Assembly: GCF_019059575.1 (NCBI RefSeq)
Contig: NW_024882875.1
Coordinates: 113,574-177,573, forward strand
DNA: 64,000 bases
Reading direction: 5' to 3'
From: Amphibalanus amphitrite
Lineage: Eukaryota; Arthropoda; Thecostraca; Balanomorpha; Balanidae
A model generated the notes under the pieces. It saw only the letters and a list, made by a program, of their open reading frames with translations, searched no databases and was not told the origin of the DNA. The translations under genes and the position numbers were made by a program. Shown here piece by piece: positions 1-64,000 of this stretch (its first letter is position 1; each line of letters starts with the position of its first letter).

Positions 1-972
1 GCGGCTCCATATATGAAACATCTTATGACGGTCTACATTATTGATAATTCCCGTTTTTATAAAATTACATTTCCATGGTGTTGGGTTAGTGAATACGACT
101 TGATGTGCAAAAGGCAAAAGCCAACTTTATTAATTTAGAGCATCGACATTGCCAGAAATAAACATGTCTCGTGAGATGCACCGTCTCTTCTGACCCGGAA
201 CGCTTTGTCTGGTTGATACCTATGTATAGCCTTGGTCAGACAGGTGTAGGTGTGCACTCTGCAAATGTGCTAAGTGGCTTGGTTTTAGGGTTAATAAGCA
301 TCCAATTTTTTGGCGCAAGCCATTCTGAAATTTCAGCGCAAAGTCACTTCAGTGAAATTTCGGTGCATGGGCGTCTGGCGTAATGTACAGAAGTTTTTCC
401 ATTTTGGCTTCAGGCCAGTGCACAAAAAAAACTAGCTATGTATAGGATAGGGTCTGTAAGAATCTTGGTATAGAGTACCTACCTTCTAATGGTTTAGTTT
501 TCATCATTCATTTTTTGCCTCTGTCTGTGAGCATCATAAGTGGATGCTTGAGCCTGCTGGCAATGTGCCGTAATCCACCAAGAAGAACAAGAAGTAGTTA
601 CAAGCATGATTTTAATGTTAGTATCTCATTCTTACATTCCATAGAACCCTCAGAAAAGTATGTAGGTATGGAGCAAGCACATGTTGATTTGGCTTTAGCC
701 CCTGACCTCTAGCAGTACACCCGGGCCCTGTTGCATACAACACTGCTAAAAGCCACTGCCAAGTAATACCTGGTGGCCTCAGGGTAGCAGCCTGTCATGG
801 AACATAGCAGGTCTAGATTAGGCCACCTCTGAGTCACTGTCGTCACTAACTCCCACAGTCATACTTCAACTTACATGTAATGTGAGCAACTGCCGCTAAT
901 CTCGGCCCGCAGCCCGCAGGACATCACAATCACTCACCAGGAGCGAACTGTCCTCTGGTAGCTCAGTTGGCC
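1..972. other. intergenic region with no gene seen
   Basis: No open frame of convincing length or family resemblance is visible on either strand. The only recognisable content is a repeat fragment at 207-395, listed separately. The region lies upstream of a SINE and the insulin-degrading enzyme gene. Confidence 0.6.
207..395 (-). repeat. dispersed repeat fragment shared with 31963-32135
   Basis: Read on the minus strand, this stretch matches the plus strand at 31963-32135 in order: a TACGCC-(A/G)GACG start, a TTTGCGCTGAAATTTC block, a TTGCGCCAAAAAATT block, a CTGACCAAGGCTATA block. The two copies are clearly diverged. The class is unknown; a MITE fragment is likely. Confidence 0.5.
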
Positions 973-1322
973 GGTCCCGTAGCCCAGTTGGTAGAGCGTT
1001 GGACTCCGCATGGTGAGAACACGCGTTCACGGTTATAACAGTCCGGGTTCGAAGCGCGATGGGCGCTTGACATTTATGGGCTTCCTGACAAGTATGGTTG
1101 CGGTTGGTGGCAGGCCGTAGCCAGGCGAAGTCAGTGAGGGGACCGGCCGTGCGCGACTATGTGCGCACGTTAAACTTTGGACTCTAAATTCTGCCATAGA
1201 ACTGGAATTGCGCGATCGGAGGGTAGAGGGCAGTGTCACCGCAACAAGCTTCACTTAGCGGTGGCCCTATCCTTGTGAATCCTTCCTATCAAAAGGTTCG
1301 GACTAAATTTACAAAAAAAAAA
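973..1322 (+). mobile_element. tRNA-derived SINE, copy 1
   Basis: The 5' end is tRNA-like: an A-box-like TAGCCCAGTTGG at about 980 and a B-box GGTTCGAAGC at about 1046. They are too far apart for a functional tRNA. A roughly 260-bp unrelated body and an A-rich tail (1311-1322) follow. A second copy lies on the minus strand at 5892-6241 and matches along its whole length, fixing the ends. An extra partial head, GGTAGCTCAGTTGG, sits directly upstream at 957-970. Mobilisation by a LINE is inferred. Confidence 0.85.
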
Positions 1323-1717
1323 CTTATGACTACTAAGTGCTACTGAAGTTGAGAATATGATATGCTTTATATGTATTTGTTGACTCAATCAACAATCGAT
1401 ATTCGATAAGACGTTTGTTTCCAACAACTAGTGCTCTTCCATAGATGAAGTCATATAAGTTATTAGCGTACCTACTTTGAATTTTCAAACAAATGCATAT
1501 GTTTTTTTCCTGAATTGGCTAATCGTATTTTTTATGTACATACCTGCTTACAACATGTTTTCTTTGTTTCAGAGAGAATAAGGACTTTCTGATCCTGTGC
1601 ACCTATGCAACGATAAAATCTAGTCTTTTCATTTCACAAGAAGCCTGGTTGGCAGATAGGTATTTTACTTAGTCACTGGTGGCTGTGGTCTGTTCTAGCT
1701 TCGCCTTTGGGCGTGGC
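1323..1717. other. 5' flank of the insulin-degrading enzyme gene
   Basis: AT-rich sequence without a gene. Two plausible 3' splice sites precede the start codon: a pyrimidine tract ending TTTGTTTCAG near 1572 and GTCTGTTCTAG ending at 1697. Either could end an intron in the 5' untranslated region. No TATA box or initiator stands out. Confidence 0.4.
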
Positions 1718-4687
1718 ATGCTGCGCACGCTGACGGGGCTCACCTCATCTGGCCGGCGTCTGAGTTCCACGCTGGCGATGGGGGCCACAGTCAAGCAGCG
1801 CTGCGACTCGATCCGGCAGTCTGCCGAGGACCGGCGCCGACACCGCGGTCTCCTGCTGGCCAACAACCTGCGCGTCCTGCTTGTCAGCGACCCAGAGGCC
1901 GACAAGGCGGCCGCCGCCATGGCCGTCCAGGTTGGCCACCTTTCGGACCCGCAGGACGTCGAGGGCTTGGCTCACTTCTGCGAGCACATGCTCTTCATGG
2001 GTACCAAAAAGTATCCCAATGAGGCCGAGTACACCAAGTTTCTAAACGACCACGGTGGTAGCAGCAACGCGTACACGTCCAACGATGAAACGAACTATCA
2101 CTTTGACGTTGCGCCGGAACATTTCAAGGGCGCGCTGGACCGGTTCGCTCAATTCTTCATCTCTCCTCTGTTTGATGAAAGCAGCACTGAGCGCGAAATG
2201 AACGCCGTGCACTCGGAACACGAGAAAAACGTGGCCAACGACCAGTGGCGACTGATGCGGGTTCAGTCGAGCACGTTGCGACCTGGTCACCCACACTGCA
2301 AGTTCAGCACGGGAAACCGCGAGACCCTCAACCAGCCGGACGTGCGTGAGCGGCTGCTGCAATTCCACGGTGAGTGGTACTCGTCTAATATCATGGGCCT
2401 GGTGATGGTCGGCAAGGAGTCACTGGACGAGCTCGAGGAAATGGCCGTCAGTCTGTTCTCTGGCGTTGAAGACAAGTCCGTGGAGGCTCCCACGTGGCCC
2501 GAGCATCCTTGCGGCCCCGACGAAGTTGGGAAGTGTGTGCGCGTCACACCCATCAAAGAGCTTCGCAAGCTGAAGCTTCAATTCCCCGTGCCGGACCTGC
2601 ATCCGTGGTATCATACTGACCCGGGCCACTACGTCGGCCACTTGGTCGGGCACGAGGGTCCAGGGAGCCTGTTTGCCGAGCTGAAACGGCGGGGATGGGC
2701 TAACTCCCTTATCGGGGGCCCCTGTGCTCCCGTCCGTGGCTACCAGTTCATCAACATCAGTATCGACCTGACCGAAGAGGGTGAGCGATGCGTTGATGAA
2801 GTGGCCGACCACGTATTCCAGTACCTGGCCATGCTGAGGGAGAGAGGGCCACAAGAGTGGGTGTTCGAGGAGTGTCGTCAGCTGCGTGAGATGTCGTTCC
2901 GCTTCAAGGACAAGGAAAAGCCAACAAACTACGCTACTAACCTGGCAACGCTGCTGTACTACTATCCGATGGAAGAAGTTCTTTCTGCGGAATACATCAC
3001 GGACAAGTACGACCCAGAGGTGCTAAAAAAGGTGACTGACCTCTTGAATCCCGACAACGTGCGCATGATTCTAGTTGGAAAGGTGTACGAGTCCGAGTGT
3101 GATTCTACTGAGCGTTGGTATGGAGTGCAGTACAACGTTCAAGACATTCCGGAAACTACCCTGGAAAGATGGCGCAACATAGAGTCCAACGCTGCGCTGC
3201 ACTTGCCAGAGCCAAACGAGTTCATCGCCTCAGACTTTGACATAGTGGAGCGGGACGCAGAGGCGCCGAAGGTGCCCGTCATGATCTCCAACACGCCACT
3301 CTGCCGTGTGTGGTTCAAGCAGGACGACACGTTCAAGCTGCCCAAGTCCATCGTCAAGGTTGAGCTCTTCAACCCACTGGCCTACTCGGATCCACATATG
3401 GTCAACGTGACACAGCTCTTCACGATGCTCTTCAAAGACGCCTTGAACGACTACGCTTATGCAGCAAGCGTGGCTGGCGTCCGCTACAACTTGGGGCTCA
3501 GCCGGCGCGGCATGATGATGGAGGTGGCTGGGTTTAGTCACAAACTTGACGTTCTTCTGCGCAAAGTCATGGACGTGCTGGTCGACTTTAAAGTTGACCG
3601 AGAGCGCTTTGACATTCTGAAGGAGAAGTACCTGCGGTCCTTGCGCAACTTCTCAGCGGAACAGCCGTATGTTCACGCCGCTCACAAGATGCATGTTGTT
3701 CTCTCGGAGAAGTACTGGGAGGATGAAGATCTGTTGGAGGTTGCTGACGAACTGACGGCGGAGGCCGTGGAACGTCTTCTACCGCTGCTGCTCAGCAAGC
3801 TTCATCTCGAGTGCCTTCTGGAGGGAAATCTGACTCGCGATCGTGCCCTAGAGCTCGTGCAGGTCGTCGAGACACGACTGCGCGATGGGTTTGGCACACG
3901 TCCGATACCTGCAGCTCTACAGACTATTGATCGCGAGACGATGCTAGATGATGGCAAGTATTACATGCTTCAGAAGTCCAACAAGGTTCACAAGAGTTCC
4001 AGCATTGACGTCTATTATCAGTGTGGCCTCCAGAGTGTGCGTGACAACACATTGCTGGACTTGCTGGTTCAGATGCTGAACGAACCATGCTTCGATCAGT
4101 TACGTACCAAGGAGCAGCTAGGCTACATTGTGTTCTGCACTGTCCGTCGCTCGACGTCTACGCAAGGCCTGCGGGTCATCGTCCAGTCGGACAAGCCGCC
4201 TGAATACGTTGACCGGCGTATCGAGGCCTTCCTGCACAGCATGGTGGATCACCTGCGTGACATGAGCTCCGAGGAGTTCTCCAACCACAAGGAGGCTCTC
4301 AAGACACGCAAGCTGGAGAAGCCCAAGAACCTGGTGGAAGAGTTCACACGGCACTGGGACGAAATCGTGATCCGACAGTACTGCTTCGGTCGTGAGCTGG
4401 ATGAGGTTGAGCAACTGAAGACCGTAGAGCGCGAGGAACTACTCAAGTTCTTTGAGACGCACATCTGTCACACGGCGCCGAGGCGCCGCAAGCTGGCCTC
4501 ACACGTGCTCTCGACGCTGTGTGAGGACTTGTCGCCGTGCCTGCCAGATGGTCTCTGTGCGCCGCCAGTCTACCAGGACGCCGAAGAAATCATGAACGTC
4601 CCTGCGTTCAAAGCGATTCACGGACACTTCCCACACGTGCCTCCGGCTGTCGATGTCACCGTGGCTTCCCCGCAGGCGAAGCTGTGA
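1718..4687 (+). CDS. IDE: insulin-degrading enzyme (insulysin, M16A zinc metalloprotease)
   Basis: A zinc peptidase that degrades insulin, amyloid and other short peptides in the cytosol and peroxisomes. The ATG at 1718 gives 989 residues, close to the roughly 1,000 of animal orthologues; the frame also extends upstream without an ATG. The inverted zinc motif HFCEH has ligands His86 and His90 and catalytic Glu89. The third ligand is Glu167 in NAVHSEHEKN. Family blocks follow in order: PGHYVGHLVGHEGPGSLFAE, GPQEWVFEEC, FRFKDKEKP, WFKQDD, SLRNFSAEQP, RTKEQLGYIVF, and the C-terminal half ending in AKL, a PTS1-type peroxisomal signal also found in human IDE. The arginine-rich N-terminus could act as a mitochondrial presequence. 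All 2.97 kb is one exon, unlike the neighbouring multi-exon genes; either intron loss or a retrocopy could explain this. There are no stops or frameshifts, so it looks functional. Confidence 0.96.
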   Translation: MLRTLTGLTSSGRRLSSTLAMGATVKQRCDSIRQSAEDRRRHRGLLLANNLRVLLVSDPEADKAAAAMAVQVGHLSDPQDVEGLAHFCEHMLFMGTKKYPNEAEYTKFLNDHGGSSNAYTSNDETNYHFDVAPEHFKGALDRFAQFFISPLFDESSTEREMNAVHSEHEKNVANDQWRLMRVQSSTLRPGHPHCKFSTGNRETLNQPDVRERLLQFHGEWYSSNIMGLVMVGKESLDELEEMAVSLFSGVEDKSVEAPTWPEHPCGPDEVGKCVRVTPIKELRKLKLQFPVPDLHPWYHTDPGHYVGHLVGHEGPGSLFAELKRRGWANSLIGGPCAPVRGYQFINISIDLTEEGERCVDEVADHVFQYLAMLRERGPQEWVFEECRQLREMSFRFKDKEKPTNYATNLATLLYYYPMEEVLSAEYITDKYDPEVLKKVTDLLNPDNVRMILVGKVYESECDSTERWYGVQYNVQDIPETTLERWRNIESNAALHLPEPNEFIASDFDIVERDAEAPKVPVMISNTPLCRVWFKQDDTFKLPKSIVKVELFNPLAYSDPHMVNVTQLFTMLFKDALNDYAYAASVAGVRYNLGLSRRGMMMEVAGFSHKLDVLLRKVMDVLVDFKVDRERFDILKEKYLRSLRNFSAEQPYVHAAHKMHVVLSEKYWEDEDLLEVADELTAEAVERLLPLLLSKLHLECLLEGNLTRDRALELVQVVETRLRDGFGTRPIPAALQTIDRETMLDDGKYYMLQKSNKVHKSSSIDVYYQCGLQSVRDNTLLDLLVQMLNEPCFDQLRTKEQLGYIVFCTVRRSTSTQGLRVIVQSDKPPEYVDRRIEAFLHSMVDHLRDMSSEEFSNHKEALKTRKLEKPKNLVEEFTRHWDEIVIRQYCFGRELDEVEQLKTVEREELLKFFETHICHTAPRRRKLASHVLSTLCEDLSPCLPDGLCAPPVYQDAEEIMNVPAFKAIHGHFPHVPPAVDVTVASPQAKL

Positions 4688-5891
<1,204 letters not shown>

Positions 5892-6241
5892 TTTTTTTAT
5901 AAATTTAGTCCGAACCTTTTGATGGGAAGGATTCACAAGGACAGAGCCACCGCTAAGCGAAGCTTGTTGCGATGACCCTGCCCTCTACCCTCCGATCGCG
6001 CAATTCCGATTCTATGGCAGAATTTAGAGTCCAAAGTTTAACGTGCGCACAAAGCCGCGCACGGCCGGTCCCCTCGCTGACTTCGCCTGGCTACGGCCTG
6101 CCACCAACCGCAGTCATACCTGTCAGGAGGCCCATAAATGTCGAGCGCCCGTCGCGCTTCGAACCCGGACTGTCATAACCGGGAACGCGTGCTCTCACCA
6201 CGCGGAGTCCAACGCTCTAACCAACTGAGCTACGGGACCGG
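5892..6241 (-). mobile_element. tRNA-derived SINE, copy 2, inside a microsatellite
   Basis: Full-length minus-strand copy of the SINE at 973-1322. Its T-run (poly-A tail on the minus strand) starts near 5892 and its tRNA-like head ends near 6241, with A-box TAGCTCAGTTGG and B-box GGTTCGAAGC. It keeps a better A box than copy 1. Both flanks are the same TCTCTG hexamer repeat, so it inserted into an existing repeat. Confidence 0.88.
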
Positions 6242-7270
<1,029 letters not shown>

Positions 7271-7662
7271 TTAAAGGGACTGTTCCCTTCATTTGAAAAT
7301 GGGCCTTGTACAAGGCCCTATCTTCAACATGGAGCGACCGTTAGTGTGACGTCACCTCGTTTAGTCATTCTGATTTAAATGGGTTTGTTCGTTGAAAAAT
7401 CGCTTAAAACTTGGTCTGAACTTTGTTGTGGTGCCTACAGAGTAAAAAGAATCAGCTTTATGACAGTAATGTGGCCTGGGGAAGGAGGTAATTTTGGGCT
7501 GTGACGGCACATATTTGAAAGTTTGTGTTTGGAATATGGGAAGCCTAAGATGTTTAATGAAAAATAAATGCCAGAACCGTGTTCCTGGTCATCCAATCTA
7601 TAAAGTCGGGCACAATTTAAATGGTTTTAACAACCTTTTAGAAGGTGGGATAGTCCCTTTAA
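7271..7662. mobile_element. TTAA-flanked MITE, TTAAAGGGAC type (piggyBac-like)
   Basis: Starts TTAAAGGGACTGTTCCC and ends GGGATAGTCCCTTTAA, an imperfect terminal inverted repeat bounded by TTAA. It is 392 bp and has no coding capacity. The TTAA target and the termini match the element at 51342-51817. Assignment to piggyBac rests only on TTAA and terminal form. Confidence 0.65.
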
Positions 7663-8141
7663 GTTGAACGCAAGGCCCTATATACTGTTGAACGACGCCG
7701 GTGGGGGTGGGCGCCGGAAGGCATATTAGTTATGTGATAGATGTGATATTTGGAACTTCTCCCCCTCCGTGAGCCTTCTACATGCTGAACGTCACATGTG
7801 AATTTCACGAACCTTGATCAAATCGCCCCAGGCGCCTTCACCGTCGTCCAAGTTGAAGCCTCTTGCCGAAAAATTAAAGGTGTGTGCAAGGCAGTATATA
7901 CCGGTGTGTGTTCTCCCAAACCCAACCAAAACCTGACCTAACCTTACCTAAGTCTACAACCTTTTTCTCAATTTTGACAACTTCTCACAAATTGGCGCAA
8001 AGTCGGAAACCAATAGAGCTACGGAACTGCAGAAAAGCGCATTCGATAGATTTTTTAAGGTCTTTCTGAGCATTGTTCTCAGATGTGACTTAAGGTCAAC
8101 GGTCTAGGCTCTAGAGGGCAAAAACTCAAAATTTAAAGTTA
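7663..8141. other. intergenic region
   Basis: No gene seen. The distal part may be the decayed interior of the TTAA element whose right end is at 8345. Confidence 0.35.
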
Positions 8142-8345
8142 TGCCCCCCTAAACCCCCTTACATATTGACCTAGAGTCACCAAATTGGCACAGAGGCGAG
8201 ATTTCCTATGGGTCTATCTGCCCTGTAAATTTTGTGTTTATAGGTGCCACAGGAGCCAATTGCCAGGGGGTCGTACCCCCCCCCCTTCCCTCACTGTCCG
8301 GGTTATGTAAAAGGCTAAAAAAGGCCTTCGCCTGGCGAGGGTTAA
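8142..8345 (+). mobile_element. right end of a GC-hairpin TTAA element, left end missing
   Basis: Closely follows the last 220 bp of the intact element at 48262-49305. Shared in order are TTGACCTAGAG, CACCAAATT, a GTGCCA-AGGAGCCAAT block, the G-run/C-run hairpin and the terminus GGCGAGGGTTAA. No matching left terminus was found upstream, so it appears truncated. Confidence 0.6.
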
Positions 8346-9121
8346 AATTAAGTGAATTTTTATGCAACAACATGAAAAGAACTGGATGTTTATTATATTA
8401 ATTCATCAACAAGAACTTTGGATTGCTGAGGAATGAGGATATGTATTAGACGACAATTTGCATCGGCAAATCAAGAATAACGGTCCAATTTATGGGCGTG
8501 GGATAATGGTTCCGTATGTGACAGTGATTCAAAATTGAGCCATATCAGCCTTGAGGAAGGGCTAGAAATATGTTAACAGTGTCTAAAACCGTGTCTTATC
8601 AGCTAAAACTTGCTAATTTTGCTCTCAATTACCGCGTTTTCAGCACTGCCGCGGCCGCCGGTGCCCTGGCCAACGATGTTCATATTTGTTCATTTTCCGA
8701 TCATTTTACTAGGCTGTTGATGCGCAATAAACATTCTGGAATGGAATGGAAAAATGTTTTGGTGCTCTGCCACCAGAGAGGCCGCTTGGTCGCCGGGGCT
8801 AGTGTTAGGGAAAAGGCAGTGTCCTATCCAGGAATACTTCATCCATGTTTCACTAGTTCAGGAGTCAAATGAACCATAATTTGACCATGAAAGGTCAAAT
8901 TGAAAGCTTACCTCAGGATAAAGCCATGACCTGACCACTTGATCTGACCAAAAGGTCGTAGCTGAGTGTACTCTCCACTTGCATTCACTCATCCATAGCT
9001 ATTATTCCATAAGCTGATTTGGGTGAATGCTGGCTGCGTCTGCTGCCCAGTGTCGAGCTGAGTGGGCTCTCCGCTCGGTCCCAGGCCGGAGTGACTGGGT
9101 GTGACCGGGTCGACTGCGACC
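8346..9121. other. upstream region of the KANSL3 gene
   Basis: No coding region recognised. GC content rises sharply from about 9030 toward the start codon, consistent with a promoter-proximal first exon. No specific promoter element is claimed. Confidence 0.4.
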
Positions 9122-12100
9122 ATGTCGGCCCCGGCGTCTCGGCCTCACTCGCCGGAACAGCCGCCGAGTCCGGCCGACAGCGCCGAGGGCGAGGACCTCG
9201 GGCCGCCGCAGACTGCCCTCTTCCTGCGCCATGTGTCCCAAACGGTGAGCACAGAGATAGATAGCAACCATTGCATGTTTCATGGTTTGCGTTATGTCCT
9301 GTTTGGTTTGAATAGTGCAGAAGTGATCAATGTATCACAGCGTTCAATGCTGTACACTTTGGAAGTTTATTTGCGTGTTATAATGTAACGATAATGTTCT
9401 GGCATTTGATTATTGCGTCTGACTCGTCTTCTCGTCTTCGTTCTGGTTAGTACTCGTTTTCGCTCCTCGACTGCAGTATGTGACCGCCTCGTTCCGGCAG
9501 ACGCGGCGCGCGCACTGCGCCGCGCTGGACCACCTGTACACGCGCGACTGGGCGTGGCGTTCGGACGGCGGGCCCGCTCAGCAGGCCCGGCTGCTGCTCG
9601 TCAACCCCATCAGCAGACCGGCCCGGTACGTGACGGCCGGTGGCGCCGCCGACATACGGGTGACGTCGGCGTTTGGGGTAACTGATGTCAGTGTGCGGGG
9701 TGATTGGTGTTTAGGATGACTGACATTGAAGTGTGGGATGACTGATGTCAGTGTATGGGGTGAATGAATGTCGGCCTGTGAGCTGAGCTCGATTTCGGTG
9801 TGTGAATTGATGTCTGGGTGGGACATTGACTGACGTTTGTATGTGATATAACCAGGGCTGCGGAGTCGATGGATTTTAGGGTGACTCCGATTCCGACTCC
9901 GACTCCGGCTTCAAAAATCGACTCCGACTCCGACTCCAACTCCGACTTCGACTCCGACTCCGGACGGTTCTATTAAAATACATATCATGATATGGAAGCT
10001 CATAATGGATATGTTTTTATCTTGCCTGAAACGATCTCTTGTGCTTTCCAAGGGGTTGCGTTGCAAATTTGCATTAAAAATAATATGCATAATTAAAAAG
10101 CAGGTTCTGGGGAATTCTGGGTCTTGTGCTTCTTTCGCTGTAAACGCTCGTCCAAAACAGAAAAATGACCTTTTTTCGACAAAATCTAATTTCGAGCGCA
10201 GTATCGTCAATTAAACAGGTGCAGTGCATGACGCTAAGCCATGCAGCGTTAACCCGGCCGGGCCCGGGAGGTAATCCCAACCACCGCAGCCCGGGGGGGG
10301 GGGCGTTTTTCGCCCCCCCCCGTCTAACTCCGTAAATAAGGGAGCTACGGAAACAAAAGCGATACCAAACAAAAGGTCCTTACGAGAAGATTCTAAAGCA
10401 CCTAAAGTTTTTGACCTCAGGTCAATTTTCAAGGTCAGAGGTCAAGGTCAAAGGCAAAAACCGGAAGTTAAGCCTTCTAGAGGACGGCAGGCGGCATCAA
10501 ACCGGCAAAATTGGGTGTCAAACGAAAGAAGAGAATCTGAGGATTCCGAAAATGTGCTCAAAATCAAAGGTCAAGGTCAAGGTCACGCTCAAAATTGACC
10601 TCAAACTTGGCACTTTTTCGCACTTCTTGCGTGCTAACTTTCAAGATGTTTTGAAATGTTTTGAGGTTTATCAGTTCCCTATTTGTGGTTTCTCTTACGA
10701 TACAAGGCTGCTCAAAGGTCAAGGTCACTGAAGAGTATCCCTGCTAGAGGCTATTTCACTAATTCAAGTTAGTAATAATAAATCAGACAATTTTGCCATC
10801 CGGAAGCTCTAAATGAAGGTTTGGAGGAAAATTGATGCCAGATTCGTGAACAGCGGGTACAAATCCATCATAAACGACCTTTCATGTGTCAAGGTCAACC
10901 AGAGGTCATTCGAGGTCACATGAGGTCAACATAAAACTTAACCTTTTCCGAACAAAATATATATCATTCGAAGCGGCTTGACAAGGCGAATGCGATGGTA
11001 CCACTGCTGTAGTTCTAGGACCATTTTTGTCGAAGTTATTTGCGAAAAACTAAAACCACATTTCGGGGTCGTTGACCTCTGGGGGTCGACGGGGTCGTTG
11101 GTCTCTGACCTCAGGTCACCAAAACTATTTTTTCTATTTTTTCTCTAGGTCAAACGCTACACAACCGTGCTCGTAATTTGTCTTTATCTCTAAAACTCTA
11201 TTTTTAGCAGCTATTTGAAGTTTGCGTCTGTGACGCCGAAGTTTGCCGTGCAGTGGTCTAGAAAAATGGACCTTGTGACGTCATCAAGGGGGCTAGGTCC
11301 AAATTTTTACGTCAGAAGATATCAAATTGATGGGAGAAAAGGTACTGAAAGTTTCGCTTTCCTATCCCTAAGCGGTCGGGAGCTATCGCAAATATTCGCC
11401 AGGGGGGGGGGGGCGAAAAACGCCCCCCGGGCCCGCGAGGGTTAACTCCGACTCCGGAGTCGGAGTCGGTAGGATTTTGGCGACTCCGACTCCGATTCCG
11501 ACTCCAGGCAGAACTGTCGACTCCGACCGACTCCGACTCGGCAGCCCTGGATATAACTGTCACCAGAGGTCAATGCTTGGGATCACTGTTGTCAGTATTT
11601 AGGTTGACAGACGAATTGTGTAAACTGACGTCTTTGCGACGTCAGATGTCCGCAGTCGCACAAGGAGCGTTGTCGTTGTCATACGACGGTGCGCTCTGTC
11701 ACTGGCCCTACTAGGAATGCGATAAAAGGGATTTACGCGATACCGATATCAGATGCCTGCAACCAAAGATAACAGGCTGCTCAGTCATGGACGATGAACA
11801 TAATGATAGCAAGCTGAAACTTGATTTGCCATGCGTCTGCTCGTTTCTTGCTATATTGTGTATTATTGTTCTTTTTTCTAAGTTCGACCCTCACCGTAAA
11901 CGTCTCTTTGAACACAGCACGATAATTTCTAGCTGAATAACTGACAAAACTGGTTGGCGCACAAAGTGCACAGGAGTAGATGACCTGTCAGGAATAACTG
12001 AACTAATAATGCATCGCACGGCGTTTTACACAACAGTACATCGTCGGTGTTCAAAACTTATTTCGAAAATATTATTCATATCTCCAATACAATGTGCGCT

Positions 12101-15100
12101 GACCAGTTTTCTCAATATGTACTTAAGCTAGCAATTATCATGCTATGTTCAAAAAGATGTTTACAGTGAGGGTCGAACTTAAAAAACGAACTATAGTACC
12201 AAGTAAGGGCGTGTTGATCTGTATCCTGATAGCCACCGCATTCCCTACTCAAAGACACTAATTCAGCTGCGAATAATGAATCTTGTTATCGTCTTCTGTT
12301 GGTCTCGGCAGTGAGAGTACCCACATTGACGTGGAGACGGTGGACGAGCCTGAAAACCTCACCGAGGCGGACGAGGCTAAGGCTACGGCCGCCATGGACG
12401 AGTGTCAGGAGCACGTGGCGTCGGCGCGGGACGTGTCCGACGACCTGATCGAACAGCTCGACCAGTGAGTGGCGCCGGCAGGCGGGATCGGCGACGGGTC
12501 CGCCGGGGGAGGCGTGAGCTAGTGGCAGACACGGGTGTTGTGCTAGGGAGGCTGAGCGCTGACTATAATCGGAGTGGTTGGGTAAATGTGTCGTTAGTCC
12601 GTTTTTGTGCACTTAAACGACCTAACTTTTCTAACTTTTTTTAACGTAACGTTTTCTAGCGGCCCCGCTGCCCGTGTCGGCACCTCCCCTCTGGGCTCTG
12701 AGCGGCCGTCTCGCCCGGCCAGGTCGTCGTGGAGCGCGCCGCGCCGCCAGCTGCTGCGCCGGCTGCTGGCGGCGCTCAGCAGCTACCAGCTGACCCGGCG
12801 CGCCGTGCTCGGCCGCCGCGGCGCCGCCTTCGTAGCGCGCGTGCATGCCGACCGGTGTGCGGCGCGCGTGCGCCGGGCGCTGGCGGCCGTGGGCTGGCAG
12901 CGACAGCTCTGCCAGTGGCTACACACGCTGCTGCTGCAGAAACTGGGCAAGGACATGCTGGCGCTCTACCTGGAGGTGCTACAGGTGAGGGTGCCAGACG
13001 ACTTCATGATCGGTTTGAGTGAGCCATGTGCCCTGGTCTAGTGATATTGCTGTGTTACGATTTAGGATGCTGAGAGCTGTGACCACGTATGTTCAAGATT
13101 AAGCAATTAAATTTTGATACATTTTTACGGAGTTTTAGTAATGTCCATTAGAGGGTGATTTAGGCGCAGCGTGAAGAAAGGACTCGTTTATGGGCGTGTG
13201 ACATTCTGGATAGTTTTGAACAGACGTCCGTTCGACGGTCCAGTCATGTGAAATATGTAGTCTGTACGGCCGTCCGCCTGTGCCGGCAGACGCTGACCAG
13301 TAAGGTCCCCTCTCTGGTGACCCGGCTCACGCCGTCGTCGGGCTCGGCGCGCCACGGCCCGCTGTCGGCAGAGGCGCTGGCTCCGCTGCTGCGCCGGCCC
13401 TGGGACCCGGCCGCGCACCTCGTCATCCAGCACAAGCCGGTGAGGATGATAAGGCGTTCAGCTGCCGCCGCCGCTCGAGTGCGCTGTGCTCTTTCAGGAA
13501 TCAGGGTTGCTGTGATTCTTTGTCTTTGACTAATACCGCAGTTGTATTATGTATTACATGCTGTATTTGTGTCATTTCATTGTTGCAATTTTCCTATTTC
13601 GGTAGAGCTATGCTATGGGCGCCGATGACCACTGTAGTCCGGGCGCCCAAAACCCCAATTCATCATCATCGTCCGCATGACCTCGTATCTACACGTCTGT
13701 CCTCTGCAGAAGCGTCTTCCGAACAACCCGCTTCTGGTGCTGGTGCCGTCGTCTCCGTGCCACGGCGGTGACGGCTACGGCACCAGCCGACTCGACTTCT
13801 GGCACCGGCAGCTCTCTGCGCTGGGCAAGGTGGTGGCCATCAGCGAGTGTGAGGGTGAGCGCCGACTGTGCAGGGATACGAGGAGAAGGGGACTCCGCAA
13901 CGAGTAGTAGCGTGAGGGTCTGTTTCATCGGGCCAGAATGAGGCACCCAGGGTTACATCAGCTCAGATCTCACTGGAACGGCGGCGGATGGCGTGAGTGT
14001 AGCTGCGACTTGCGAGGCACCTGAATCTCTCTGGCTGATCGAAACCCGCATTTTAGTTGTATGTCGCAGTTGCAATGTGACAGCATGCAGCACGTATCCC
14101 GTGCCGTGACACACCAGCCCGGCACCCGAGCTGACGGTGCGCCCTGTCCGTGCTCCGCAGGCGGCGCGCCGGCGCGAGGCATCTCGGTCAGTGAGAGCCT
14201 CTCGCACATCCTGTCGGCGTGTCGCCAGCAGGTGTCTGAGCTGCGCCGGCCCGGCCGGCCGCTGGTGCTGCTCGGCTGGGGCGCCGCCGGCCTGGTGGCC
14301 GCCCACCTGGCGCTGGTCGAGCCCGTCAGCGCCGTGGTGGCGCTGGGCTTCCCCTACTGGTCGCCGGCCGGCCGGCGCGGCGAGCCCGACGATCCGCTGC
14401 TCGAGCTGCGCGCCCCCTCCCTGCTGCTGGTCGGACAGGCGGCCGCCGACGCCGCGCCGCACGAGCTCGAGCTGATGCGCGACCGGATGCGCGCCGACAC
14501 GGGCCTGGTGGTGGTGGGCGGCGCCGACAGTCGGCTTCTGGTGAACGGCGGCAAACTGCAGCGGGAGGGGCTCACACAGAGCATGGTCGACCGAGCCGTG
14601 CTGGTGAGACTGGGAGTCGGGACGGCGCCGGTGTGGAGAAAGTGTAGAGCGAGGGACAACACGGGGAGGAGGGCGCAGGAATCTTGGAGCGGTGCTATGA
14701 TTGGGTGGCTCATTTGTTCCAGCCAGAAGTGAGGGATCTACAGCTGATTACATGTTTGGAAATGTTGCAGTTATATTAGCCAACACTCTGAATGTTAGGT
14801 GACTGACGATAGTCCATGCCTCTGGTACACCAGTCTAGTCAATAACCGCGCCGCCCCGGCCGTCCCCCGCAGGAGGAGATCTCCGGGTTCCTGTCGGGTA
14901 TTCTGGCCGAACAGGTGGACGGCCAGCGGCCCATGTTCTCCCGGCCGCCGACGCCGCCCCAGCAGCGGCCAGAGATGCCGAGCAAGGCCCAGCCGCGCGA
15001 GAAGCGTCGCAAACCGATCGGCGCGGCGGCCGCCTCCCCGACCGCCGCCGCCCAGCAGTCAGCCAAGCGGAGAGGGGACCGACCGCCGAGATCCGGTGAG

Positions 15101-15307
15101 TGACACAGTACTTGGATTTAATGTTTCAATTGGAAATGCTCCAAATATGTCGCTGAATATCTAGTCGAGACAATTATTTATCTAGTAAATTCTTTCCCGA
15201 GTCTGCAGTGTGTACGTGCCTTCGATCACTCAGCGCTCATTTCGCTTTTCTCTTGCGTGACAGCGACCCGGCCGAGAAAGCATCGTCCACGACCGCCCGA
15301 GCAGGAG

Positions 15308-15345
<38 letters not shown>

Positions 15346-17467
15346 GCCGCCTCCTCCGCCCCCGCCGCCGCCGGCCGCCCCCGCCCCCGCCGGAGGGGAC
15401 GACTCGCTGTCGGATGCACCCATCATCGACTTGATCCAGGAGCCGGACCCGGAGCCGGAGGTGGTCGTGGTGACGCCGGAGCCGGAGCGGTCGGCCGCTC
15501 CGGCGCCTGTCCACAACTCTGTCAAGCTGCTCACCACGCCTCCGTACATGGTGAGACGGCCGGGCGCGGGGCCGGTCACACAGCGAGAGTGAGAGGGTGG
15601 TCGGCGGGAAAGGTGTTGTTTGTTCTCGAGATTCAATTTGTGAGAGTAGGTAATCACAGCGTCTGTTATCAGCTCCTAACACGCCACGGCAAGTCGAATC
15701 TGGTGGGGAAGTTGACCGCAGCGATCGGCCGTTGTCCACAGCCGAGCCAGTCGTACTCTGGCCAGCGGCCGTCGCGGGACGGCGGATGGTCGCCGGCTGC
15801 CTATCCGTTCGGCGGAGGCGGCTTCCGCTCCCGCTCGGGCCGGGCCGGGCGGCTGAAAGTCACCCAGCGGCCGGACACAGGCGCCACCGGCGGCACGGCG
15901 GGCCCCGGCCGACTCAGAGGTGGGTCCGGGGAGCGAGCCCGCCCCCGCCCCGCCCGACACAGTGCCAGTCGTCGGCTCAGTAGCATCGCCACTCTCCGGG
16001 CGATTGGTGTACCAACTCGAGTCAGCTCTCCTGTCATGTTATTCCAAACATAAATTGTCTTTATTTTAATTCCAGGTGAACATTTTTTTCAAAGAAGCAC
16101 GACTCTTGATGTTATACCACAATTTTGAATAGCTCGATACTCATGTCGCACCTCAGGTTTTCAACGGTTTAATTTATGAACACTAAATTATGCGACGAAG
16201 CCCGTCTGTCGTCCACTACAGCCGTTTGTTGCCGTCGTTACTGGTTGATTCAGTGGCTATTCATTCTTTGCTGTCTTCCTGTCCGGTCGACTCTCCTGCC
16301 GCAGTCCGTCATGCCTGGCTGCCAATTCCCGTGTACACTGTGTGATCAACTGACAGTATCGTACCTTCGGCGACATCCATCGATAGCACGCTCATGAACC
16401 GGCCAGGGTCGTGGGGCATTGCGAACTGGGGCGTGACGGTCGGCCTCTGTGACCTGACCTCTGTGCTGCAGACTGGACGTGACCCCCACTGACCTAGCCT
16501 GTGTGTGCCGGCAGCGCGCGGCCGCGGCCGGTCCCGCCTGCCGCAGTACGGCGTGGCGCGAGCTGACCCCCACTGACCTAGCCTGTCTGTGCCGGCAGCG
16601 CGCGGCCGCGGCCGGTCCCGCCTGCCGCAGTACGGCGTGGCGCACGACTTCGGCGTGCCGGGCTCGCTGCTGCCCCCGTCCAGCGGCCCCGACCGGCTGA
16701 CCGGCGCCGCGATGGCGGGCGGGTCTGCTGCCGCCGGCCGCGCCCACACCGGTGAGTGCCACGCCGCCATACCGCCATACCGGCGGTACAATACCATACC
16801 GGCGGGCGGGGGAGTGAAATCTGAAAGGATTCCCAGTCGTAATTTATGTAACGTTGAATTGTAATCACGAGTACCCGGAACGCAGTAGGGATAAATTCAG
16901 CTTGTGCTCAGATGACATGTGATGATAGCGGGTATGTTTGCTTCCCAACTGCCGTGTAGGTGTTCGGATCGCTCCCAGCGTGTTGGCGGTGTGTCTGTCT
17001 AGTCTCCCGTCCCTCTGCCTGTCCTGTCCTGCCCCCCCCCCCCCCCGGGTCTCTCCGCCCGGTGACGCCGCTCTCTGTCTGTTCCAGCCGGATCCGGGCT
17101 GCGCTCCCCGAGTCACTCGCAGCAGGTGGTCTACGTCCAGTCGCCGTCGGGCGTGGTGCGCGCCTGTGCGCCCAGCCCGCGCCTGGCGGTGCCCACAGCG
17201 CGCGCTGCGACGCCGGGCGTCCCGGCCGAGCGCCGGCTGCTGCCTGGCCCCGGGCGCGGACCCGCCGTCAGTCGCCAGGTGGTGGTCACACGCGGCCGCT
17301 CGCGCACCGTCACCTACGTGCCCAGCGCGCGGCCGGCGCAGCACCAGTTGGCCGCCGGGCCGGGCCCGCCGCGCTATGTGCGCTCGGCGCTGTACCCGCG
17401 ACCGGGTCAGCCGGCGCCGCGACGGGAGGGCGCCGCCGCACCCCCGACACCGGGCGCACGCGACTGA
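9122..17467 (+). CDS. KANSL3: KAT8 regulatory NSL complex subunit 3 homologue, 12 exons
   Basis: Subunit of the nuclear NSL complex that works with the MOF/KAT8 acetyltransferase. Exons: 9122-9244, 9477-9625, 12312-12464, 12723-12984, 13290-13439, 13710-13854, 14161-14603, 14873-15095, 15264-15550, 15673-15919, 16599-16751, 17088-17467. All junctions are GT-AG, phases agree, and the total is 2,715 nt (904 residues). Recognisable blocks are ESTHIDVETV (exon 3), CAARVRRALAAVGW and QWLHTLL (exon 4), AEALAPLLRRPWDPA (exon 5), FWHRQLSALGKV (exon 6), GFPYW, DDPLLELRAPSLLLVGQ and LVVVGGADSRL-EGLTQSMVDR (exon 7). The fold is alpha/beta-hydrolase-like, but the nucleophile elbow reads GWGAAG, so catalysis is unlikely. 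Exons 8-12 encode a low-complexity tail with a 21-proline run (15311-15373). Exon 4 and exon 11 starts are the least certain. Intron 2 holds nested transposons. Confidence 0.93.
9853..11549. mobile_element. hAT-type MITE rich in CTCCGA, split by a nested TTAA element
   Basis: Starts CAGGGCTGCGGAGTCG and ends with the inverted GGCAGCCCTG. It is flanked on both sides by the same 8 bp, GATATAAC (9845-9852 and 11550-11557); 8-bp duplications are typical of hAT transposons. Without the nested element at 10249-11445 it is about 500 bp, and it has no coding capacity. It lies in KANSL3 intron 2. Related dimeric copies are at 27081-27367 and 35126-35414. Confidence 0.82.
10249..11445. mobile_element. 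TTAA element with GC hairpin ends and AGGTCA repeats
   Basis: Bounded by TTAA at 10249-10252 and 11442-11445. The left end reads TTAACCCGGCCGGGCCC and the right end GGGCCCGCGAGGGTTAA. Both carry a subterminal hairpin of G-run, CG-TTTTT-CG (or its complement) and C-run. The interior has many AGGTCA half-sites. It is inserted in the hAT MITE within KANSL3 intron 2. No open frame. Confidence 0.82.
11861..12197. mobile_element. MITE with about 65-bp terminal inverted repeats
   Basis: Sequence around 11867-11935 (AAGTTCGACCCTCACCGTAA, then CTTTGAACACAGCACGATAA) is repeated inverted at about 12125-12192 with few mismatches. The element is about 337 bp and non-coding, in KANSL3 intron 2. Exact ends are approximate; flanking TA is likely. 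Confidence 0.7.
15311..15373 (+). repeat. CCN trinucleotide run encoding 21 prolines
   Basis: Mostly CCG with a few CCA, CCT and CCC codons, inside KANSL3 exon 9. An in-frame trinucleotide expansion. Confidence 0.95.
16480..16643 (+). repeat. tandem 80-bp duplication of an intron-exon junction in KANSL3
   Basis: The segment 16480-16559 is repeated at 16564-16643 with about one difference (TGTGTG versus TGTCTG) and a GAGC spacer. Each unit carries the same GTGCCGGCAG acceptor and the first 45 bases of exon 11. Only the second acceptor (exon start 16599) gives an open frame; the first (start 16515) meets an in-frame TGA at about 16572. Confidence 0.93.
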
Positions 17468-17894
17468 GACAGGGGTCGGAGCGGTATACCGTGTGAGCGG
17501 CCCGGCCCACGAACACGGTAACCCGATGGTAATGGGCGGGGAATGTTTGTTAGGTGTTTGAAAATGTCAATTTTGTGAGATGCGGCGGCGCGCTTAGGTA
17601 ACATATTTTTCTGTCTGCGCCATCGTAATACATTTTTTTGCGTTTCCTTCTTTTTAACGAAACATTACTCCTCGCCATCTACCGTTTTAAAAACGCCATC
17701 AGACTCCTGAGTTGTCCACTGAGTCCTAGGCTCGACATAAGTTCTCTGTGTTTATTGTTCGGATCGCGTGTATCATCTGGCCAGAGAAGTGCTGCATGGT
17801 GCAGTCTGCTGTCGCGCTGCTCACACTACATAGTTATATCAACAGGAGCCAGACATGCACTGGCTGCCAGCGGTAAAGGTTAACTTTCTTTTGG

Positions 17895-17900
17895 AATAAA
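17895..17900 (+). terminator. probable KANSL3 polyadenylation signal
   Basis: AATAAA about 430 bp after the KANSL3 stop, the first on the coding strand. Confidence 0.55.
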
Positions 17901-18888
17901 CAGCGGATCGAATTTTTGAAAGTACTCCTGTGACGACGGATGTCCGCTGCAGCTGCCCTCCCGTCCATGATCTCCTTTTTCCCTCTGAGAGCTAGTCCGG
18001 GTGAATCAATGGGACTGGTTCGACGGTATAGTGTATTCAGCTAACATGCGATGCCACTTTGGAATGTACAGGGACCCGCAGTTGCTTCTGTACACACTAG
18101 TATTTCAGCGTATTCTTTGCCTGTGACACCGTTGGAGGCGAATTGGGAAATGATTGTGTGCTTATTGAAACCACCATCTGAAGGGCTTTAAACTGATGTG
18201 CTGCTCTCCTAATTCAATGAACTTTTTATGGCTATATCAGCAAAACATTGTTTTCAGCGCTTTTTCCTGCCCCATTCCTTCTGAAACCTGGAACCGCTTA
18301 TTCCATTTACTCCTGCCATCTGACGATGGTCGTGCTGACTACTAGTTCCGGCGCTAGTTACTGCTCCAGTTTTGCACCCGGCACAAACTCGGGCGGCGCC
18401 GGCCCGTGGCTCGACCAGGGAGGGTCGGACCGAGCCGACTGCCTGGGGCGCGGTTAGATCGGACGCCCTGCTGGGGAAGGGGACGGGAGTGAGGGGGAGG
18501 GGAGGAGGTCGTCACGTGGTCCGTCCAAGCTCGCAGACGACCTGTCCTGCGCCCAGCGATGTTCCGTGATCCAAAATGGCACGAGAGCTGTGGAATGCCT
18601 GGAGGAGACGCTTCGAGAGCGAACTTCAGCAGCACTAATTTACCATATTCTGTGGAGATAAATGAATATTAATATTATCTTAATGAATATTATCTTAATG
18701 CAGAAAAAAATTGTATGCCTAAACTGTCTAAGCTGTATCTTTTTAAAAATTGGAAATAGGATTATTTTTAGGGACTTATAGGTTTCGTATATACAGTGAA
18801 TTGTGTTACATTGAGCCGTTTCGCTGTTATGGTTACTAACTGAAGAGTTATCCTTTTTTCTCACATGGAATGACAATACAATAACAAT

Positions 18889-18936
18889 ACGAATAAAACC
18901 AGACGTTTCGCACAAAAAAGTGCCTCCGTCAGTGGC
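18889..18936 (-). ncRNA. decayed hammerhead-like motif of a Penelope-type terminus
   Basis: On the minus strand, CTGACGG, then AGGCAC, a T loop, GTGC, GAAACGTCTGG: a hammerhead-like core with a paired stem II (GCAC/GTGC) and the GAAA element, one base off the CTGANGA consensus. The phrase continues into GTTTTATTCG, as at 19149. Such motifs are known from Penelope-like element terminal repeats. Confidence 0.35.
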
Positions 18937-19148
18937 AAAAAATAAGTTATTAGGCATACATGTTTTCTTTCAATAAAATTGATGAAGTAGTTATCTTTAT
19001 TTTTTTAAGATATATTTTCAGCAGTTTTTAAGCACATCATGGACGCTTATAAACATTTGTGTATTTTATCGGCAACCCGGCTGGCCAGACCGAGACGGTG
19101 CCGCATATAGCTCTCATCGATGTTAAACCTATACACTTATTTTTCTTC

Positions 19149-19215
19149 ACTGACGAAGGCACGTTGTTGTCCGAAACGTTTGGTTTTATTCGCATTGTTT
19201 TTATATTGTCATTGT
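19149..19215 (+). ncRNA. decayed hammerhead-like motif, second copy, opposite orientation
   Basis: CTGACGA, then AGGCAC, a loop, GTCC, GAAACGTTTGG and GTTTTATTCGCATTG. The CTGANGA and GAAA cores are intact but stem II is damaged. It is an inverted relative of the copy at 18889-18936, about 210 bp away. Confidence 0.35.
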
Positions 19216-20764
19216 CCGTGAGAAAAACATACTCATATGGACTGGTCTCAGTTCATGTAGAAATTGTTGCATATTCATCAACACAGATAAAATGAATATT
19301 AGCCGTCACCACACATATAAGAAGAGTTAAGTAGACCGCGCCCCCTGTTTTTCACCAATAAATCGCGGCACAGCGAAGGATTGCGACGATTCTTTGGTGC
19401 CCTGGAGTTAAACAATTTTACAACTTCCCGGAAAATTAAATAGCCCTTATCATTTTTCCATCTTGTCTGAGAATTTTAAATCCCTGAACCAAATTACCTT
19501 TAATCTGTGATTATTTTTCTCAAGATCATGTCAGGCCAGAATAGCAATTTAAAGTCAGCGCACATCTTCTGTTTCCATAGTCGTTTCGTGATTAGCAACG
19601 TGACAGCATGTGAAATATACTATCTAATGTTTGTCTCATTGATTGTTGTGGGTGCCAAGGTGACGTGAAACTCAGGTTGGTCATTCACTTGAAATGATCT
19701 CGGTTAACTTCCTTAAATTTACACCTTTTTACTGTGGTTTTTAGGAAGTGTTGGTTTGAAATTTAGCACCCATTTTAGCATTTGAAAACTAGGCATACTT
19801 AGGTATCAGTTATAGTGCTTATGCAATATGTTGCAAGGCTGTAAGTGCTGGTTAACATCCTATGGATAGCCGGCAGAACGCCTAATGGGTAATCTGGCGT
19901 GACCCGTCCTACCCCAAATGCTTTGATACATCATCTTTGATCAAAGCAAGTGCAAATTTGGAGTCAGAAGCAAGCCAAGTCCCAGCGAACTTCACTTGTA
20001 GAAATTCTAGCAGGACTCAATTTTCCGTGCTTTTGGGTTATTAACCTGATCTGGGAGGTCAACCAGTGACCTAGGATCTCAGCATTGACCAGGACATAAA
20101 AATAATTAGCTTTCTCTCGTCAGCGATGACCAGGACCCTCAAATCATCGGATTTCTCTCGTCACGAGCAGCTCGCTCTTTTTATTTTTCAGCGAAGCTCT
20201 GGCTCTTTTTATCAAGGGCCGAATGGCTGAGGGTTTCTACGCCCCTCCGCTACATGTAAGACGCTGAAAAGAAATGACTAAATGGGTGAGGGTTAAATAT
20301 CGATTCGTTTTTAAGTGCCGAAGCCCGAAACACTTTAATTTACTTCGATAGCAGTTTTTAAGACCAACGAGCTCGAATACTATAACTTCTTGAACAATGT
20401 AAGCACCACATAAAATGAATCGTGAGAGAAGCGGCTCAAGATTAAGGAGCTATGAGACACTTAATAAAAAACGGCATAGATTAGAAACTGCACCTAACTT
20501 GCACTGGAATTTTAAACCCTTTCGTTGCAGACAGGTATGTAGATTAAATTTTAGGATTGATTTCAGCTGATGCTCAAATGGAGCTATTCATCCGTTCATT
20601 CATGCGACCATCCAATTCCATTCATAAAAGAAGCCGGTGACAAAATTGCTCATTTTAGATAAGTGTGAAATACAAACTCACTAAAAGTTTAATGATACGG
20701 CAAATTTGACAGCTTTCATAATGAACAAATAACTTTAACAAATCAAAGTTGAGAGCCCCAAATA

Positions 20765-21631
20765 GGGGAGAGGTAAGATGAGCCAAGGGGCAAGTTTAGC
20801 CACCCCATGTTTCTCAGCTCCTATGGCGCTAATTGACTTGAGCATCCATGTGCCGTTCGCTTACGATGCTGCAGTCTTTCACGTGAGACGGCAACGTTCT
20901 CACGCCCAGCACCCGGTAACATGTGGTATCGCCCCTGATAACTAAGACATGTTTTGCCTTTAAAATGAGATGGTTGTTATCTGCGGTGCATGGTTATTTT
21001 CCTTAGCGGGTGTCATTAATCGAAAATGGCCACGGGTGGGGCAGGATGAGCCATTTTCACCTGGGGAAGATGAGCCGGATAAGCCATTGTTGTCTCCGCT
21101 GTCGAAAACCAAACTGAGCTGCGCTTGTTTCTGCTGAATAAAAATGGTAGGAAACAATTTTTCTTTGTTGATTACACAAGTTGTATGTGATTTGCAGATT
21201 ATCTGAAGGATAAAATGATTTCTTCCGTGATAGAAACCTTGACGAGTTATTGGAAGGCTTAAAACAGTCAGTTTTTGATGGAGGAAAAAAACTTTGCCAT
21301 AAGTATGTATGCCATGGAGTAAATAAAAGAGCGAGCCCACTCTTCGCCGCGCCCGGGAAAAGAAGAGGTTCGCTTTTTCTATCCATGCTCAACTATCCCC
21401 ACGACGTGTCTCAACTTACCCCGCCCATGGGGTAAGATGAGCAACGTGCAAGATGACTTTTGACGTAGCCTTTTCAGTACAAAAATAAGCGGTATGGAAC
21501 ATTTCTGGCCACCATTACATGCGCAACTGACCACTCTGTCCGTCCAACCCGTAAACGCAGAAAAAATGATCAGTAAGTTAGCCTGTAGCTAACGAAAAAC
21601 AAAATGCGGCTCAACTTACCTCATTCTCCCC
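20765..21631. mobile_element. TA-flanked transposon remnant, GGGGAGA-GGTAAG termini
   Basis: Begins GGGGAGAGGTAAGATGAGCC after TA and ends with the inverted form GGCTCAACTTACC-TCATTCTCCCC before TA; 867 bp. The AAGATGAGC phrase recurs inside near 21067 and 21432. The minus strand holds a 126-codon frame without recognised similarity. It is probably a non-autonomous Tc1/mariner or pogo-like element. Confidence 0.65.
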
Positions 21632-21852
21632 TACGTAACACAATTGAGGGCATTTTTTAGGCCATCACAGTATTTGTCAACAATTGTTTGGGGGACTGGG
21701 GAGGGTGGTTACTGGCTCATAAACTGCCCCCCCCCCAAAAAAGAAACAAGAAAGAAAACGAAACCGATCATCCGCGAAAAGAACTATTGAGCTCGAACCA
21801 AGGTGACGAATCGATTTATAGGTATGCAGGATGACTAACGATGCCACTTTTT

Positions 21853-22103
21853 AGGCCTGGCTACACTATGCGTTTTCTGCGTGCTTTTTTTTGCGTGTTT
21901 GCGGGTTTTGCGTAATATCGTTCTAGAAAAATAAACGATATTACGTTTTTGTGATGTTTTTTATATTTAATTCTAGTTTATTAACTTCTGCATATAGCTA
22001 ATGTAAAAATTATATTATTTTTTACTTTTTCTAGAACGATATTAGGCAAAAAACGCAAACCCGCAAAAAACGCACGCATAAAACGCATAGTGTAGCCAGG
22101 CCT
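21853..22103. mobile_element. palindromic MITE, AGGCCTGGCTACACTATGCG termini
   Basis: The first 25 bp are repeated inverted at the end, and the inverted repeat continues imperfectly inward past GCGTGC and ATATCGTTCTAGAA, so the whole 251 bp can fold on itself. It is non-coding. Confidence 0.8.
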
Positions 22104-22150
22104 TTTGACTTCTTGTGTCAAATAAATTCCATCATCTGGATAGCACGTCA

Positions 22151-22194
22151 ACGTTTGTTGCAAAATGTCGTACTTGACATTTTGCAACAAACGT
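22151..22194. repeat. perfect 19-bp inverted repeat with 6-base loop
   Basis: Arms at 22151-22169 (ACGTTTGTTGCAAAATGTC) and 22176-22194 are exact reverse complements around a 6-base spacer. It lies 48 bp after the palindromic MITE. Confidence 0.9.
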
Positions 22195-23734
22195 ATACTA
22201 TTTGGCGCGACTATATTATAGCCTCATAAATGTTCTGAAACTAAAACCGTTTCTTCGCAATTAACTTGGACCACGTCATCCCAGCTTATGCACGACAAAA
22301 AATAAAATAATGCTTCAGGATCACTGGCCTGAATTCCAATGCTTAAAGTTTACTCAAAACCGGTGTGGCTGAGCCTGAGGCACTCTTCGCTACATCTCGT
22401 GACGGCCACCATTGTGTTGCATTTTTCGGTAAGCTATAAGTTAATAAGGAAAAAATTGGTGAGTGGGTTGAAAACAGCCCTCACCCTCCACACCCCCCCC
22501 CCCACCCCCTCCTTCTTCTGGAAACACAAGTAACCGAAAGATCTGGCGATGGTTTATCCACTCTCCTCTGCCGCCGCGCTGCGAGGCCTCGATTCGTTCG
22601 GTATGTGGCTTCCTGAGCGGTCCTCCCCGGAGGCAAGGTGAAAGGTCATGGCCTGTATCAGAAATTTATACGTTGCTGAATATGTTTTATAGTTCTTCCA
22701 AGGCCTTGGACACCTTTTATTATATCGGATAAGCATTGCACTTTCTTGTCATTCAATACATTTAAAGAAAACTTGATCATAATCTTATACTGCGGCAACT
22801 GTAGTTCTGTTTACGGTTGCCTCTTTATGATACGGGCCACCACCACCTCCACTGCGCTGGAGCTCTGGCGTTCTACCCCTCCCCACTACGGACCGGCCCT
22901 CGGGCTAGGTGTGTTAGTACTGAGCGCAAACCTGTAGTAGTCACGTGACTTTCATTCACGTAGCGGGAACGGAAGCTATAGGCGATACCAAGGACGGGCT
23001 CTGGGGAGGCAACCGGCGCGGAAAAATAGCACGATTGTAGTTTTAGAAGAATATCTGTTGCGGTAAGAGGAATTATACAAAACGTAGGTCCTAGGAGCAA
23101 ACATGTGTTATTCCTCCATACTTTGCGCTACATTTCCTTTCTCCAATGGCCAGCACTTAGCAAATAATAGCGCCATTCTAAATTGGTAATATATGTGTAC
23201 AGTAGCAACTGCGGGTCCCTGTACATGCGTAGGTATACAAATTCATAGTAAAAGCGTGCGGTGACTAGAGAAAAATACCACCACAGCCACATAAACGATC
23301 TGCTAACACTTCTTTACACTTAGATATAAATCTGACATGGAAGACAATACTTCAAAAAGCGGGTGCCGTCAGTGCCACCGAATGGCTGGCTGGCAGAGCC
23401 TTTGAGGCTGAGTATTTCATAATCGCGCTACAGTGTAACATGATTGGTAAGCGATAGCATGTCAGGAGTGCGGCTCTGGCGGGGACCGGAGGGAGGCAGC
23501 TGGCCCGGGTGAGACGGTGTGGAGCGGCCAGACACGGTCACACTCCTGCCTCGCACGGAGCCGCCCGCCGTTCCTATACAGGGTGTGCCGGACAGTGTGA
23601 ACCCACCACCGTGTGGAGAGGCCGGCGGCCGCTGCGGCGCGGAGAGAGTCCAAACTGCGGCTGAGGGGCTGATCCGCCCTCTGAGCGGCTCGGTCCGGCC
23701 TGTGCAGGTCCCCAGTGCAGCTCGGTAAGGTCCC

Positions 23735-23925
23735 AAGCAGCTGCTCCGTGCAGCTCCTCAGCTCTGTCCGGTCTCAGTGCAGCTCCTCAGCAGCTCTGTC
23801 CGCTCTCAGTGGAGCTCCTCAGCTCTGTCCGGCCTCAGTGCAGCTCCTCAGCTCTGTCCGGCCTCAGTGCAGCTCCTCAGCAGCTCTGTCCGCTCTCAGT
23901 GCAGCTCCTCTGTGCCGTCCGGCCC
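23735..23925. repeat. minisatellite of 29/32-bp units overlapping the RPIA 3' end
   Basis: About six units based on CAGTGCAGCTCCTCAGCTCT plus GTCCGG-CT, with 3-bp CAG insertions giving 32-bp units. The unit nearest the gene (23896-23925) contains the last codons and the stop of ribose-5-phosphate isomerase; the others lie in its 3' untranslated region. Confidence 0.88.
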
Positions 23926-26900
23926 GCCGAAGATGACACACTCAGCCATGTCGACAAACAGGCCCGTCTCGACCACACCTGTCGGCAGGGGCGGGGTCAG
24001 CCAGAGGTCGCTCAGAGGTCACCGACGGGACGACACTGACCGGCAACACCGTCCCTAATCGACGCCCCGTGCGTGACTGGTAGAAACACACGACCCACTT
24101 TAATTTACTTATTTACTGAAAAACATCAAATCAATTATCCTGAATTTACAGGCTGCTAACAATTATAACAGCCTTTGTTTGCTCTTCAATCGCATATAAC
24201 CAGCGAGGTTTATGTATACGAGTATTCACACCCATTCCCAAATGAATAGCCCAATACTGAAGCACACCGACCATCCAATTATCGACTTTCGTTCACGGTT
24301 CATGCACCACCGGACACGGTGAACCTATCGAACTCGCGCGGCCCATGACGACGAACAAACGAGCCGGCAGTCGCGTCCTCACCGGGGATCATTTTGAGCT
24401 GGACGCTGAGCGTCTTCCAGTCGTGGTCTCCGTCGGGGAACAGCCAGTCGAGTAGCAGGTTACCGTTGTCGGTCACCACGGGGCCCTGCGGGGTGAGACC
24501 GGAGGGGGGGGAGATCAGCGGACAGCCGGATGACGGTGATGATCTGCCGTCTCCGGCCGTTGAACAATCCCGGTCCGGGGCGCCGTCGACACGATAGTAG
24601 CCAATGGAACAGACGACACACTTGCTAACAATCGAGCAACAGTGTTTTGGGAGTGGGATGGGGGCGAAACGGTGGCTCGAACGATAGAAAAATGATCATA
24701 AATGAAGCACAACGGGTAGGAAGACACACATATTCACCAAGCTTTTAGAGAGAACGAAATCATGGATAACATAACCAAATATCCACCCTAATACAGTCCT
24801 GTAAGTCGTTCTCCTGCGCCCCGCTCCACCACACGTCCTCCCCCTCCCCAGGCGCGCCGTACCGCCTTCTGCTTGGCCAGTCGGAGCGGCGCCGTGCCGC
24901 CGTGCCGGCCCTCGATGGCCAGCTGCACTGTCCGGTAGGCCATCGGCAGCACCTCGATCGGCACGCCGCGCTTCCAGTGGTCGCCCAGACGCTGCGAGCG
25001 CTTACTGCAACCACACGGCGCGCCGATACCGGTTAAACACGGAGACTCGCTGGCACAGGACGGCTGCCAGGCGACGCTTACAGCTGGTAATAGGAGTGGA
25101 AACTAGTGGAAAAGATGCTAGATGGAGAGAACACAGCTCGCGAGTCGCTAAGCATAAAGGGTTCAATGTAGCTGTATTAAATGCTCTCCTGATGTCTGTG
25201 CACCGTTCTGTTCCCTGCTCTCCTGATGTTGGTGTTCCATTCTGTTCCCTGCAGACCTCTCCTGATGTATTTATACTGATCTCGGTATATCTGCTCTCCT
25301 GATGCGTGTTCGTTTCCCTGGTGTCGGCGTCCCGTGCTGTGTTTCCCTTCTATGGTGTTGGTGTCCAGTGCTGTTTGACCCTCCCCCGATATCAATGTCC
25401 CTCTTCCCCGACACGCACACACACACACCTGGTGTCGGCGATGACGACGAAGCGCTGGGCGGCGGCGGCCACGATTTTCTCCTGGGCCAGGCAGCCGCCG
25501 CCGCCCTTGATGCAGACGCGGTCCCTGTCCACCTCGTCGGCGCCGTCGATGGCCAGGTCGAGCCGCGGACACTGCTCCAGGTCGGTGAGCGGCAGCGCGC
25601 GCGCCGTCACTAGCTGGCGCGCCTGGAACGACGTCGGCACGCACTGGACGCGCAGGCCCTCGGCCGACACTCGCTCCGCTGCAGCGGGCACAGGCGCCCG
25701 ACGGTCGAGCGTCAAAACCACACCAGACAGTGCACACCAGCAGAGCGGCACTCGGGCAAGCGATTGGCTGCATATCTTGTGGGGTGGAAGAGATTTTTGA
25801 TTGCATTGCCTTCTTTAATTAATTGCTTTAACATTGTTATTAGTGACAATGTACGTTGATGTTTTAAGTCAAGCTTACTTGTTTCGATTTCACACAATGG
25901 CCATTGCCAAATATTATACAGGGTGATCGAAAAAAAGTGTCACCCCTAATTTAAAAGCCATATAACTCGCGATTGGTTGGTCGTATGACTTTGCGCCAGG
26001 AAGCCTTGGAAAGAGCATACAATTTCCTTTCGAATGGATGTAAATATGCATGGTTTATGCCGCAAATGAAGATGTAGCTATTCAAAAAGTATGTTAAGGA
26101 CGCAATTTGGAGTGTTCAAAAGTTTGGTTGTGCAGATTTGTACTTTTGACAGAGTTTTTGATCTGACAGCTCACGTGACAGCTCACGTGAGCATTTTTCT
26201 TAACTGTTCCATGGTTACCGCTGCATAAAATTGATAATCCGGTAGTGCAGGTTGCAAGGCCCTATAGGTTGTCGCAATGTTTCGCTAGTTACCGGCGAAT
26301 TTGTGAATAATGAGGCCGCATGTTTGCAAGGAAGATCTGATAAGGTCTTCCTTGTCTAAGGTCAGCTGAGAAACGAGTCTAAGGTCAGCTGAAAAACAGT
26401 CTGCAGTGAACAACATACACTCCATGTGTAATGTGCAAGGTGTGTGTCATGTTGAGTTACGATACTCATTGTTCTCGTTCAGCGGTATCCGATCCCATTC
26501 GGTGAATTTCGTTTCACGTGAAAGCCGCACATTGACTGGTTTTTGAGCCCATGGGGACATGATTTGGAATAGAAAACAATTATGAATACATTCAATTGAA
26601 AAGAAATTGCCTGCTCTTTCCGATGCTGCCTGGCGCGAAGTCATCCGACCTACCAGTCGCGAGTTATGTAGATTTTAAGTTAGGGGTGACACTTTTTTTC
26701 GATCACCCTGTAGTTAGCTTTATTATTACTCACCAAGTCTGTCTACTGCATACACGATAGTAGATCCACTGCCAATGCCAATTTTTTGGTTATCCTGAAG
26801 ACAAGAGCACATAAGTAGTAGGAGTGAAAATATATATGCAACAGTTATAAAGCTACAAAATTGTTTATGGTTGGATGAAGGAAATTCGCAATTTGAGCAC

Positions 26901-27515
26901 AACATTGAGCAATGCAACAAGAAAGACATTATAATAAAAAATGGCAACATTCATTGAATGCCATGCATGGAAAACCCATGATAACTAACAATAAATGCAC
27001 CTTCTAATAACACATCAATCTTTGAAACCAAAAATCATTCAGCTTATCAGTTAGTAAGAATAATTATTTACACTCCTAAACAGGGCTGCGGAGTCGATGG
27101 ATTTTCGGCGACTCTGACTCCGACTCCGTCTTTCAAAAACCAACTCCGACTCAGACTCCGACTCCAGGCAGAACTGTCACTCGGACCGACTCCAACTCCC
27201 GACTCCGACTCTGCAGACCTGGCAGGGCTGTGGAGTCGACAGATTTTCGGTGACTCCGACTCCGACTCTGGCTCGGGTTTCCAAAATCGACTCCGACTCC
27301 GACTCCGACTTCGGTCACACCTGTCGACTCCGACCGACTCCTACCCCGACTCCGACTCCGCAGCCCAGCAGTTCTGAGGTCCGCAAGTGACATGAAGACC
27401 CTGGCAATATAATATAAATGGCATTGGAGTTATGAGTATGCTTGCGTACCTGGACAAACTTGTCAACTGCAATGTAAGCTGCCTTCTTCTTTCCCTCTTC
27501 CACAGCAGAACTCAT
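23896..27515 (-). CDS. RPIA: ribose-5-phosphate isomerase A, 6 exons
   Basis: Interconverts ribose 5-phosphate and ribulose 5-phosphate in the non-oxidative pentose phosphate pathway, in the cytosol. Coding exons in order: 27515-27450, 26794-26734, 25678-25429, 25004-24863, 24485-24383, 23978-23896. They total 705 nt (234 residues) with matching phases and GT-AG junctions. Family blocks: [17 protein letters not shown] (phosphate loop), [22 protein letters not shown] (substrate-binding aspartates), [13 protein letters not shown] (catalytic Lys and Glu), [49 protein letters not shown] acceptor ending at 27526 suggests a further, untranslated first exon upstream. Exons 1-2 are AT-rich, exons 3-6 very GC-rich. 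Intron 2 holds a MITE, intron 1 a hAT-like dimer. Length matches the family; it looks intact. Confidence 0.95.
25919..26710. mobile_element. TA-flanked MITE in RPIA intron 2
   Basis: Begins CAGGGTGATCG, A-run, GTGTCACCCCTAA and ends with the inverse, with TA on both sides (25917-25918, 26711-26712). The inverted repeat runs about 60 bp, including ATAACTCGCGA-TGG. It is 792 bp with no transposase frame and is Tc1/mariner-like. Confidence 0.85.
27081..27367. mobile_element. dimer of the CTCCGA hAT-like MITE in RPIA intron 1
   Basis: Two tandem units of about 145 bp, each starting CAGGGCTG-GGAGTCGA and ending ACTCC/TGCAG-CC. The second unit differs from the first in the same way as in the dimer at 35126-35414, so the dimer itself was the mobile form. 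Confidence 0.75.
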
Positions 27516-28675
27516 ATTTGAGAGTCTGAAAAAAAATGTGTCTGGTGAATACTTTTTGATCCGAAGGGGATGCATTTCAGTACAAAGCAAAGCAGAGTGA
27601 TGGCATGACTAACAGAATATTCCACGATAGATCGACCAAAGCCGTACACCCTCATATTTTATTTTTTGCTTAAAATTGGTCTAATGGGTTGTGATGGGCG
27701 GGGAAGCCAGCTGTGGCAAGGATTTTTTTCTTCGAACAACGGTTTCCGAGATATAGCCTCAGGCAATTCCTGGAGGTCACGCTGCAACCCTATGTTTGGC
27801 GGCTTATAACTCAGAAACTATTGGTTTTCTATGGTAAAAACTTTATATGGTTCAACTCGCAATCTACCAAAAAACGTTTTGGCTATCTCAGGTTTTCGAT
27901 TTTTGAAAATTTTGATCACGTGATATCTTGACCTTTTTTTCGAAGAGTGACCTTGATATTTTCCCAACTGAAAGTCGCAATTATGTCTGATGACGATTAA
28001 AGCCTTATCAATTGTCATTCATATGCGAAAATAAAAAAGTGGCTATCGCCCTGCGTTGACCTCAGGTCAGGTCATTTTTATGACCTGTCCATTATTACGA
28101 GCGGGAGCGACGCGAGATCTCGAGAATAAAGCAAGATAGCGACAAGCGGTAAACGGTACAGGATTCACACGGATAAGGTCTACAATTTTTACGGAGGTTA
28201 TTTTCAGGTTAGGTCAAAGATGACGTCACAGGGGTAAAAAGGAAGTCAAAATAGTTTTGGCTGTACCTTTTGATCAAATAAAGAAAGAGACGTGGAACAG
28301 GCACCATTGTGTTTGCTTTCGCCTAGCGCCAGTTCGTTTTGAATTTCAATACCGATGACCCAAGATCAGGTCAATTTCTTGACCACCCCATTATAAGTCA
28401 ATTGGGGAAAAATCAGCTCCCTTGTTTTTACACTAAAACGCGTTGGAATTGCCTAATATACCATGAGTGACTTCATATACGACTAACTTTGACTACCTAG
28501 AGACCTTTTTTGCTCTTGGTCAACTGTGACGTTGCTCTTGGGTCATGTGACGTCATTAAAGGTCACCAAATGTTTTTTTTTGCTAATAACTCCTTACAGG
28601 TTTAAGATACAGCCGCGCGGATAGGCTCATTGCGTTCAGCTCGTCAAGGCCCATCGAATGATATATATGATGACC

Positions 28676-29586
28676 TTAACCCTCGCCGGCACAGGGGGGG
28701 GGGGGTTGATGCAACCCCCCCCCTAAGGTTTTTCGCGAATAACTCGCGTAAAAAGCGGCCGATCGCGACGAAACTTTCAGTACCCTCGCATTGATCAATT
28801 TTACACCTACCCTGAAAATTTCATGACCCTGACCCCAATGACCTTTGACCTGTGACCTCTTTTCCGAGACCATGTTTGGCCGGAATCGCGATTCGGCGTA
28901 TGTCGGCTAACATTAGCCGCGCGTTTGCAAGCTTTTTGTGGTTTCAAACGTTCAAACATGTGATTTGATGTCGCTCCCATACATTAGGGTGGGTGTCAAG
29001 GTCACCTGAAGGTCAGGTCAGGTCATTGACCTTTGGTGACCTCGGTTGACCTCGGTTCACTTTTTCGAGTTTTACATGTTTCTAGGCTAGTCTTTGGAGC
29101 TGAATTCGAATTTGGCAACCATTTGAACATTTACGAAGTAGTTTTAGTGCCTTCGTAACATGTTACGAAGCTGTCAGAGGCGGTTGACACGTATTACGAA
29201 TACCCGTCACAACCCCTACCGGTTGACCTGACCTGACCTGACCCGACCTGGTCTAAATGCTTAAAGACATCATCTCTGATCAAAACTAACACGATATTCG
29301 TGATCAGCACCCCGGAAAACCACATAGCAGCCACAATTTACGACTTTCTAACAGGTCCCGATTTTCCCGGTTTTCGGGTCATTGACCTGACCTGGAAGGT
29401 CACCCGATGACCTAGGACCTTAAAACTGGGTATCATCGGCTTCGTCTCGTGACGGGCAGCACGCTCGTTTTTTCTGCGAAGCTCTAGCTCGATCAGGGGC
29501 CAAACGCGAGGGGGGGGGTCGTACCAACCCCCCCCCCCCCTTGTGCCGTTAAAGGACGCAAAATGGCCTGTGTCGGCGAGGGTTAA
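28676..29586. mobile_element. TTAA element with GC hairpin ends (911 bp), nested
   Basis: TTAACCCTCGCC ... GGCGAGGGTTAA. The left hairpin core is GGGG-TTGATGCAA-CCCC, the right its diverged inverse. The interior has AGGTCA in the left part and TGACC(T) runs near 29230. The uninserted sequence is preserved at about 47880 in the related element, where the TTAA position is continuous. Confidence 0.83.
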
Positions 29587-29752
29587 GGTCACGTGACCTA
29601 AGATCAACTTTTGACCTTGACCTTTCGAGGTCAACATACACATGTTTCGATGTGGATCGACGAGAGGATCACGATGGTGCTATTAGTTTGTTCCTAGCTG
29701 GGGCACTTTGAAAGTTATTCGAGAAAAACTTCATTTATATGTAGTGCCGCCA

Positions 29753-30438
29753 TTAAAGGTAGACTGCCACCTTTTTTCCACAAAACGGTTTTCACTAGAG
29801 CTGAGCCACCTATGTCCCAGACTGAAGTCGGTTTTCCGAAATTCGAACCCGTTTGCGAGAAATCGGAGACCAAAGTTCAGTTTGATGCCATTTTTTTAGT
29901 CCAAGAAAACCGACATCTCTACTGTTTATCGATAACTTTGAAACATGAATTTTCTTATCTTTTGGTAAATATATGTCAAAACTTTGATTGTTTCGAGATC
30001 AGAGAAGAATTTTGGAGTGTCAAAATAAAAGTTAAACTTGTATATTCAGTAGTTCATTTTTTCCAAAAAAGTGTGGGAAATGGGGTTTAACATGGGCCAG
30101 ACCCATTCCAAATGAGCCATGATTTTTTTAATGTTTTACGAACTTAAATGCAAAATAAATTAAACATGGCCAATTTCTCATGAAATCATATATTAGTAAA
30201 TCATAAAATACCTTACTTTTTCAAATAAAATGTAATAATCTTATGACCTTGAAGTCTAGTGATGTGTAAACATTGTCGCTAGACATTAACCGATTGATAA
30301 TTGTATGAAAATCGACAATTTTTTTCGCGATTCACGTGATGATACTTTGTCAGGTGAATTCTAAAATTTTGTTTTGTCCAGGGAATAAATCATAGGCCGA
30401 TCTGAGAAAACTTTTTGAATGTGGCAGTCTTCCTTTAA
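29753..30438. mobile_element. TTAA-flanked MITE, TTAAAGG-AGACTGCCAC type
   Basis: Starts TTAAAGGTAGACTGCCACC and ends GTGGCAGTCTTCCTTTAA; 686 bp. The uninterrupted host sequence GCCGCCATTTTGAC can be seen at about 48050. It is AT-rich and non-coding. Confidence 0.75.
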
Positions 30439-31120
30439 GACATTCTTTTTACCCCTGTGACGTCATCTTTGACCTGACCTGAAAATGACCTGAGTAAAAA
30501 TTGTAGACCTTATCCATGTGTACTTTGTGCCGTTTACCGCTTGTCGCTATCTTGCTTCGTTCTCGAGATCTCGCTGTCGCTCCCGCTCGTAATAATGGGA
30601 AAGTCATAAAAATGACCTGACCTGAGGTCAACGCAGGCCGAAAGCCACTTTTTTATTATCGCATATGAATGACAATTGATAAGGCTTTAATCGTCATCAG
30701 ACAAAATTGCGACTTTCAGTTGGGATAATATCAAGGTCACTCTTCGAAAAAAGGTCAAGATGTCACGTGATGAAAATTTTCAAAAATCGAAAATCCGAGA
30801 TAGCCAAAACGTTTGTTGGTTGATTGCAAGTTGAACCATATAAAGTTTTATGTAGTTAGGATTTTAAATACTATTTCTTCATATAAAGTTTTTACGATAG
30901 AAAACCAATAGTTTCTGAGTTATAAGCCGCCAAACATAGGGTTGCAGTGTGACATTCAGGAACTGCCCGAGGCTATATCTCGGAAACCGTTGTTCGAAGA
31001 AAAAAATCCTTGCCACAGCTGGGTTCTCCGCCCGTCACAACCCTTTAGATCAATTTTAAGCAAAAAATAAAATATGAGGGTGTAAATTTTATTTATTTTT
31101 GGTCGATCTATCGTGGAATG

Positions 31121-31936
31121 CCCCAGAAGCAAGTTGCTACATGATACACCTCTAAGTTGTTTTCCTCCCATGAACCCCAACAAATGTCTAGCTGGCAACA
31201 AATACAGCATTCACGATCCATAATCCAAAGAGAGCCTTACACTGGCTGTGAACATCCCTTTAAAACATTTACTGAGTACCTGCCTATGCTTGCATTGCAA
31301 TAAAGCTGCAAACCACCACTATGCTTATCAAAAATGGTAAAAAAAGTATGAGAGAAAAACTTATTAAACTCTATAGCAGATAAGAATACCCATATAACTG
31401 ACAAGAGCAATGCTATCCTTATTTTTGACCTGCTAAAAGTTATTTGGATGTGCATTTAAGAGATCTGGACAACATTGATAGCATGTGATAGATTGATAGC
31501 ATAACATCAATGTGAACATTGGTAACATTGTGATTCAGGTAATTCAGATGTCCAAAATCAAGTTGACAGGCTCTACAGATAAACCTTATAACACCATAAA
31601 ACTTACCTGACTATCAAGGAATAAGGTTTGACTGACAGCCTTGTGCAAAACCACAGTGAAAACATAGTACCTTATGATAACTGCTGCTGCAAATGAGGTT
31701 GAGCATTAGTATAAGCATATCTAATGCTAAAATGTCCATTAAAAATTAAAAGGGCCTCATCCATCCTATGCAAAGAAGGTACTTTCATTCCATAGGAGAT
31801 AGGGTGAGTGTTCAAATATTTAAGTCACCATTTACAAATTCAACAAAAAGCATCAAACAAAGAATTATATTGTCAAACATCCTCTTATACATATTGAAAT
31901 GTTCCCACAGGAGAATGATAGCCCCTAATGGTAAGC
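31121..31936. other. intergenic or intronic AT-rich sequence
   Basis: No open frame or repeat recognised. It could include an untranslated first exon of RPIA (minus strand), but nothing marks one. Confidence 0.35.
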
Positions 31937-33041
31937 CAGACTGGAAAACATCCATACACTACGCCGGACGTCCGTGAGACCAGCTTGCGCCCGAATTCAG
32001 CGCAAGCGATTTTGCGCTGAAATTTCTGCGTGATTTGCGCAAAAAATTAGATGCCTATTTGTGCGAAAATTGAGTCCTTTTTCATATAAAGCACATGTGC
32101 TAATCTACTGACCAAGGCTATATCAACTAGACAGAGGGTTTCGGGGCTTTGTACGCTCTCCCATGTTTAGCATCCGAATGAGTTTTATTTCCACGTAAAC
32201 CAATACCTCGGCGGGAGCCAGCGAGGGCCGGGCAGCGGAGCAGCACGTGCTCTGGCACATCAGCCTCTTCTCGGCTCACGGTGCAGACCGCCGCTGGGCA
32301 TCGCTTGTCTGGGCACTGCTGGCACGCGGCGGAGTGCAGACAGCCGATTCGGTGCCGTACTGGAGCGAGTGGCCCCGGTGGCCCGCCCTCATCTGGTGCA
32401 CCGAAATGGCATCCTCTCGGTCCTCTCCGGGGATAGGGAGCGGCGGCGTGGTCCCGAGGAGTGGCTTGAATAATGATTCTGAGCATTTGTCGCGCCACTG
32501 ATCGAGGCCGCACAATGAACCGCCCTGGTCAGCGATCGGGAGTTTGAGGGAAGGGCGGCCGCCAGTTTTACCAGGTCGTCCGCACTCCGCACTCTCATTC
32601 CCCTCGATACTGCAGTGGGCAGGAACCCACTGCTATTGCTTGACGACACTTGGCGACGTTCAACAAGGTTTTCCATAGGTACCTATCTCTACGTCGAAGG
32701 TTGAGGCCTCACCTGGGCGGCCGTTCCTCGGCTGAGTAGACTCAGGGCGGCTCGCCAGTACGAGCACGCGACAACCGGGGCAGGGACGTCTCGTCCCGCA
32801 ACCTCTCCAGAGCCGCCCGCGAGGCGAATCTGCTGCTAGATTGACCAGCGTACCGCATAAATTTGGTGACCGTCTTTCGGCAAAAAATTATGCGACCGCC
32901 GAAATATTTGTCCGCCGTCATGCGCTGAATTAAACGCATGCGAAGTCACACTGAAGGTGCGCTGAAATTTTTGGTGCAATCCCGCCTACGCTGGACATAT
33001 TTGGCATACCTAACATGTATTTTTTCCAGTCTGGATGGTGA
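31937..33041. mobile_element. composite repeat with CCAGACTGGAAAA inverted ends
   Basis: CCAGACTGGAAAACATCC at 31937 is mirrored by TTTTCCAGTCTGGATGG ending near 33041. Just inside lie TTCAGCGCAA-type blocks in both orientations (31990-32045 and 32925-32990). A non-LTR retrotransposon relic occupies the middle. Ends are tentative. Confidence 0.4.
32127..32680 (-). pseudogene. non-LTR retrotransposon relic (RNase H and zinc-knuckle region)
   Basis: Minus-strand translation gives, in different frames, QWVPAHCSIEGNE followed after a frameshift by ADDLVKLAAALP, typical of the last RNase H motif. Then come VHQMRAGHRGHS and, in another frame, CPAAVCTVSREEADVPEHVLLRCPAL, the C-terminal CCHC-like motif of Jockey-superfamily reverse transcriptases. 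Several frameshifts make it non-functional. Confidence 0.7.
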
Positions 33042-33439
33042 ATATGGATACAAGAATTCCCAGTTATGAGCACATTTGGCAATGTTTCTTTTCTGCACTA
33101 AAATCAATTTCAGCATCCACCTGCTTACTTACGCACCTTTACACTATTCACATTCAAATCCACTTAAAATTTACAGTATCAGTATTGGTATGGGCACACA
33201 GCATGAACGCTGTGTAGAATCAAGTGGTTTAATCAAATGAAAGCATTGACAATTGAATATTTTCTTGATATTGGCAGGAGGTTAAGTTACCAAAAATATT
33301 TTTAGATTGATATTGTCAAGTATTTTATACAAGAACCATACTGATACAATAACAAAATCATCGAAATCACGGTATTAGTATATATTAGGTCCGAGTGGAC
33401 AATTGTGACGCTGTTGATACAAATATGTAACAGCAAAAA

Positions 33440-33590
33440 TTTTAGGTTTTAGGTTAGGTTAGGTTGTAGGTTTGTAGGTTTTAGGTTTTAGGTTGTAGGT
33501 TTGTAGGTTAGGTTAGGTTAGGTTGTAGGTTTGTAGGTTGTAGGTTGGTAGGTTGTAGGTAAGTAGGTAAGGTTAGGTCAGGTTTGATTA
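33440..33590 (+). repeat. degenerate TTAGG-like (TTAGGTT/TGTAGG) array
   Basis: About 150 bp built of TTAGG, TTTTAGG and TTGTAGG words, with runs such as TTAGGTTAGGTTAGG. TTAGG is the usual arthropod telomere repeat; here it is impure and internal. Confidence 0.75.
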
Positions 33591-33942
33591 TGTTTTTCTT
33601 TTATTTCCAGGACATATAAGTATCATTTTTGGATTCAGGATGTCAAATAATGTAAGAATATGAAAACTTTATCTTTTAACAGTCACCCGGACTTAATGTA
33701 TACTTTTACCGAAATCACTACCCACCTAGGCACCTATTTTGATTTGATATTTCAGGGCACAGCCTGGTACTTTGCTGGTACTTGACCTGGTGCAGAACAA
33801 TTTATGTGTTTATCTTCAATCGTCACGATTCGACCGTAATAATTTATGACCGTGTTTTGACCAGCAGAGACCGCCGCGCACCGCCGCGCTTGATTACAAG
33901 GCGAACAAGGCCCGGTATATAGGGCCTTGAAGGCGAAGGTGT

Positions 33943-33985
33943 GCGGGAGGCGTATTTACAAAATGCAACCGAGCTCCGCCGTGGG
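33943..33985. repeat. inverted repeat arm paired with 36882-36928
   Basis: GCGGGAGGCGTATTTACAAA, then TGCAACCGAGCTCCGCCGT, recurs inverted at 36882-36928 about 2.9 kb away. The arms may be the ends of one decayed element or two separate copies. Between them I see no gene except the elements listed. Confidence 0.6.
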
Positions 33986-35125
33986 GTAAGGTGGGCAGGG
34001 GTTTTCGCACTACGGCTGCGGTTGAACTACCGTCTGTGGTAGAAACTTCAGTACGATGGCGCGTTTCATACGAAATGTGGCGCAATGTTTGTTTGCTTCT
34101 GAACTTGAACAGGTTATTGCTGTGAATTTTTGGAGTGGGAGTGTTTCAATAACAATTTGTGGATTATTTGAGTTTCTTTACAAGATGATGTGTAAAATTT
34201 CAAGATTTGTGGGAAAGCTTGTGACTGAAGAACGAAAACAGTTCTATATGATGGCTCAATCAAACATGGAAATGGATGACAAAAGTAGAGTTTCAACATT
34301 CCAGCATGTGAGAATAACTTCAGAAATTCATAATTCTTGTAGTATCTATTGCATTCTTCTTATGTACAATTGTACAGTTATGGGTTTTGTTAGGGTATTT
34401 GAAATTCATTGTGTCAGTTGAGATATAGATGGATTGCGGACAAATTTTAGAATCATTGCATGGGAGCTAGGTGTAAGGTACTTGTTTGGTTAAAAGGTAT
34501 GTGATGAATGCCATGAGAAGGTTTTTTTATGATTTAATATATGGTCGTTGTTGTACCTACAAAAATGCAAGCTTACTAGCAACTAGTTTCTGAATCAAAT
34601 TGAAAGTATTTGCCATGAATGTAAATATGTACCTGCAAAGTATGTCAATAAATTTGTGTGATGTTACCAGAGAGCTTTATCATCTGGGCATTTATGTCGC
34701 TTCTTACATTAGGTGTTAAGCATAGTATAATTACGGATGAACTTTGTGCCAATATCTTCAATGCAGTGCACAATGTATGTAGCATGTCTACAACCCTCAC
34801 TGATCCTGCTATAGCTATAGGCATTTGGCACCAGCAAGACCAAGGGCATGAACTTCACAGTTGCTCAACCTTTTGTCATGTACCACCAGTCACTTTTTTA
34901 CTTAAGGTGCACACAGCAGTGCACACAACAATGTGCAGAGGGCCTACACAAAAACAACATGATTAGTGTGCACTATGCACAGGATTGTACCCTGATTATT
35001 TGAATATTTTGATCACTCAACAGTCAACAGTCAGGAGATAATTATTATATATCACATTTATTTATTATACATCACTCGTCAAACAAGAGCATGATGACAC
35101 ACATTTTGACAAGCACTCATGGACT
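33986..35125. other. intergenic region
   Basis: AT-rich. The plus-strand frame at 34056-34421 (121 codons) shows no recognised domain and is not called. Confidence 0.35.
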
Positions 35126-35414
35126 CAGGGCTGCGGAGTCGATGGATTTTCGGCGACTCCGACTCCGACTCCGGCTTTCAAAAACCAGCTCCGACTCCGA
35201 CTCCGACTGCGGGCAGAATTGTCGACTCCGACCGACTCCAACTCCCGACTCCGACTCCGCAGACCTAGCAGGGCTGCGGAGTCGACAGATTTTCGGTGAC
35301 TCCTACTCCGACTCCGGCTCGGGTTTCTAAAATCGACTACGACTCCGACTCCGACTCCGGTCACAACTGTCGACTCCGACCGACTCCGACTCCGACTCCG
35401 ACTCCGCAGCCCTG
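35126..35414. mobile_element. dimer of the CTCCGA hAT-like MITE
   Basis: Starts CAGGGCTGCGGAGTCG and ends CTCCGCAGCCCTG, with an internal junction near 35269 where one unit ends and another CAGGGCTGCGGAGTCG begins. Flanking CATGGACT/CATGGTAG may be a decayed 8-bp duplication. Confidence 0.8.
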
Positions 35415-36309
35415 CATGGTAGTATTCCAATAAGTTGGACAGTCACCTCCCTGGGCGTCATTTTTCCAGGAAGGTACCTCTGCAGGTGTTGTGGTAGGCT
35501 AGGTTGAATTGGGTCAAGTTAGGCGAAGTAAGGTGGTTAGGACCCGGTCAGACCGTAAGGCCTGATCAGGTTGGTTTTAATCTTTCATTCTAATTTGACA
35601 TAGATACCTATTACCTATGTTTTTGCTCCAGCCTGAATTTCATTAGGTAATGAGTTAATTTTGCTTTGTTTTTATCTGTCTTGTTTTGTGTTTTTGTCCC
35701 TTATATTTTGCCCCATAGGCAAGGGTGGAGCTTTTCCAAGGAAGGTGGTGGAGCATGATTGGAGGCGCTCAACCACACGGCATAGGAGGGCACGGTTTCT
35801 GAACGCGCACTGATGCCTGATTCAAGCCACGCTGTCTTCATGCGTGGCAGCGCGCTACTTAAAAGTCCCTAAAAGAACGGGAAGTGATGCCGATAGAACC
35901 TTCAATCATTCTGGGCTAACGCTTATGACTTGGAAAAAGTCGCGATCCCAATTCAATCGAAAACCTGTGGGCTCTTGTTTAGCAGGAGATGTATGAAGAG
36001 CCACCCGCCATAAGCACTGTTCAACCGCAGGCACAGGTTTAGACGGCGTTGGTCCGCATCAAAGCCAGTGTGCTGGAGAATCCATTGGCTGAAATGCTCC
36101 AGAACATTCGCCACTGTGTGGGTTCCTCATTTCCTCTCTGACTGTCCTTTGAAACCACTCCAAAGATATGCAGAAACCAACGAGGTGAGTATACGAGGTA
36201 AGTAAACTGTGTTTTTTATGAAAGGTGGCTACAAGCTCAGTTAAAAGAAAAAGTACCAGATTGTTTTGCTTTTACAGCGGGAAGGAAGGTGTCCGGATAA
36301 TTTTGTTAC
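35415..36309. other. intergenic region
   Basis: No gene recognised on either strand. Nothing repeated elsewhere in the window was noticed. Confidence 0.35.
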
Positions 36310-36713
36310 ACCCCCTGTGATGTTCGAATGGTTGCTAAATTCGAAATCAGCTCCAAAAACTAGCCTAGAAACATGTAAAACTCGAAAAAGTGAACTGAGG
36401 TCATCAAAGGTCATTGAGCTGACCTGACCTTCAGGTGACCTTGACACCCACCCTAATGCATGGGACCAGCATCATATCACATGTTTCAACGCTTGAAACC
36501 ACGTGTGAAGACTGCAACCGCGCGGCTAATGCGAGCCGACATACGCCGAATCGCGATTCGGGCCAAACATGGTCTCGAGAAATAGGTCACAGGTCAAAGG
36601 TCATTTGGGTCAGGGTCATGAAATTTTCAGGGTAGGTGTAAAATTGATAAAATCGGGGGTATTGATAGTTTCGTCGCGATCGGACGGTTTTTACGCGAGT
36701 TACTCACGAAAAA
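36310..36713 (-). mobile_element. internal fragment of a GC-hairpin TTAA element
   Basis: On the minus strand it follows 28730-29130 of the nested element at 28676-29586: the CGCGAGTTACTC region, AAATTTTCA, AGGTCA runs, the CGAATCGCGATTC palindrome and the CACCCTAATG block. Both TTAA termini are missing. Confidence 0.65.
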
Positions 36714-37033
36714 CCGATAAAGCGCACCCAAAAAGGCAGAAATATGCACATGCGATATCCTATACTGCGAAAAAAGGTGCATCATTTTTGAACGTCGCCA
36801 ACAAATTGTAATTACCCTAAGCTCAGGCAGATGTATGGTAGAAAATCCCCCAAGTGAAATACACTACGGCGGAAATAAAATACCCTACGGCGGAGCTCGG
36901 TTGCAATTTGTAAATACGCGTGCGGGAGAAACCGCATGCGCCGCTATCGTCTGAAGCGCGTCTTTCATGTTTCATATAATGATACCATATTTTCTTTTAA
37001 TTCCTTCATCCAGGATTAGATTTTGTTTTCGTA

Positions 37034-37095
37034 GCGTATTTGGAAATTCCGACCTCGACGAGCGGCGTATTTGGAAATTCCGACCTCGACGAGCG
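37034..37095 (+). repeat. tandem 31-bp duplication
   Basis: GCGTATTTGGAAATTCCGAC plus CTCGACGAGCG occurs twice in direct succession without mismatch. Confidence 0.9.
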
Positions 37096-37254
37096 TCTGT
37101 GGTAGAAAACCACCACTTTTGTAGGGGAAACTACTGCGGTCTGCTACTATTTGCACTGCACGTATCGCTACAGTTGCGACATCAATGCTATACATATAAA
37201 CCGCGACATCTGCGCGCGCTGATTCTAGGGGGTCGATTTTAGTGTGTGTGTGGG

Positions 37255-37312
37255 TGGGGGGGGGGGGGGTCGAGTGGACCTCCCCACTCGGTTTTCGCGA
37301 ATAACTCGCATA
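37255..37312 (+). mobile_element. left-end fragment of a GC-hairpin TTAA element
   Basis: A G-run, GTCGAGTGGACC, then CGGTTTTCGCGAATAACTCGC, the module that follows the left hairpin in intact copies. No TTAA terminus. Confidence 0.45.
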
Positions 37313-37530
37313 GACCCGGGAACATGGGGGGGCAGCGGGGGCGCTTGCCCCCCCCCCCCAACTTGAGAGCCGAGGGGGCGGCGCCCCCTCAACATTGAGG
37401 CAGCGAGAAAAGATCTTTCCTCCCTTTTCCGGACTTTTTTCCTTCATGTTTCCTTTATACATGTACACATCAACACATGGCATTTTCCTTGCCATCTGAA
37501 TGGTTTCTGCTGATACAGTTAGGTATCGAT

Positions 37531-39633
37531 TTAACCCGCGCGGGGCTGGGGTCTCCAGCCGAACGCGCGGGACTGGGGGGGGGGGTAAATTTTACCCCCC
37601 TGTTATCTCCCGAACTAATGGTCCGATTTGGAAAATTCAAACGCCAATCGAAAGATCTCATCACGAACAACTAAAAGCATGTACTTAATTTTAAGTTTGA
37701 GGTCAAGGTCAAGGTCAGGTCAAGGGTACAAATTGCAAGTTCCTACGGTATCGGCCTTGCACCGTAGTTGCCGAAGAATGGAGTCATGGACTGAGACTGA
37801 TCGCCCAAAACGTGTTCTTAGGCTACCAAGACAATATTCGTTGCATACAATATCATTCAGAGGTCAAGGTCAAGGTCAGGTCAGGTCAGGTCAGGTCACC
37901 AAAAACAAAATATAGAAAAGGGCATGTGCGACACATGTTTTATGGGTCATTTTAATCATAGAATTCAATAGGCACACTCAATAAGTGATATGGACCACCT
38001 CTGGATGAATTTCAGGTCGAGGTCAGGTCAAGGTCAGGTCAAGTGAGGTCAAATTTTGAAGTTGGTTGTTAAGGCCTAAAAAGGTGTCTATCTGATGCAG
38101 TTTTTCACGGCGAATCGAATGGTGCTATTTTTGTTTCCGTACAAGGTATAGAACTTCCAAAAAAGTCATTTTTCAATTTTTTTGTGTGTCGTGACGTCAT
38201 AAAATTTTGAATAACTCCCACATTTTTTAACCGATTCTTCTAAAAATTGGTATGTAGGTGCACATAGACCACTTCTCTGACATATATTCCGGTTTTTTCA
38301 ATACACTCAAAATTTTAGATTTTATAGTTATTTTCCCCCAAAAATTAAGTTTTTTGGAAAAATTTGATCAAAATCCAAAATTTTCAAAAAACCGAGATAG
38401 CCATTTGATAAACAAAGTAGAATTACGTATAGGGTAACTGTGGGGAAAACGCACCCCTGGGTTAAACGCCTCCCCTAAAAAAATCGTAGATCTTATCGGC
38501 GGATAGGTGTTTTATCCTGTCTTTCAGAACAGTCAGCTGCTTGTTTACGTAGTTCTCTATTTCCGGTTCTGCGTCTTGGGGAGCAGCGTGGGTAGGTGCT
38601 GATGTTGGTTTTGGCTGTTGTTTTTGTTGTTTTTACAGAAGATTCCTAAGCTTTTGATGCCCTCTTTATTTCACAAAACTTGCTATTGTGCACATCACTC
38701 AAAACTGCGTTTTATTGTCATTCTGTTGAATTTATTATGCTGTGGCGTTAGTGGCGCGTTTTTTGTCAATATTTTGTTGACCGGAAATGGAGTGGATGGG
38801 GAAAGACGCCTACTCGATGCATGGGGCAAGACGCCCCTAGTTTTCTGAAAGGGGGGCGTTTTGCACGGTGGTGAGAGTGCAGGGTAGCGCCCTATAGGTC
38901 GGGGCCGAAAAGGCCTCTCCCTGTCCTTTTTTGCTGATACATCCTAAACGACTGCAGATATCGTCACCAAACTTTCAGGACTCCTCCGGGCATCCATTTT
39001 ACACATTGCAACAACATTTTATTCCAAAGGCTATGATAGGTTGACCACAAATGACGTCAGAATGACGTCAAGTTGTGCCATGTTCATCATTTTCTCTGTT
39101 GATGGATGGGGTGGGGGCGCTTTGCACATGGGTGTGGGCGTATTACCCAGGGTGTGGGGCAAAACGCCCTTTTGTAAGGGTATGCGGAAACCTTTTTTGG
39201 GGGTTAAATACAACACGCAAGTGTCTTTTCTTGGTCTCAAAGCGTAGTAAAAAGAATGAGCTACATGATGGTGCCCAAAGGTTTGAGTAATCTGGGTTGG
39301 GTTGAGTGTCAGAAGGTTTCGCGCTTACTGGGGGCGTTTTTGACCTATTCACCCTATCCTTTTTTGTTACGTCTTGATTTCTTTAAAAATGAAGATGTTA
39401 GCGGCGTTTGAACTTTTGCCGTTTTTGAGGCGAAAATGGCGAACATGACGTCACTAAAACGTCAATTTCTTAAAAACTTTCCGACGGATTTCGCTCAAAT
39501 TTTCAGGGAACGTGTCAAATTGATGTAAGAAAAGGTACTGAAAGTTTGGCGGCGCTGCGCGCCGCCGTTTTTGAGATATTGCAAAAATTCGCGAGGGGGG
39601 GTAAAATTTACCCCTCAGCCCCGCGCGGGTTAA
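37531..39633 (+). mobile_element. TTAA element, TAAATTTTA-hairpin subfamily, interrupted
   Basis: TTAACCCGCGCGGGGCTGGG ... CCCCGCGCGGGTTAA. The left hairpin is G-run-TAAATTTTA-C-run; the right is its inverse. It carries AGGTCAAGGTCA arrays at 37700-37730, 37860-37895 and 38010-38050. It is interrupted at 38434-39354 by another element; without it, about 1.18 kb. The intact relative is 40423-41608, nearly colinear and highly similar. Confidence 0.87.
38434..39354. mobile_element. TA-flanked element nested in the TTAA element
   Basis: Comparison with 41330 (ACGTATAACC continuous) shows an insertion starting GGGTAACTGTGGGG after TA and ending TTCACCC before TA. The interior repeats a GGGGCAAAACGCCCC-like phrase at least five times. 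No transposase frame recognised. Confidence 0.7.
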
Positions 39634-40422
39634 CAACATCTGCTATTGTCATCCCGCTTTGATTTGGGCCTGATCTTGGCCATAAGTTTGGCAGGCCAGA
39701 TTTTATACTGCACCAGCTTGAGTCAGTTTGAGAAAAAACATAACGTACAACGGTGGTAAAATCGTTGCTATTATAGGTATAACACAGTTTACCCGCTCCG
39801 TATGTGATGGAGGGGTGTGGGGCAATGAGTGCACTGACGTGGCGCCCTCGGAGGGCCGGTATGGGATTAACCCGCGCCCCGCTGCGCTATTCAGTCATAC
39901 GCGCCCTGCTGGGGGGGGGGGGGCAGATTCTGCCCCCCTGTCTAACTTCCGAACCGATGGTCGTAGAAAGACGGGGAAAACGGCAATCGAAAGCTCTCAA
40001 CGAGGCGAATCTCAAGAGCTCATTTTTTTTTGCTGAAGTAGGTCAGGGGTCAGGTCAAGGTCAGGTCAAGGGTACAAAATGCAAGTTTCTACAGTATCGG
40101 CCTTGCACCGTTATAATTGCAGAAGAATGGACTGAGACTGATTGCCCAAAACGTGTTCTTAGGCTACCAAGACAATATTCGTTGCATACAATATCATTCA
40201 AAGGTCAAGGTCAAGGTCAGGTCAGGTCAGGTCAGGTCACCAAAAACAAAATAAAGAAAAGGGCATGTGCGACACATGTGATGTTTTATTGTTTTATGGT
40301 TCATTTTATTCATAGAATTCAATAGGCACACTCAATTAGTGATATGGACCACATCTGGATGAATTTAAGGTCGAGGTCAGGTCAAGGTCAGGTCAAGTGA
40401 GGTCAAATTTTGAAGTTGGTTG

Positions 40423-41608
40423 TTAACCCGCGCGGGGCTGGGGTCCCCAGCCGAACGCGCGGGGCTGGGGGGGGGGGTAAATTTTACCCCCCCCCCCCTG
40501 TTATCTCCCGAACTAATGGTCCGATTTGGAAAATTCAAACGCCAATCGAAAGCTCTCATCACGAACTACCAAAAACATGTACTTAATTTAAAGTTTGAGG
40601 TCAAGGTCAAGGTCAGGTCAAGTGTACAAATTGCAAGTTTCTACAGTATCGGCCTTGCACCGTAGTTGCCGAAGGATTGAGTCATGGACTGAGACTGATC
40701 GCCCAAAACGTGTTCTTAGGCTACCAAGACAATATTAGTTGCATACAATATCATTCAGAGGTCAAGGTCAAGGTCAGGTCAGGTCAGGTCAGGTCACCAA
40801 AAAACAAAATATAGAAAAGGGCATGTGCGACACATGTTTTATGGGTCATTTTACTCATAGAATTCAATAGGCACACTCAATAAGTGATATGGACCACCTC
40901 TGGATGAATTTCAGGTCGAGGTCAGGTCAAGGTCAGGTCAAGTGAGGTCAAATTTTGAAGTTGGTTGTTAAGGCCTAAAAAGGTGTCTATCTGATGCAGT
41001 TTTTCACGGCGAATCGAATGGTGCTATTTTTGTTTCCGTACGAGGTCTAGAACTTCCAAAAAAGTCATTTTTCAAAAAAATTGTGTGTCGTGACGTCATA
41101 AAATTTTGAATAACTCCCACATTTTTGAACCGATTCTTCTAAAATTTGGTATGTAGGTGCACATAGACCACTTCTCTGACATATATTCCGGTTTTTTCGA
41201 TAGACTCAAAATTTTGGATTTTATAATGATTTTTCCAAAAAAATCAGTTTTTTGAAAAAAATTAGGCCAAAATCCAAAATTTTCAAAAAACCAAGATAGC
41301 CATTTGATAGACTAAGTAAAATTACGTATAACCTTTTTTGTTACGTCTTGATTCCTTTAAAAATGAAGATGTTAGCGGCGTTTGAACTTTTGCCGTTTTT
41401 GAGGCGAAAATGGCGAACATGACGTCACTAAAACGTCAATTTCTCAAAAATTTTCCGACGGATTTCGCTCAAATTTTCAGGGAAGGTGTCAAATTGATGT
41501 AAGAAAAGGTACTGAAAGTTTGGCGGCGCTGCGCGCCGCCGTTTTTGAGATATCGCAAAAATTCGCGAGGGGGGGTAAAATTTACCCCCCCAGCCCCGCG
41601 CGGGTTAA
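40423..41608 (+). mobile_element. TTAA element, TAAATTTTA-hairpin subfamily, intact
   Basis: 1,186 bp, bounded by TTAA. The empty site GTTGGTTGTTAAGGCC is preserved at about 38063-38076. AGGTCA arrays lie at 40597-40620, 40760-40797 and 40913-40951. Confidence 0.9.
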
Positions 41609-41994
41609 GGCTTAAAAAAGTATCTATCTGATGCGTTTTTCACGGCGAGTCGAAGGGTGCTATTTTTGTTTCCGTACGAGGTCTAGAACTTCCAAAAAAA
41701 TCATTTTTCAAAAATGTTGTGTGTCGTGACGTCATAAAATTTTGAATAACTCCCACATTTTTGAACTGATTCTTCTCAATATTGGTATGTAAGTGCACAT
41801 AAACCACTTTTCTGACATATAATCCGTTTTTTCGATACACTTAAAATTTTGGATTTTATAATTATTTTCCCCAAAAAGTCGTTTTTTTTTAGAAAAAAAA
41901 AGGGCCAAAATCCAAAATTTTCAAAAAACCGAGATAGCCATTTGATAGACAAAGTAGAATCACGTATCACCTTTTTTGTTACGTCTTGATTCGT

Positions 41995-43176
41995 TTAACC
42001 CGCGCCCTGCTGGGGGGGGGGGGTGTTTGAACACCCCTCCTCCTTGTGGTTTTTCGCGAATATCTCAAAAGCTCCGCCGTTTTTGGTACACCTTATCATA
42101 CATCAATTCTACACATGTTGTGAAAATTTCAGACCAAGGTCATTCAAGGTCAGGTCACCAGGTCACTTGAAGTGACCTCACCTCATAAAAAGTTTCAATG
42201 TCTGTCATAGCTACACCGAGTAACCGATCGCTTTGAAAATTTCAGCGATTGCTAAGAGCAATAGCATGTACAAAATGTATATCTCAGAATTTTGATATCG
42301 ATGACAAAAGGTCAGGTCAATTTTGCGACCTCCCCATTATAAGTCAATGGGAGAAAATTGAAATGCGCCTCTTTTGGACGAAAGACATTATAAACACTCC
42401 CAAACACCGAATTGCAAGTGGTTTAGACACACTGAACATGAAAATGGTGTCCGTGACCCCTGTTTATGCTCTGAGGTCATCTTAGGTCACGAATGGTATC
42501 TAACAGTTTTTCTCAAATAACTTTTGATAGAGGCATGCTAGAGCGATGAAAACGCCTTAGATGTGTTGAGCTCGACGATACGGATCGACTGATATGCAAC
42601 ATGACCCTTTCCGGTCAGGTCATGACCTTGACCTGAGGTCAAATTTTCAAGTTGACCTTTCAAGGTTAAGTTATAGTTCATTCGATGCGTCTTGACTAGA
42701 GGAACACGATCCCGGTAAAAGTAAGCTCGTACAAGGCTTGGGTCAAAAGTTATTGCAGAAAAACTGTTTCCGAAAAATCGGCTATTTTTGCAGTTTTTGC
42801 CTCCTGCAGGCAAAACCGTTGACGTTAGGTCAAATCTGAGAGAATTATTCAGAAAGGGCGTTAATAGGGCTATCGAATGCGCTTTTCCGCGGCGCTGTAG
42901 CTCTATTGGTTCCCGAGTTATGCGTTGGCTTCTTGGAAATTTTCGACATTCGACCCGGAAATCGGCGAAATTTTGCCTTCAATGACCTCTGGTGACCTGA
43001 CCTTTGACCTGACCAAAAAATTGACCGAAGTAATTTCCTCATTATTTTTCACGCTCTTTCGAACGCCGCCTTCTGCGTATCGCTACGTGGCCCAGGAGCC
43101 GAGTTAGAAGGGGGGTGTTCAAACACCCCCCCAGCAGGGCGTGGAAATCCAGGACCCCCAGCCGGGCGCGGGTTAA
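41995..43176 (+). mobile_element. TTAA element, TGTTTGAACA-hairpin subfamily, intact
   Basis: 1,182 bp, from TTAACCCGCGCCCTGCTGGG to GGGCGCGGGTTAA. The hairpin core is GGGG-TGTTTGAACA-CCCC. The empty site (CCTTTAAAAATGAAG) is seen at 41354. The left half carries AGGTCA, the right half TGACCT, meeting near 42615 at GGTCAGGTCATGACC. Closest relative: 56440-57614. Confidence 0.9.
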
Positions 43177-43638
43177 AAATGAAGATGTTAGCGGCGTTTG
43201 AAATTTTGCGATTTTTGAGGCGAAAATGGCGAACATGACGTCACTAAAACGTCATTTTCTAAAAAAAAAAATTCCGACGGATTTCGCTCAAATTTTCAGG
43301 GAACGTGTCAAATTGATGTATGATAAGGTACTGAAAGTTTGACGTCGCTGGCGTAACGCGTTTAGAAGTTATTGGCGAAAAACGAGAGGGGGGCAGATTC
43401 TGCCCCCCCTCCCCCAGCGGGGCGCGGGTTAACGTTGGTGATTTAGAGGTGCTTAATTTAAGCGACTGGTTTGTTCCGGAATGATAGGTTAAAACGGCTG
43501 GGTTACAGAGGAATTACTGCTTTCTGAATAGGTTTGGTCGGAGAAGGATCTTGCGATGTGTGATCTGGTGACCTGGAAACTGATCTGATGCGGTAAATAA
43601 GTGGCAAGGGAAATAAGCATGTATGGAGGTCGGTTCAG

Positions 43639-43925
43639 GGAACGCCATGAGGGCGCGGGGAACGCCATGAGGGCGCGGGGAACGCCATGAGGGCGCGGGG
43701 GACGCCATGAGGGCGCGGGGGACGCCATGAGGGCGCGGGGAACGCCATGAGGGCGCGGGAAACGCCATGAGGGCGCGGGGGACGCCAGGAGGGCGCGGGG
43801 AACGCCATGAGGGCGCGGGAAACGCCATGAGGGCGCGGGGGACGCCAGGAGGGCGCGGGGAACGCCATGAGGGCGCGGGAAACGCCATGAGGGCGCGGGA
43901 GACGCCAGGAGGGCGCGGGGAACCG
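43639..43925. repeat. 20-bp minisatellite, about 14 units
   Basis: Units of AACGCCATGAGGGCGCGGGG with G/A and T/G variants. The unit contains no minus-strand stop in any frame, so all three minus frames stay open through it; that is not evidence of a gene. Confidence 0.95.
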
Positions 43926-45423
43926 GCTTAGTTGAGTTCCGGGGCCGACCAGGTAACATTATATACCACGCGTGCGGAACACGTGAGTGCTGCGAACCGA
44001 CACTGGCCATGTCGTTGACAGCCACGTAGCATGGCCTTGCACGTAGCCATGGGCGCGCATTGGTCATTTCGAGTAGGATCTTGTTCGACGATGTCATGGG
44101 TTTAACATTTAGTATGCTTACATTTAACGAGCTTCTGAATCTGTACACCACTGGGGGAAGTTAGGAAAATAGGGAGGGATCAGACTGGAAATCTGACATT
44201 TTATCTGTATGCAAGGGACGTGAATGAGCGCATGGGTGAAGGATGATCGTGTGGAAGCATGAATGTGTTTTATCCAGTGGGAGTTATCCGCCTCCGTGCA
44301 GTTGCCGTGATGTCAAGTGTGTTCGGATATTACACCTTAAAAATATGTTTAATGGAGGGTCCCAACCGGGTTGAGAGAGAGCCTCGGGCAGTCAACCTGA
44401 GTAAATTATCCTCTTTGAATGCCCATAACCCAATGACAGGGTTACTTTTACAGGAAAAGTCGAGAGGGGGAATAAGGTTCGGGGCAAGGGCGGATCCACG
44501 GGCATCTGATGATGATGATTGGGTTTGATGGCGTGCCCAACCTCTGAGGGTTCCCACGGGCATCTGAAAGGGGGGCCAATACCATTAGGTTTTTTGTTAG
44601 GATGGCGCCTGCAGAACCTTACCTACCCCCAAATCCTACTCTCTCCCCGGAATCTGGCCACTTTATATTGTTAGGTTGCAAAAAAAATAGCTAAAAGCTA
44701 TACGTAGGTACCTACCATGGCGGTAAGGGGCGGGGGAGGTCCCAACTTGACTGCGCCCTTGCAATTGTCAATCAGTAGTATAGTATCAACCTCTTACCCT
44801 GGCCAAACATCAAGTAGCGCCTTTCTAAATAGAGAGAGGTTAACACGCGACTATTTTTGTTAGGCCAAGACCGATTGAAGGACCCTGGTTCGAAGGAAGA
44901 CCCTTGGTTCAGAGAGGTCATGACCCCGTACCCCGCCGGTTTCTATACGCCGACACCTGTAGCGATATGTCAGTGATTGCGAAGAGACGGAAGAGACAAG
45001 ACAAGAGACGGTCCCACCGACCATCCGATCGGTATCGGGTCAAATCTGGAGTTCCCGCTGCACTGAACGTAAAATGGTTGGATGGAACCTCAAATTGAAA
45101 ATTATCTAAGCGGCAGCAACGTTGATTGATGACTAGAGTCTGATCAACGATGATTATAGAATCTGAGTAGCGAATTGATTGAAAATGGGCTCAAGAATAA
45201 ATTTGAAAAGGGGAAATTCCCCCTTCCCTCCTTAGCCGTTCACGCACAATTTGAAAGGGGGAGTGGAATTTTCGAAGGGGGGAAATTCCCCCTTTCCCCC
45301 TTTAAAAGTTACCCTGCCCAATGACCCATCACCGCACAGTGTAGCAGCCTATATACCCCAGTGACTGACCAGCCTCGCAAAACAAACAAACAAATAAATC
45401 TCTTGCAGCCACGCCCCGCTATA
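43926..45423. other. intergenic region
   Basis: No gene recognised. A short pair of related G/C-rich homopolymer blocks near 45200-45300 (GGGGGAAATTCCCCC-like) is the only structure noticed. Confidence 0.35.
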
Positions 45424-46717
45424 GGGTAAGGTGCCTAATTAGCGACCCCCTTAATTTGAACCGTCATTGCTCACGCTCTGTGGGTGCCACTGTATTTCTG
45501 GCTTGATTTTCGGAGAGACCGTTCATTTTTCTATTAAAATATAGTCATTTTCTGCCCCAAAATTCACTAACTTATTTGTAGTGAACATTTTGGCAAACCA
45601 TTGCAAAAATCCTAATAGGGAACTCTTCCCGATTAGCGACTGGAGAGGGTCGCTAATAAGTCTATGGGTTTCCCCATATGGCAAAAAATGCGACGCCTGA
45701 AAAGATGAAATATGATCTCAAAAAGGTACAATGTCCCAAAATCTGTCGATTTGGGTGGCAAACGACATGCAAATGAAATTCATTTTCCACTCTCACCACC
45801 AATTTTTAAGAACAATTTTCCACTCCCAACCAAGAAAACCTAGATTGTTTTACCTATAGAAAAACAGTTGTGTGGATGCCCGGCTTAGCATCAAGCATTC
45901 TACACCTTAGAATTAAATGTATGCTTTTTGTCGTTTTTCACTCTTTTTGGATCTAACCGAATCAACAGTTTTCCACTCTCTCCTCTTTTTGGTGGGCAAT
46001 TTTCCCCTCTGACACCCAAGACAAAACTCAATTTTGGGACACTGAAAAGGTTACCTATACGCAAAGCACTCAATCACTCGAACAGGAACGTTTATCCAAC
46101 ACATTTACGTAAGTAAAAACTGATCACGTGATGCACCGAAGGCGAAAAGAAGGCGGAAACCCAAATTTTGCGGGCTATCTCGTATGATTTTCGAGGTCCG
46201 CGCTGAATTCGGCACCCCTGCAGTCCGTGACGACATTTGGCATCCCCTGCCACACATTGCAAGCGCCAGCAACACCTCATTTTCATTTCTCTCTTTTCCC
46301 CTTTCTTTCCCTTCTTGAGCTATTTGCGACCATGTCAGGCGCAAATAGGAAATATGAGTTGCGACACATTTTTAACCGCCATGCTGTGCACAGTTGAGCG
46401 ATTCACTATGGGAAAACGGCAATCAATTGAAAAAGGAATGTCGATTCAGAATAAAAAAAGGTGCATCATCCTAATGTGCATCGCTTTTCATCAGAGAGGG
46501 TCCAAACACACACGTTTTGGATAAGAAACTCGACATTTTTATTTAAACGCACCTGAAACGTCCCACCAGAAACATCGACGACCGGAAAATAATTTAATTT
46601 GATAACCAAAGTATGGCTGACCTTTTGACGATGTTTTTACCCCGTTTTCTCCTGCCAGTTTTTCTGTAGGGAGGTAGGTCGCAAACCGGAAAGGGTTGCT
46701 AATTAGGCACCTTACCC
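45424..46717. mobile_element. TA-flanked element, GGGTAAGGTGCCTAATTAGC termini
   Basis: The first 24 bp recur inverted at the end (GCTAATTAGGCACCTTACCC), with TA on both sides; 1,294 bp. The GCGAC/GTCGCTAAT phrase recurs inside near 45632-45655. No intact transposase seen. It resembles 20765-21631 in layout. Confidence 0.8.
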
Positions 46718-47253
46718 TACAGGTCCAACCGGGTCTTGCAATAAACCATTATACATCTTGCACACTACGCCTGATTGCAAAATATGAAGTGAATGGAAAG
46801 AAAACATTTGCTCATGCATGTTCCTTTCCACACTGTAGCTCATAAGTATTCCCAGTGGGGAAAGGCTGTTTTACATGATGCAGCTAATGATTTCTACAAA
46901 TGGTTTGTATTAATTGACTTTTGGGGAACGGGTCCAACTCAGGGCATATTTTAACACACTGACTGCGTCCCATTTTGGGACGCAGCCCCCTGCCTTTGGG
47001 ACGTAGTGCTCGCGAAATTTGGACCACTGCGTCCCACAATTGCGAATTTCGATACTGGCCAAAAGCAATTACAACAGCCTGCTCCCAATATCCCGCTTGC
47101 TGCCCCTTCACCAGCACATTATGTACACAATGAGTAATATCTGTCTGTACATTATCTCACTTGCATTATATACCTACTATATTTCGCTTGCAATGTGCCC
47201 TTTCCGATCGAAACACGTGCCGTATGACACCTTTGGGACGCAGTAAAAAATCC
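46718..47253. other. intergenic region
   Basis: No gene recognised. A GGGACGCAG phrase appears three or four times (46966-47050, 47230). Confidence 0.3.
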
Positions 47254-48265
47254 TTAACCCGCGCACCGACGGGGGGGGGCGGATATCCGCCCCCCCTGAG
47301 GTTTTTCGCGGATAGCGGGAAAACCGCGGCGCGTAGCGCCGCGAAATTTGATACGACTATTCTCTCATCAATTTTACACATGGTGTGCAAGTTTGAACCT
47401 CCTAACTTTTAAGGTCAGGTCACCAGGTCACTTTGAATGACCCAACCTCAAGTCACTTTTTTGCAACTTTGTCACCGTGCTAGAGCCACAGTAGATGTCG
47501 GAGGCCTTTGAAAGTCGCAGGATGTTATTAGGTCATAAGTAGCTACAATTTGTATATCTCGGAATTTTGATATCGGTGACCTAAGGTCAGGTCAATTTCG
47601 CGACCTCCCCATTATAAGTCAATGGGGAAAAATCAACTCCCTGTTTTTACCACTAAAACGGGTCGGAATGGCCCCATATACTATACATGACTTCATATAC
47701 ATGAATCAACCTTCACTACCTTGAGGTCTGTTTTTCTGTTGGGCAGCTGTAAGGTCATGTGACGTCATCAAAGGTCACCAAATGTTTTTTACCAATAACT
47801 CCGTACAGGAACAAGATACAGCCGCGCGGATGGTCTCATTGTGTTCAGCTTGTCAAGACGCATCGAATGATATACATGATGACCTCGAGGTCACGTGACC
47901 TGAGGTCAACCTTTGACCTTGACCTTTCGAGGTCAAAATATATATCATTCGATGCGGATTGACGAGAGGATCACGATGATGCCCTTAGTTTGTTCCTATC
48001 TTAACTAATTCGAAAGTTATTCGAGAAAAACTCTCTCCATATCTAGCGCCGCCATTTTGACTTTTTCGACCCCTGTGACGTCATCTTTGACCTGACCTAA
48101 AAATGACCTTTGTAAAAATTGTAGACCTTGTCCGTGCGTATCCGATGCCGTTTACCGCTTGTCGCTATCTTGCTTCGTTCTCGAGATCTCAGGGGGGGGC
48201 GGTCATCCGCCCCCCCCCCCCGTCGGTGCGAAGTTGGCGCAGACCCCCGTCGGTGCGCGGGTTAA
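47254..48265 (+). mobile_element. TTAA element, CGGATATCCG-hairpin subfamily
   Basis: TTAACCCGCGCACCGACGGG ... CGTCGGTGCGCGGGTTAA. The left hairpin GGGG-CGGATATCCG-CCCC is perfectly palindromic. A GGCGCG..CGCGCC-type second hairpin follows at about 47325. The interior matches the core of 27618-31120 and preserves the empty sites of both elements nested there. It ends at the TTAA that begins the next element. Confidence 0.87.
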
Positions 48266-49305
48266 CCCTCGCCCTGGCAGGGGGGGGGGGTCGATGCGAC
48301 CCCCCCTAAGGTTTTTCGAAGATAGCGTAAAAACGGCGGCGCGCAGCGCCGCCAAATTTGGCACAGCCTATGGGGCAACCTTTTTACATATGATCTGAAA
48401 ATTTCAGGTCCGGGTGACCTTGGGTCAGGTCACCAGGTCAGAAAACCGGTACAAGGTCATGGTCAAATTTCAATTTTCTTTTTGCACCTGTCCAACTCAC
48501 AGTTTTGCACTGATTTCCTTCAAACTTTCAGGATGTGCTAAGTTCACCGAGTTGTATAACATATAGTTCGGGTTTTTTGAGGTCACTGACCTGAGGTCAG
48601 TTAGAGGTCATTACGTCGTAATGTTAAGCCTATGGGAAAATACTAAATTCGGAAAATACTGGAGATATCCGCTTCGTTCTATCACTTTTGTGCTTTGAAA
48701 CCTCAGTACTTAACAGCAGGTAACTTGGTGCTTCTTTGTTTGGTGTACTTATCCATGGGTCAGGTCAAATGAGGTCAACTGAGGTCAAATGACGTTTTTG
48801 CCAATAACTTGGCACATAATGACGCTAGAGCTTAAAAAATGGTATCATTGTGTTCCTGGTGATCAGCCGAATCGAATGATATGCGATATGATGCAATTTG
48901 GTTAACTTTAACTTAATTTATTAATTTAAGTTTACTTAAAATTTAAGAAAAACTTTAAGCACACATCAGCAAGCTAAAAAGTACATCATTCGACGCGCCT
49001 TGACGTGCTGAGTTCACTGGTGCTTTTCTTTTTGCTCTATCTTAATTAGATCAAAAGTTATAAGCGAAAAAACGTTTGACCTGTTTTTAGCGAAATTTTT
49101 ACATTTATACCCCCCAAAACCCCCCTAAATATTGACCTAGAGCAACCAAATTTGCACAGGTGCGAGATCTCCAGGGGGACCACCTACCTACCAAATTTGG
49201 TGTTTCTAGGTGCCATAGGAGCCAATCGCGAGGGGGGGGGGTCGCATCGACCCCCCCCCCTGCCAGGCCGTGTTATGAAAAATGCCCTGACAGGGCGAGG
49301 GTTAA
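48262..49305 (+). mobile_element. TTAA element, TCGATGCGA-hairpin subfamily
   Basis: TTAACCCTCGCCCTGGCAGG ... CAGGGCGAGGGTTAA; 1,044 bp. Left and right hairpin cores (TCGATGCGA and TCGCATCGA) are exact inverses. It shares its first TTAA with the element before it. The fragment 8142-8345 is a partial copy. Confidence 0.88.
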
Positions 49306-50140
49306 AATATGCCCGTCCAACTGGTTCCGATTCCAACTTATACCGGGTCTGACTGGTTCCAGAAATGTCCAGCCGGGTCGCGAGTTACCTTGCTTGCTTG
49401 CTTGCTGGGTTAGGACGCGCAGCCTCGAGACCCAGGCGTCCAACTTCACTGGTCGTCTTGTTCTTGGTCTTGTAACTCGGTCTTGTTGGTAGCGTTAAAC
49501 TTTAGTCACCTCGGTCTTGTTGGTAGCGTTAAACTTTAGTCTCTTCCGTTTTGGTAGATGTTGATAGCATTTAACTTTGCCACTTCCCTTTTCCGTGAAA
49601 GAGGGGTACTAAGCGGTACTAAGCAAGGTATATCACGTAATAGTATAGAGTAAACAGGATAGAGATATTGCGAGGTGGGATTTGCAACGGGAGGGTAAAC
49701 TACGAAATGCTAGCGTCTACATTCGAGCTACTTACTAAGTGCGGGAATAAGCGGCCTCTAAGGCTAAACAAAAAATGGGAAAAACAAACGCTACAGTATT
49801 TCTAGTTACAACTTAACAGAAACCAACAAAAAATAAGTAAGTAAATAAATAAGGTTGAGATGTAGTAAGGACTAGAGACAGGTGCGCAAGAGCACCGTGT
49901 CTCACAGAGGAATTGAGCGCTTAAAGACATAAGTACGCAGATGTGAACAAGACAGTTTTGACAGGACTATGAATACACAAACACACAGACGGACGACGAC
50001 CAAACAACTTTGCGATCGATCACTATCCGGTCCGGAAAGATAATGACAGACAATGATCACTTTCGATTTCCTAAAACTAGTATTTTTGAGTGCACACTGT
50101 AATCAGAAGTGCTACATTGGAGATCCACGGACGGGTATGG
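49306..50140. other. region downstream of the non-LTR element
   Basis: No gene. It probably includes the 3' untranslated part of the minus-strand retrotransposon. A 34-bp direct duplication lies at 49476-49543 and a CTTG tetramer run near 49391. Confidence 0.4.
49476..49543 (+). repeat. tandem 34-bp duplication
   Basis: CTCGGTCTTGTTGGTAGCGT plus TAAACTTTAGTCAC/TC occurs twice in succession. Confidence 0.85.
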
Positions 50141-51085
50141 TTACAGCTTATCTAGAAGGTTACACTGTCGAAGATACAAGAACAGAGCATCAAGTACTTC
50201 ACAATCATTTCCAAGCAAGTTCTCCACTGTAGGGCGGATGCCTCTGGTCCTACAGGCTGAGATCAGACGCAGTCTCTCCACACGATATTGTCGACAATCA
50301 AGGAGAATGTGTCCCACGTCTTGTTGGCAACGACACACCTCACACACAGGCGCTGGATCATGGTCAATGATGTGTGAGTGAGTAAGTACAGTATGCCCTA
50401 TCCTGAGCCGGCAAAGTACAACCTCTTCCTTGCGGTTTTCACGTACACATGATGACCAGAAACCAATGTTCGGTTTGATGACCTTCAACTGGGTGTTGCG
50501 GTAATCTTGCCACAGCCTCGAAAAGAGTTCCCTTACGCGGTCTTTCACCATAGGTATGTATTCCCGCGGTCCTACCGCGACCCTTGTCACGTTTGGTTTA
50601 TCATGTGCCTTTTTGGCCCAGTAATCGGCCTTCACATTGCCACCAATACCGCTGTGACCTGGTATCCAGACTAGGGTACATTCTAAGCCAGCACATACAT
50701 TGGTGTGGTTTAGTTCTAGAATAGCTTCCAGAATCGGATGATCGTCATTTTTATTTTTCAAGGCCCTGATAGCGGACAAAGAGTCCGTACAAATAAGGGC
50801 TTTTGGAATGCTTTTTGCGCGAACATACCCGATCGCTTCTCTTATAGCCACCAATTCCGCAGTAAATATGGACAAACCGTCCTGGAGCTTAAACGAGAAA
50901 AAGGCATTATTTATCGTGAAAGCACAGGTAGCGGAATCTCCTATTTTGGACCCATCAGTATATAGGATGCGATAACCCGGGTGGTCCTCCACCAGGTCGT
51001 TGAAGGCCATCTGGATGTCAGTCAAAGTCATTTGTCGCTTGTCTTGGGTCAAAAGCATGTGCGTTTTAAGTCGATTCTAGGGCTC
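50141..51085 (-). pseudogene. 5'-truncated non-LTR retrotransposon ORF2, RNase H and zinc-knuckle end
   Basis: A 305-codon frame, ATG at 51058 but open from about 51082. It carries a complete RNase H set: Asp35 (YTDGSK), Glu68 (TAELVAI), Asp92 (TDSLSAI), His135 (WIPGHSGIGGN) and Asp145. A C-terminal CEVC-GHILLDC motif follows (Cys239, Cys242, His250, Cys255). This is the 3' end of a Jockey/I-type reverse transcriptase protein. The endonuclease and reverse transcriptase parts are absent, as in usual 5' truncation. The remaining frame has no stops, so insertion is fairly recent. Confidence 0.88.
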
Positions 51086-51139
51086 TGATTGGTGACTTTG
51101 GTCGGGGGATGACGCTTATAGCATGACGTCACTCGCGTA

Positions 51140-52170
51140 CTTGGCCGGACCCAAGATACCTATAAGAAACAGGTAGATCCGATGTTTGAAAGTAAAGCCC
51201 CAGTCACAAATTTGACGCACCTGTGACATTTCCTGACACCCACGTGACTATTGTATTAACTTTTGTGTTTTGCGATGTTTTGACCTTATTTAAAGTACTG
51301 AAAGCTCAAAATGAATGATTAATGTTATTTAAAGCAGCATATTAAAGGGACCCTCCCACCTTAACATTAGTTTTGAGTTGAGATAGCCAAGTTTGCGGCC
51401 AGGCTCAGAAACCACCATTTATCCTGGTCGCAACCCCCGCAGCTTTATGGTGTTCAAGAAATTTCTTCCCTTTACTTGCAGGGTGGGACCAGCGTGGTCC
51501 CTATCTCTTAACCATTACGGGAATCTGATGACGTCATCAGGCTTTCGAACGTCCGTTAAATGTTTGACTAAAACGTTTTGTAGCGCGCGGTGGTATATGC
51601 TGCTTTGCGCGAAACAAATGCCGCACTTTCAAATAAAGTCGCTAGGAACAGCGGAGATCCCAAAAAGTAAACAAAAGTAAAAGTCTAATATCTTGAAAAC
51701 CGGTGAATATTTTTCGATGAAACATTAGTAGATATTCGTTTTTGCTCTTTCTGAACCGAGCGACATCACTTTCATGCCAATTCATTAACTTTTTTGAAGG
51801 TGGGAGGGTCCCTTTAATAATTATGTTTGTAAATTATCGATTAGCTGCTTATAGCAGGTCACGTGATTGCTACCAGATTATGTGCTCAGAAAGCATCTTT
51901 TCAACTTCGATTTTGAACAATTTTTACCTCCTTTGAGGCCAAATGATGGACGGTTTGAGGCACACGATGAAATGCTGAATCTATTGATGCCAAAATTTGT
52001 TCGTTTTTTGCATTTTTAGACTAGTATATCCTGGCTCAAACTTTGACCAGTTTGTGTGTAAACCCTATGGTGAAGGGAAAACTTCACGCCCAGCAGACGT
52101 CTTTACAGTGCTGCCAAATCGTGTTTGGTGGGGTCGGCCGGACCAACGGCGCAGCGGAGCCAACCCAGAG
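51140..52170 (+). repeat. unit A of a diverged segmental duplication (with 52682-53360)
   Basis: Both units contain, in order, CAAGATACCTATAAGAAACA, a GTCACGTGA..GCTACCAGATT block, ATTTCGATTTTGA, and a final block starting TATCCTGGCT that keeps an open frame YPG-NF-QFVCK-YGEGKTSRPADV. Unit A is longer because it carries the MITE at 51342-51817. Confidence 0.7.
51342..51817. mobile_element. TTAA-flanked MITE, TTAAAGGGACCCTCCCACC type
   Basis: A 21-bp perfect terminal inverted repeat that includes TTAA at both ends; 476 bp, non-coding. Related to 7271-7662. Confidence 0.85.
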
Positions 52171-52681
52171 GCTCTCAAACTGAATTGTACAGATCCTGCG
52201 CATTGAATGGCGAAACTTCGGCGAGTTCGCTTGAGTTTGGAAGCCCCTGTCAGAGGACTGGAGACGGCCGGATTATTTGCTGGACAGTGGGCAGCGCAGA
52301 TGGCGATTGACGGTGCCAAGAAGATGATAGGGGAAAAGGAGTTGAGACTTTAGCAGTGAATTATAAGCCTGTTGCATAGCTGAGTGGTAAATTGTAAAAT
52401 ACTTAGGGTTTGAAGAGATGCAGTGTAGTTTAGCCGACTCAGGGGCATTCTGCCGAGTAAGGCGGAAGGGTCGCAACTCGCAAGTCGTTTGCTTCCATGA
52501 TTGCCTGATTAAAATGTAAAGCGTATCTAATGTTTAGTTGATAATACAGCGAGGTTGGGCATCTGCTCAATCCATTTCTTCTCTGCAATAGTGCATTCGC
52601 CACTGTAATTCATTGTAAGAGGCACTGGGCTGCGCCGCCTGTTAATTATTCCGAAACCACCAGTGAATTCATTTGCTGTCG

Positions 52682-53360
52682 TCACCAAGATACCTATAAG
52701 AAACAGGTAGGTCCGATGTTTTGAGTAAAGCCGTAGTAAAGCCCTGGTGACGTCACTGATACTTCTTATATGGAGAATTTCACCCGTAAGGAAAATATTT
52801 TACATACGAAAATTTGTATGCTTTTAGGAAAAAATAGAATCTTTCAATTCCACCATGAAAATTATATAATTTAAATAATAAACTCGAAATCCTTTGAGTG
52901 TCTGTCCCAACCCCCTGTTATACCTTTGGTCACGTGACTACCATGATACACTTTGCATTTTACGAGGTTATGACTTTAACGGAAGTAATAAATGCTGCAA
53001 ATGTATTATTATGATGTTTTGGCAGCAATCGTGTGAATATATCCTGAAATTATCTATAATCTGCTGAAAAGAAGTCACGTGATGCTACCAGATTGTGCTC
53101 GGACAGCATCTTCTTGAATTTCGATTTTGAGTACTTTGTACCTTCATTGAGGCCTAATAATGGACGTTTTTAGTTATAAAATGAAGCACTGAATCTAATG
53201 AGGGCAAACTTTAATCATTTTTGCACTTTCAGGCCGGGCTATCCTGGCTTGAACTTTGGCCAGTTTGTGTGTAAAGCCTATGGTGAAGGGAAAACTTCAC
53301 GCCCGGCTGACGTCACAGACCTCGGCTACCAAATCGTGTCCGGTGGGGGTCGGTCGTCAC
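52682..53360 (+). repeat. unit B of the segmental duplication
   Basis: Diverged copy of 51140-52170 without the MITE. A good acceptor (GCACTTTCAG, ending near 53232) precedes the shared open block. The block could be an exon of an unrecognised gene or part of a repeat. Confidence 0.65.
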
Positions 53361-54744
53361 AGTCACTCACAAGTCACAACAATACGAATCGTTCAGTCGT
53401 GCGCTGGGGGTCCGCCAAGTTTAATTGTGCTGCAGAATGCAGACTGGACCGCCGAGAATATAACACTTCCGTCTCCCTGGGTGAGCGGCGCATTGGAGCC
53501 GAATGAAACTGCTTCAGTTTTTTTTTTTGTGGGGAGGATACCCATGTTTGAAAATTATGTTATGGAATGGTGTGATAAGGAAAAGGACGTTTTTTTTTAA
53601 TTGAGGGCTGTGGAGAAGAGGCAAATTTTCTCATTTGCTACCCGATGCAACGTGAAAAGACGCAAATGCTGCACATTGGGCTTAATAAGTCTAATAAAAG
53701 ATAAGGGACATCGTGAATCATGCCTAATTGACCGCGACCAAGTTATTTGCCAATGTAGGTAGGCACTAGGTAGGTAGATACTCATTTGTGAACAGAACGT
53801 TCCACCACCCCTCGCCAGAAATTCAATTAGCAGTTGCTTATTAAAACGTTTGAGTGCACCTGACAACCTTTAAAAATGACGTCCTCCCTTTCAATGGTTC
53901 GTGCGAAGACACAAAACCAGAATCAGCCAAGCAATATCAGAATCCATTGCGCAGTGTGTCGGATGTGCCCCCAGTTTTCAATCCACATAGCATAGCACAC
54001 ACTGCTAAATGCAGGTACGCTCACTTACACATTAGGTATTCGAAGGACTTAATAGCTCATACACATGGAAGAAACACATGAAATGTGATTTATAGCTGCA
54101 GCAGAAGTTTGGCGTTCGATGCCTCTTCGCCAAGTTAAGACCATGCCAATCTCGGCCAGTCTGCCGCTGCGCCGGCACTGGCCGTGGTGTGACGTCATCC
54201 GGCCGGCTCGGCGCTGGGTAGTTCCACACTTAGGTAACTCGCAGCCGGGTCTGGCTCGAGTCTGGTTCCCAAAATTTTCACCTTTTGCCACCTCTATTTC
54301 CTGCCGGGTGCCCCTTTCAGCTCAACAGTCTTTTTTAGTCGGCGTGGGATTCTTTGAGAATGGCATGTGTTCCGCTGACACTATAATAGTGCCTTTATAA
54401 CTGCACATTGTGTGCATCGAGTCCGGTCACCGGTGAGCGACTAGATTTCCAAGATTAAAAAAAAAAATTAGTCTGCCTTGTAGTTGTCAGTGATCAAAAC
54501 GGAAAAATAAGTGGCCGAAATTCGATGAGAAAGGCAGATTTGGGGGTATCCTACCTTGGTAAGCCCCCGTCATATATGGACGTCCGCCGCCTTTGGGCTC
54601 TACCAATCATTTTCCGAAAACGACACCCCTGGTCACGTGAGGTCATTTCGGACTCCTGACCTCGCCATCATGAGGTCGCCATCATACCGGGGATCAAGTG
54701 CGAGGGTCAAAATGATACCAGCCGTAGGAATAGAGAAGGCAGCA
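53361..54744. other. intergenic region
   Basis: No gene or clear repeat recognised, apart from a T homopolymer near 53520. Confidence 0.3.
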
Positions 54745-54960
54745 ATTAACGTAGCAAACTGCGAAATAATAGGATAAACAAACGGCTCCAAGCACCAATA
54801 AGTAATAACTTCCTTAAATTATCATATCCTAGCAGAAAGGATGCATAGCAACATGGCGTGTCGGTTGATAGGGCTGGTAAAGAGGAGGCAACAACTAAAC
54901 GTAGCAAAATGCGAAATAATAGGACAAATAAACGGCTTCAAACACTAATAACTTCATTTG
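54745..54960 (+). repeat. two direct repeats of about 75 bp
   Basis: Blocks GTAGCAAACTGCGAAATAAT (about 54753) and GTAGCAAAATGCGAAATAAT (about 54901) head two similar stretches that share CAAACGGCT-CAA-CAC. Confidence 0.7.
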
Positions 54961-55114
54961 ACGACTACCTATATCCGGGCATAAACCTTGCATAGCAACA
55001 TAGCTTGTTGAAAGCGCCTTCGATTGAATCCAAGAACAAATCTTTGCGACTAATGTGAGCGGAGATATGTAAGATAAAACATTTTTATGTTGTCATTTTA
55101 TTACGTTCTTTCAG

Positions 55115-55275
55115 CGCCGCCCGCCCGGCTGCCGCCGCGCGCAGTCGACGCTAGCGCACCCTGTGGCCGGCCGGCGAAACGGGGCGAAGACAACCAGCTT
55201 CCCCCGCCGCCCGCTGGATCCGCCGCTGGCCGGCAGTCCCAATCGAGTGCCAATGAGTCCCAAATGCGGCCCAAA
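55115..55275 (+). other. possible orphan exon cut by a transposon
   Basis: A strong acceptor, TTACGTTCTTTCAG, opens into an abruptly GC-rich segment with open frames in a region otherwise AT-rich. The segment runs directly into the mariner element at 55278. Composition resembles the GC-rich exons of KANSL3 and of the gene at 60490. No domain recognised and no donor seen. Confidence 0.25.
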
Positions 55276-55277
55276 TA

Positions 55278-56427
55278 CAGGGTGGGGCAGCATAATCGGG
55301 AATGCTTTTTGGGCTCTGGTCATGAGTAGGCATGGCATTATTTTGATAAATTATATCATGGCAATGAAACGCCCAAAAGTTGTGCATCATCTGACATGAC
55401 TACATCCATGAGCATGCAACTTCCTGGAAAAGAGCAGCAAAATAGTTCGACGGTGCTCCAAGTGCTTTGCGCGCGCCCATAGACACTAATGTTAAACGAG
55501 TAAAACAAGAACATTTTGTTTAAAACAATGCCATTCCACGTAAAGGTTGCTGGACAGGTCAACGTGTTATCACGGACGATAAGGATTGTGTGGGGATACT
55601 TAGGACAAAAAGTTAACGTAATCGTCGTAAAATAACTCTTAGCAGAGGACATACAAGATGACTCACTTGAATATAAGGAAGAAGCTCTTGAGCATATTAA
55701 AAAGAAACAATGTTCAAAACTTCAGCGACCAAAAATCTTATCACCGACTGGAATACGATAAAAAAGAATGGCATGCCATATAGGGGATTGTATCGAGAAT
55801 ATTGCAGCGGTCATGCAAAGTAAACATCCTGTTGAGGTGATGGACCTATGGGTGGTCTTCAAGGGAGGTGCACGTGGTGCACCCTACTTCATCGAGCCCG
55901 GATAAAACGAGCACCTCTGGTAAATACATCCACACTCTGGCAGACTCACGTGGAGTCGTCGGAAGAGAGGATCACTGACGGTCCAGATCACGTCTTACGA
56001 GGACTCTGTCCGTGCTGGTACTGCAGTGAGGACGACATGTTATTGTGTAGGGCACCTCCACCTGAGATGAACCAAAAACTTCTGGTCCTTCAACTCCGCC
56101 GATTTAAATCCGACCAAATTCTTTATATGGAGCGTTTTTTGGTAGAAGTTTAATGAATAACTTATCATCAGTAAAAACGGTCTTCAGTGCAAGGTACGAA
56201 GCTGATGGGCGATCATGGACAAGCAGGAGGCTGCACGTGCATGCGCGTGCTTTTGGACCCGCCTTGAGAAGGTCATCGACGCGAAGGGCGGTCAAATAGG
56301 ATGAGGGATAGGTAAAAGGTGACCGATTGATGGGATGCTGTTAAAATAGTGCTTGGAGCTATATTTTTAAATTCATGACCAAATAATCCCGTTTGATATT
56401 TATTCCCGATTATGCTGCCCCACCCTG
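55278..56427 (+). mobile_element. Tc1/mariner-family transposon, decayed
   Basis: CAGGGTGGGGCAGCATAATC begins the element and its inverse ends it, with TA on both sides; 1,150 bp, the usual size of an autonomous mariner. The interior holds a broken transposase, listed next. Confidence 0.88.
55790..56150 (+). pseudogene. mariner-type transposase remnant
   Basis: Across frames with stops, the plus strand reads VMDLWVVFKGGARGAPYFIEPG, like the (V)MVWGGVSxxG...YFIEPG motif of DD34D/E transposases. About 270 bp later FNSADLNPTKFFIWSVFW resembles the SPDLNPxDYxxWSxL motif around the third catalytic residue. Internal stops and frame changes show it is inactive. Confidence 0.7.
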
Positions 56428-56439
56428 TAGTTCCAAATG

Positions 56440-57614
56440 CTAACCCGCGCCGGGCCGGGGGTGTTTGAAACCCCCCCCCTGCGTTTTTTCGCAGATATCT
56501 CAAAAACGGCGGCGCAGAGCGCCGCCGTTTTTGGCACACCTGTTTGTACATCTTTTCCGCACATGTTGTGAAAATTTCAGACCAAGGTCACCTTAGGTCA
56601 GGTCACCAGGTCACGCCAAGTGACCTCACCTCAGAAAAAATAAGAATGCTCGTCATAGCTACACCGACTGAACGATTGCCTTGAAACTTTCAGCGATTGA
56701 TTAGAGCAACACTATCTATAAAATGTTCGTCTCGGAATTTTGATATCGGTGACCTAAGGTCAGGTCAATTTTGCGGCCTCTCCATTATAAGTCAATGGGA
56801 GAAAATTGAAAAGCGTCTGTTTTGCACGAACGCTATTCTAGACACTCTCAAACATCAAGATGTAGGTGAAATTGACACACTGACTGAACCAGAAAATGGC
56901 AACTGTGACCCCCGATATGTCCCCGAGGTCATCTCAGGTCACGAACAGAATCTAACAGTTTTTCGCTAATAACTTCTGATAGAGGCGTGCTAAAGCGCTG
57001 AAAATGCCCTAGATGTGTTCGGCTTGACGTTGCCGATGAACTGATATACAACATGACCTTTTCCGGTCAGGTCATGACCTTGACCTGAGGGCAAATTTTC
57101 AAGTTGACCTTTCAAGGTCAAATTATAGTTCATTCGACGCGTCTCGACGAGAGGAACACGATGCTGGCAAATGTAATGTCATGGCTCTTGTGAGTCAAAA
57201 GTTATTGCCGAAAAAACGCTTTTCGTAAAAACGGCTATTTTGGAGTTTTTGCCCTCTGGAGGCTAAACCGTTGACCTGAAGTCAAATCTGAGAACATTGC
57301 TCAGAAAGGTCTGTAAAAGGGCTATCGAATGCGCTTTTCCGCGGCGCTGTAGCTCTATCGGTTCTCGAGATAGCCGTTGGCAGTTTCAAAAATGCTGAAA
57401 TAGTCAACATTTTACATTTGGTGACCTCTGGTGACCTGACATTTGACCTGACCGAAAAAATGACCGAAGTGTTTTCATCCTTATTTTGGACGTTCTTTCG
57501 ATTGCCGGTTACCACGTGTAGCTACCTGGTCCAGGAGCCGAGTTAGAAGCGGGGTGTTCAGACACCCCCCCGGCCCGGCGCGGAATCTCAGAGCACCGGC
57601 CCGGCGCGGGTTAA
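56440..57614 (+). mobile_element. TTAA element, TGTTTGAAACA-type hairpin
   Basis: CTAACCCGCGCCGGGCCGGG ... CCCGGCGCGGGTTAA; 1,175 bp. The left boundary is CTAA rather than TTAA, a single change. Colinear with 41995-43176 throughout, including the central GGTCAGGTCATGACC. Confidence 0.85.
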
Positions 57615-57849
57615 CACGCGCGGCAATGCATTTGGTATCATTTGGGACTGATTTGAAACTGCAATTGGCACTGCCCATTGAGTTCAACATTATATGGAAC
57701 TAATTGGTAGGTACTAGAAATTGGGGAAAGCACCCTCCGAGTCGAGGGTCCACATTTTGCCACCTCTATCTCCTGTGTAATTTTTAAGAACATTTTTTCC
57801 CATTTTTTAGGTAGGTATATCGATTTCAGTGATGTAGGTAACTACATGG

Positions 57850-58865
57850 CGTTTTCAGTCAAAAAGTGGTAAATGTTTAAAAATCGCCAAGAGCAAGGTT
57901 TAAAGCAAATTGCAAATTAGGGACATGAACAGACGCAGCTCAACGTGTTCTTTAAAATGGCTATCTCGGATTTTCCATGAAATGCGTTTTTCACCCCTAG
58001 AAATTCAAAAAACTTTTTTTTTTAACAGCTTATAAAATCCAAACTTTTGATAGGTATTAAAAAACGGAATATATGTTATAGAGCTCTATTAGAACATAAG
58101 TTGTCCCAATTTCAACTTTCTATCTTGATTTTTGACCCCCAAATTGTAAAAAATAGCTCCAACATGCATTGGGCATGGTGACGTCATAAGCATTTTTGCA
58201 AATTAGAGGCACTTTTGAATATCGTATGTGAAAACCAATGGCACCACTACTAGATTCCTGGGACAATGCTCGTCTAGAAAAGTGCATTTTTATGTTAAAA
58301 GTAAAAAGTTGAAAAATTGACTTTTTTCTTAGCCCTCGTTTAGTTTTGTATGGTATAAACGATTTTTATGCTTACAATGCACACTTAACACCAGCACAGT
58401 GACTTGGGGTCACATGTAGGTAACCATTACCATCGGATTCGGCGTGAAAAATAAGCCATAAAACATGTGTCGCACGCCCATGTAGCAGAAAGTGAAAACC
58501 GTGACCTTTCGTGACCTGACCTGACCTTGACCCGTACTTAGTATGACCCCTATACGCACATGGTACCTTCACTAGGTCTTTGATGTGATTTTTGGTGAGT
58601 TTCGAGCAGCAGCTATCGATTCCGCTGTCCGCAAGCCTAATCATGCAAAACCCCAGAATTTGACCTTTGACCTGATCTTGACCCGAAAGTTGACCTCACT
58701 CTTAAAATCTTAAGAGTGCTTTGGGAAGTTCTCGTAGAGATCTTTCAAACGCCGCCTAGCGGGGCTCGATAGGACCATTGGTTCTTGGGATAACAGGGGG
58801 GGTCGGATCCGACCCCCCCCCAGGCTGTCGTTGGTACGGAAATAGCCCAGGCGGTGCCGGGTTAA
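57850..58865 (-). mobile_element. TTAA element on the minus strand, far end decayed
   Basis: From 58865 downward it reads TTAACCCGGCACCGCC, a GGGG-TCGGATCCGA-CCCC hairpin, TGTTATC, AATGGTCC, AGGTCA runs and GCGTGCGACACATGTTTTAT, following 40423-41608. The distal third is strongly diverged and I cannot find its right terminus. Its TTAA is shared with the next element. Confidence 0.7.
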
Positions 58866-59810
58866 CCCTCGCCCATGTAGGGGGGGGGGGGTTGGTGCAA
58901 CCCCCCCCCCCGAGGTTTTTCGGAAATAGTGCAAAAACGGCGGCGCGCAGCGCCGCCAAATTTTGGGTACCTTATGAGGCAAACCTTGCGCATCTTTTGA
59001 TAAAAAAAATTTGACCGGGTCATGTCAGGTCACGGAGTTATGACGTCACAAAGGGAACAGCCTCCGGCCGGATTTTCACAAACTGAGTGCCAACGCCCGA
59101 GGTTTCCTGCCGGTGGTACGGACATCGGTTGATGGATCGTGATGAAACTTCCCATGCATGTTGGGGCAAGTATTGGCTATCATATGGTATAAGAAACTTG
59201 ACCGGGTCAGGTCAGGTCACGGAGCTATGACGTCACAAGAGGAACAGCGTCCGGTACTATTTTTGAAAAACGCCCGAACCACTATTTTGCTAATTCTTGT
59301 CACCTCAATGGGAATATGCAGCAATATTAGCTTCTATAGGGAGCAAATGGACCTTCCAAATCCAAAAATACAATAAGATTTCAAAAATTTAAATTTTGAT
59401 TTTTCGAATTTCTGCCGCCGACTGTGACCTTGCCGACTTCCGGCGCTCCCAACGCGCCATTTTTAGAGCTAGTGAAACGAAATACATACCAAACGATAGA
59501 GAATTGATCAAGGAACACGATAGTGAAGGTTTCAAGTCGATATCTCCCACCGTTTTGCCGCAATCGCCGCGGAAAGTTGAAAAGTCTATTTTTCCGAAAA
59601 TTTGACCTTTGACCGGTCAAAAGTAGGTCAAATGTTGACCTAGGACCAAAAAATATACCACCAATCGCGAGATCTCGGCGAGAGCAATCCGTTGGTCTTT
59701 TCCGCTAAGCTCTACGACGCTCCGTTTTCAAACGCCAAGGGGGGGTCGCACCAACCCCCCCCCCCTGCATGGGCGAAGGTGGCAGATCGCCGTTTACGGG
59801 CGAGGGTTAA
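58862..59810 (+). mobile_element. TTAA element, TTGGTGCAA-hairpin subfamily
   Basis: TTAACCCTCGCCCATGTAGG ... ACGGGCGAGGGTTAA; 949 bp. Hairpin core GGGG-TTGGTGCAA-CCCC, followed by a perfect GGCGGCGC-GCA-GCGCCGCC second hairpin at about 58937. Confidence 0.85.
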
Positions 59811-60489
59811 GACATTTTTCGCGACAGTTTCGTCCCAGCATAGCAAGCGACCGAAATGATGAAAAATAAACTTTTCGGGAAGCGGGACAGCAAAAACAAC
59901 ACGAGACAGTGATTTTAGTTCATATTTGTCCGGTCATAACGCAGGCATTTTAAAGGTTCTTGGGGTTCTTGTACCTATTTTGCTTGTATTTTGCTTTAAC
60001 AATTGAGCCTCAGCGCTGGTGGTGCTGACCGGAGTGCTTGTTCAGATCTTCGGGTAACTTCTGTATTCGTATTGTGCACTACCCTACCTACGTTAGAATC
60101 TTTTTTTAGAGTAACTTTCGTTTTTTTAATGCCCATTGCGCGATTCTAGTGCCCTGGAAGCTTCAGTCGGTGACCTCTTGGTACATGGGTTTGTGGTAGA
60201 TAAGTACCTACCTACAAACTATCTACGTCCTACGAATCGCATGAAGTTTGTGCGAACTTGTAACATATTCGATCACCATAAGCGCCTAATGTTTAGTGTA
60301 GCCCATCAGCATTGTTAATAATAAAAATACCTGGCACATAAATGTGGTTATCTGTATGTATGTACATATACCTATAGCATAAAGACCGCAACATATGCTA
60401 AACCAGGCCAAACCAAGCTAGTAACCAAGCCTCCAGCGCTGGCGGTGGTCAGACTATCGTTACTGACCTGTTGGTGGTAGCAGTGGAGG
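59811..60489. other. upstream region of the coiled-coil gene
   Basis: AT-rich sequence without a recognised gene, with an abrupt rise in GC at about 60430. No promoter motif is claimed. Confidence 0.35.
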
Positions 60490-61893
60490 ATGGAGCAAGC
60501 TGCCGGCCGCACTGTCACCAGGGTAGGCCCGCGCACCGCCGCTGCTGCCGCCGTGCGCCAGACGTTCCAGGAGGCCCGCCGGCAGTTCACCGTCCTGCTG
60601 AAGCGCTCCTCGAGCTCCCGACCGCTTCTGGTCGCCGCCTTTCAGCAGCTGGAGGCCTGTATAGCCGCCAGCGAGCGGCTGGAGGAGAGGCAGTGGCGCG
60701 CTCTGCGTGGCCGACTCGCCAGCCGCTGGCGCAGCCGCAGCGAGGCCGCCTGCCGTCCGCGCCTGGCGCAGCTGGCCAGTCGGCGGCGGCTGCTGGCCGA
60801 CCAGCAGAGGCAGCTGGACGGCCTGCTGGCGGAGGCGCGCCGGCAGCTGCAGCTGGCCGCGGCGCCGCCGACCGACCTGCCGAGCCGGCTGCTGAGGAAG
60901 TGGGAACGGCTGCGGCTGGCCGACCGTGACAGCGAGGACGCCGAGCCGGCGGCCGGGGACGCGGCCGCCGCGCCACCGCCGCCGCCGCCGGCCGCCGCCG
61001 TCAAACCGTGGCTGATCGAGGGTCTGAGCCTGGAGGAGGCGTGTGACAAGCGCCGCCTGCTGGAGCGCCTGCGGCAGCTGGAGACGGAGACGGCGCAGCT
61101 GGCGGAGCGGCGCGACACTCAGTACCGGCCCGTCACCGACTACAGCCACTGCCTGCGCAAGTACTTCAGCTGCGTCCAGAAGAGCAAACACAGCACCAAC
61201 GAGCTTATGAAGGTGGGCCGCTGCTATGTGTTCTACACCGTGAGCTGAGAATGAGAGTAAAGTAAGGCTTAATTATTGGTAATGAATGTTTACAGTTTGG
61301 ATGTAACGCCATTGAACATTAACGAGTTTATTCCTCAGACCCGTGCCAGTCTGCGGCTGCACGCCGCTTGGGTGCGGGACCACCACTGCCGACTGGCCCG
61401 GGAGCGGCGCCGCCGGAGCGACGCGCCGCCGCCGCCCCAGGCTGACCCCACGCAGGTGACGGGCGAGCTGCAGCACTACGATCAGCAGTGGCAGGAGGGC
61501 ATCGAGGTGGAGACGACGGCGGCCGGCGCCGGCGTGGGCGCGGCGTCTGTGGCGCGCGGCGCGCCGCCCCTGGCCGAGCGGCTGCTCTACAGCCGGCTGG
61601 ACGCGGCCGAGAGCCGCGCGCTGGTCACAGAGGCGGCCGAGCGCGGCGCCTGGTGCCAGGTGGAGTTTGCGCTGGCGCACGACCGGCTGACGCTGACGGC
61701 CGACTGCGTGGTGGCCATGTTCGTGTGCTGCCGGTGCCGCGGCCGCTGCTCGTGCCAGTGGACGCGGCTGGCGCTGGCCGCTCAGAGGAGGGTGCCAGAG
61801 AGGCCGGCACGCACGCGCGGCTGGGGATGGAGGAAACTGCGCATGGCCACCCAGTTGATCAGGCTGCTGCATAGCACCAAGGCGGAGGGCTAG
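60490..61893 (+). CDS. unrecognised coiled-coil protein, two exons
   Basis: I do not recognise the family. Exon 1 is 60490-61212 and exon 2 61339-61893. The AAG|GTGGGC donor and TTCCTCAG acceptor join in phase 0, giving 425 residues; a short upstream exon cannot be excluded. Residues 20-150 are Arg/Leu/Ala/Gln-rich with long helix-forming stretches (LLKRSSSSRPLLVAAFQQLE, RRLLADQQRQLDGLLAEARR), followed by a short Ala/Pro linker, a second helical stretch (CDKRRLLERLRQLETETAQL) and the cleaner block PVTDYSHCLRKYFSCVQKSK. Exon 2 ends with a cysteine cluster in VVAMFVCCRCRGRCSCQW. Third codon positions are nearly all G or C. The minus strand is also open over long stretches, but the splice junction, ATG context and downstream AATAAA favour plus. 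Confidence 0.72.
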
Positions 61894-62111
61894 ACCGCGC
61901 ATGGAATGGACGGTCGGATGATCAAAGGTCCAGCTCCAGATAATACCGCTGGCATCCGTGCGGTAGGGATGTTATGAACTATGATTATACGGTATATATC
62001 GTGCTGTCTCGGGCGAGGATAAATGTTTACTTTCGAAATCTAAGCTGCGTTGCGGCATTGACGGTGGTGTGCGGTGTGTATGCCGCATTCTTAGTAAAAT
62101 GCGACCACTAA

Positions 62112-62117
62112 AATAAA
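62112..62117 (+). terminator. probable polyadenylation signal of the coiled-coil gene
   Basis: AATAAA about 220 bp after the stop codon. Confidence 0.55.
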
Positions 62118-62269
62118 GACACTTTACCGCAATATATAATCTGTTTTTAATGAAAAACAATGCACATTTTCAATGTCAATTGCTCTTATCAGAAGAAATT
62201 AAGATTTACATAGCTAAGTTTTTTTTATTGATGGAGTTAAGTGCTTGTGCGAGGAACATTGTAATAGTT

Positions 62270-63352
62270 ATTTGAAAATATATAAGCATGACCTATCCTC
62301 GATATTGAATAAAACAAAGTGCCGAAAAATGTAATTTATTGACAGAAAATATGTGATATTTCGGCCACTGGCCTTTGTGAACATATATAACAAGATAAAC
62401 AATAGTTTCGTTTTCGCCGCTCGCGTTCCAACTGCCTCTACAAAATTACGTACATCAGTTCGTGACAAAATCGATATCGTACCACTGTACAAGTATTATA
62501 ATTCCGTTGAAAGGTGAAAACTCTATCTATGAGTACACAGGTTTAGATACACCTACCGGCCAATAACAATACCTATAATCAGGTTTAGATACCTTCATAA
62601 AGCTAGAAAATCATGACAAAGGCTTTAGACCGAAAGAAAGTAAGGACAGTTTAAGACGAAATTATCCTAACATCTGTGAAGACCGCGTGTGGAAGGTGAG
62701 TCTATACAAATCAAATGAAAACAAGCACATCAATAAACAATCCAAATCACTAATACATATCTCAAAGGAGTTCGCACAACACATATACACACATGTAGGT
62801 ACAATGTACATACATATAATTTCACAGGATAGGCCATGACGAATCGTTACTGTTTAGACGTGGGCGGTGGTTCCTGATCATCAAAGACTCGGCTATTTTT
62901 CGATCCGGGTGGTCCTTAGACCTGTACATGACTTTCACAGTGAGAGGTACTTTGCCATCTACTGAGATATTAGAGTGGGAGGCCTGGAAATGCTCTCCCA
63001 TGGGAGTATCTGGAGTTCTATTTTTGAGGTCACGTACATGCTCGTTGAAGCGCAGTCGCAGGGGGCGCTTCGTTTCACCTATGTACACACAGTCATGTCC
63101 ATCCTGGCGACAAAGTTCACATCGAATTTCATATACAACATTTTTCTGTGTACAATCCCCCATGAACCCAGTTGAACATGTGTGGCATCTCCTAGTCCTA
63201 CCCCCCGGACAGGCTGGCTTCGACATAGCGGATCGTACTAGTTTGTTTTTTATTTTTTCCTTGTTTTGCCACGCCACCCGTATGTCTAAGCCTGATCTTT
63301 TGACCTTACTTTTAATCTTGCACAGCAGCTCCTCGTCTATGTATGGTAGACA
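62270..63352 (-). mobile_element. Penelope-like element, 3' part with GIY-YIG domain
   Basis: The minus strand holds an open frame from about 63349 to 62822 with LPYIDEELLCKIKSKVKRSG, then CHTCSTGFMGDC, then the GIY-YIG nuclease core VVYEIRCELC and CVYIGETKR, RLRFNEH and MGEHF. This is the C-terminal nuclease of Penelope-like reverse transcriptases. Downstream a 3' flank ends in GGCCAGTGGCCGAAATATCAC near 62355, like Penelope terminal sequences. The reverse transcriptase domain is absent. Confidence 0.82.
62822..63349 (-). CDS. GIY-YIG endonuclease segment of a Penelope-like element (partial)
   Basis: Open to the stop at 62822 without interruption. Numbered from the first codon at 63274 or the GTG before it, the YIG motif is at residues 65-67, with the conserved His near 80 and the catalytic-type Glu near 95. 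It lacks an N-terminus, so it is a fragment of a larger protein that is not encoded here. Confidence 0.75.
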   Translation of the reverse strand, partial: LPYIDEELLCKIKSKVKRSGLDIRVAWQNKEKIKNKLVRSAMSKPACPGGRTRRCHTCSTGFMGDCTQKNVVYEIRCELCRQDGHDCVYIGETKRPLRLRFNEHVRDLKNRTPDTPMGEHFQASHSNISVDGKVPLTVKVMYRSKDHPDRKIAESLMIRNHRPRLNSNDSSWPIL

Positions 63353-64000
63353 ACAAAATGGGTACCCTAATCACATTCTACGAAGGCTTCTGCGAGAGGC
63401 GAGAGCACAGAGAAGACCTTCGGCTGATGGGCATCAGCGCCGAGCGCAGTTTGACGGGTTCCTTTGTCTACCATACATAGACGAGGAGCTGCTGTGCAAG
63501 ATTAAAAGTAAGGTCAAAAGATCAGGCTTAGACATACGGGTGGCGTGGCAAAACAAGGAAAAAAAAAAAACAAACTAGTACGATCCGCTATGTCGAAGCC
63601 AGCCTGTCCGGGGGGTAGGAGATGCCACACATGTTCAACTGGGTTCATGGGGGATTGTACACAGAAAAATGTTGTATATGAAATTCGATGTGAACTTTGT
63701 CGCCAGGATGGACATGACTGTGTGTACATAGGTGAAACGAAGCGCCCCCTGCGACTGCGCTTCAACGAGCATGTAGGTACGTGACCTCAAAAATAGAACT
63801 CCAGATACTCCCATGGGAGAGCATTCCAGGCCTCCCACTCTAATATTTCAGTAGATGGCAAAGTACCTCTCACTGTGAAAGTCATGTACAGGTCTAAGGA
63901 CCACCCGGATCGAAAAATAGCCGAGTCTTTGATGATCAGGAACCACCGCCCACGTCTAAACAGTAACGACTCGTCATGGCCTATCCTGTGAAATTATATG
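63353..64000 (+). pseudogene. second Penelope-like element end, inverted, frameshifted, cut by the window edge
   Basis: 63465-64000 is the near-exact reverse complement of 62803-63352. It begins with extra upstream coding (NGYPNHILRRLLREARAQ) at about 63356, then repeats the same protein region. Three lesions break it: a changed A-run at about 63562, a GGTA insertion at about 63776 and a missing T at about 63824. Confidence 0.8.

What the first reader, a model, noticed from the sequence alone, without database searches (positions are those of the whole stretch)
10249..59810. A superfamily of TTAA-bounded elements with hairpin ends and AGGTCA arrays
At least ten intact or nested copies share one layout: TTAACCC(G/T)CGC, a G-run/short core/C-run hairpin, a TTTTTCGCGAATA module, often a GGCGGCGC/GCGCCGCC hairpin, and then an interior of AGGTCA words. 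Lengths cluster at 0.9-1.2 kb. No copy encodes a protein. Together with their relatives they fill roughly a quarter of the window. TTAA termini point to a piggyBac-type transposase acting in trans; that is inference. I know of no described family with this layout.
Basis: partly seen in the sequence, partly recalled or inferred. Interest (0 to 1): 0.88.

Follow-up and report, generated by a model that had tools for sequence, protein, structure and literature searches.

The report
Barnacle piggyBac mini-transposons with AGGTCA arrays
The repeats are non-coding jumping DNA, almost certainly of a barnacle, of the kind moved by piggyBac enzymes, whose genes were found elsewhere in the same genome; what looks new is the variety of matched address words on their ends and the evenly spaced hormone-receptor-like words inside them.

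Summary
Ten pairs bounded by TTAA+CCC (plus one half-recognisable element) cover about 21% of the window. The genome (807.6 Mb, almost certainly the barnacle Amphibalanus amphitrite) holds 90,832 exact TTAACCCKCGC tips against 734 for the reversed word. The piggyBac inference is supported: the same genome carries 4-6 kb elements with ends of the same design, AGGTCA arrays and a piggyBac transposase (best solved relative: Trichoplusia ni piggyBac, E=1e-56). Window element 58862-59810 is a gene-less relative of one of them (81-87% on both sides).

Every pair has one short and one long end, the palindrome about 28 bp deeper in the long one, as in piggyBac LE35/RE63. A 7-bp "address" occurs three times and a palindrome core twice, element-specific and matched between ends. 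In two independent cases elements share most of an interior (91-97% identical) but carry different matched ends, which looks like end-swapping.

AGGTCA words are far above chance (130 vs 4), kept better than their surroundings in 7 of 9 comparisons, found in 4 coding elements of one piggyBac clade but not in 11 of others, and phased at about 169 bp. Their function is inferred: cis-acting docking sites, more likely for a host factor than for the transposase.

The parts
10249..11445 (-). Complete element, 1197 bp; long end at 10249, short end at 11445; core CGTTTTTCG at both ends (strand - : short end at the high coordinate)
28676..29586 (+). Complete element, 911 bp; short end 28676 (core TTGATGCAA), long end 29586 (core TTGGTACGA); inserted at TTAA in a 47254-like copy
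37531..39633 (-). Element with core TAAATTTTA at both ends; interrupted by a TA-bounded insert at about 38432-39355; 1178 bp without it
39867..43432 (-). Outer element with core CAGATTCTG / CAGAATCTG; hosts 40423-41608 and 41995-43176; 1206 bp without them
40423..41608 (-). Complete nested element, 1186 bp; core TAAATTTTA; paralogous empty site GTTGGTTG-TTAA-GGCC
41995..43176 (+). Complete nested element, 1182 bp; core TGTTTGAACA; empty site T-TTAA-AAATGAAG
47254..48265 (+). Complete element, 1012 bp; core CGGATATCCG / CGGATGACCG; shares TTAA 48262-48265 with the next element
48262..49305 (+). Complete element, 1044 bp; core TCGATGCGA at both ends
56440..57614 (+). Complete element, 1175 bp (left target site CTAA); core TGTTTGAAA / TGTCTGAACA
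57611..58865 (+). Half-recognisable element: long end at 58865 (core TCGGATCCGA); left side TTAACACGCGC without hairpin; shares TTAA with both neighbours
58862..59810 (+). Complete element, 949 bp; core TTGGTGCAA / TTGGTGCGA; gene-less relative of the 3975-bp piggyBac element at G000:C44
47273..47296 (.). Example of the short-end palindrome (GGGGGGG-CGGATATCCG-CCCCCCC), centre 27.5 bp from the tip
42137..43010 (.). Example of the interior: AGGTCA/TGACCT clusters centred at 159, 316, 484, 637, 832 and 1000 bp from the left end of 41995-43176
28332..30572 (+). Copy of the 47254 kind broken by element 28676-29586 and by a second TTAA-bounded insert (about 29755-30444)
36320..36717 (-). Fragment of the 28676 kind (88%)
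7996..8345 (.). Fragments of two kinds, including a tip TTAACCCTCGC at 8335-8345

Best explanation
These are non-autonomous piggyBac elements (large MITEs, 0.9-1.2 kb), mobilised in trans by transposases of one piggyBac clade whose genes sit elsewhere in the same barnacle genome. SHOWN: TTAA target sites; one short and one long end per element; a 7-bp address word present three times and a palindrome core present twice, both matched within an element; coding relatives with ends of the same design, AGGTCA arrays and a piggyBac transposase; 90,832 exact tips in the genome. INFERRED from the published piggyBac structures: the transposase reads the address words at the tips and its C-terminal zinc domain reads the palindrome; the deeper palindrome and extra address copy of the long end seat a second transposase dimer, so that a long+short pair is cut and pasted into TTAA. 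INFERRED with less certainty: the phased AGGTCA clusters are cis-acting docking sites that help the element be mobilised (not help a gene be transcribed, since the MITEs have none). The protein that reads them is more likely a host factor than the transposase, because the word stays fixed while the transposase-read ends diversify.
For: Ends: 10 of 10 window pairs have one short and one long end. Palindrome centres average 27.7 and 56.05 bp from the tip, difference 28.35. PiggyBac LE35 and RE63 differ by 28 bp, with the palindrome at bp 17-33 of the short one and an insertion plus duplication in the long one (PMC7351741 passages). Cores match between the ends of one element: 9.9 of 11 positions against 5.7 permuted, 0 of 20,000, nine elements. 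In 15 end sets the 7-bp word of the short tip matches the long tip (6.27 of 7 vs 3.03 permuted) and an inner copy 26-27 bp deeper in the long end (6.47 vs 4.29), 0 of 20,000 each.

Partners: PF13843, 116 matches scored. Elements at G000:C33 (4723 bp, 666-aa open frame), C702 (5973 bp, 683-aa open frame), C44 and C1173 (3975 and 3977 bp, 99% alike, frames apparently broken) have both ends. The C33 protein matches PDB 6x67 over residues 137-664, E=1.3e-56. Three copies of it are listed at 100%, and 5 of 6 fetched border stretches show the end at TTAA with different flanks. 9 of 10 window elements have a BLAST match (E<=1e-5) to a coding element outside the MITE nested in C702, the best on both sides being 58862 (81% and 87%); 10249 matches only that nested MITE.

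Insertion: three paralogous empty sites, one loose. Copies: 90,832 tips vs 734 reversed. AGGTCA: 130 vs 4.1 expected; kept 88/101 vs 324/761 for matched other hexamers in three pairs; phased at 169 bp, 0 of 1000 block shuffles; in four coding elements of one clade, not in eleven of others.
Against: No transposition was observed. Only 58862 has a fairly close coding relative, and even there the tips differ; other window elements match coding elements at 68-89% over pieces of 50 bp or more, and 10249 not at all outside a nested MITE, so their own transposases were not found. The third empty site reads TCGA, not TTAA, in the comparison copy. One end of the C33 element begins CCT. 57611-58865 lacks a recognisable left end. 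AGGTCA words were not kept above background in two of nine pairs (27619 v 31119: 10/16 vs 0.65; 58862 v 48262: 2/20 vs 0.09, at 52% identity where the alignment is poor). The families share ancestry, so the phasing is not eight independent observations. The C44 family steps by about 187 bp and is partly made of visible tandem duplicates, and C702 is less regular. Three more transposase loci (L020, L036, L044) have AGGTCA words nearby but their borders could not be drawn; two of them (L020, L044) lie outside the array clade.
Confidence: 0.9

Rival explanations
1. The AGGTCA clusters are subterminal binding sites of the transposase itself, as in transposons with subterminal repeat arrays.
For: The clusters begin about 160 bp from both ends, mostly point inwards (77 of 99 first-cluster words in 16 elements, several of them near-copies), occur in coding and non-coding copies, and were found in one transposase clade.
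Against: The word is identical in families whose tips and palindromes differ, although a transposase's site should change with it. The clade's proteins show no extra domain beyond PF13843 in Pfam. Described piggyBac and piggyBat sites lie within about 63-120 bp of the tip.
Confidence: 0.3
2. The AGGTCA clusters dock a host nuclear receptor or similar factor, one cluster per nucleosome-sized step, keeping the element's chromatin open or placing it for mobilisation in the germ line.
For: AGGTCA is the nuclear-receptor half-site (recalled; the abstract start of PMC1785376 names DR1-DR5 of RGKTCA). Period 169 bp. All six positions are constrained. The word is fixed while the ends vary. Neighbour spacing 10, as in DR4, occurs 13 times. 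TGACGTCA words stand at some grid places where AGGTCA is missing.
Against: 33 neighbour spacings are 5 or 6 (overlapping or abutting words) against 25 in the whole DR1-DR5 range. The C44 family steps by about 187 bp. A helical A/T signal was weak and may come from the arrays themselves.
Confidence: 0.4
3. The phased clusters are only a relic of tandem duplication of a 165-190 bp unit, without function.
For: C44/C1173 contain 187-bp tandem duplicates at about 87% identity, and 58862 contains one at 85.5%. 4 of 108 segment pairs between clusters score 30 or more, none of the shuffled ones; two of the four are inverted.
Against: The other 104 of 108 segment pairs score below 30 (mean of all 17.9 vs 16.0 shuffled), while the words are kept at 87% against 43-45% for other hexamers.
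Confidence: 0.2
4. Another TTAA superfamily (Kolobok, Sola3 or similar; names recalled) moves these elements.
For: TTAA alone does not single out piggyBac.
Against: CCC tips, LE/RE-like asymmetry and coding copies with piggyBac transposase.
Confidence: 0.03
5. The matched ends of elements with near-identical interiors differ because ends evolve fast point by point, not because ends are exchanged.
For: In 28676 vs L007 the tip spacer keeps some similarity. Several other pairs have ends moderately less alike than the interior.
Against: 47254 vs the C702-nested element: 96-97% over the middle and long side, then an abrupt change inside the end palindrome; 49% in the long tip and 56% in the short tip.
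Confidence: 0.4

Closest known systems
piggyBac of Trichoplusia ni (LE35/RE63, PDB 6x67/6x68; PMC7351741, passages read)
   Same: TTAA target, CCC tip, short and long end, palindromic internal repeat 28 bp deeper in the long end together with a sequence duplication; transposase with three aspartates (identity of the catalytic ones recalled) and C-terminal zinc domain
   Different: Many co-existing address/core types in one genome; G/C-run palindromes; phased AGGTCA arrays; non-coding copies in tens of thousands
Pokey / mPok of Daphnia (PMC3849761, passages and section 9 read)
   Same: Crustacean piggyBac with large (about 750 bp) deletion-derivative MITEs, TTAA insertion, copies inserted in the TTAA flanking another copy (23% of mPok), repeats of about 200 bp upstream of the gene
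   Different: Pokey repeats come from rDNA and are absent from mPok; here AGGTCA arrays are kept in the MITEs. Pokey targets 28S rDNA; mPok has 90-110 copies. AGGTCA does not occur in that paper's main text
CMITEs of Acropora corals (PMC2872659: abstract, part 1 of 4 of the text, sections 10 and 14 read)
   Same: TTAA, piggyBac-like CCC tips, interior better conserved than the ends between families, tandem arrays
   Different: About 100 bp long; no AGGTCA arrays and no long/short end design in the parts read
piggyBat of Myotis (PMC11707139, passages read)
   Same: Repeated short motif plus imperfect palindromes at one end, bound by the zinc domain dimer
   Different: The other end has no corresponding palindrome
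PiggyBac types listed for Amphibalanus amphitrite (PMC10813416, passages read)
   Same: Five types, three intact, up to 4732 bp; the 4723-bp C33 element may be one of them
   Different: That survey excluded MITEs; AGGTCA and the end design do not appear in the passages seen
Transposons that carry nuclear-receptor half-sites (Alu, circadian enhancers from mouse transposons; search listing and abstract starts only)
   Same: Receptor half-sites spread by a transposon
   Different: As far as the listing shows, no phased arrays and no piggyBac ends

Membership tests
piggyBac superfamily | Insertion at and duplication of TTAA | tested here: met
   Ten pairs flanked by TTAA (one end CTAA) and three paralogous empty sites, one of which reads TCGA in the comparison copy
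piggyBac superfamily | Terminal repeat beginning CCC | tested here: met
   20 of 20 ends of the ten window pairs; one end of the coding element C33 begins CCT
piggyBac superfamily | Asymmetric ends with a palindromic internal repeat at about bp 25 and about 28 bp deeper | tested here: met
   Means 27.7 and 56.05, difference 28.35 (single values 22-32), 10 of 10 elements
piggyBac superfamily | Transposase of PF13843 with DDD and C-terminal cysteine-rich domain in a coding relative with ends of the same design | tested here: met
   C33 and C702 have open frames with the cysteine-rich end, C44 and C1173 look broken
piggyBac superfamily | Seamless excision and trans-mobilisation by that transposase | not testable with these tools
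   Needs a cell assay
MITE (non-autonomous, short, high copy) | No coding capacity, uniform length, high copy number | tested here: met
   911-1206 bp; 90,832 exact tips vs 734 control; no PF13843 match on the window's contig among 116 scored
MITE (non-autonomous, short, high copy) | Derived from an identifiable coding element | tested here: inconclusive
   58862 matches both flanks of the C44/C1173 family at 81-87%; eight other window elements have only more distant coding matches and one (10249) none outside a nested MITE
Pokey / mPok | rDNA-derived repeats and 28S rDNA target | not tested
   No rDNA comparison was made
CMITE | Interior more conserved than ends between families | tested here: met
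   Strongly in 3 of 12 pairs (two independent cases), weakly in some others; CMITE's size of about 100 bp is not met
Nuclear receptor response element arrays | Direct repeats with 1-5 bp spacers (DR1-DR5) | tested here: inconclusive
   Neighbour spacings: 5 (21), 6 (12), then DR1-DR5 together 25, of which DR4 13
Named Repbase/Dfam family | Consensus match in a library | not testable with these tools
   No transposon library at hand

The most novel reading that the evidence does not exclude
A barnacle piggyBac clade has evolved a two-layer code. The outer layer is an exchangeable address (a 7-bp word three times plus a palindrome core twice) that couples each element to one transposase, and MITEs can swap it as a matched set while keeping their interior, so they move from one transposase to another. 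The inner layer is a nucleosome-spaced array of host nuclear-receptor half-sites that the element needs in cis to be mobilised, which ties transposition to hormone or germ-line chromatin state.
Probability: 0.2. Interest if true: 0.85.

Novelty: new variant of a known kind. Interest (0 to 1): 0.62.

Why it matters
The need of piggyBac for unequal ends is called enigmatic by those who solved its structure (PMC7351741 passage). Here many naturally diverged end sets keep the long/short rule, the 26-27 bp step of the duplicated word and the matched palindrome, which gives a natural alignment of what the transposase must read. If matched ends are exchanged between interiors, that is a route by which MITEs could escape the loss of their own transposase. 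The phased AGGTCA arrays pose a testable question: does a DNA transposon enlist a host chromatin or hormone factor to be mobilised? If the exact tips are mostly paired, the elements number about 45,000 and make up perhaps 6% of the genome (inference, at 1.1 kb each), so they also carry many receptor-like words near genes.

Tried and rejected
Viral contig scans with an AGGTCA-array pattern and an end pattern found nothing. A comparison meant to show that the 165-bp steps are recent tandem copies gave a score of 30 or more in only 4 of 108 segment pairs. A helical A/T test for nucleosome preference was weak and is not used as evidence. A Pfam scan for an AGGTCA-binding domain in the transposases gave only PF13843 plus sub-threshold rows. 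Searches for print on AGGTCA with MITEs or piggyBac, and on barnacle repeats, gave no description of these elements in what was listed or read; most subscription papers are not in that library. Genome counts of AGGTCAGGTCA and AGGTCAAGGTCA could not be had: busy.

Rows dropped before counts: the L003/56440 pair was left out of the sum because it repeats the 41995/56440 comparison; the two 58862/C44 comparisons of the same call (6/6 and 4/5 words kept) were not summed either. 37531 was left out of the nine-element permutation (95% like 40423); 37531 and 39867 were left out of the eight-element tests; near-copies L001, L003, L005, L008, 37531 and C1173 were left out of the 15 end sets. The eleven control elements are loci where both ends could be drawn and still include near-copies (L013/14/16/21; L022/26); further near-identical copies of L022 and locus L015 were not counted. 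In one search, 116 of 232 candidates were scored, 67 of 225.
Full report
WHAT IS THERE. The window is animal DNA with an insulin-degrading-enzyme-like frame (1673-4687; Peptidase M16 domains). The genome it belongs to is 807,550,619 bases in 2644 contigs, with the window at C1378:113574-177573. A transposase of that genome is 96-97% identical, over 52% of its length, to two proteins annotated as Amphibalanus amphitrite, so the host is almost certainly that acorn barnacle. Ten TTAA-bounded pairs and one half-recognisable element were verified. Two lie inside a third (40423-41608 and 41995-43176 in 39867-43432). One pair of neighbours (47254/48262) and one run of three (56440/57611/58862) share a single TTAA, which is what insertion into the TTAA at the edge of an older element gives; the same has been reported for Pokey in Daphnia (PMC3849761 passages).

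INSERTION AT TTAA. Three paralogous empty sites were found in the window. The place of 40423-41608 is uninterrupted in two relatives as GTTGGTTG-TTAA-GGCC; that of 41995-43176 as T-TTAA-AAATGAAG; that of 28676-29586 is present in the 47254 kind, where it reads TCGA instead of TTAA, so the third case is looser. Outside the window, copies of a 4.7-kb coding relative on three contigs have different flanks, and 5 of 6 fetched border stretches end at TTAA; the sixth stretch did not contain the end.

ENDS. Each of the ten pairs has one short and one long end. Measured from the first C of the tip, the palindrome centre lies at 23-31 (mean 27.7) in the short end and 51.5-60 (mean 56.05) in the long end; the difference averages 28.35, range 22-32, with G-runs of varying length. 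In moth piggyBac the short end is 35 bp with the palindrome at bp 17-33, the long end is 63 bp with an insertion and a duplication, the C-terminal zinc domains bind the palindrome, and with native transposase only the long/short combination both excises and integrates (PMC7351741 passages). The correspondence is close. The palindrome core differs between elements but agrees between the two ends of one element (0 of 20,000 permutations, nine elements). In 15 end sets from the window and the genome, the seven bases after the first seven of the tip recur in the long tip and again 26-27 bp deeper in the long end (0 of 20,000 permutations each). That layout is what piggyBac itself is described to have in outline; what differs here is how many sets co-exist.

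PARTNERS. PF13843 (piggyBac transposase) gave 116 scored matches of 232 candidates. Four coding elements with both ends of the present kind were delimited: C33 (4723 bp, 666-aa open frame; one end begins CCT), C702 (5973 bp including a nested MITE, 683-aa open frame), and C44 and C1173 (3975 and 3977 bp, 99% alike, frames apparently broken). The C33 protein is matched three times at 100% in the genome, a sign of recent movement. Its best solved relative is T. ni piggyBac, E=1.3e-56; three aspartates in the positions of the catalytic core (positions recalled) are invariant in the five aligned proteins. In a tree of 33 proteins the four array-bearing coding rows and seven rows without arrays fall on opposite sides of a fully supported branch (100/100); 22 rows were unlabelled. 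Three further loci (L020, L036, L044) have AGGTCA words near the gene, but their borders could not be drawn; L036 belongs to the array clade, L020 and L044 do not, so restriction to the clade is not proven. Nine of ten window elements match a coding element by BLAST outside the MITE nested in C702, but only 58862-59810 does so at 81-87% on both sides; no coding element with the exact tip and core of a window family was found.

AGGTCA. In eight non-identical elements AGGTCA occurs 130 times on both strands against 4.1 expected from base composition. Words one base away are near background, except ACGTCA (20, part of TGACGTCA), GGGTCA (14) and CGGTCA (10). The clusters are phased: pair distances of 160-179 bp occur 116 times against 27.5, and 60-119 bp only 8 times against about 93; the best period is 169 bp, not reached in 1000 block shuffles. 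The coding element C33 shows the same grid from both ends (161, 322, 486, 649 from one side; 188, 357, 528, 671 from the other); the C44 family steps by about 187 bp, and C702 is less regular. Between diverged relatives the words are kept far above other hexamers: 88 of 101 against 324 of 761 hexamers of equal G+C without CpG, in three pairs. In the wider set of nine pairs, seven show the excess and two do not. Eleven other piggyBac elements of the same genome hold 28 words in 30,946 bases (15 expected), against 33 in 4723 for C33. First-cluster words point inwards 77 to 22 in 16 elements, some of them near-copies.

END EXCHANGE. Twelve pairs of full elements were compared end by end. Three pairs, from two independent cases, have much the same interior and different ends. 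First, 28676 (and L005) against L007: interior 91-97% identical, with both tips and cores of a different matched set (long tip 49%, short tip 69%). Second, 47254 against the element nested in C702: 96-97% over the middle and the long side up to the G-run of the long-end palindrome, then 49% in the long tip and 56% in the short tip; here the first 285 bp on the short side differ too. In the other nine pairs the ends are as alike as the interior or moderately less so. Exchange of matched ends is the simplest reading for the second case; fast divergence cannot be excluded for the first. No donor element was identified.

HOW IT WORKS. Shown: the anatomy, TTAA, the coding partners and the copy number (90,832 exact tips, 734 for the reversed word; 15,486 exact TTTTTCGCGAATA, 10 reversed). 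Inferred: piggyBac cut-and-paste, with address and palindrome read by the transposase. For the arrays, the argument is this. Pokey's authors took the absence of rDNA repeats from mPok as a sign of a transcription role. Here the arrays are kept in MITEs, so a role in mobilisation fits better; and a word that stays fixed while transposase-read ends diverge fits a host reader better than the transposase.

NOVELTY. It meets every piggyBac feature that could be tested. New as far as seen (searches; passages of PMC10813416, PMC8270832 and PMC11331182): the array-bearing clade, its phasing, the diversity of matched address sets in one genome and the change of matched ends on near-identical interiors. 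A 2023 survey lists five A. amphitrite piggyBac types up to 4732 bp and excluded MITEs, so a coding member may already have a name. No transposon library could be consulted.

Noticed in passing
window 27619-31119: A larger element-like unit with inverted terminal stretches of about 640 bp (27619-28247 vs 31119-30439) that also holds AGGTCA words; its class was not determined.
   Followed up: partly
window about 29755-30444: A second kind of TTAA-bounded insert with ends like AAGGTAGACTGCCAC, without the hairpin layout.
   Followed up: no
window 38432-39355: TA-bounded insert (ends GGGTAACT... / ...CACCC) inside element 37531-39633; perhaps a mariner-type MITE.
   Followed up: no
window 57611-58865: Element with a normal long end but no recognisable short end; its interior resembles the 37531 kind in places, by eye.
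   Followed up: no
window 1673-4687: A 1004-aa uninterrupted frame for an insulin-degrading-enzyme-like peptidase (M16), apparently without introns.
   Followed up: no
window 50141-51076: RNase H-bearing frame (PF00075), probably a non-LTR retrotransposon remnant.
   Followed up: no
G000: L022-L032: Another piggyBac family with TTAACCCATTAGTGCCCA ends and many 604-aa copies of nearly equal score, without AGGTCA arrays; looks recently active.
   Followed up: partly
window elements 10249, 37531, 39867, 40423, 47254, 58862: TGACGTCA (CRE-like) words stand near several grid positions, in the 40423 kind where AGGTCA clusters are missing.
   Followed up: partly
window 43638-43923: About fourteen copies of a 20-bp GC-rich tandem repeat just outside the nested cluster.
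   Followed up: no
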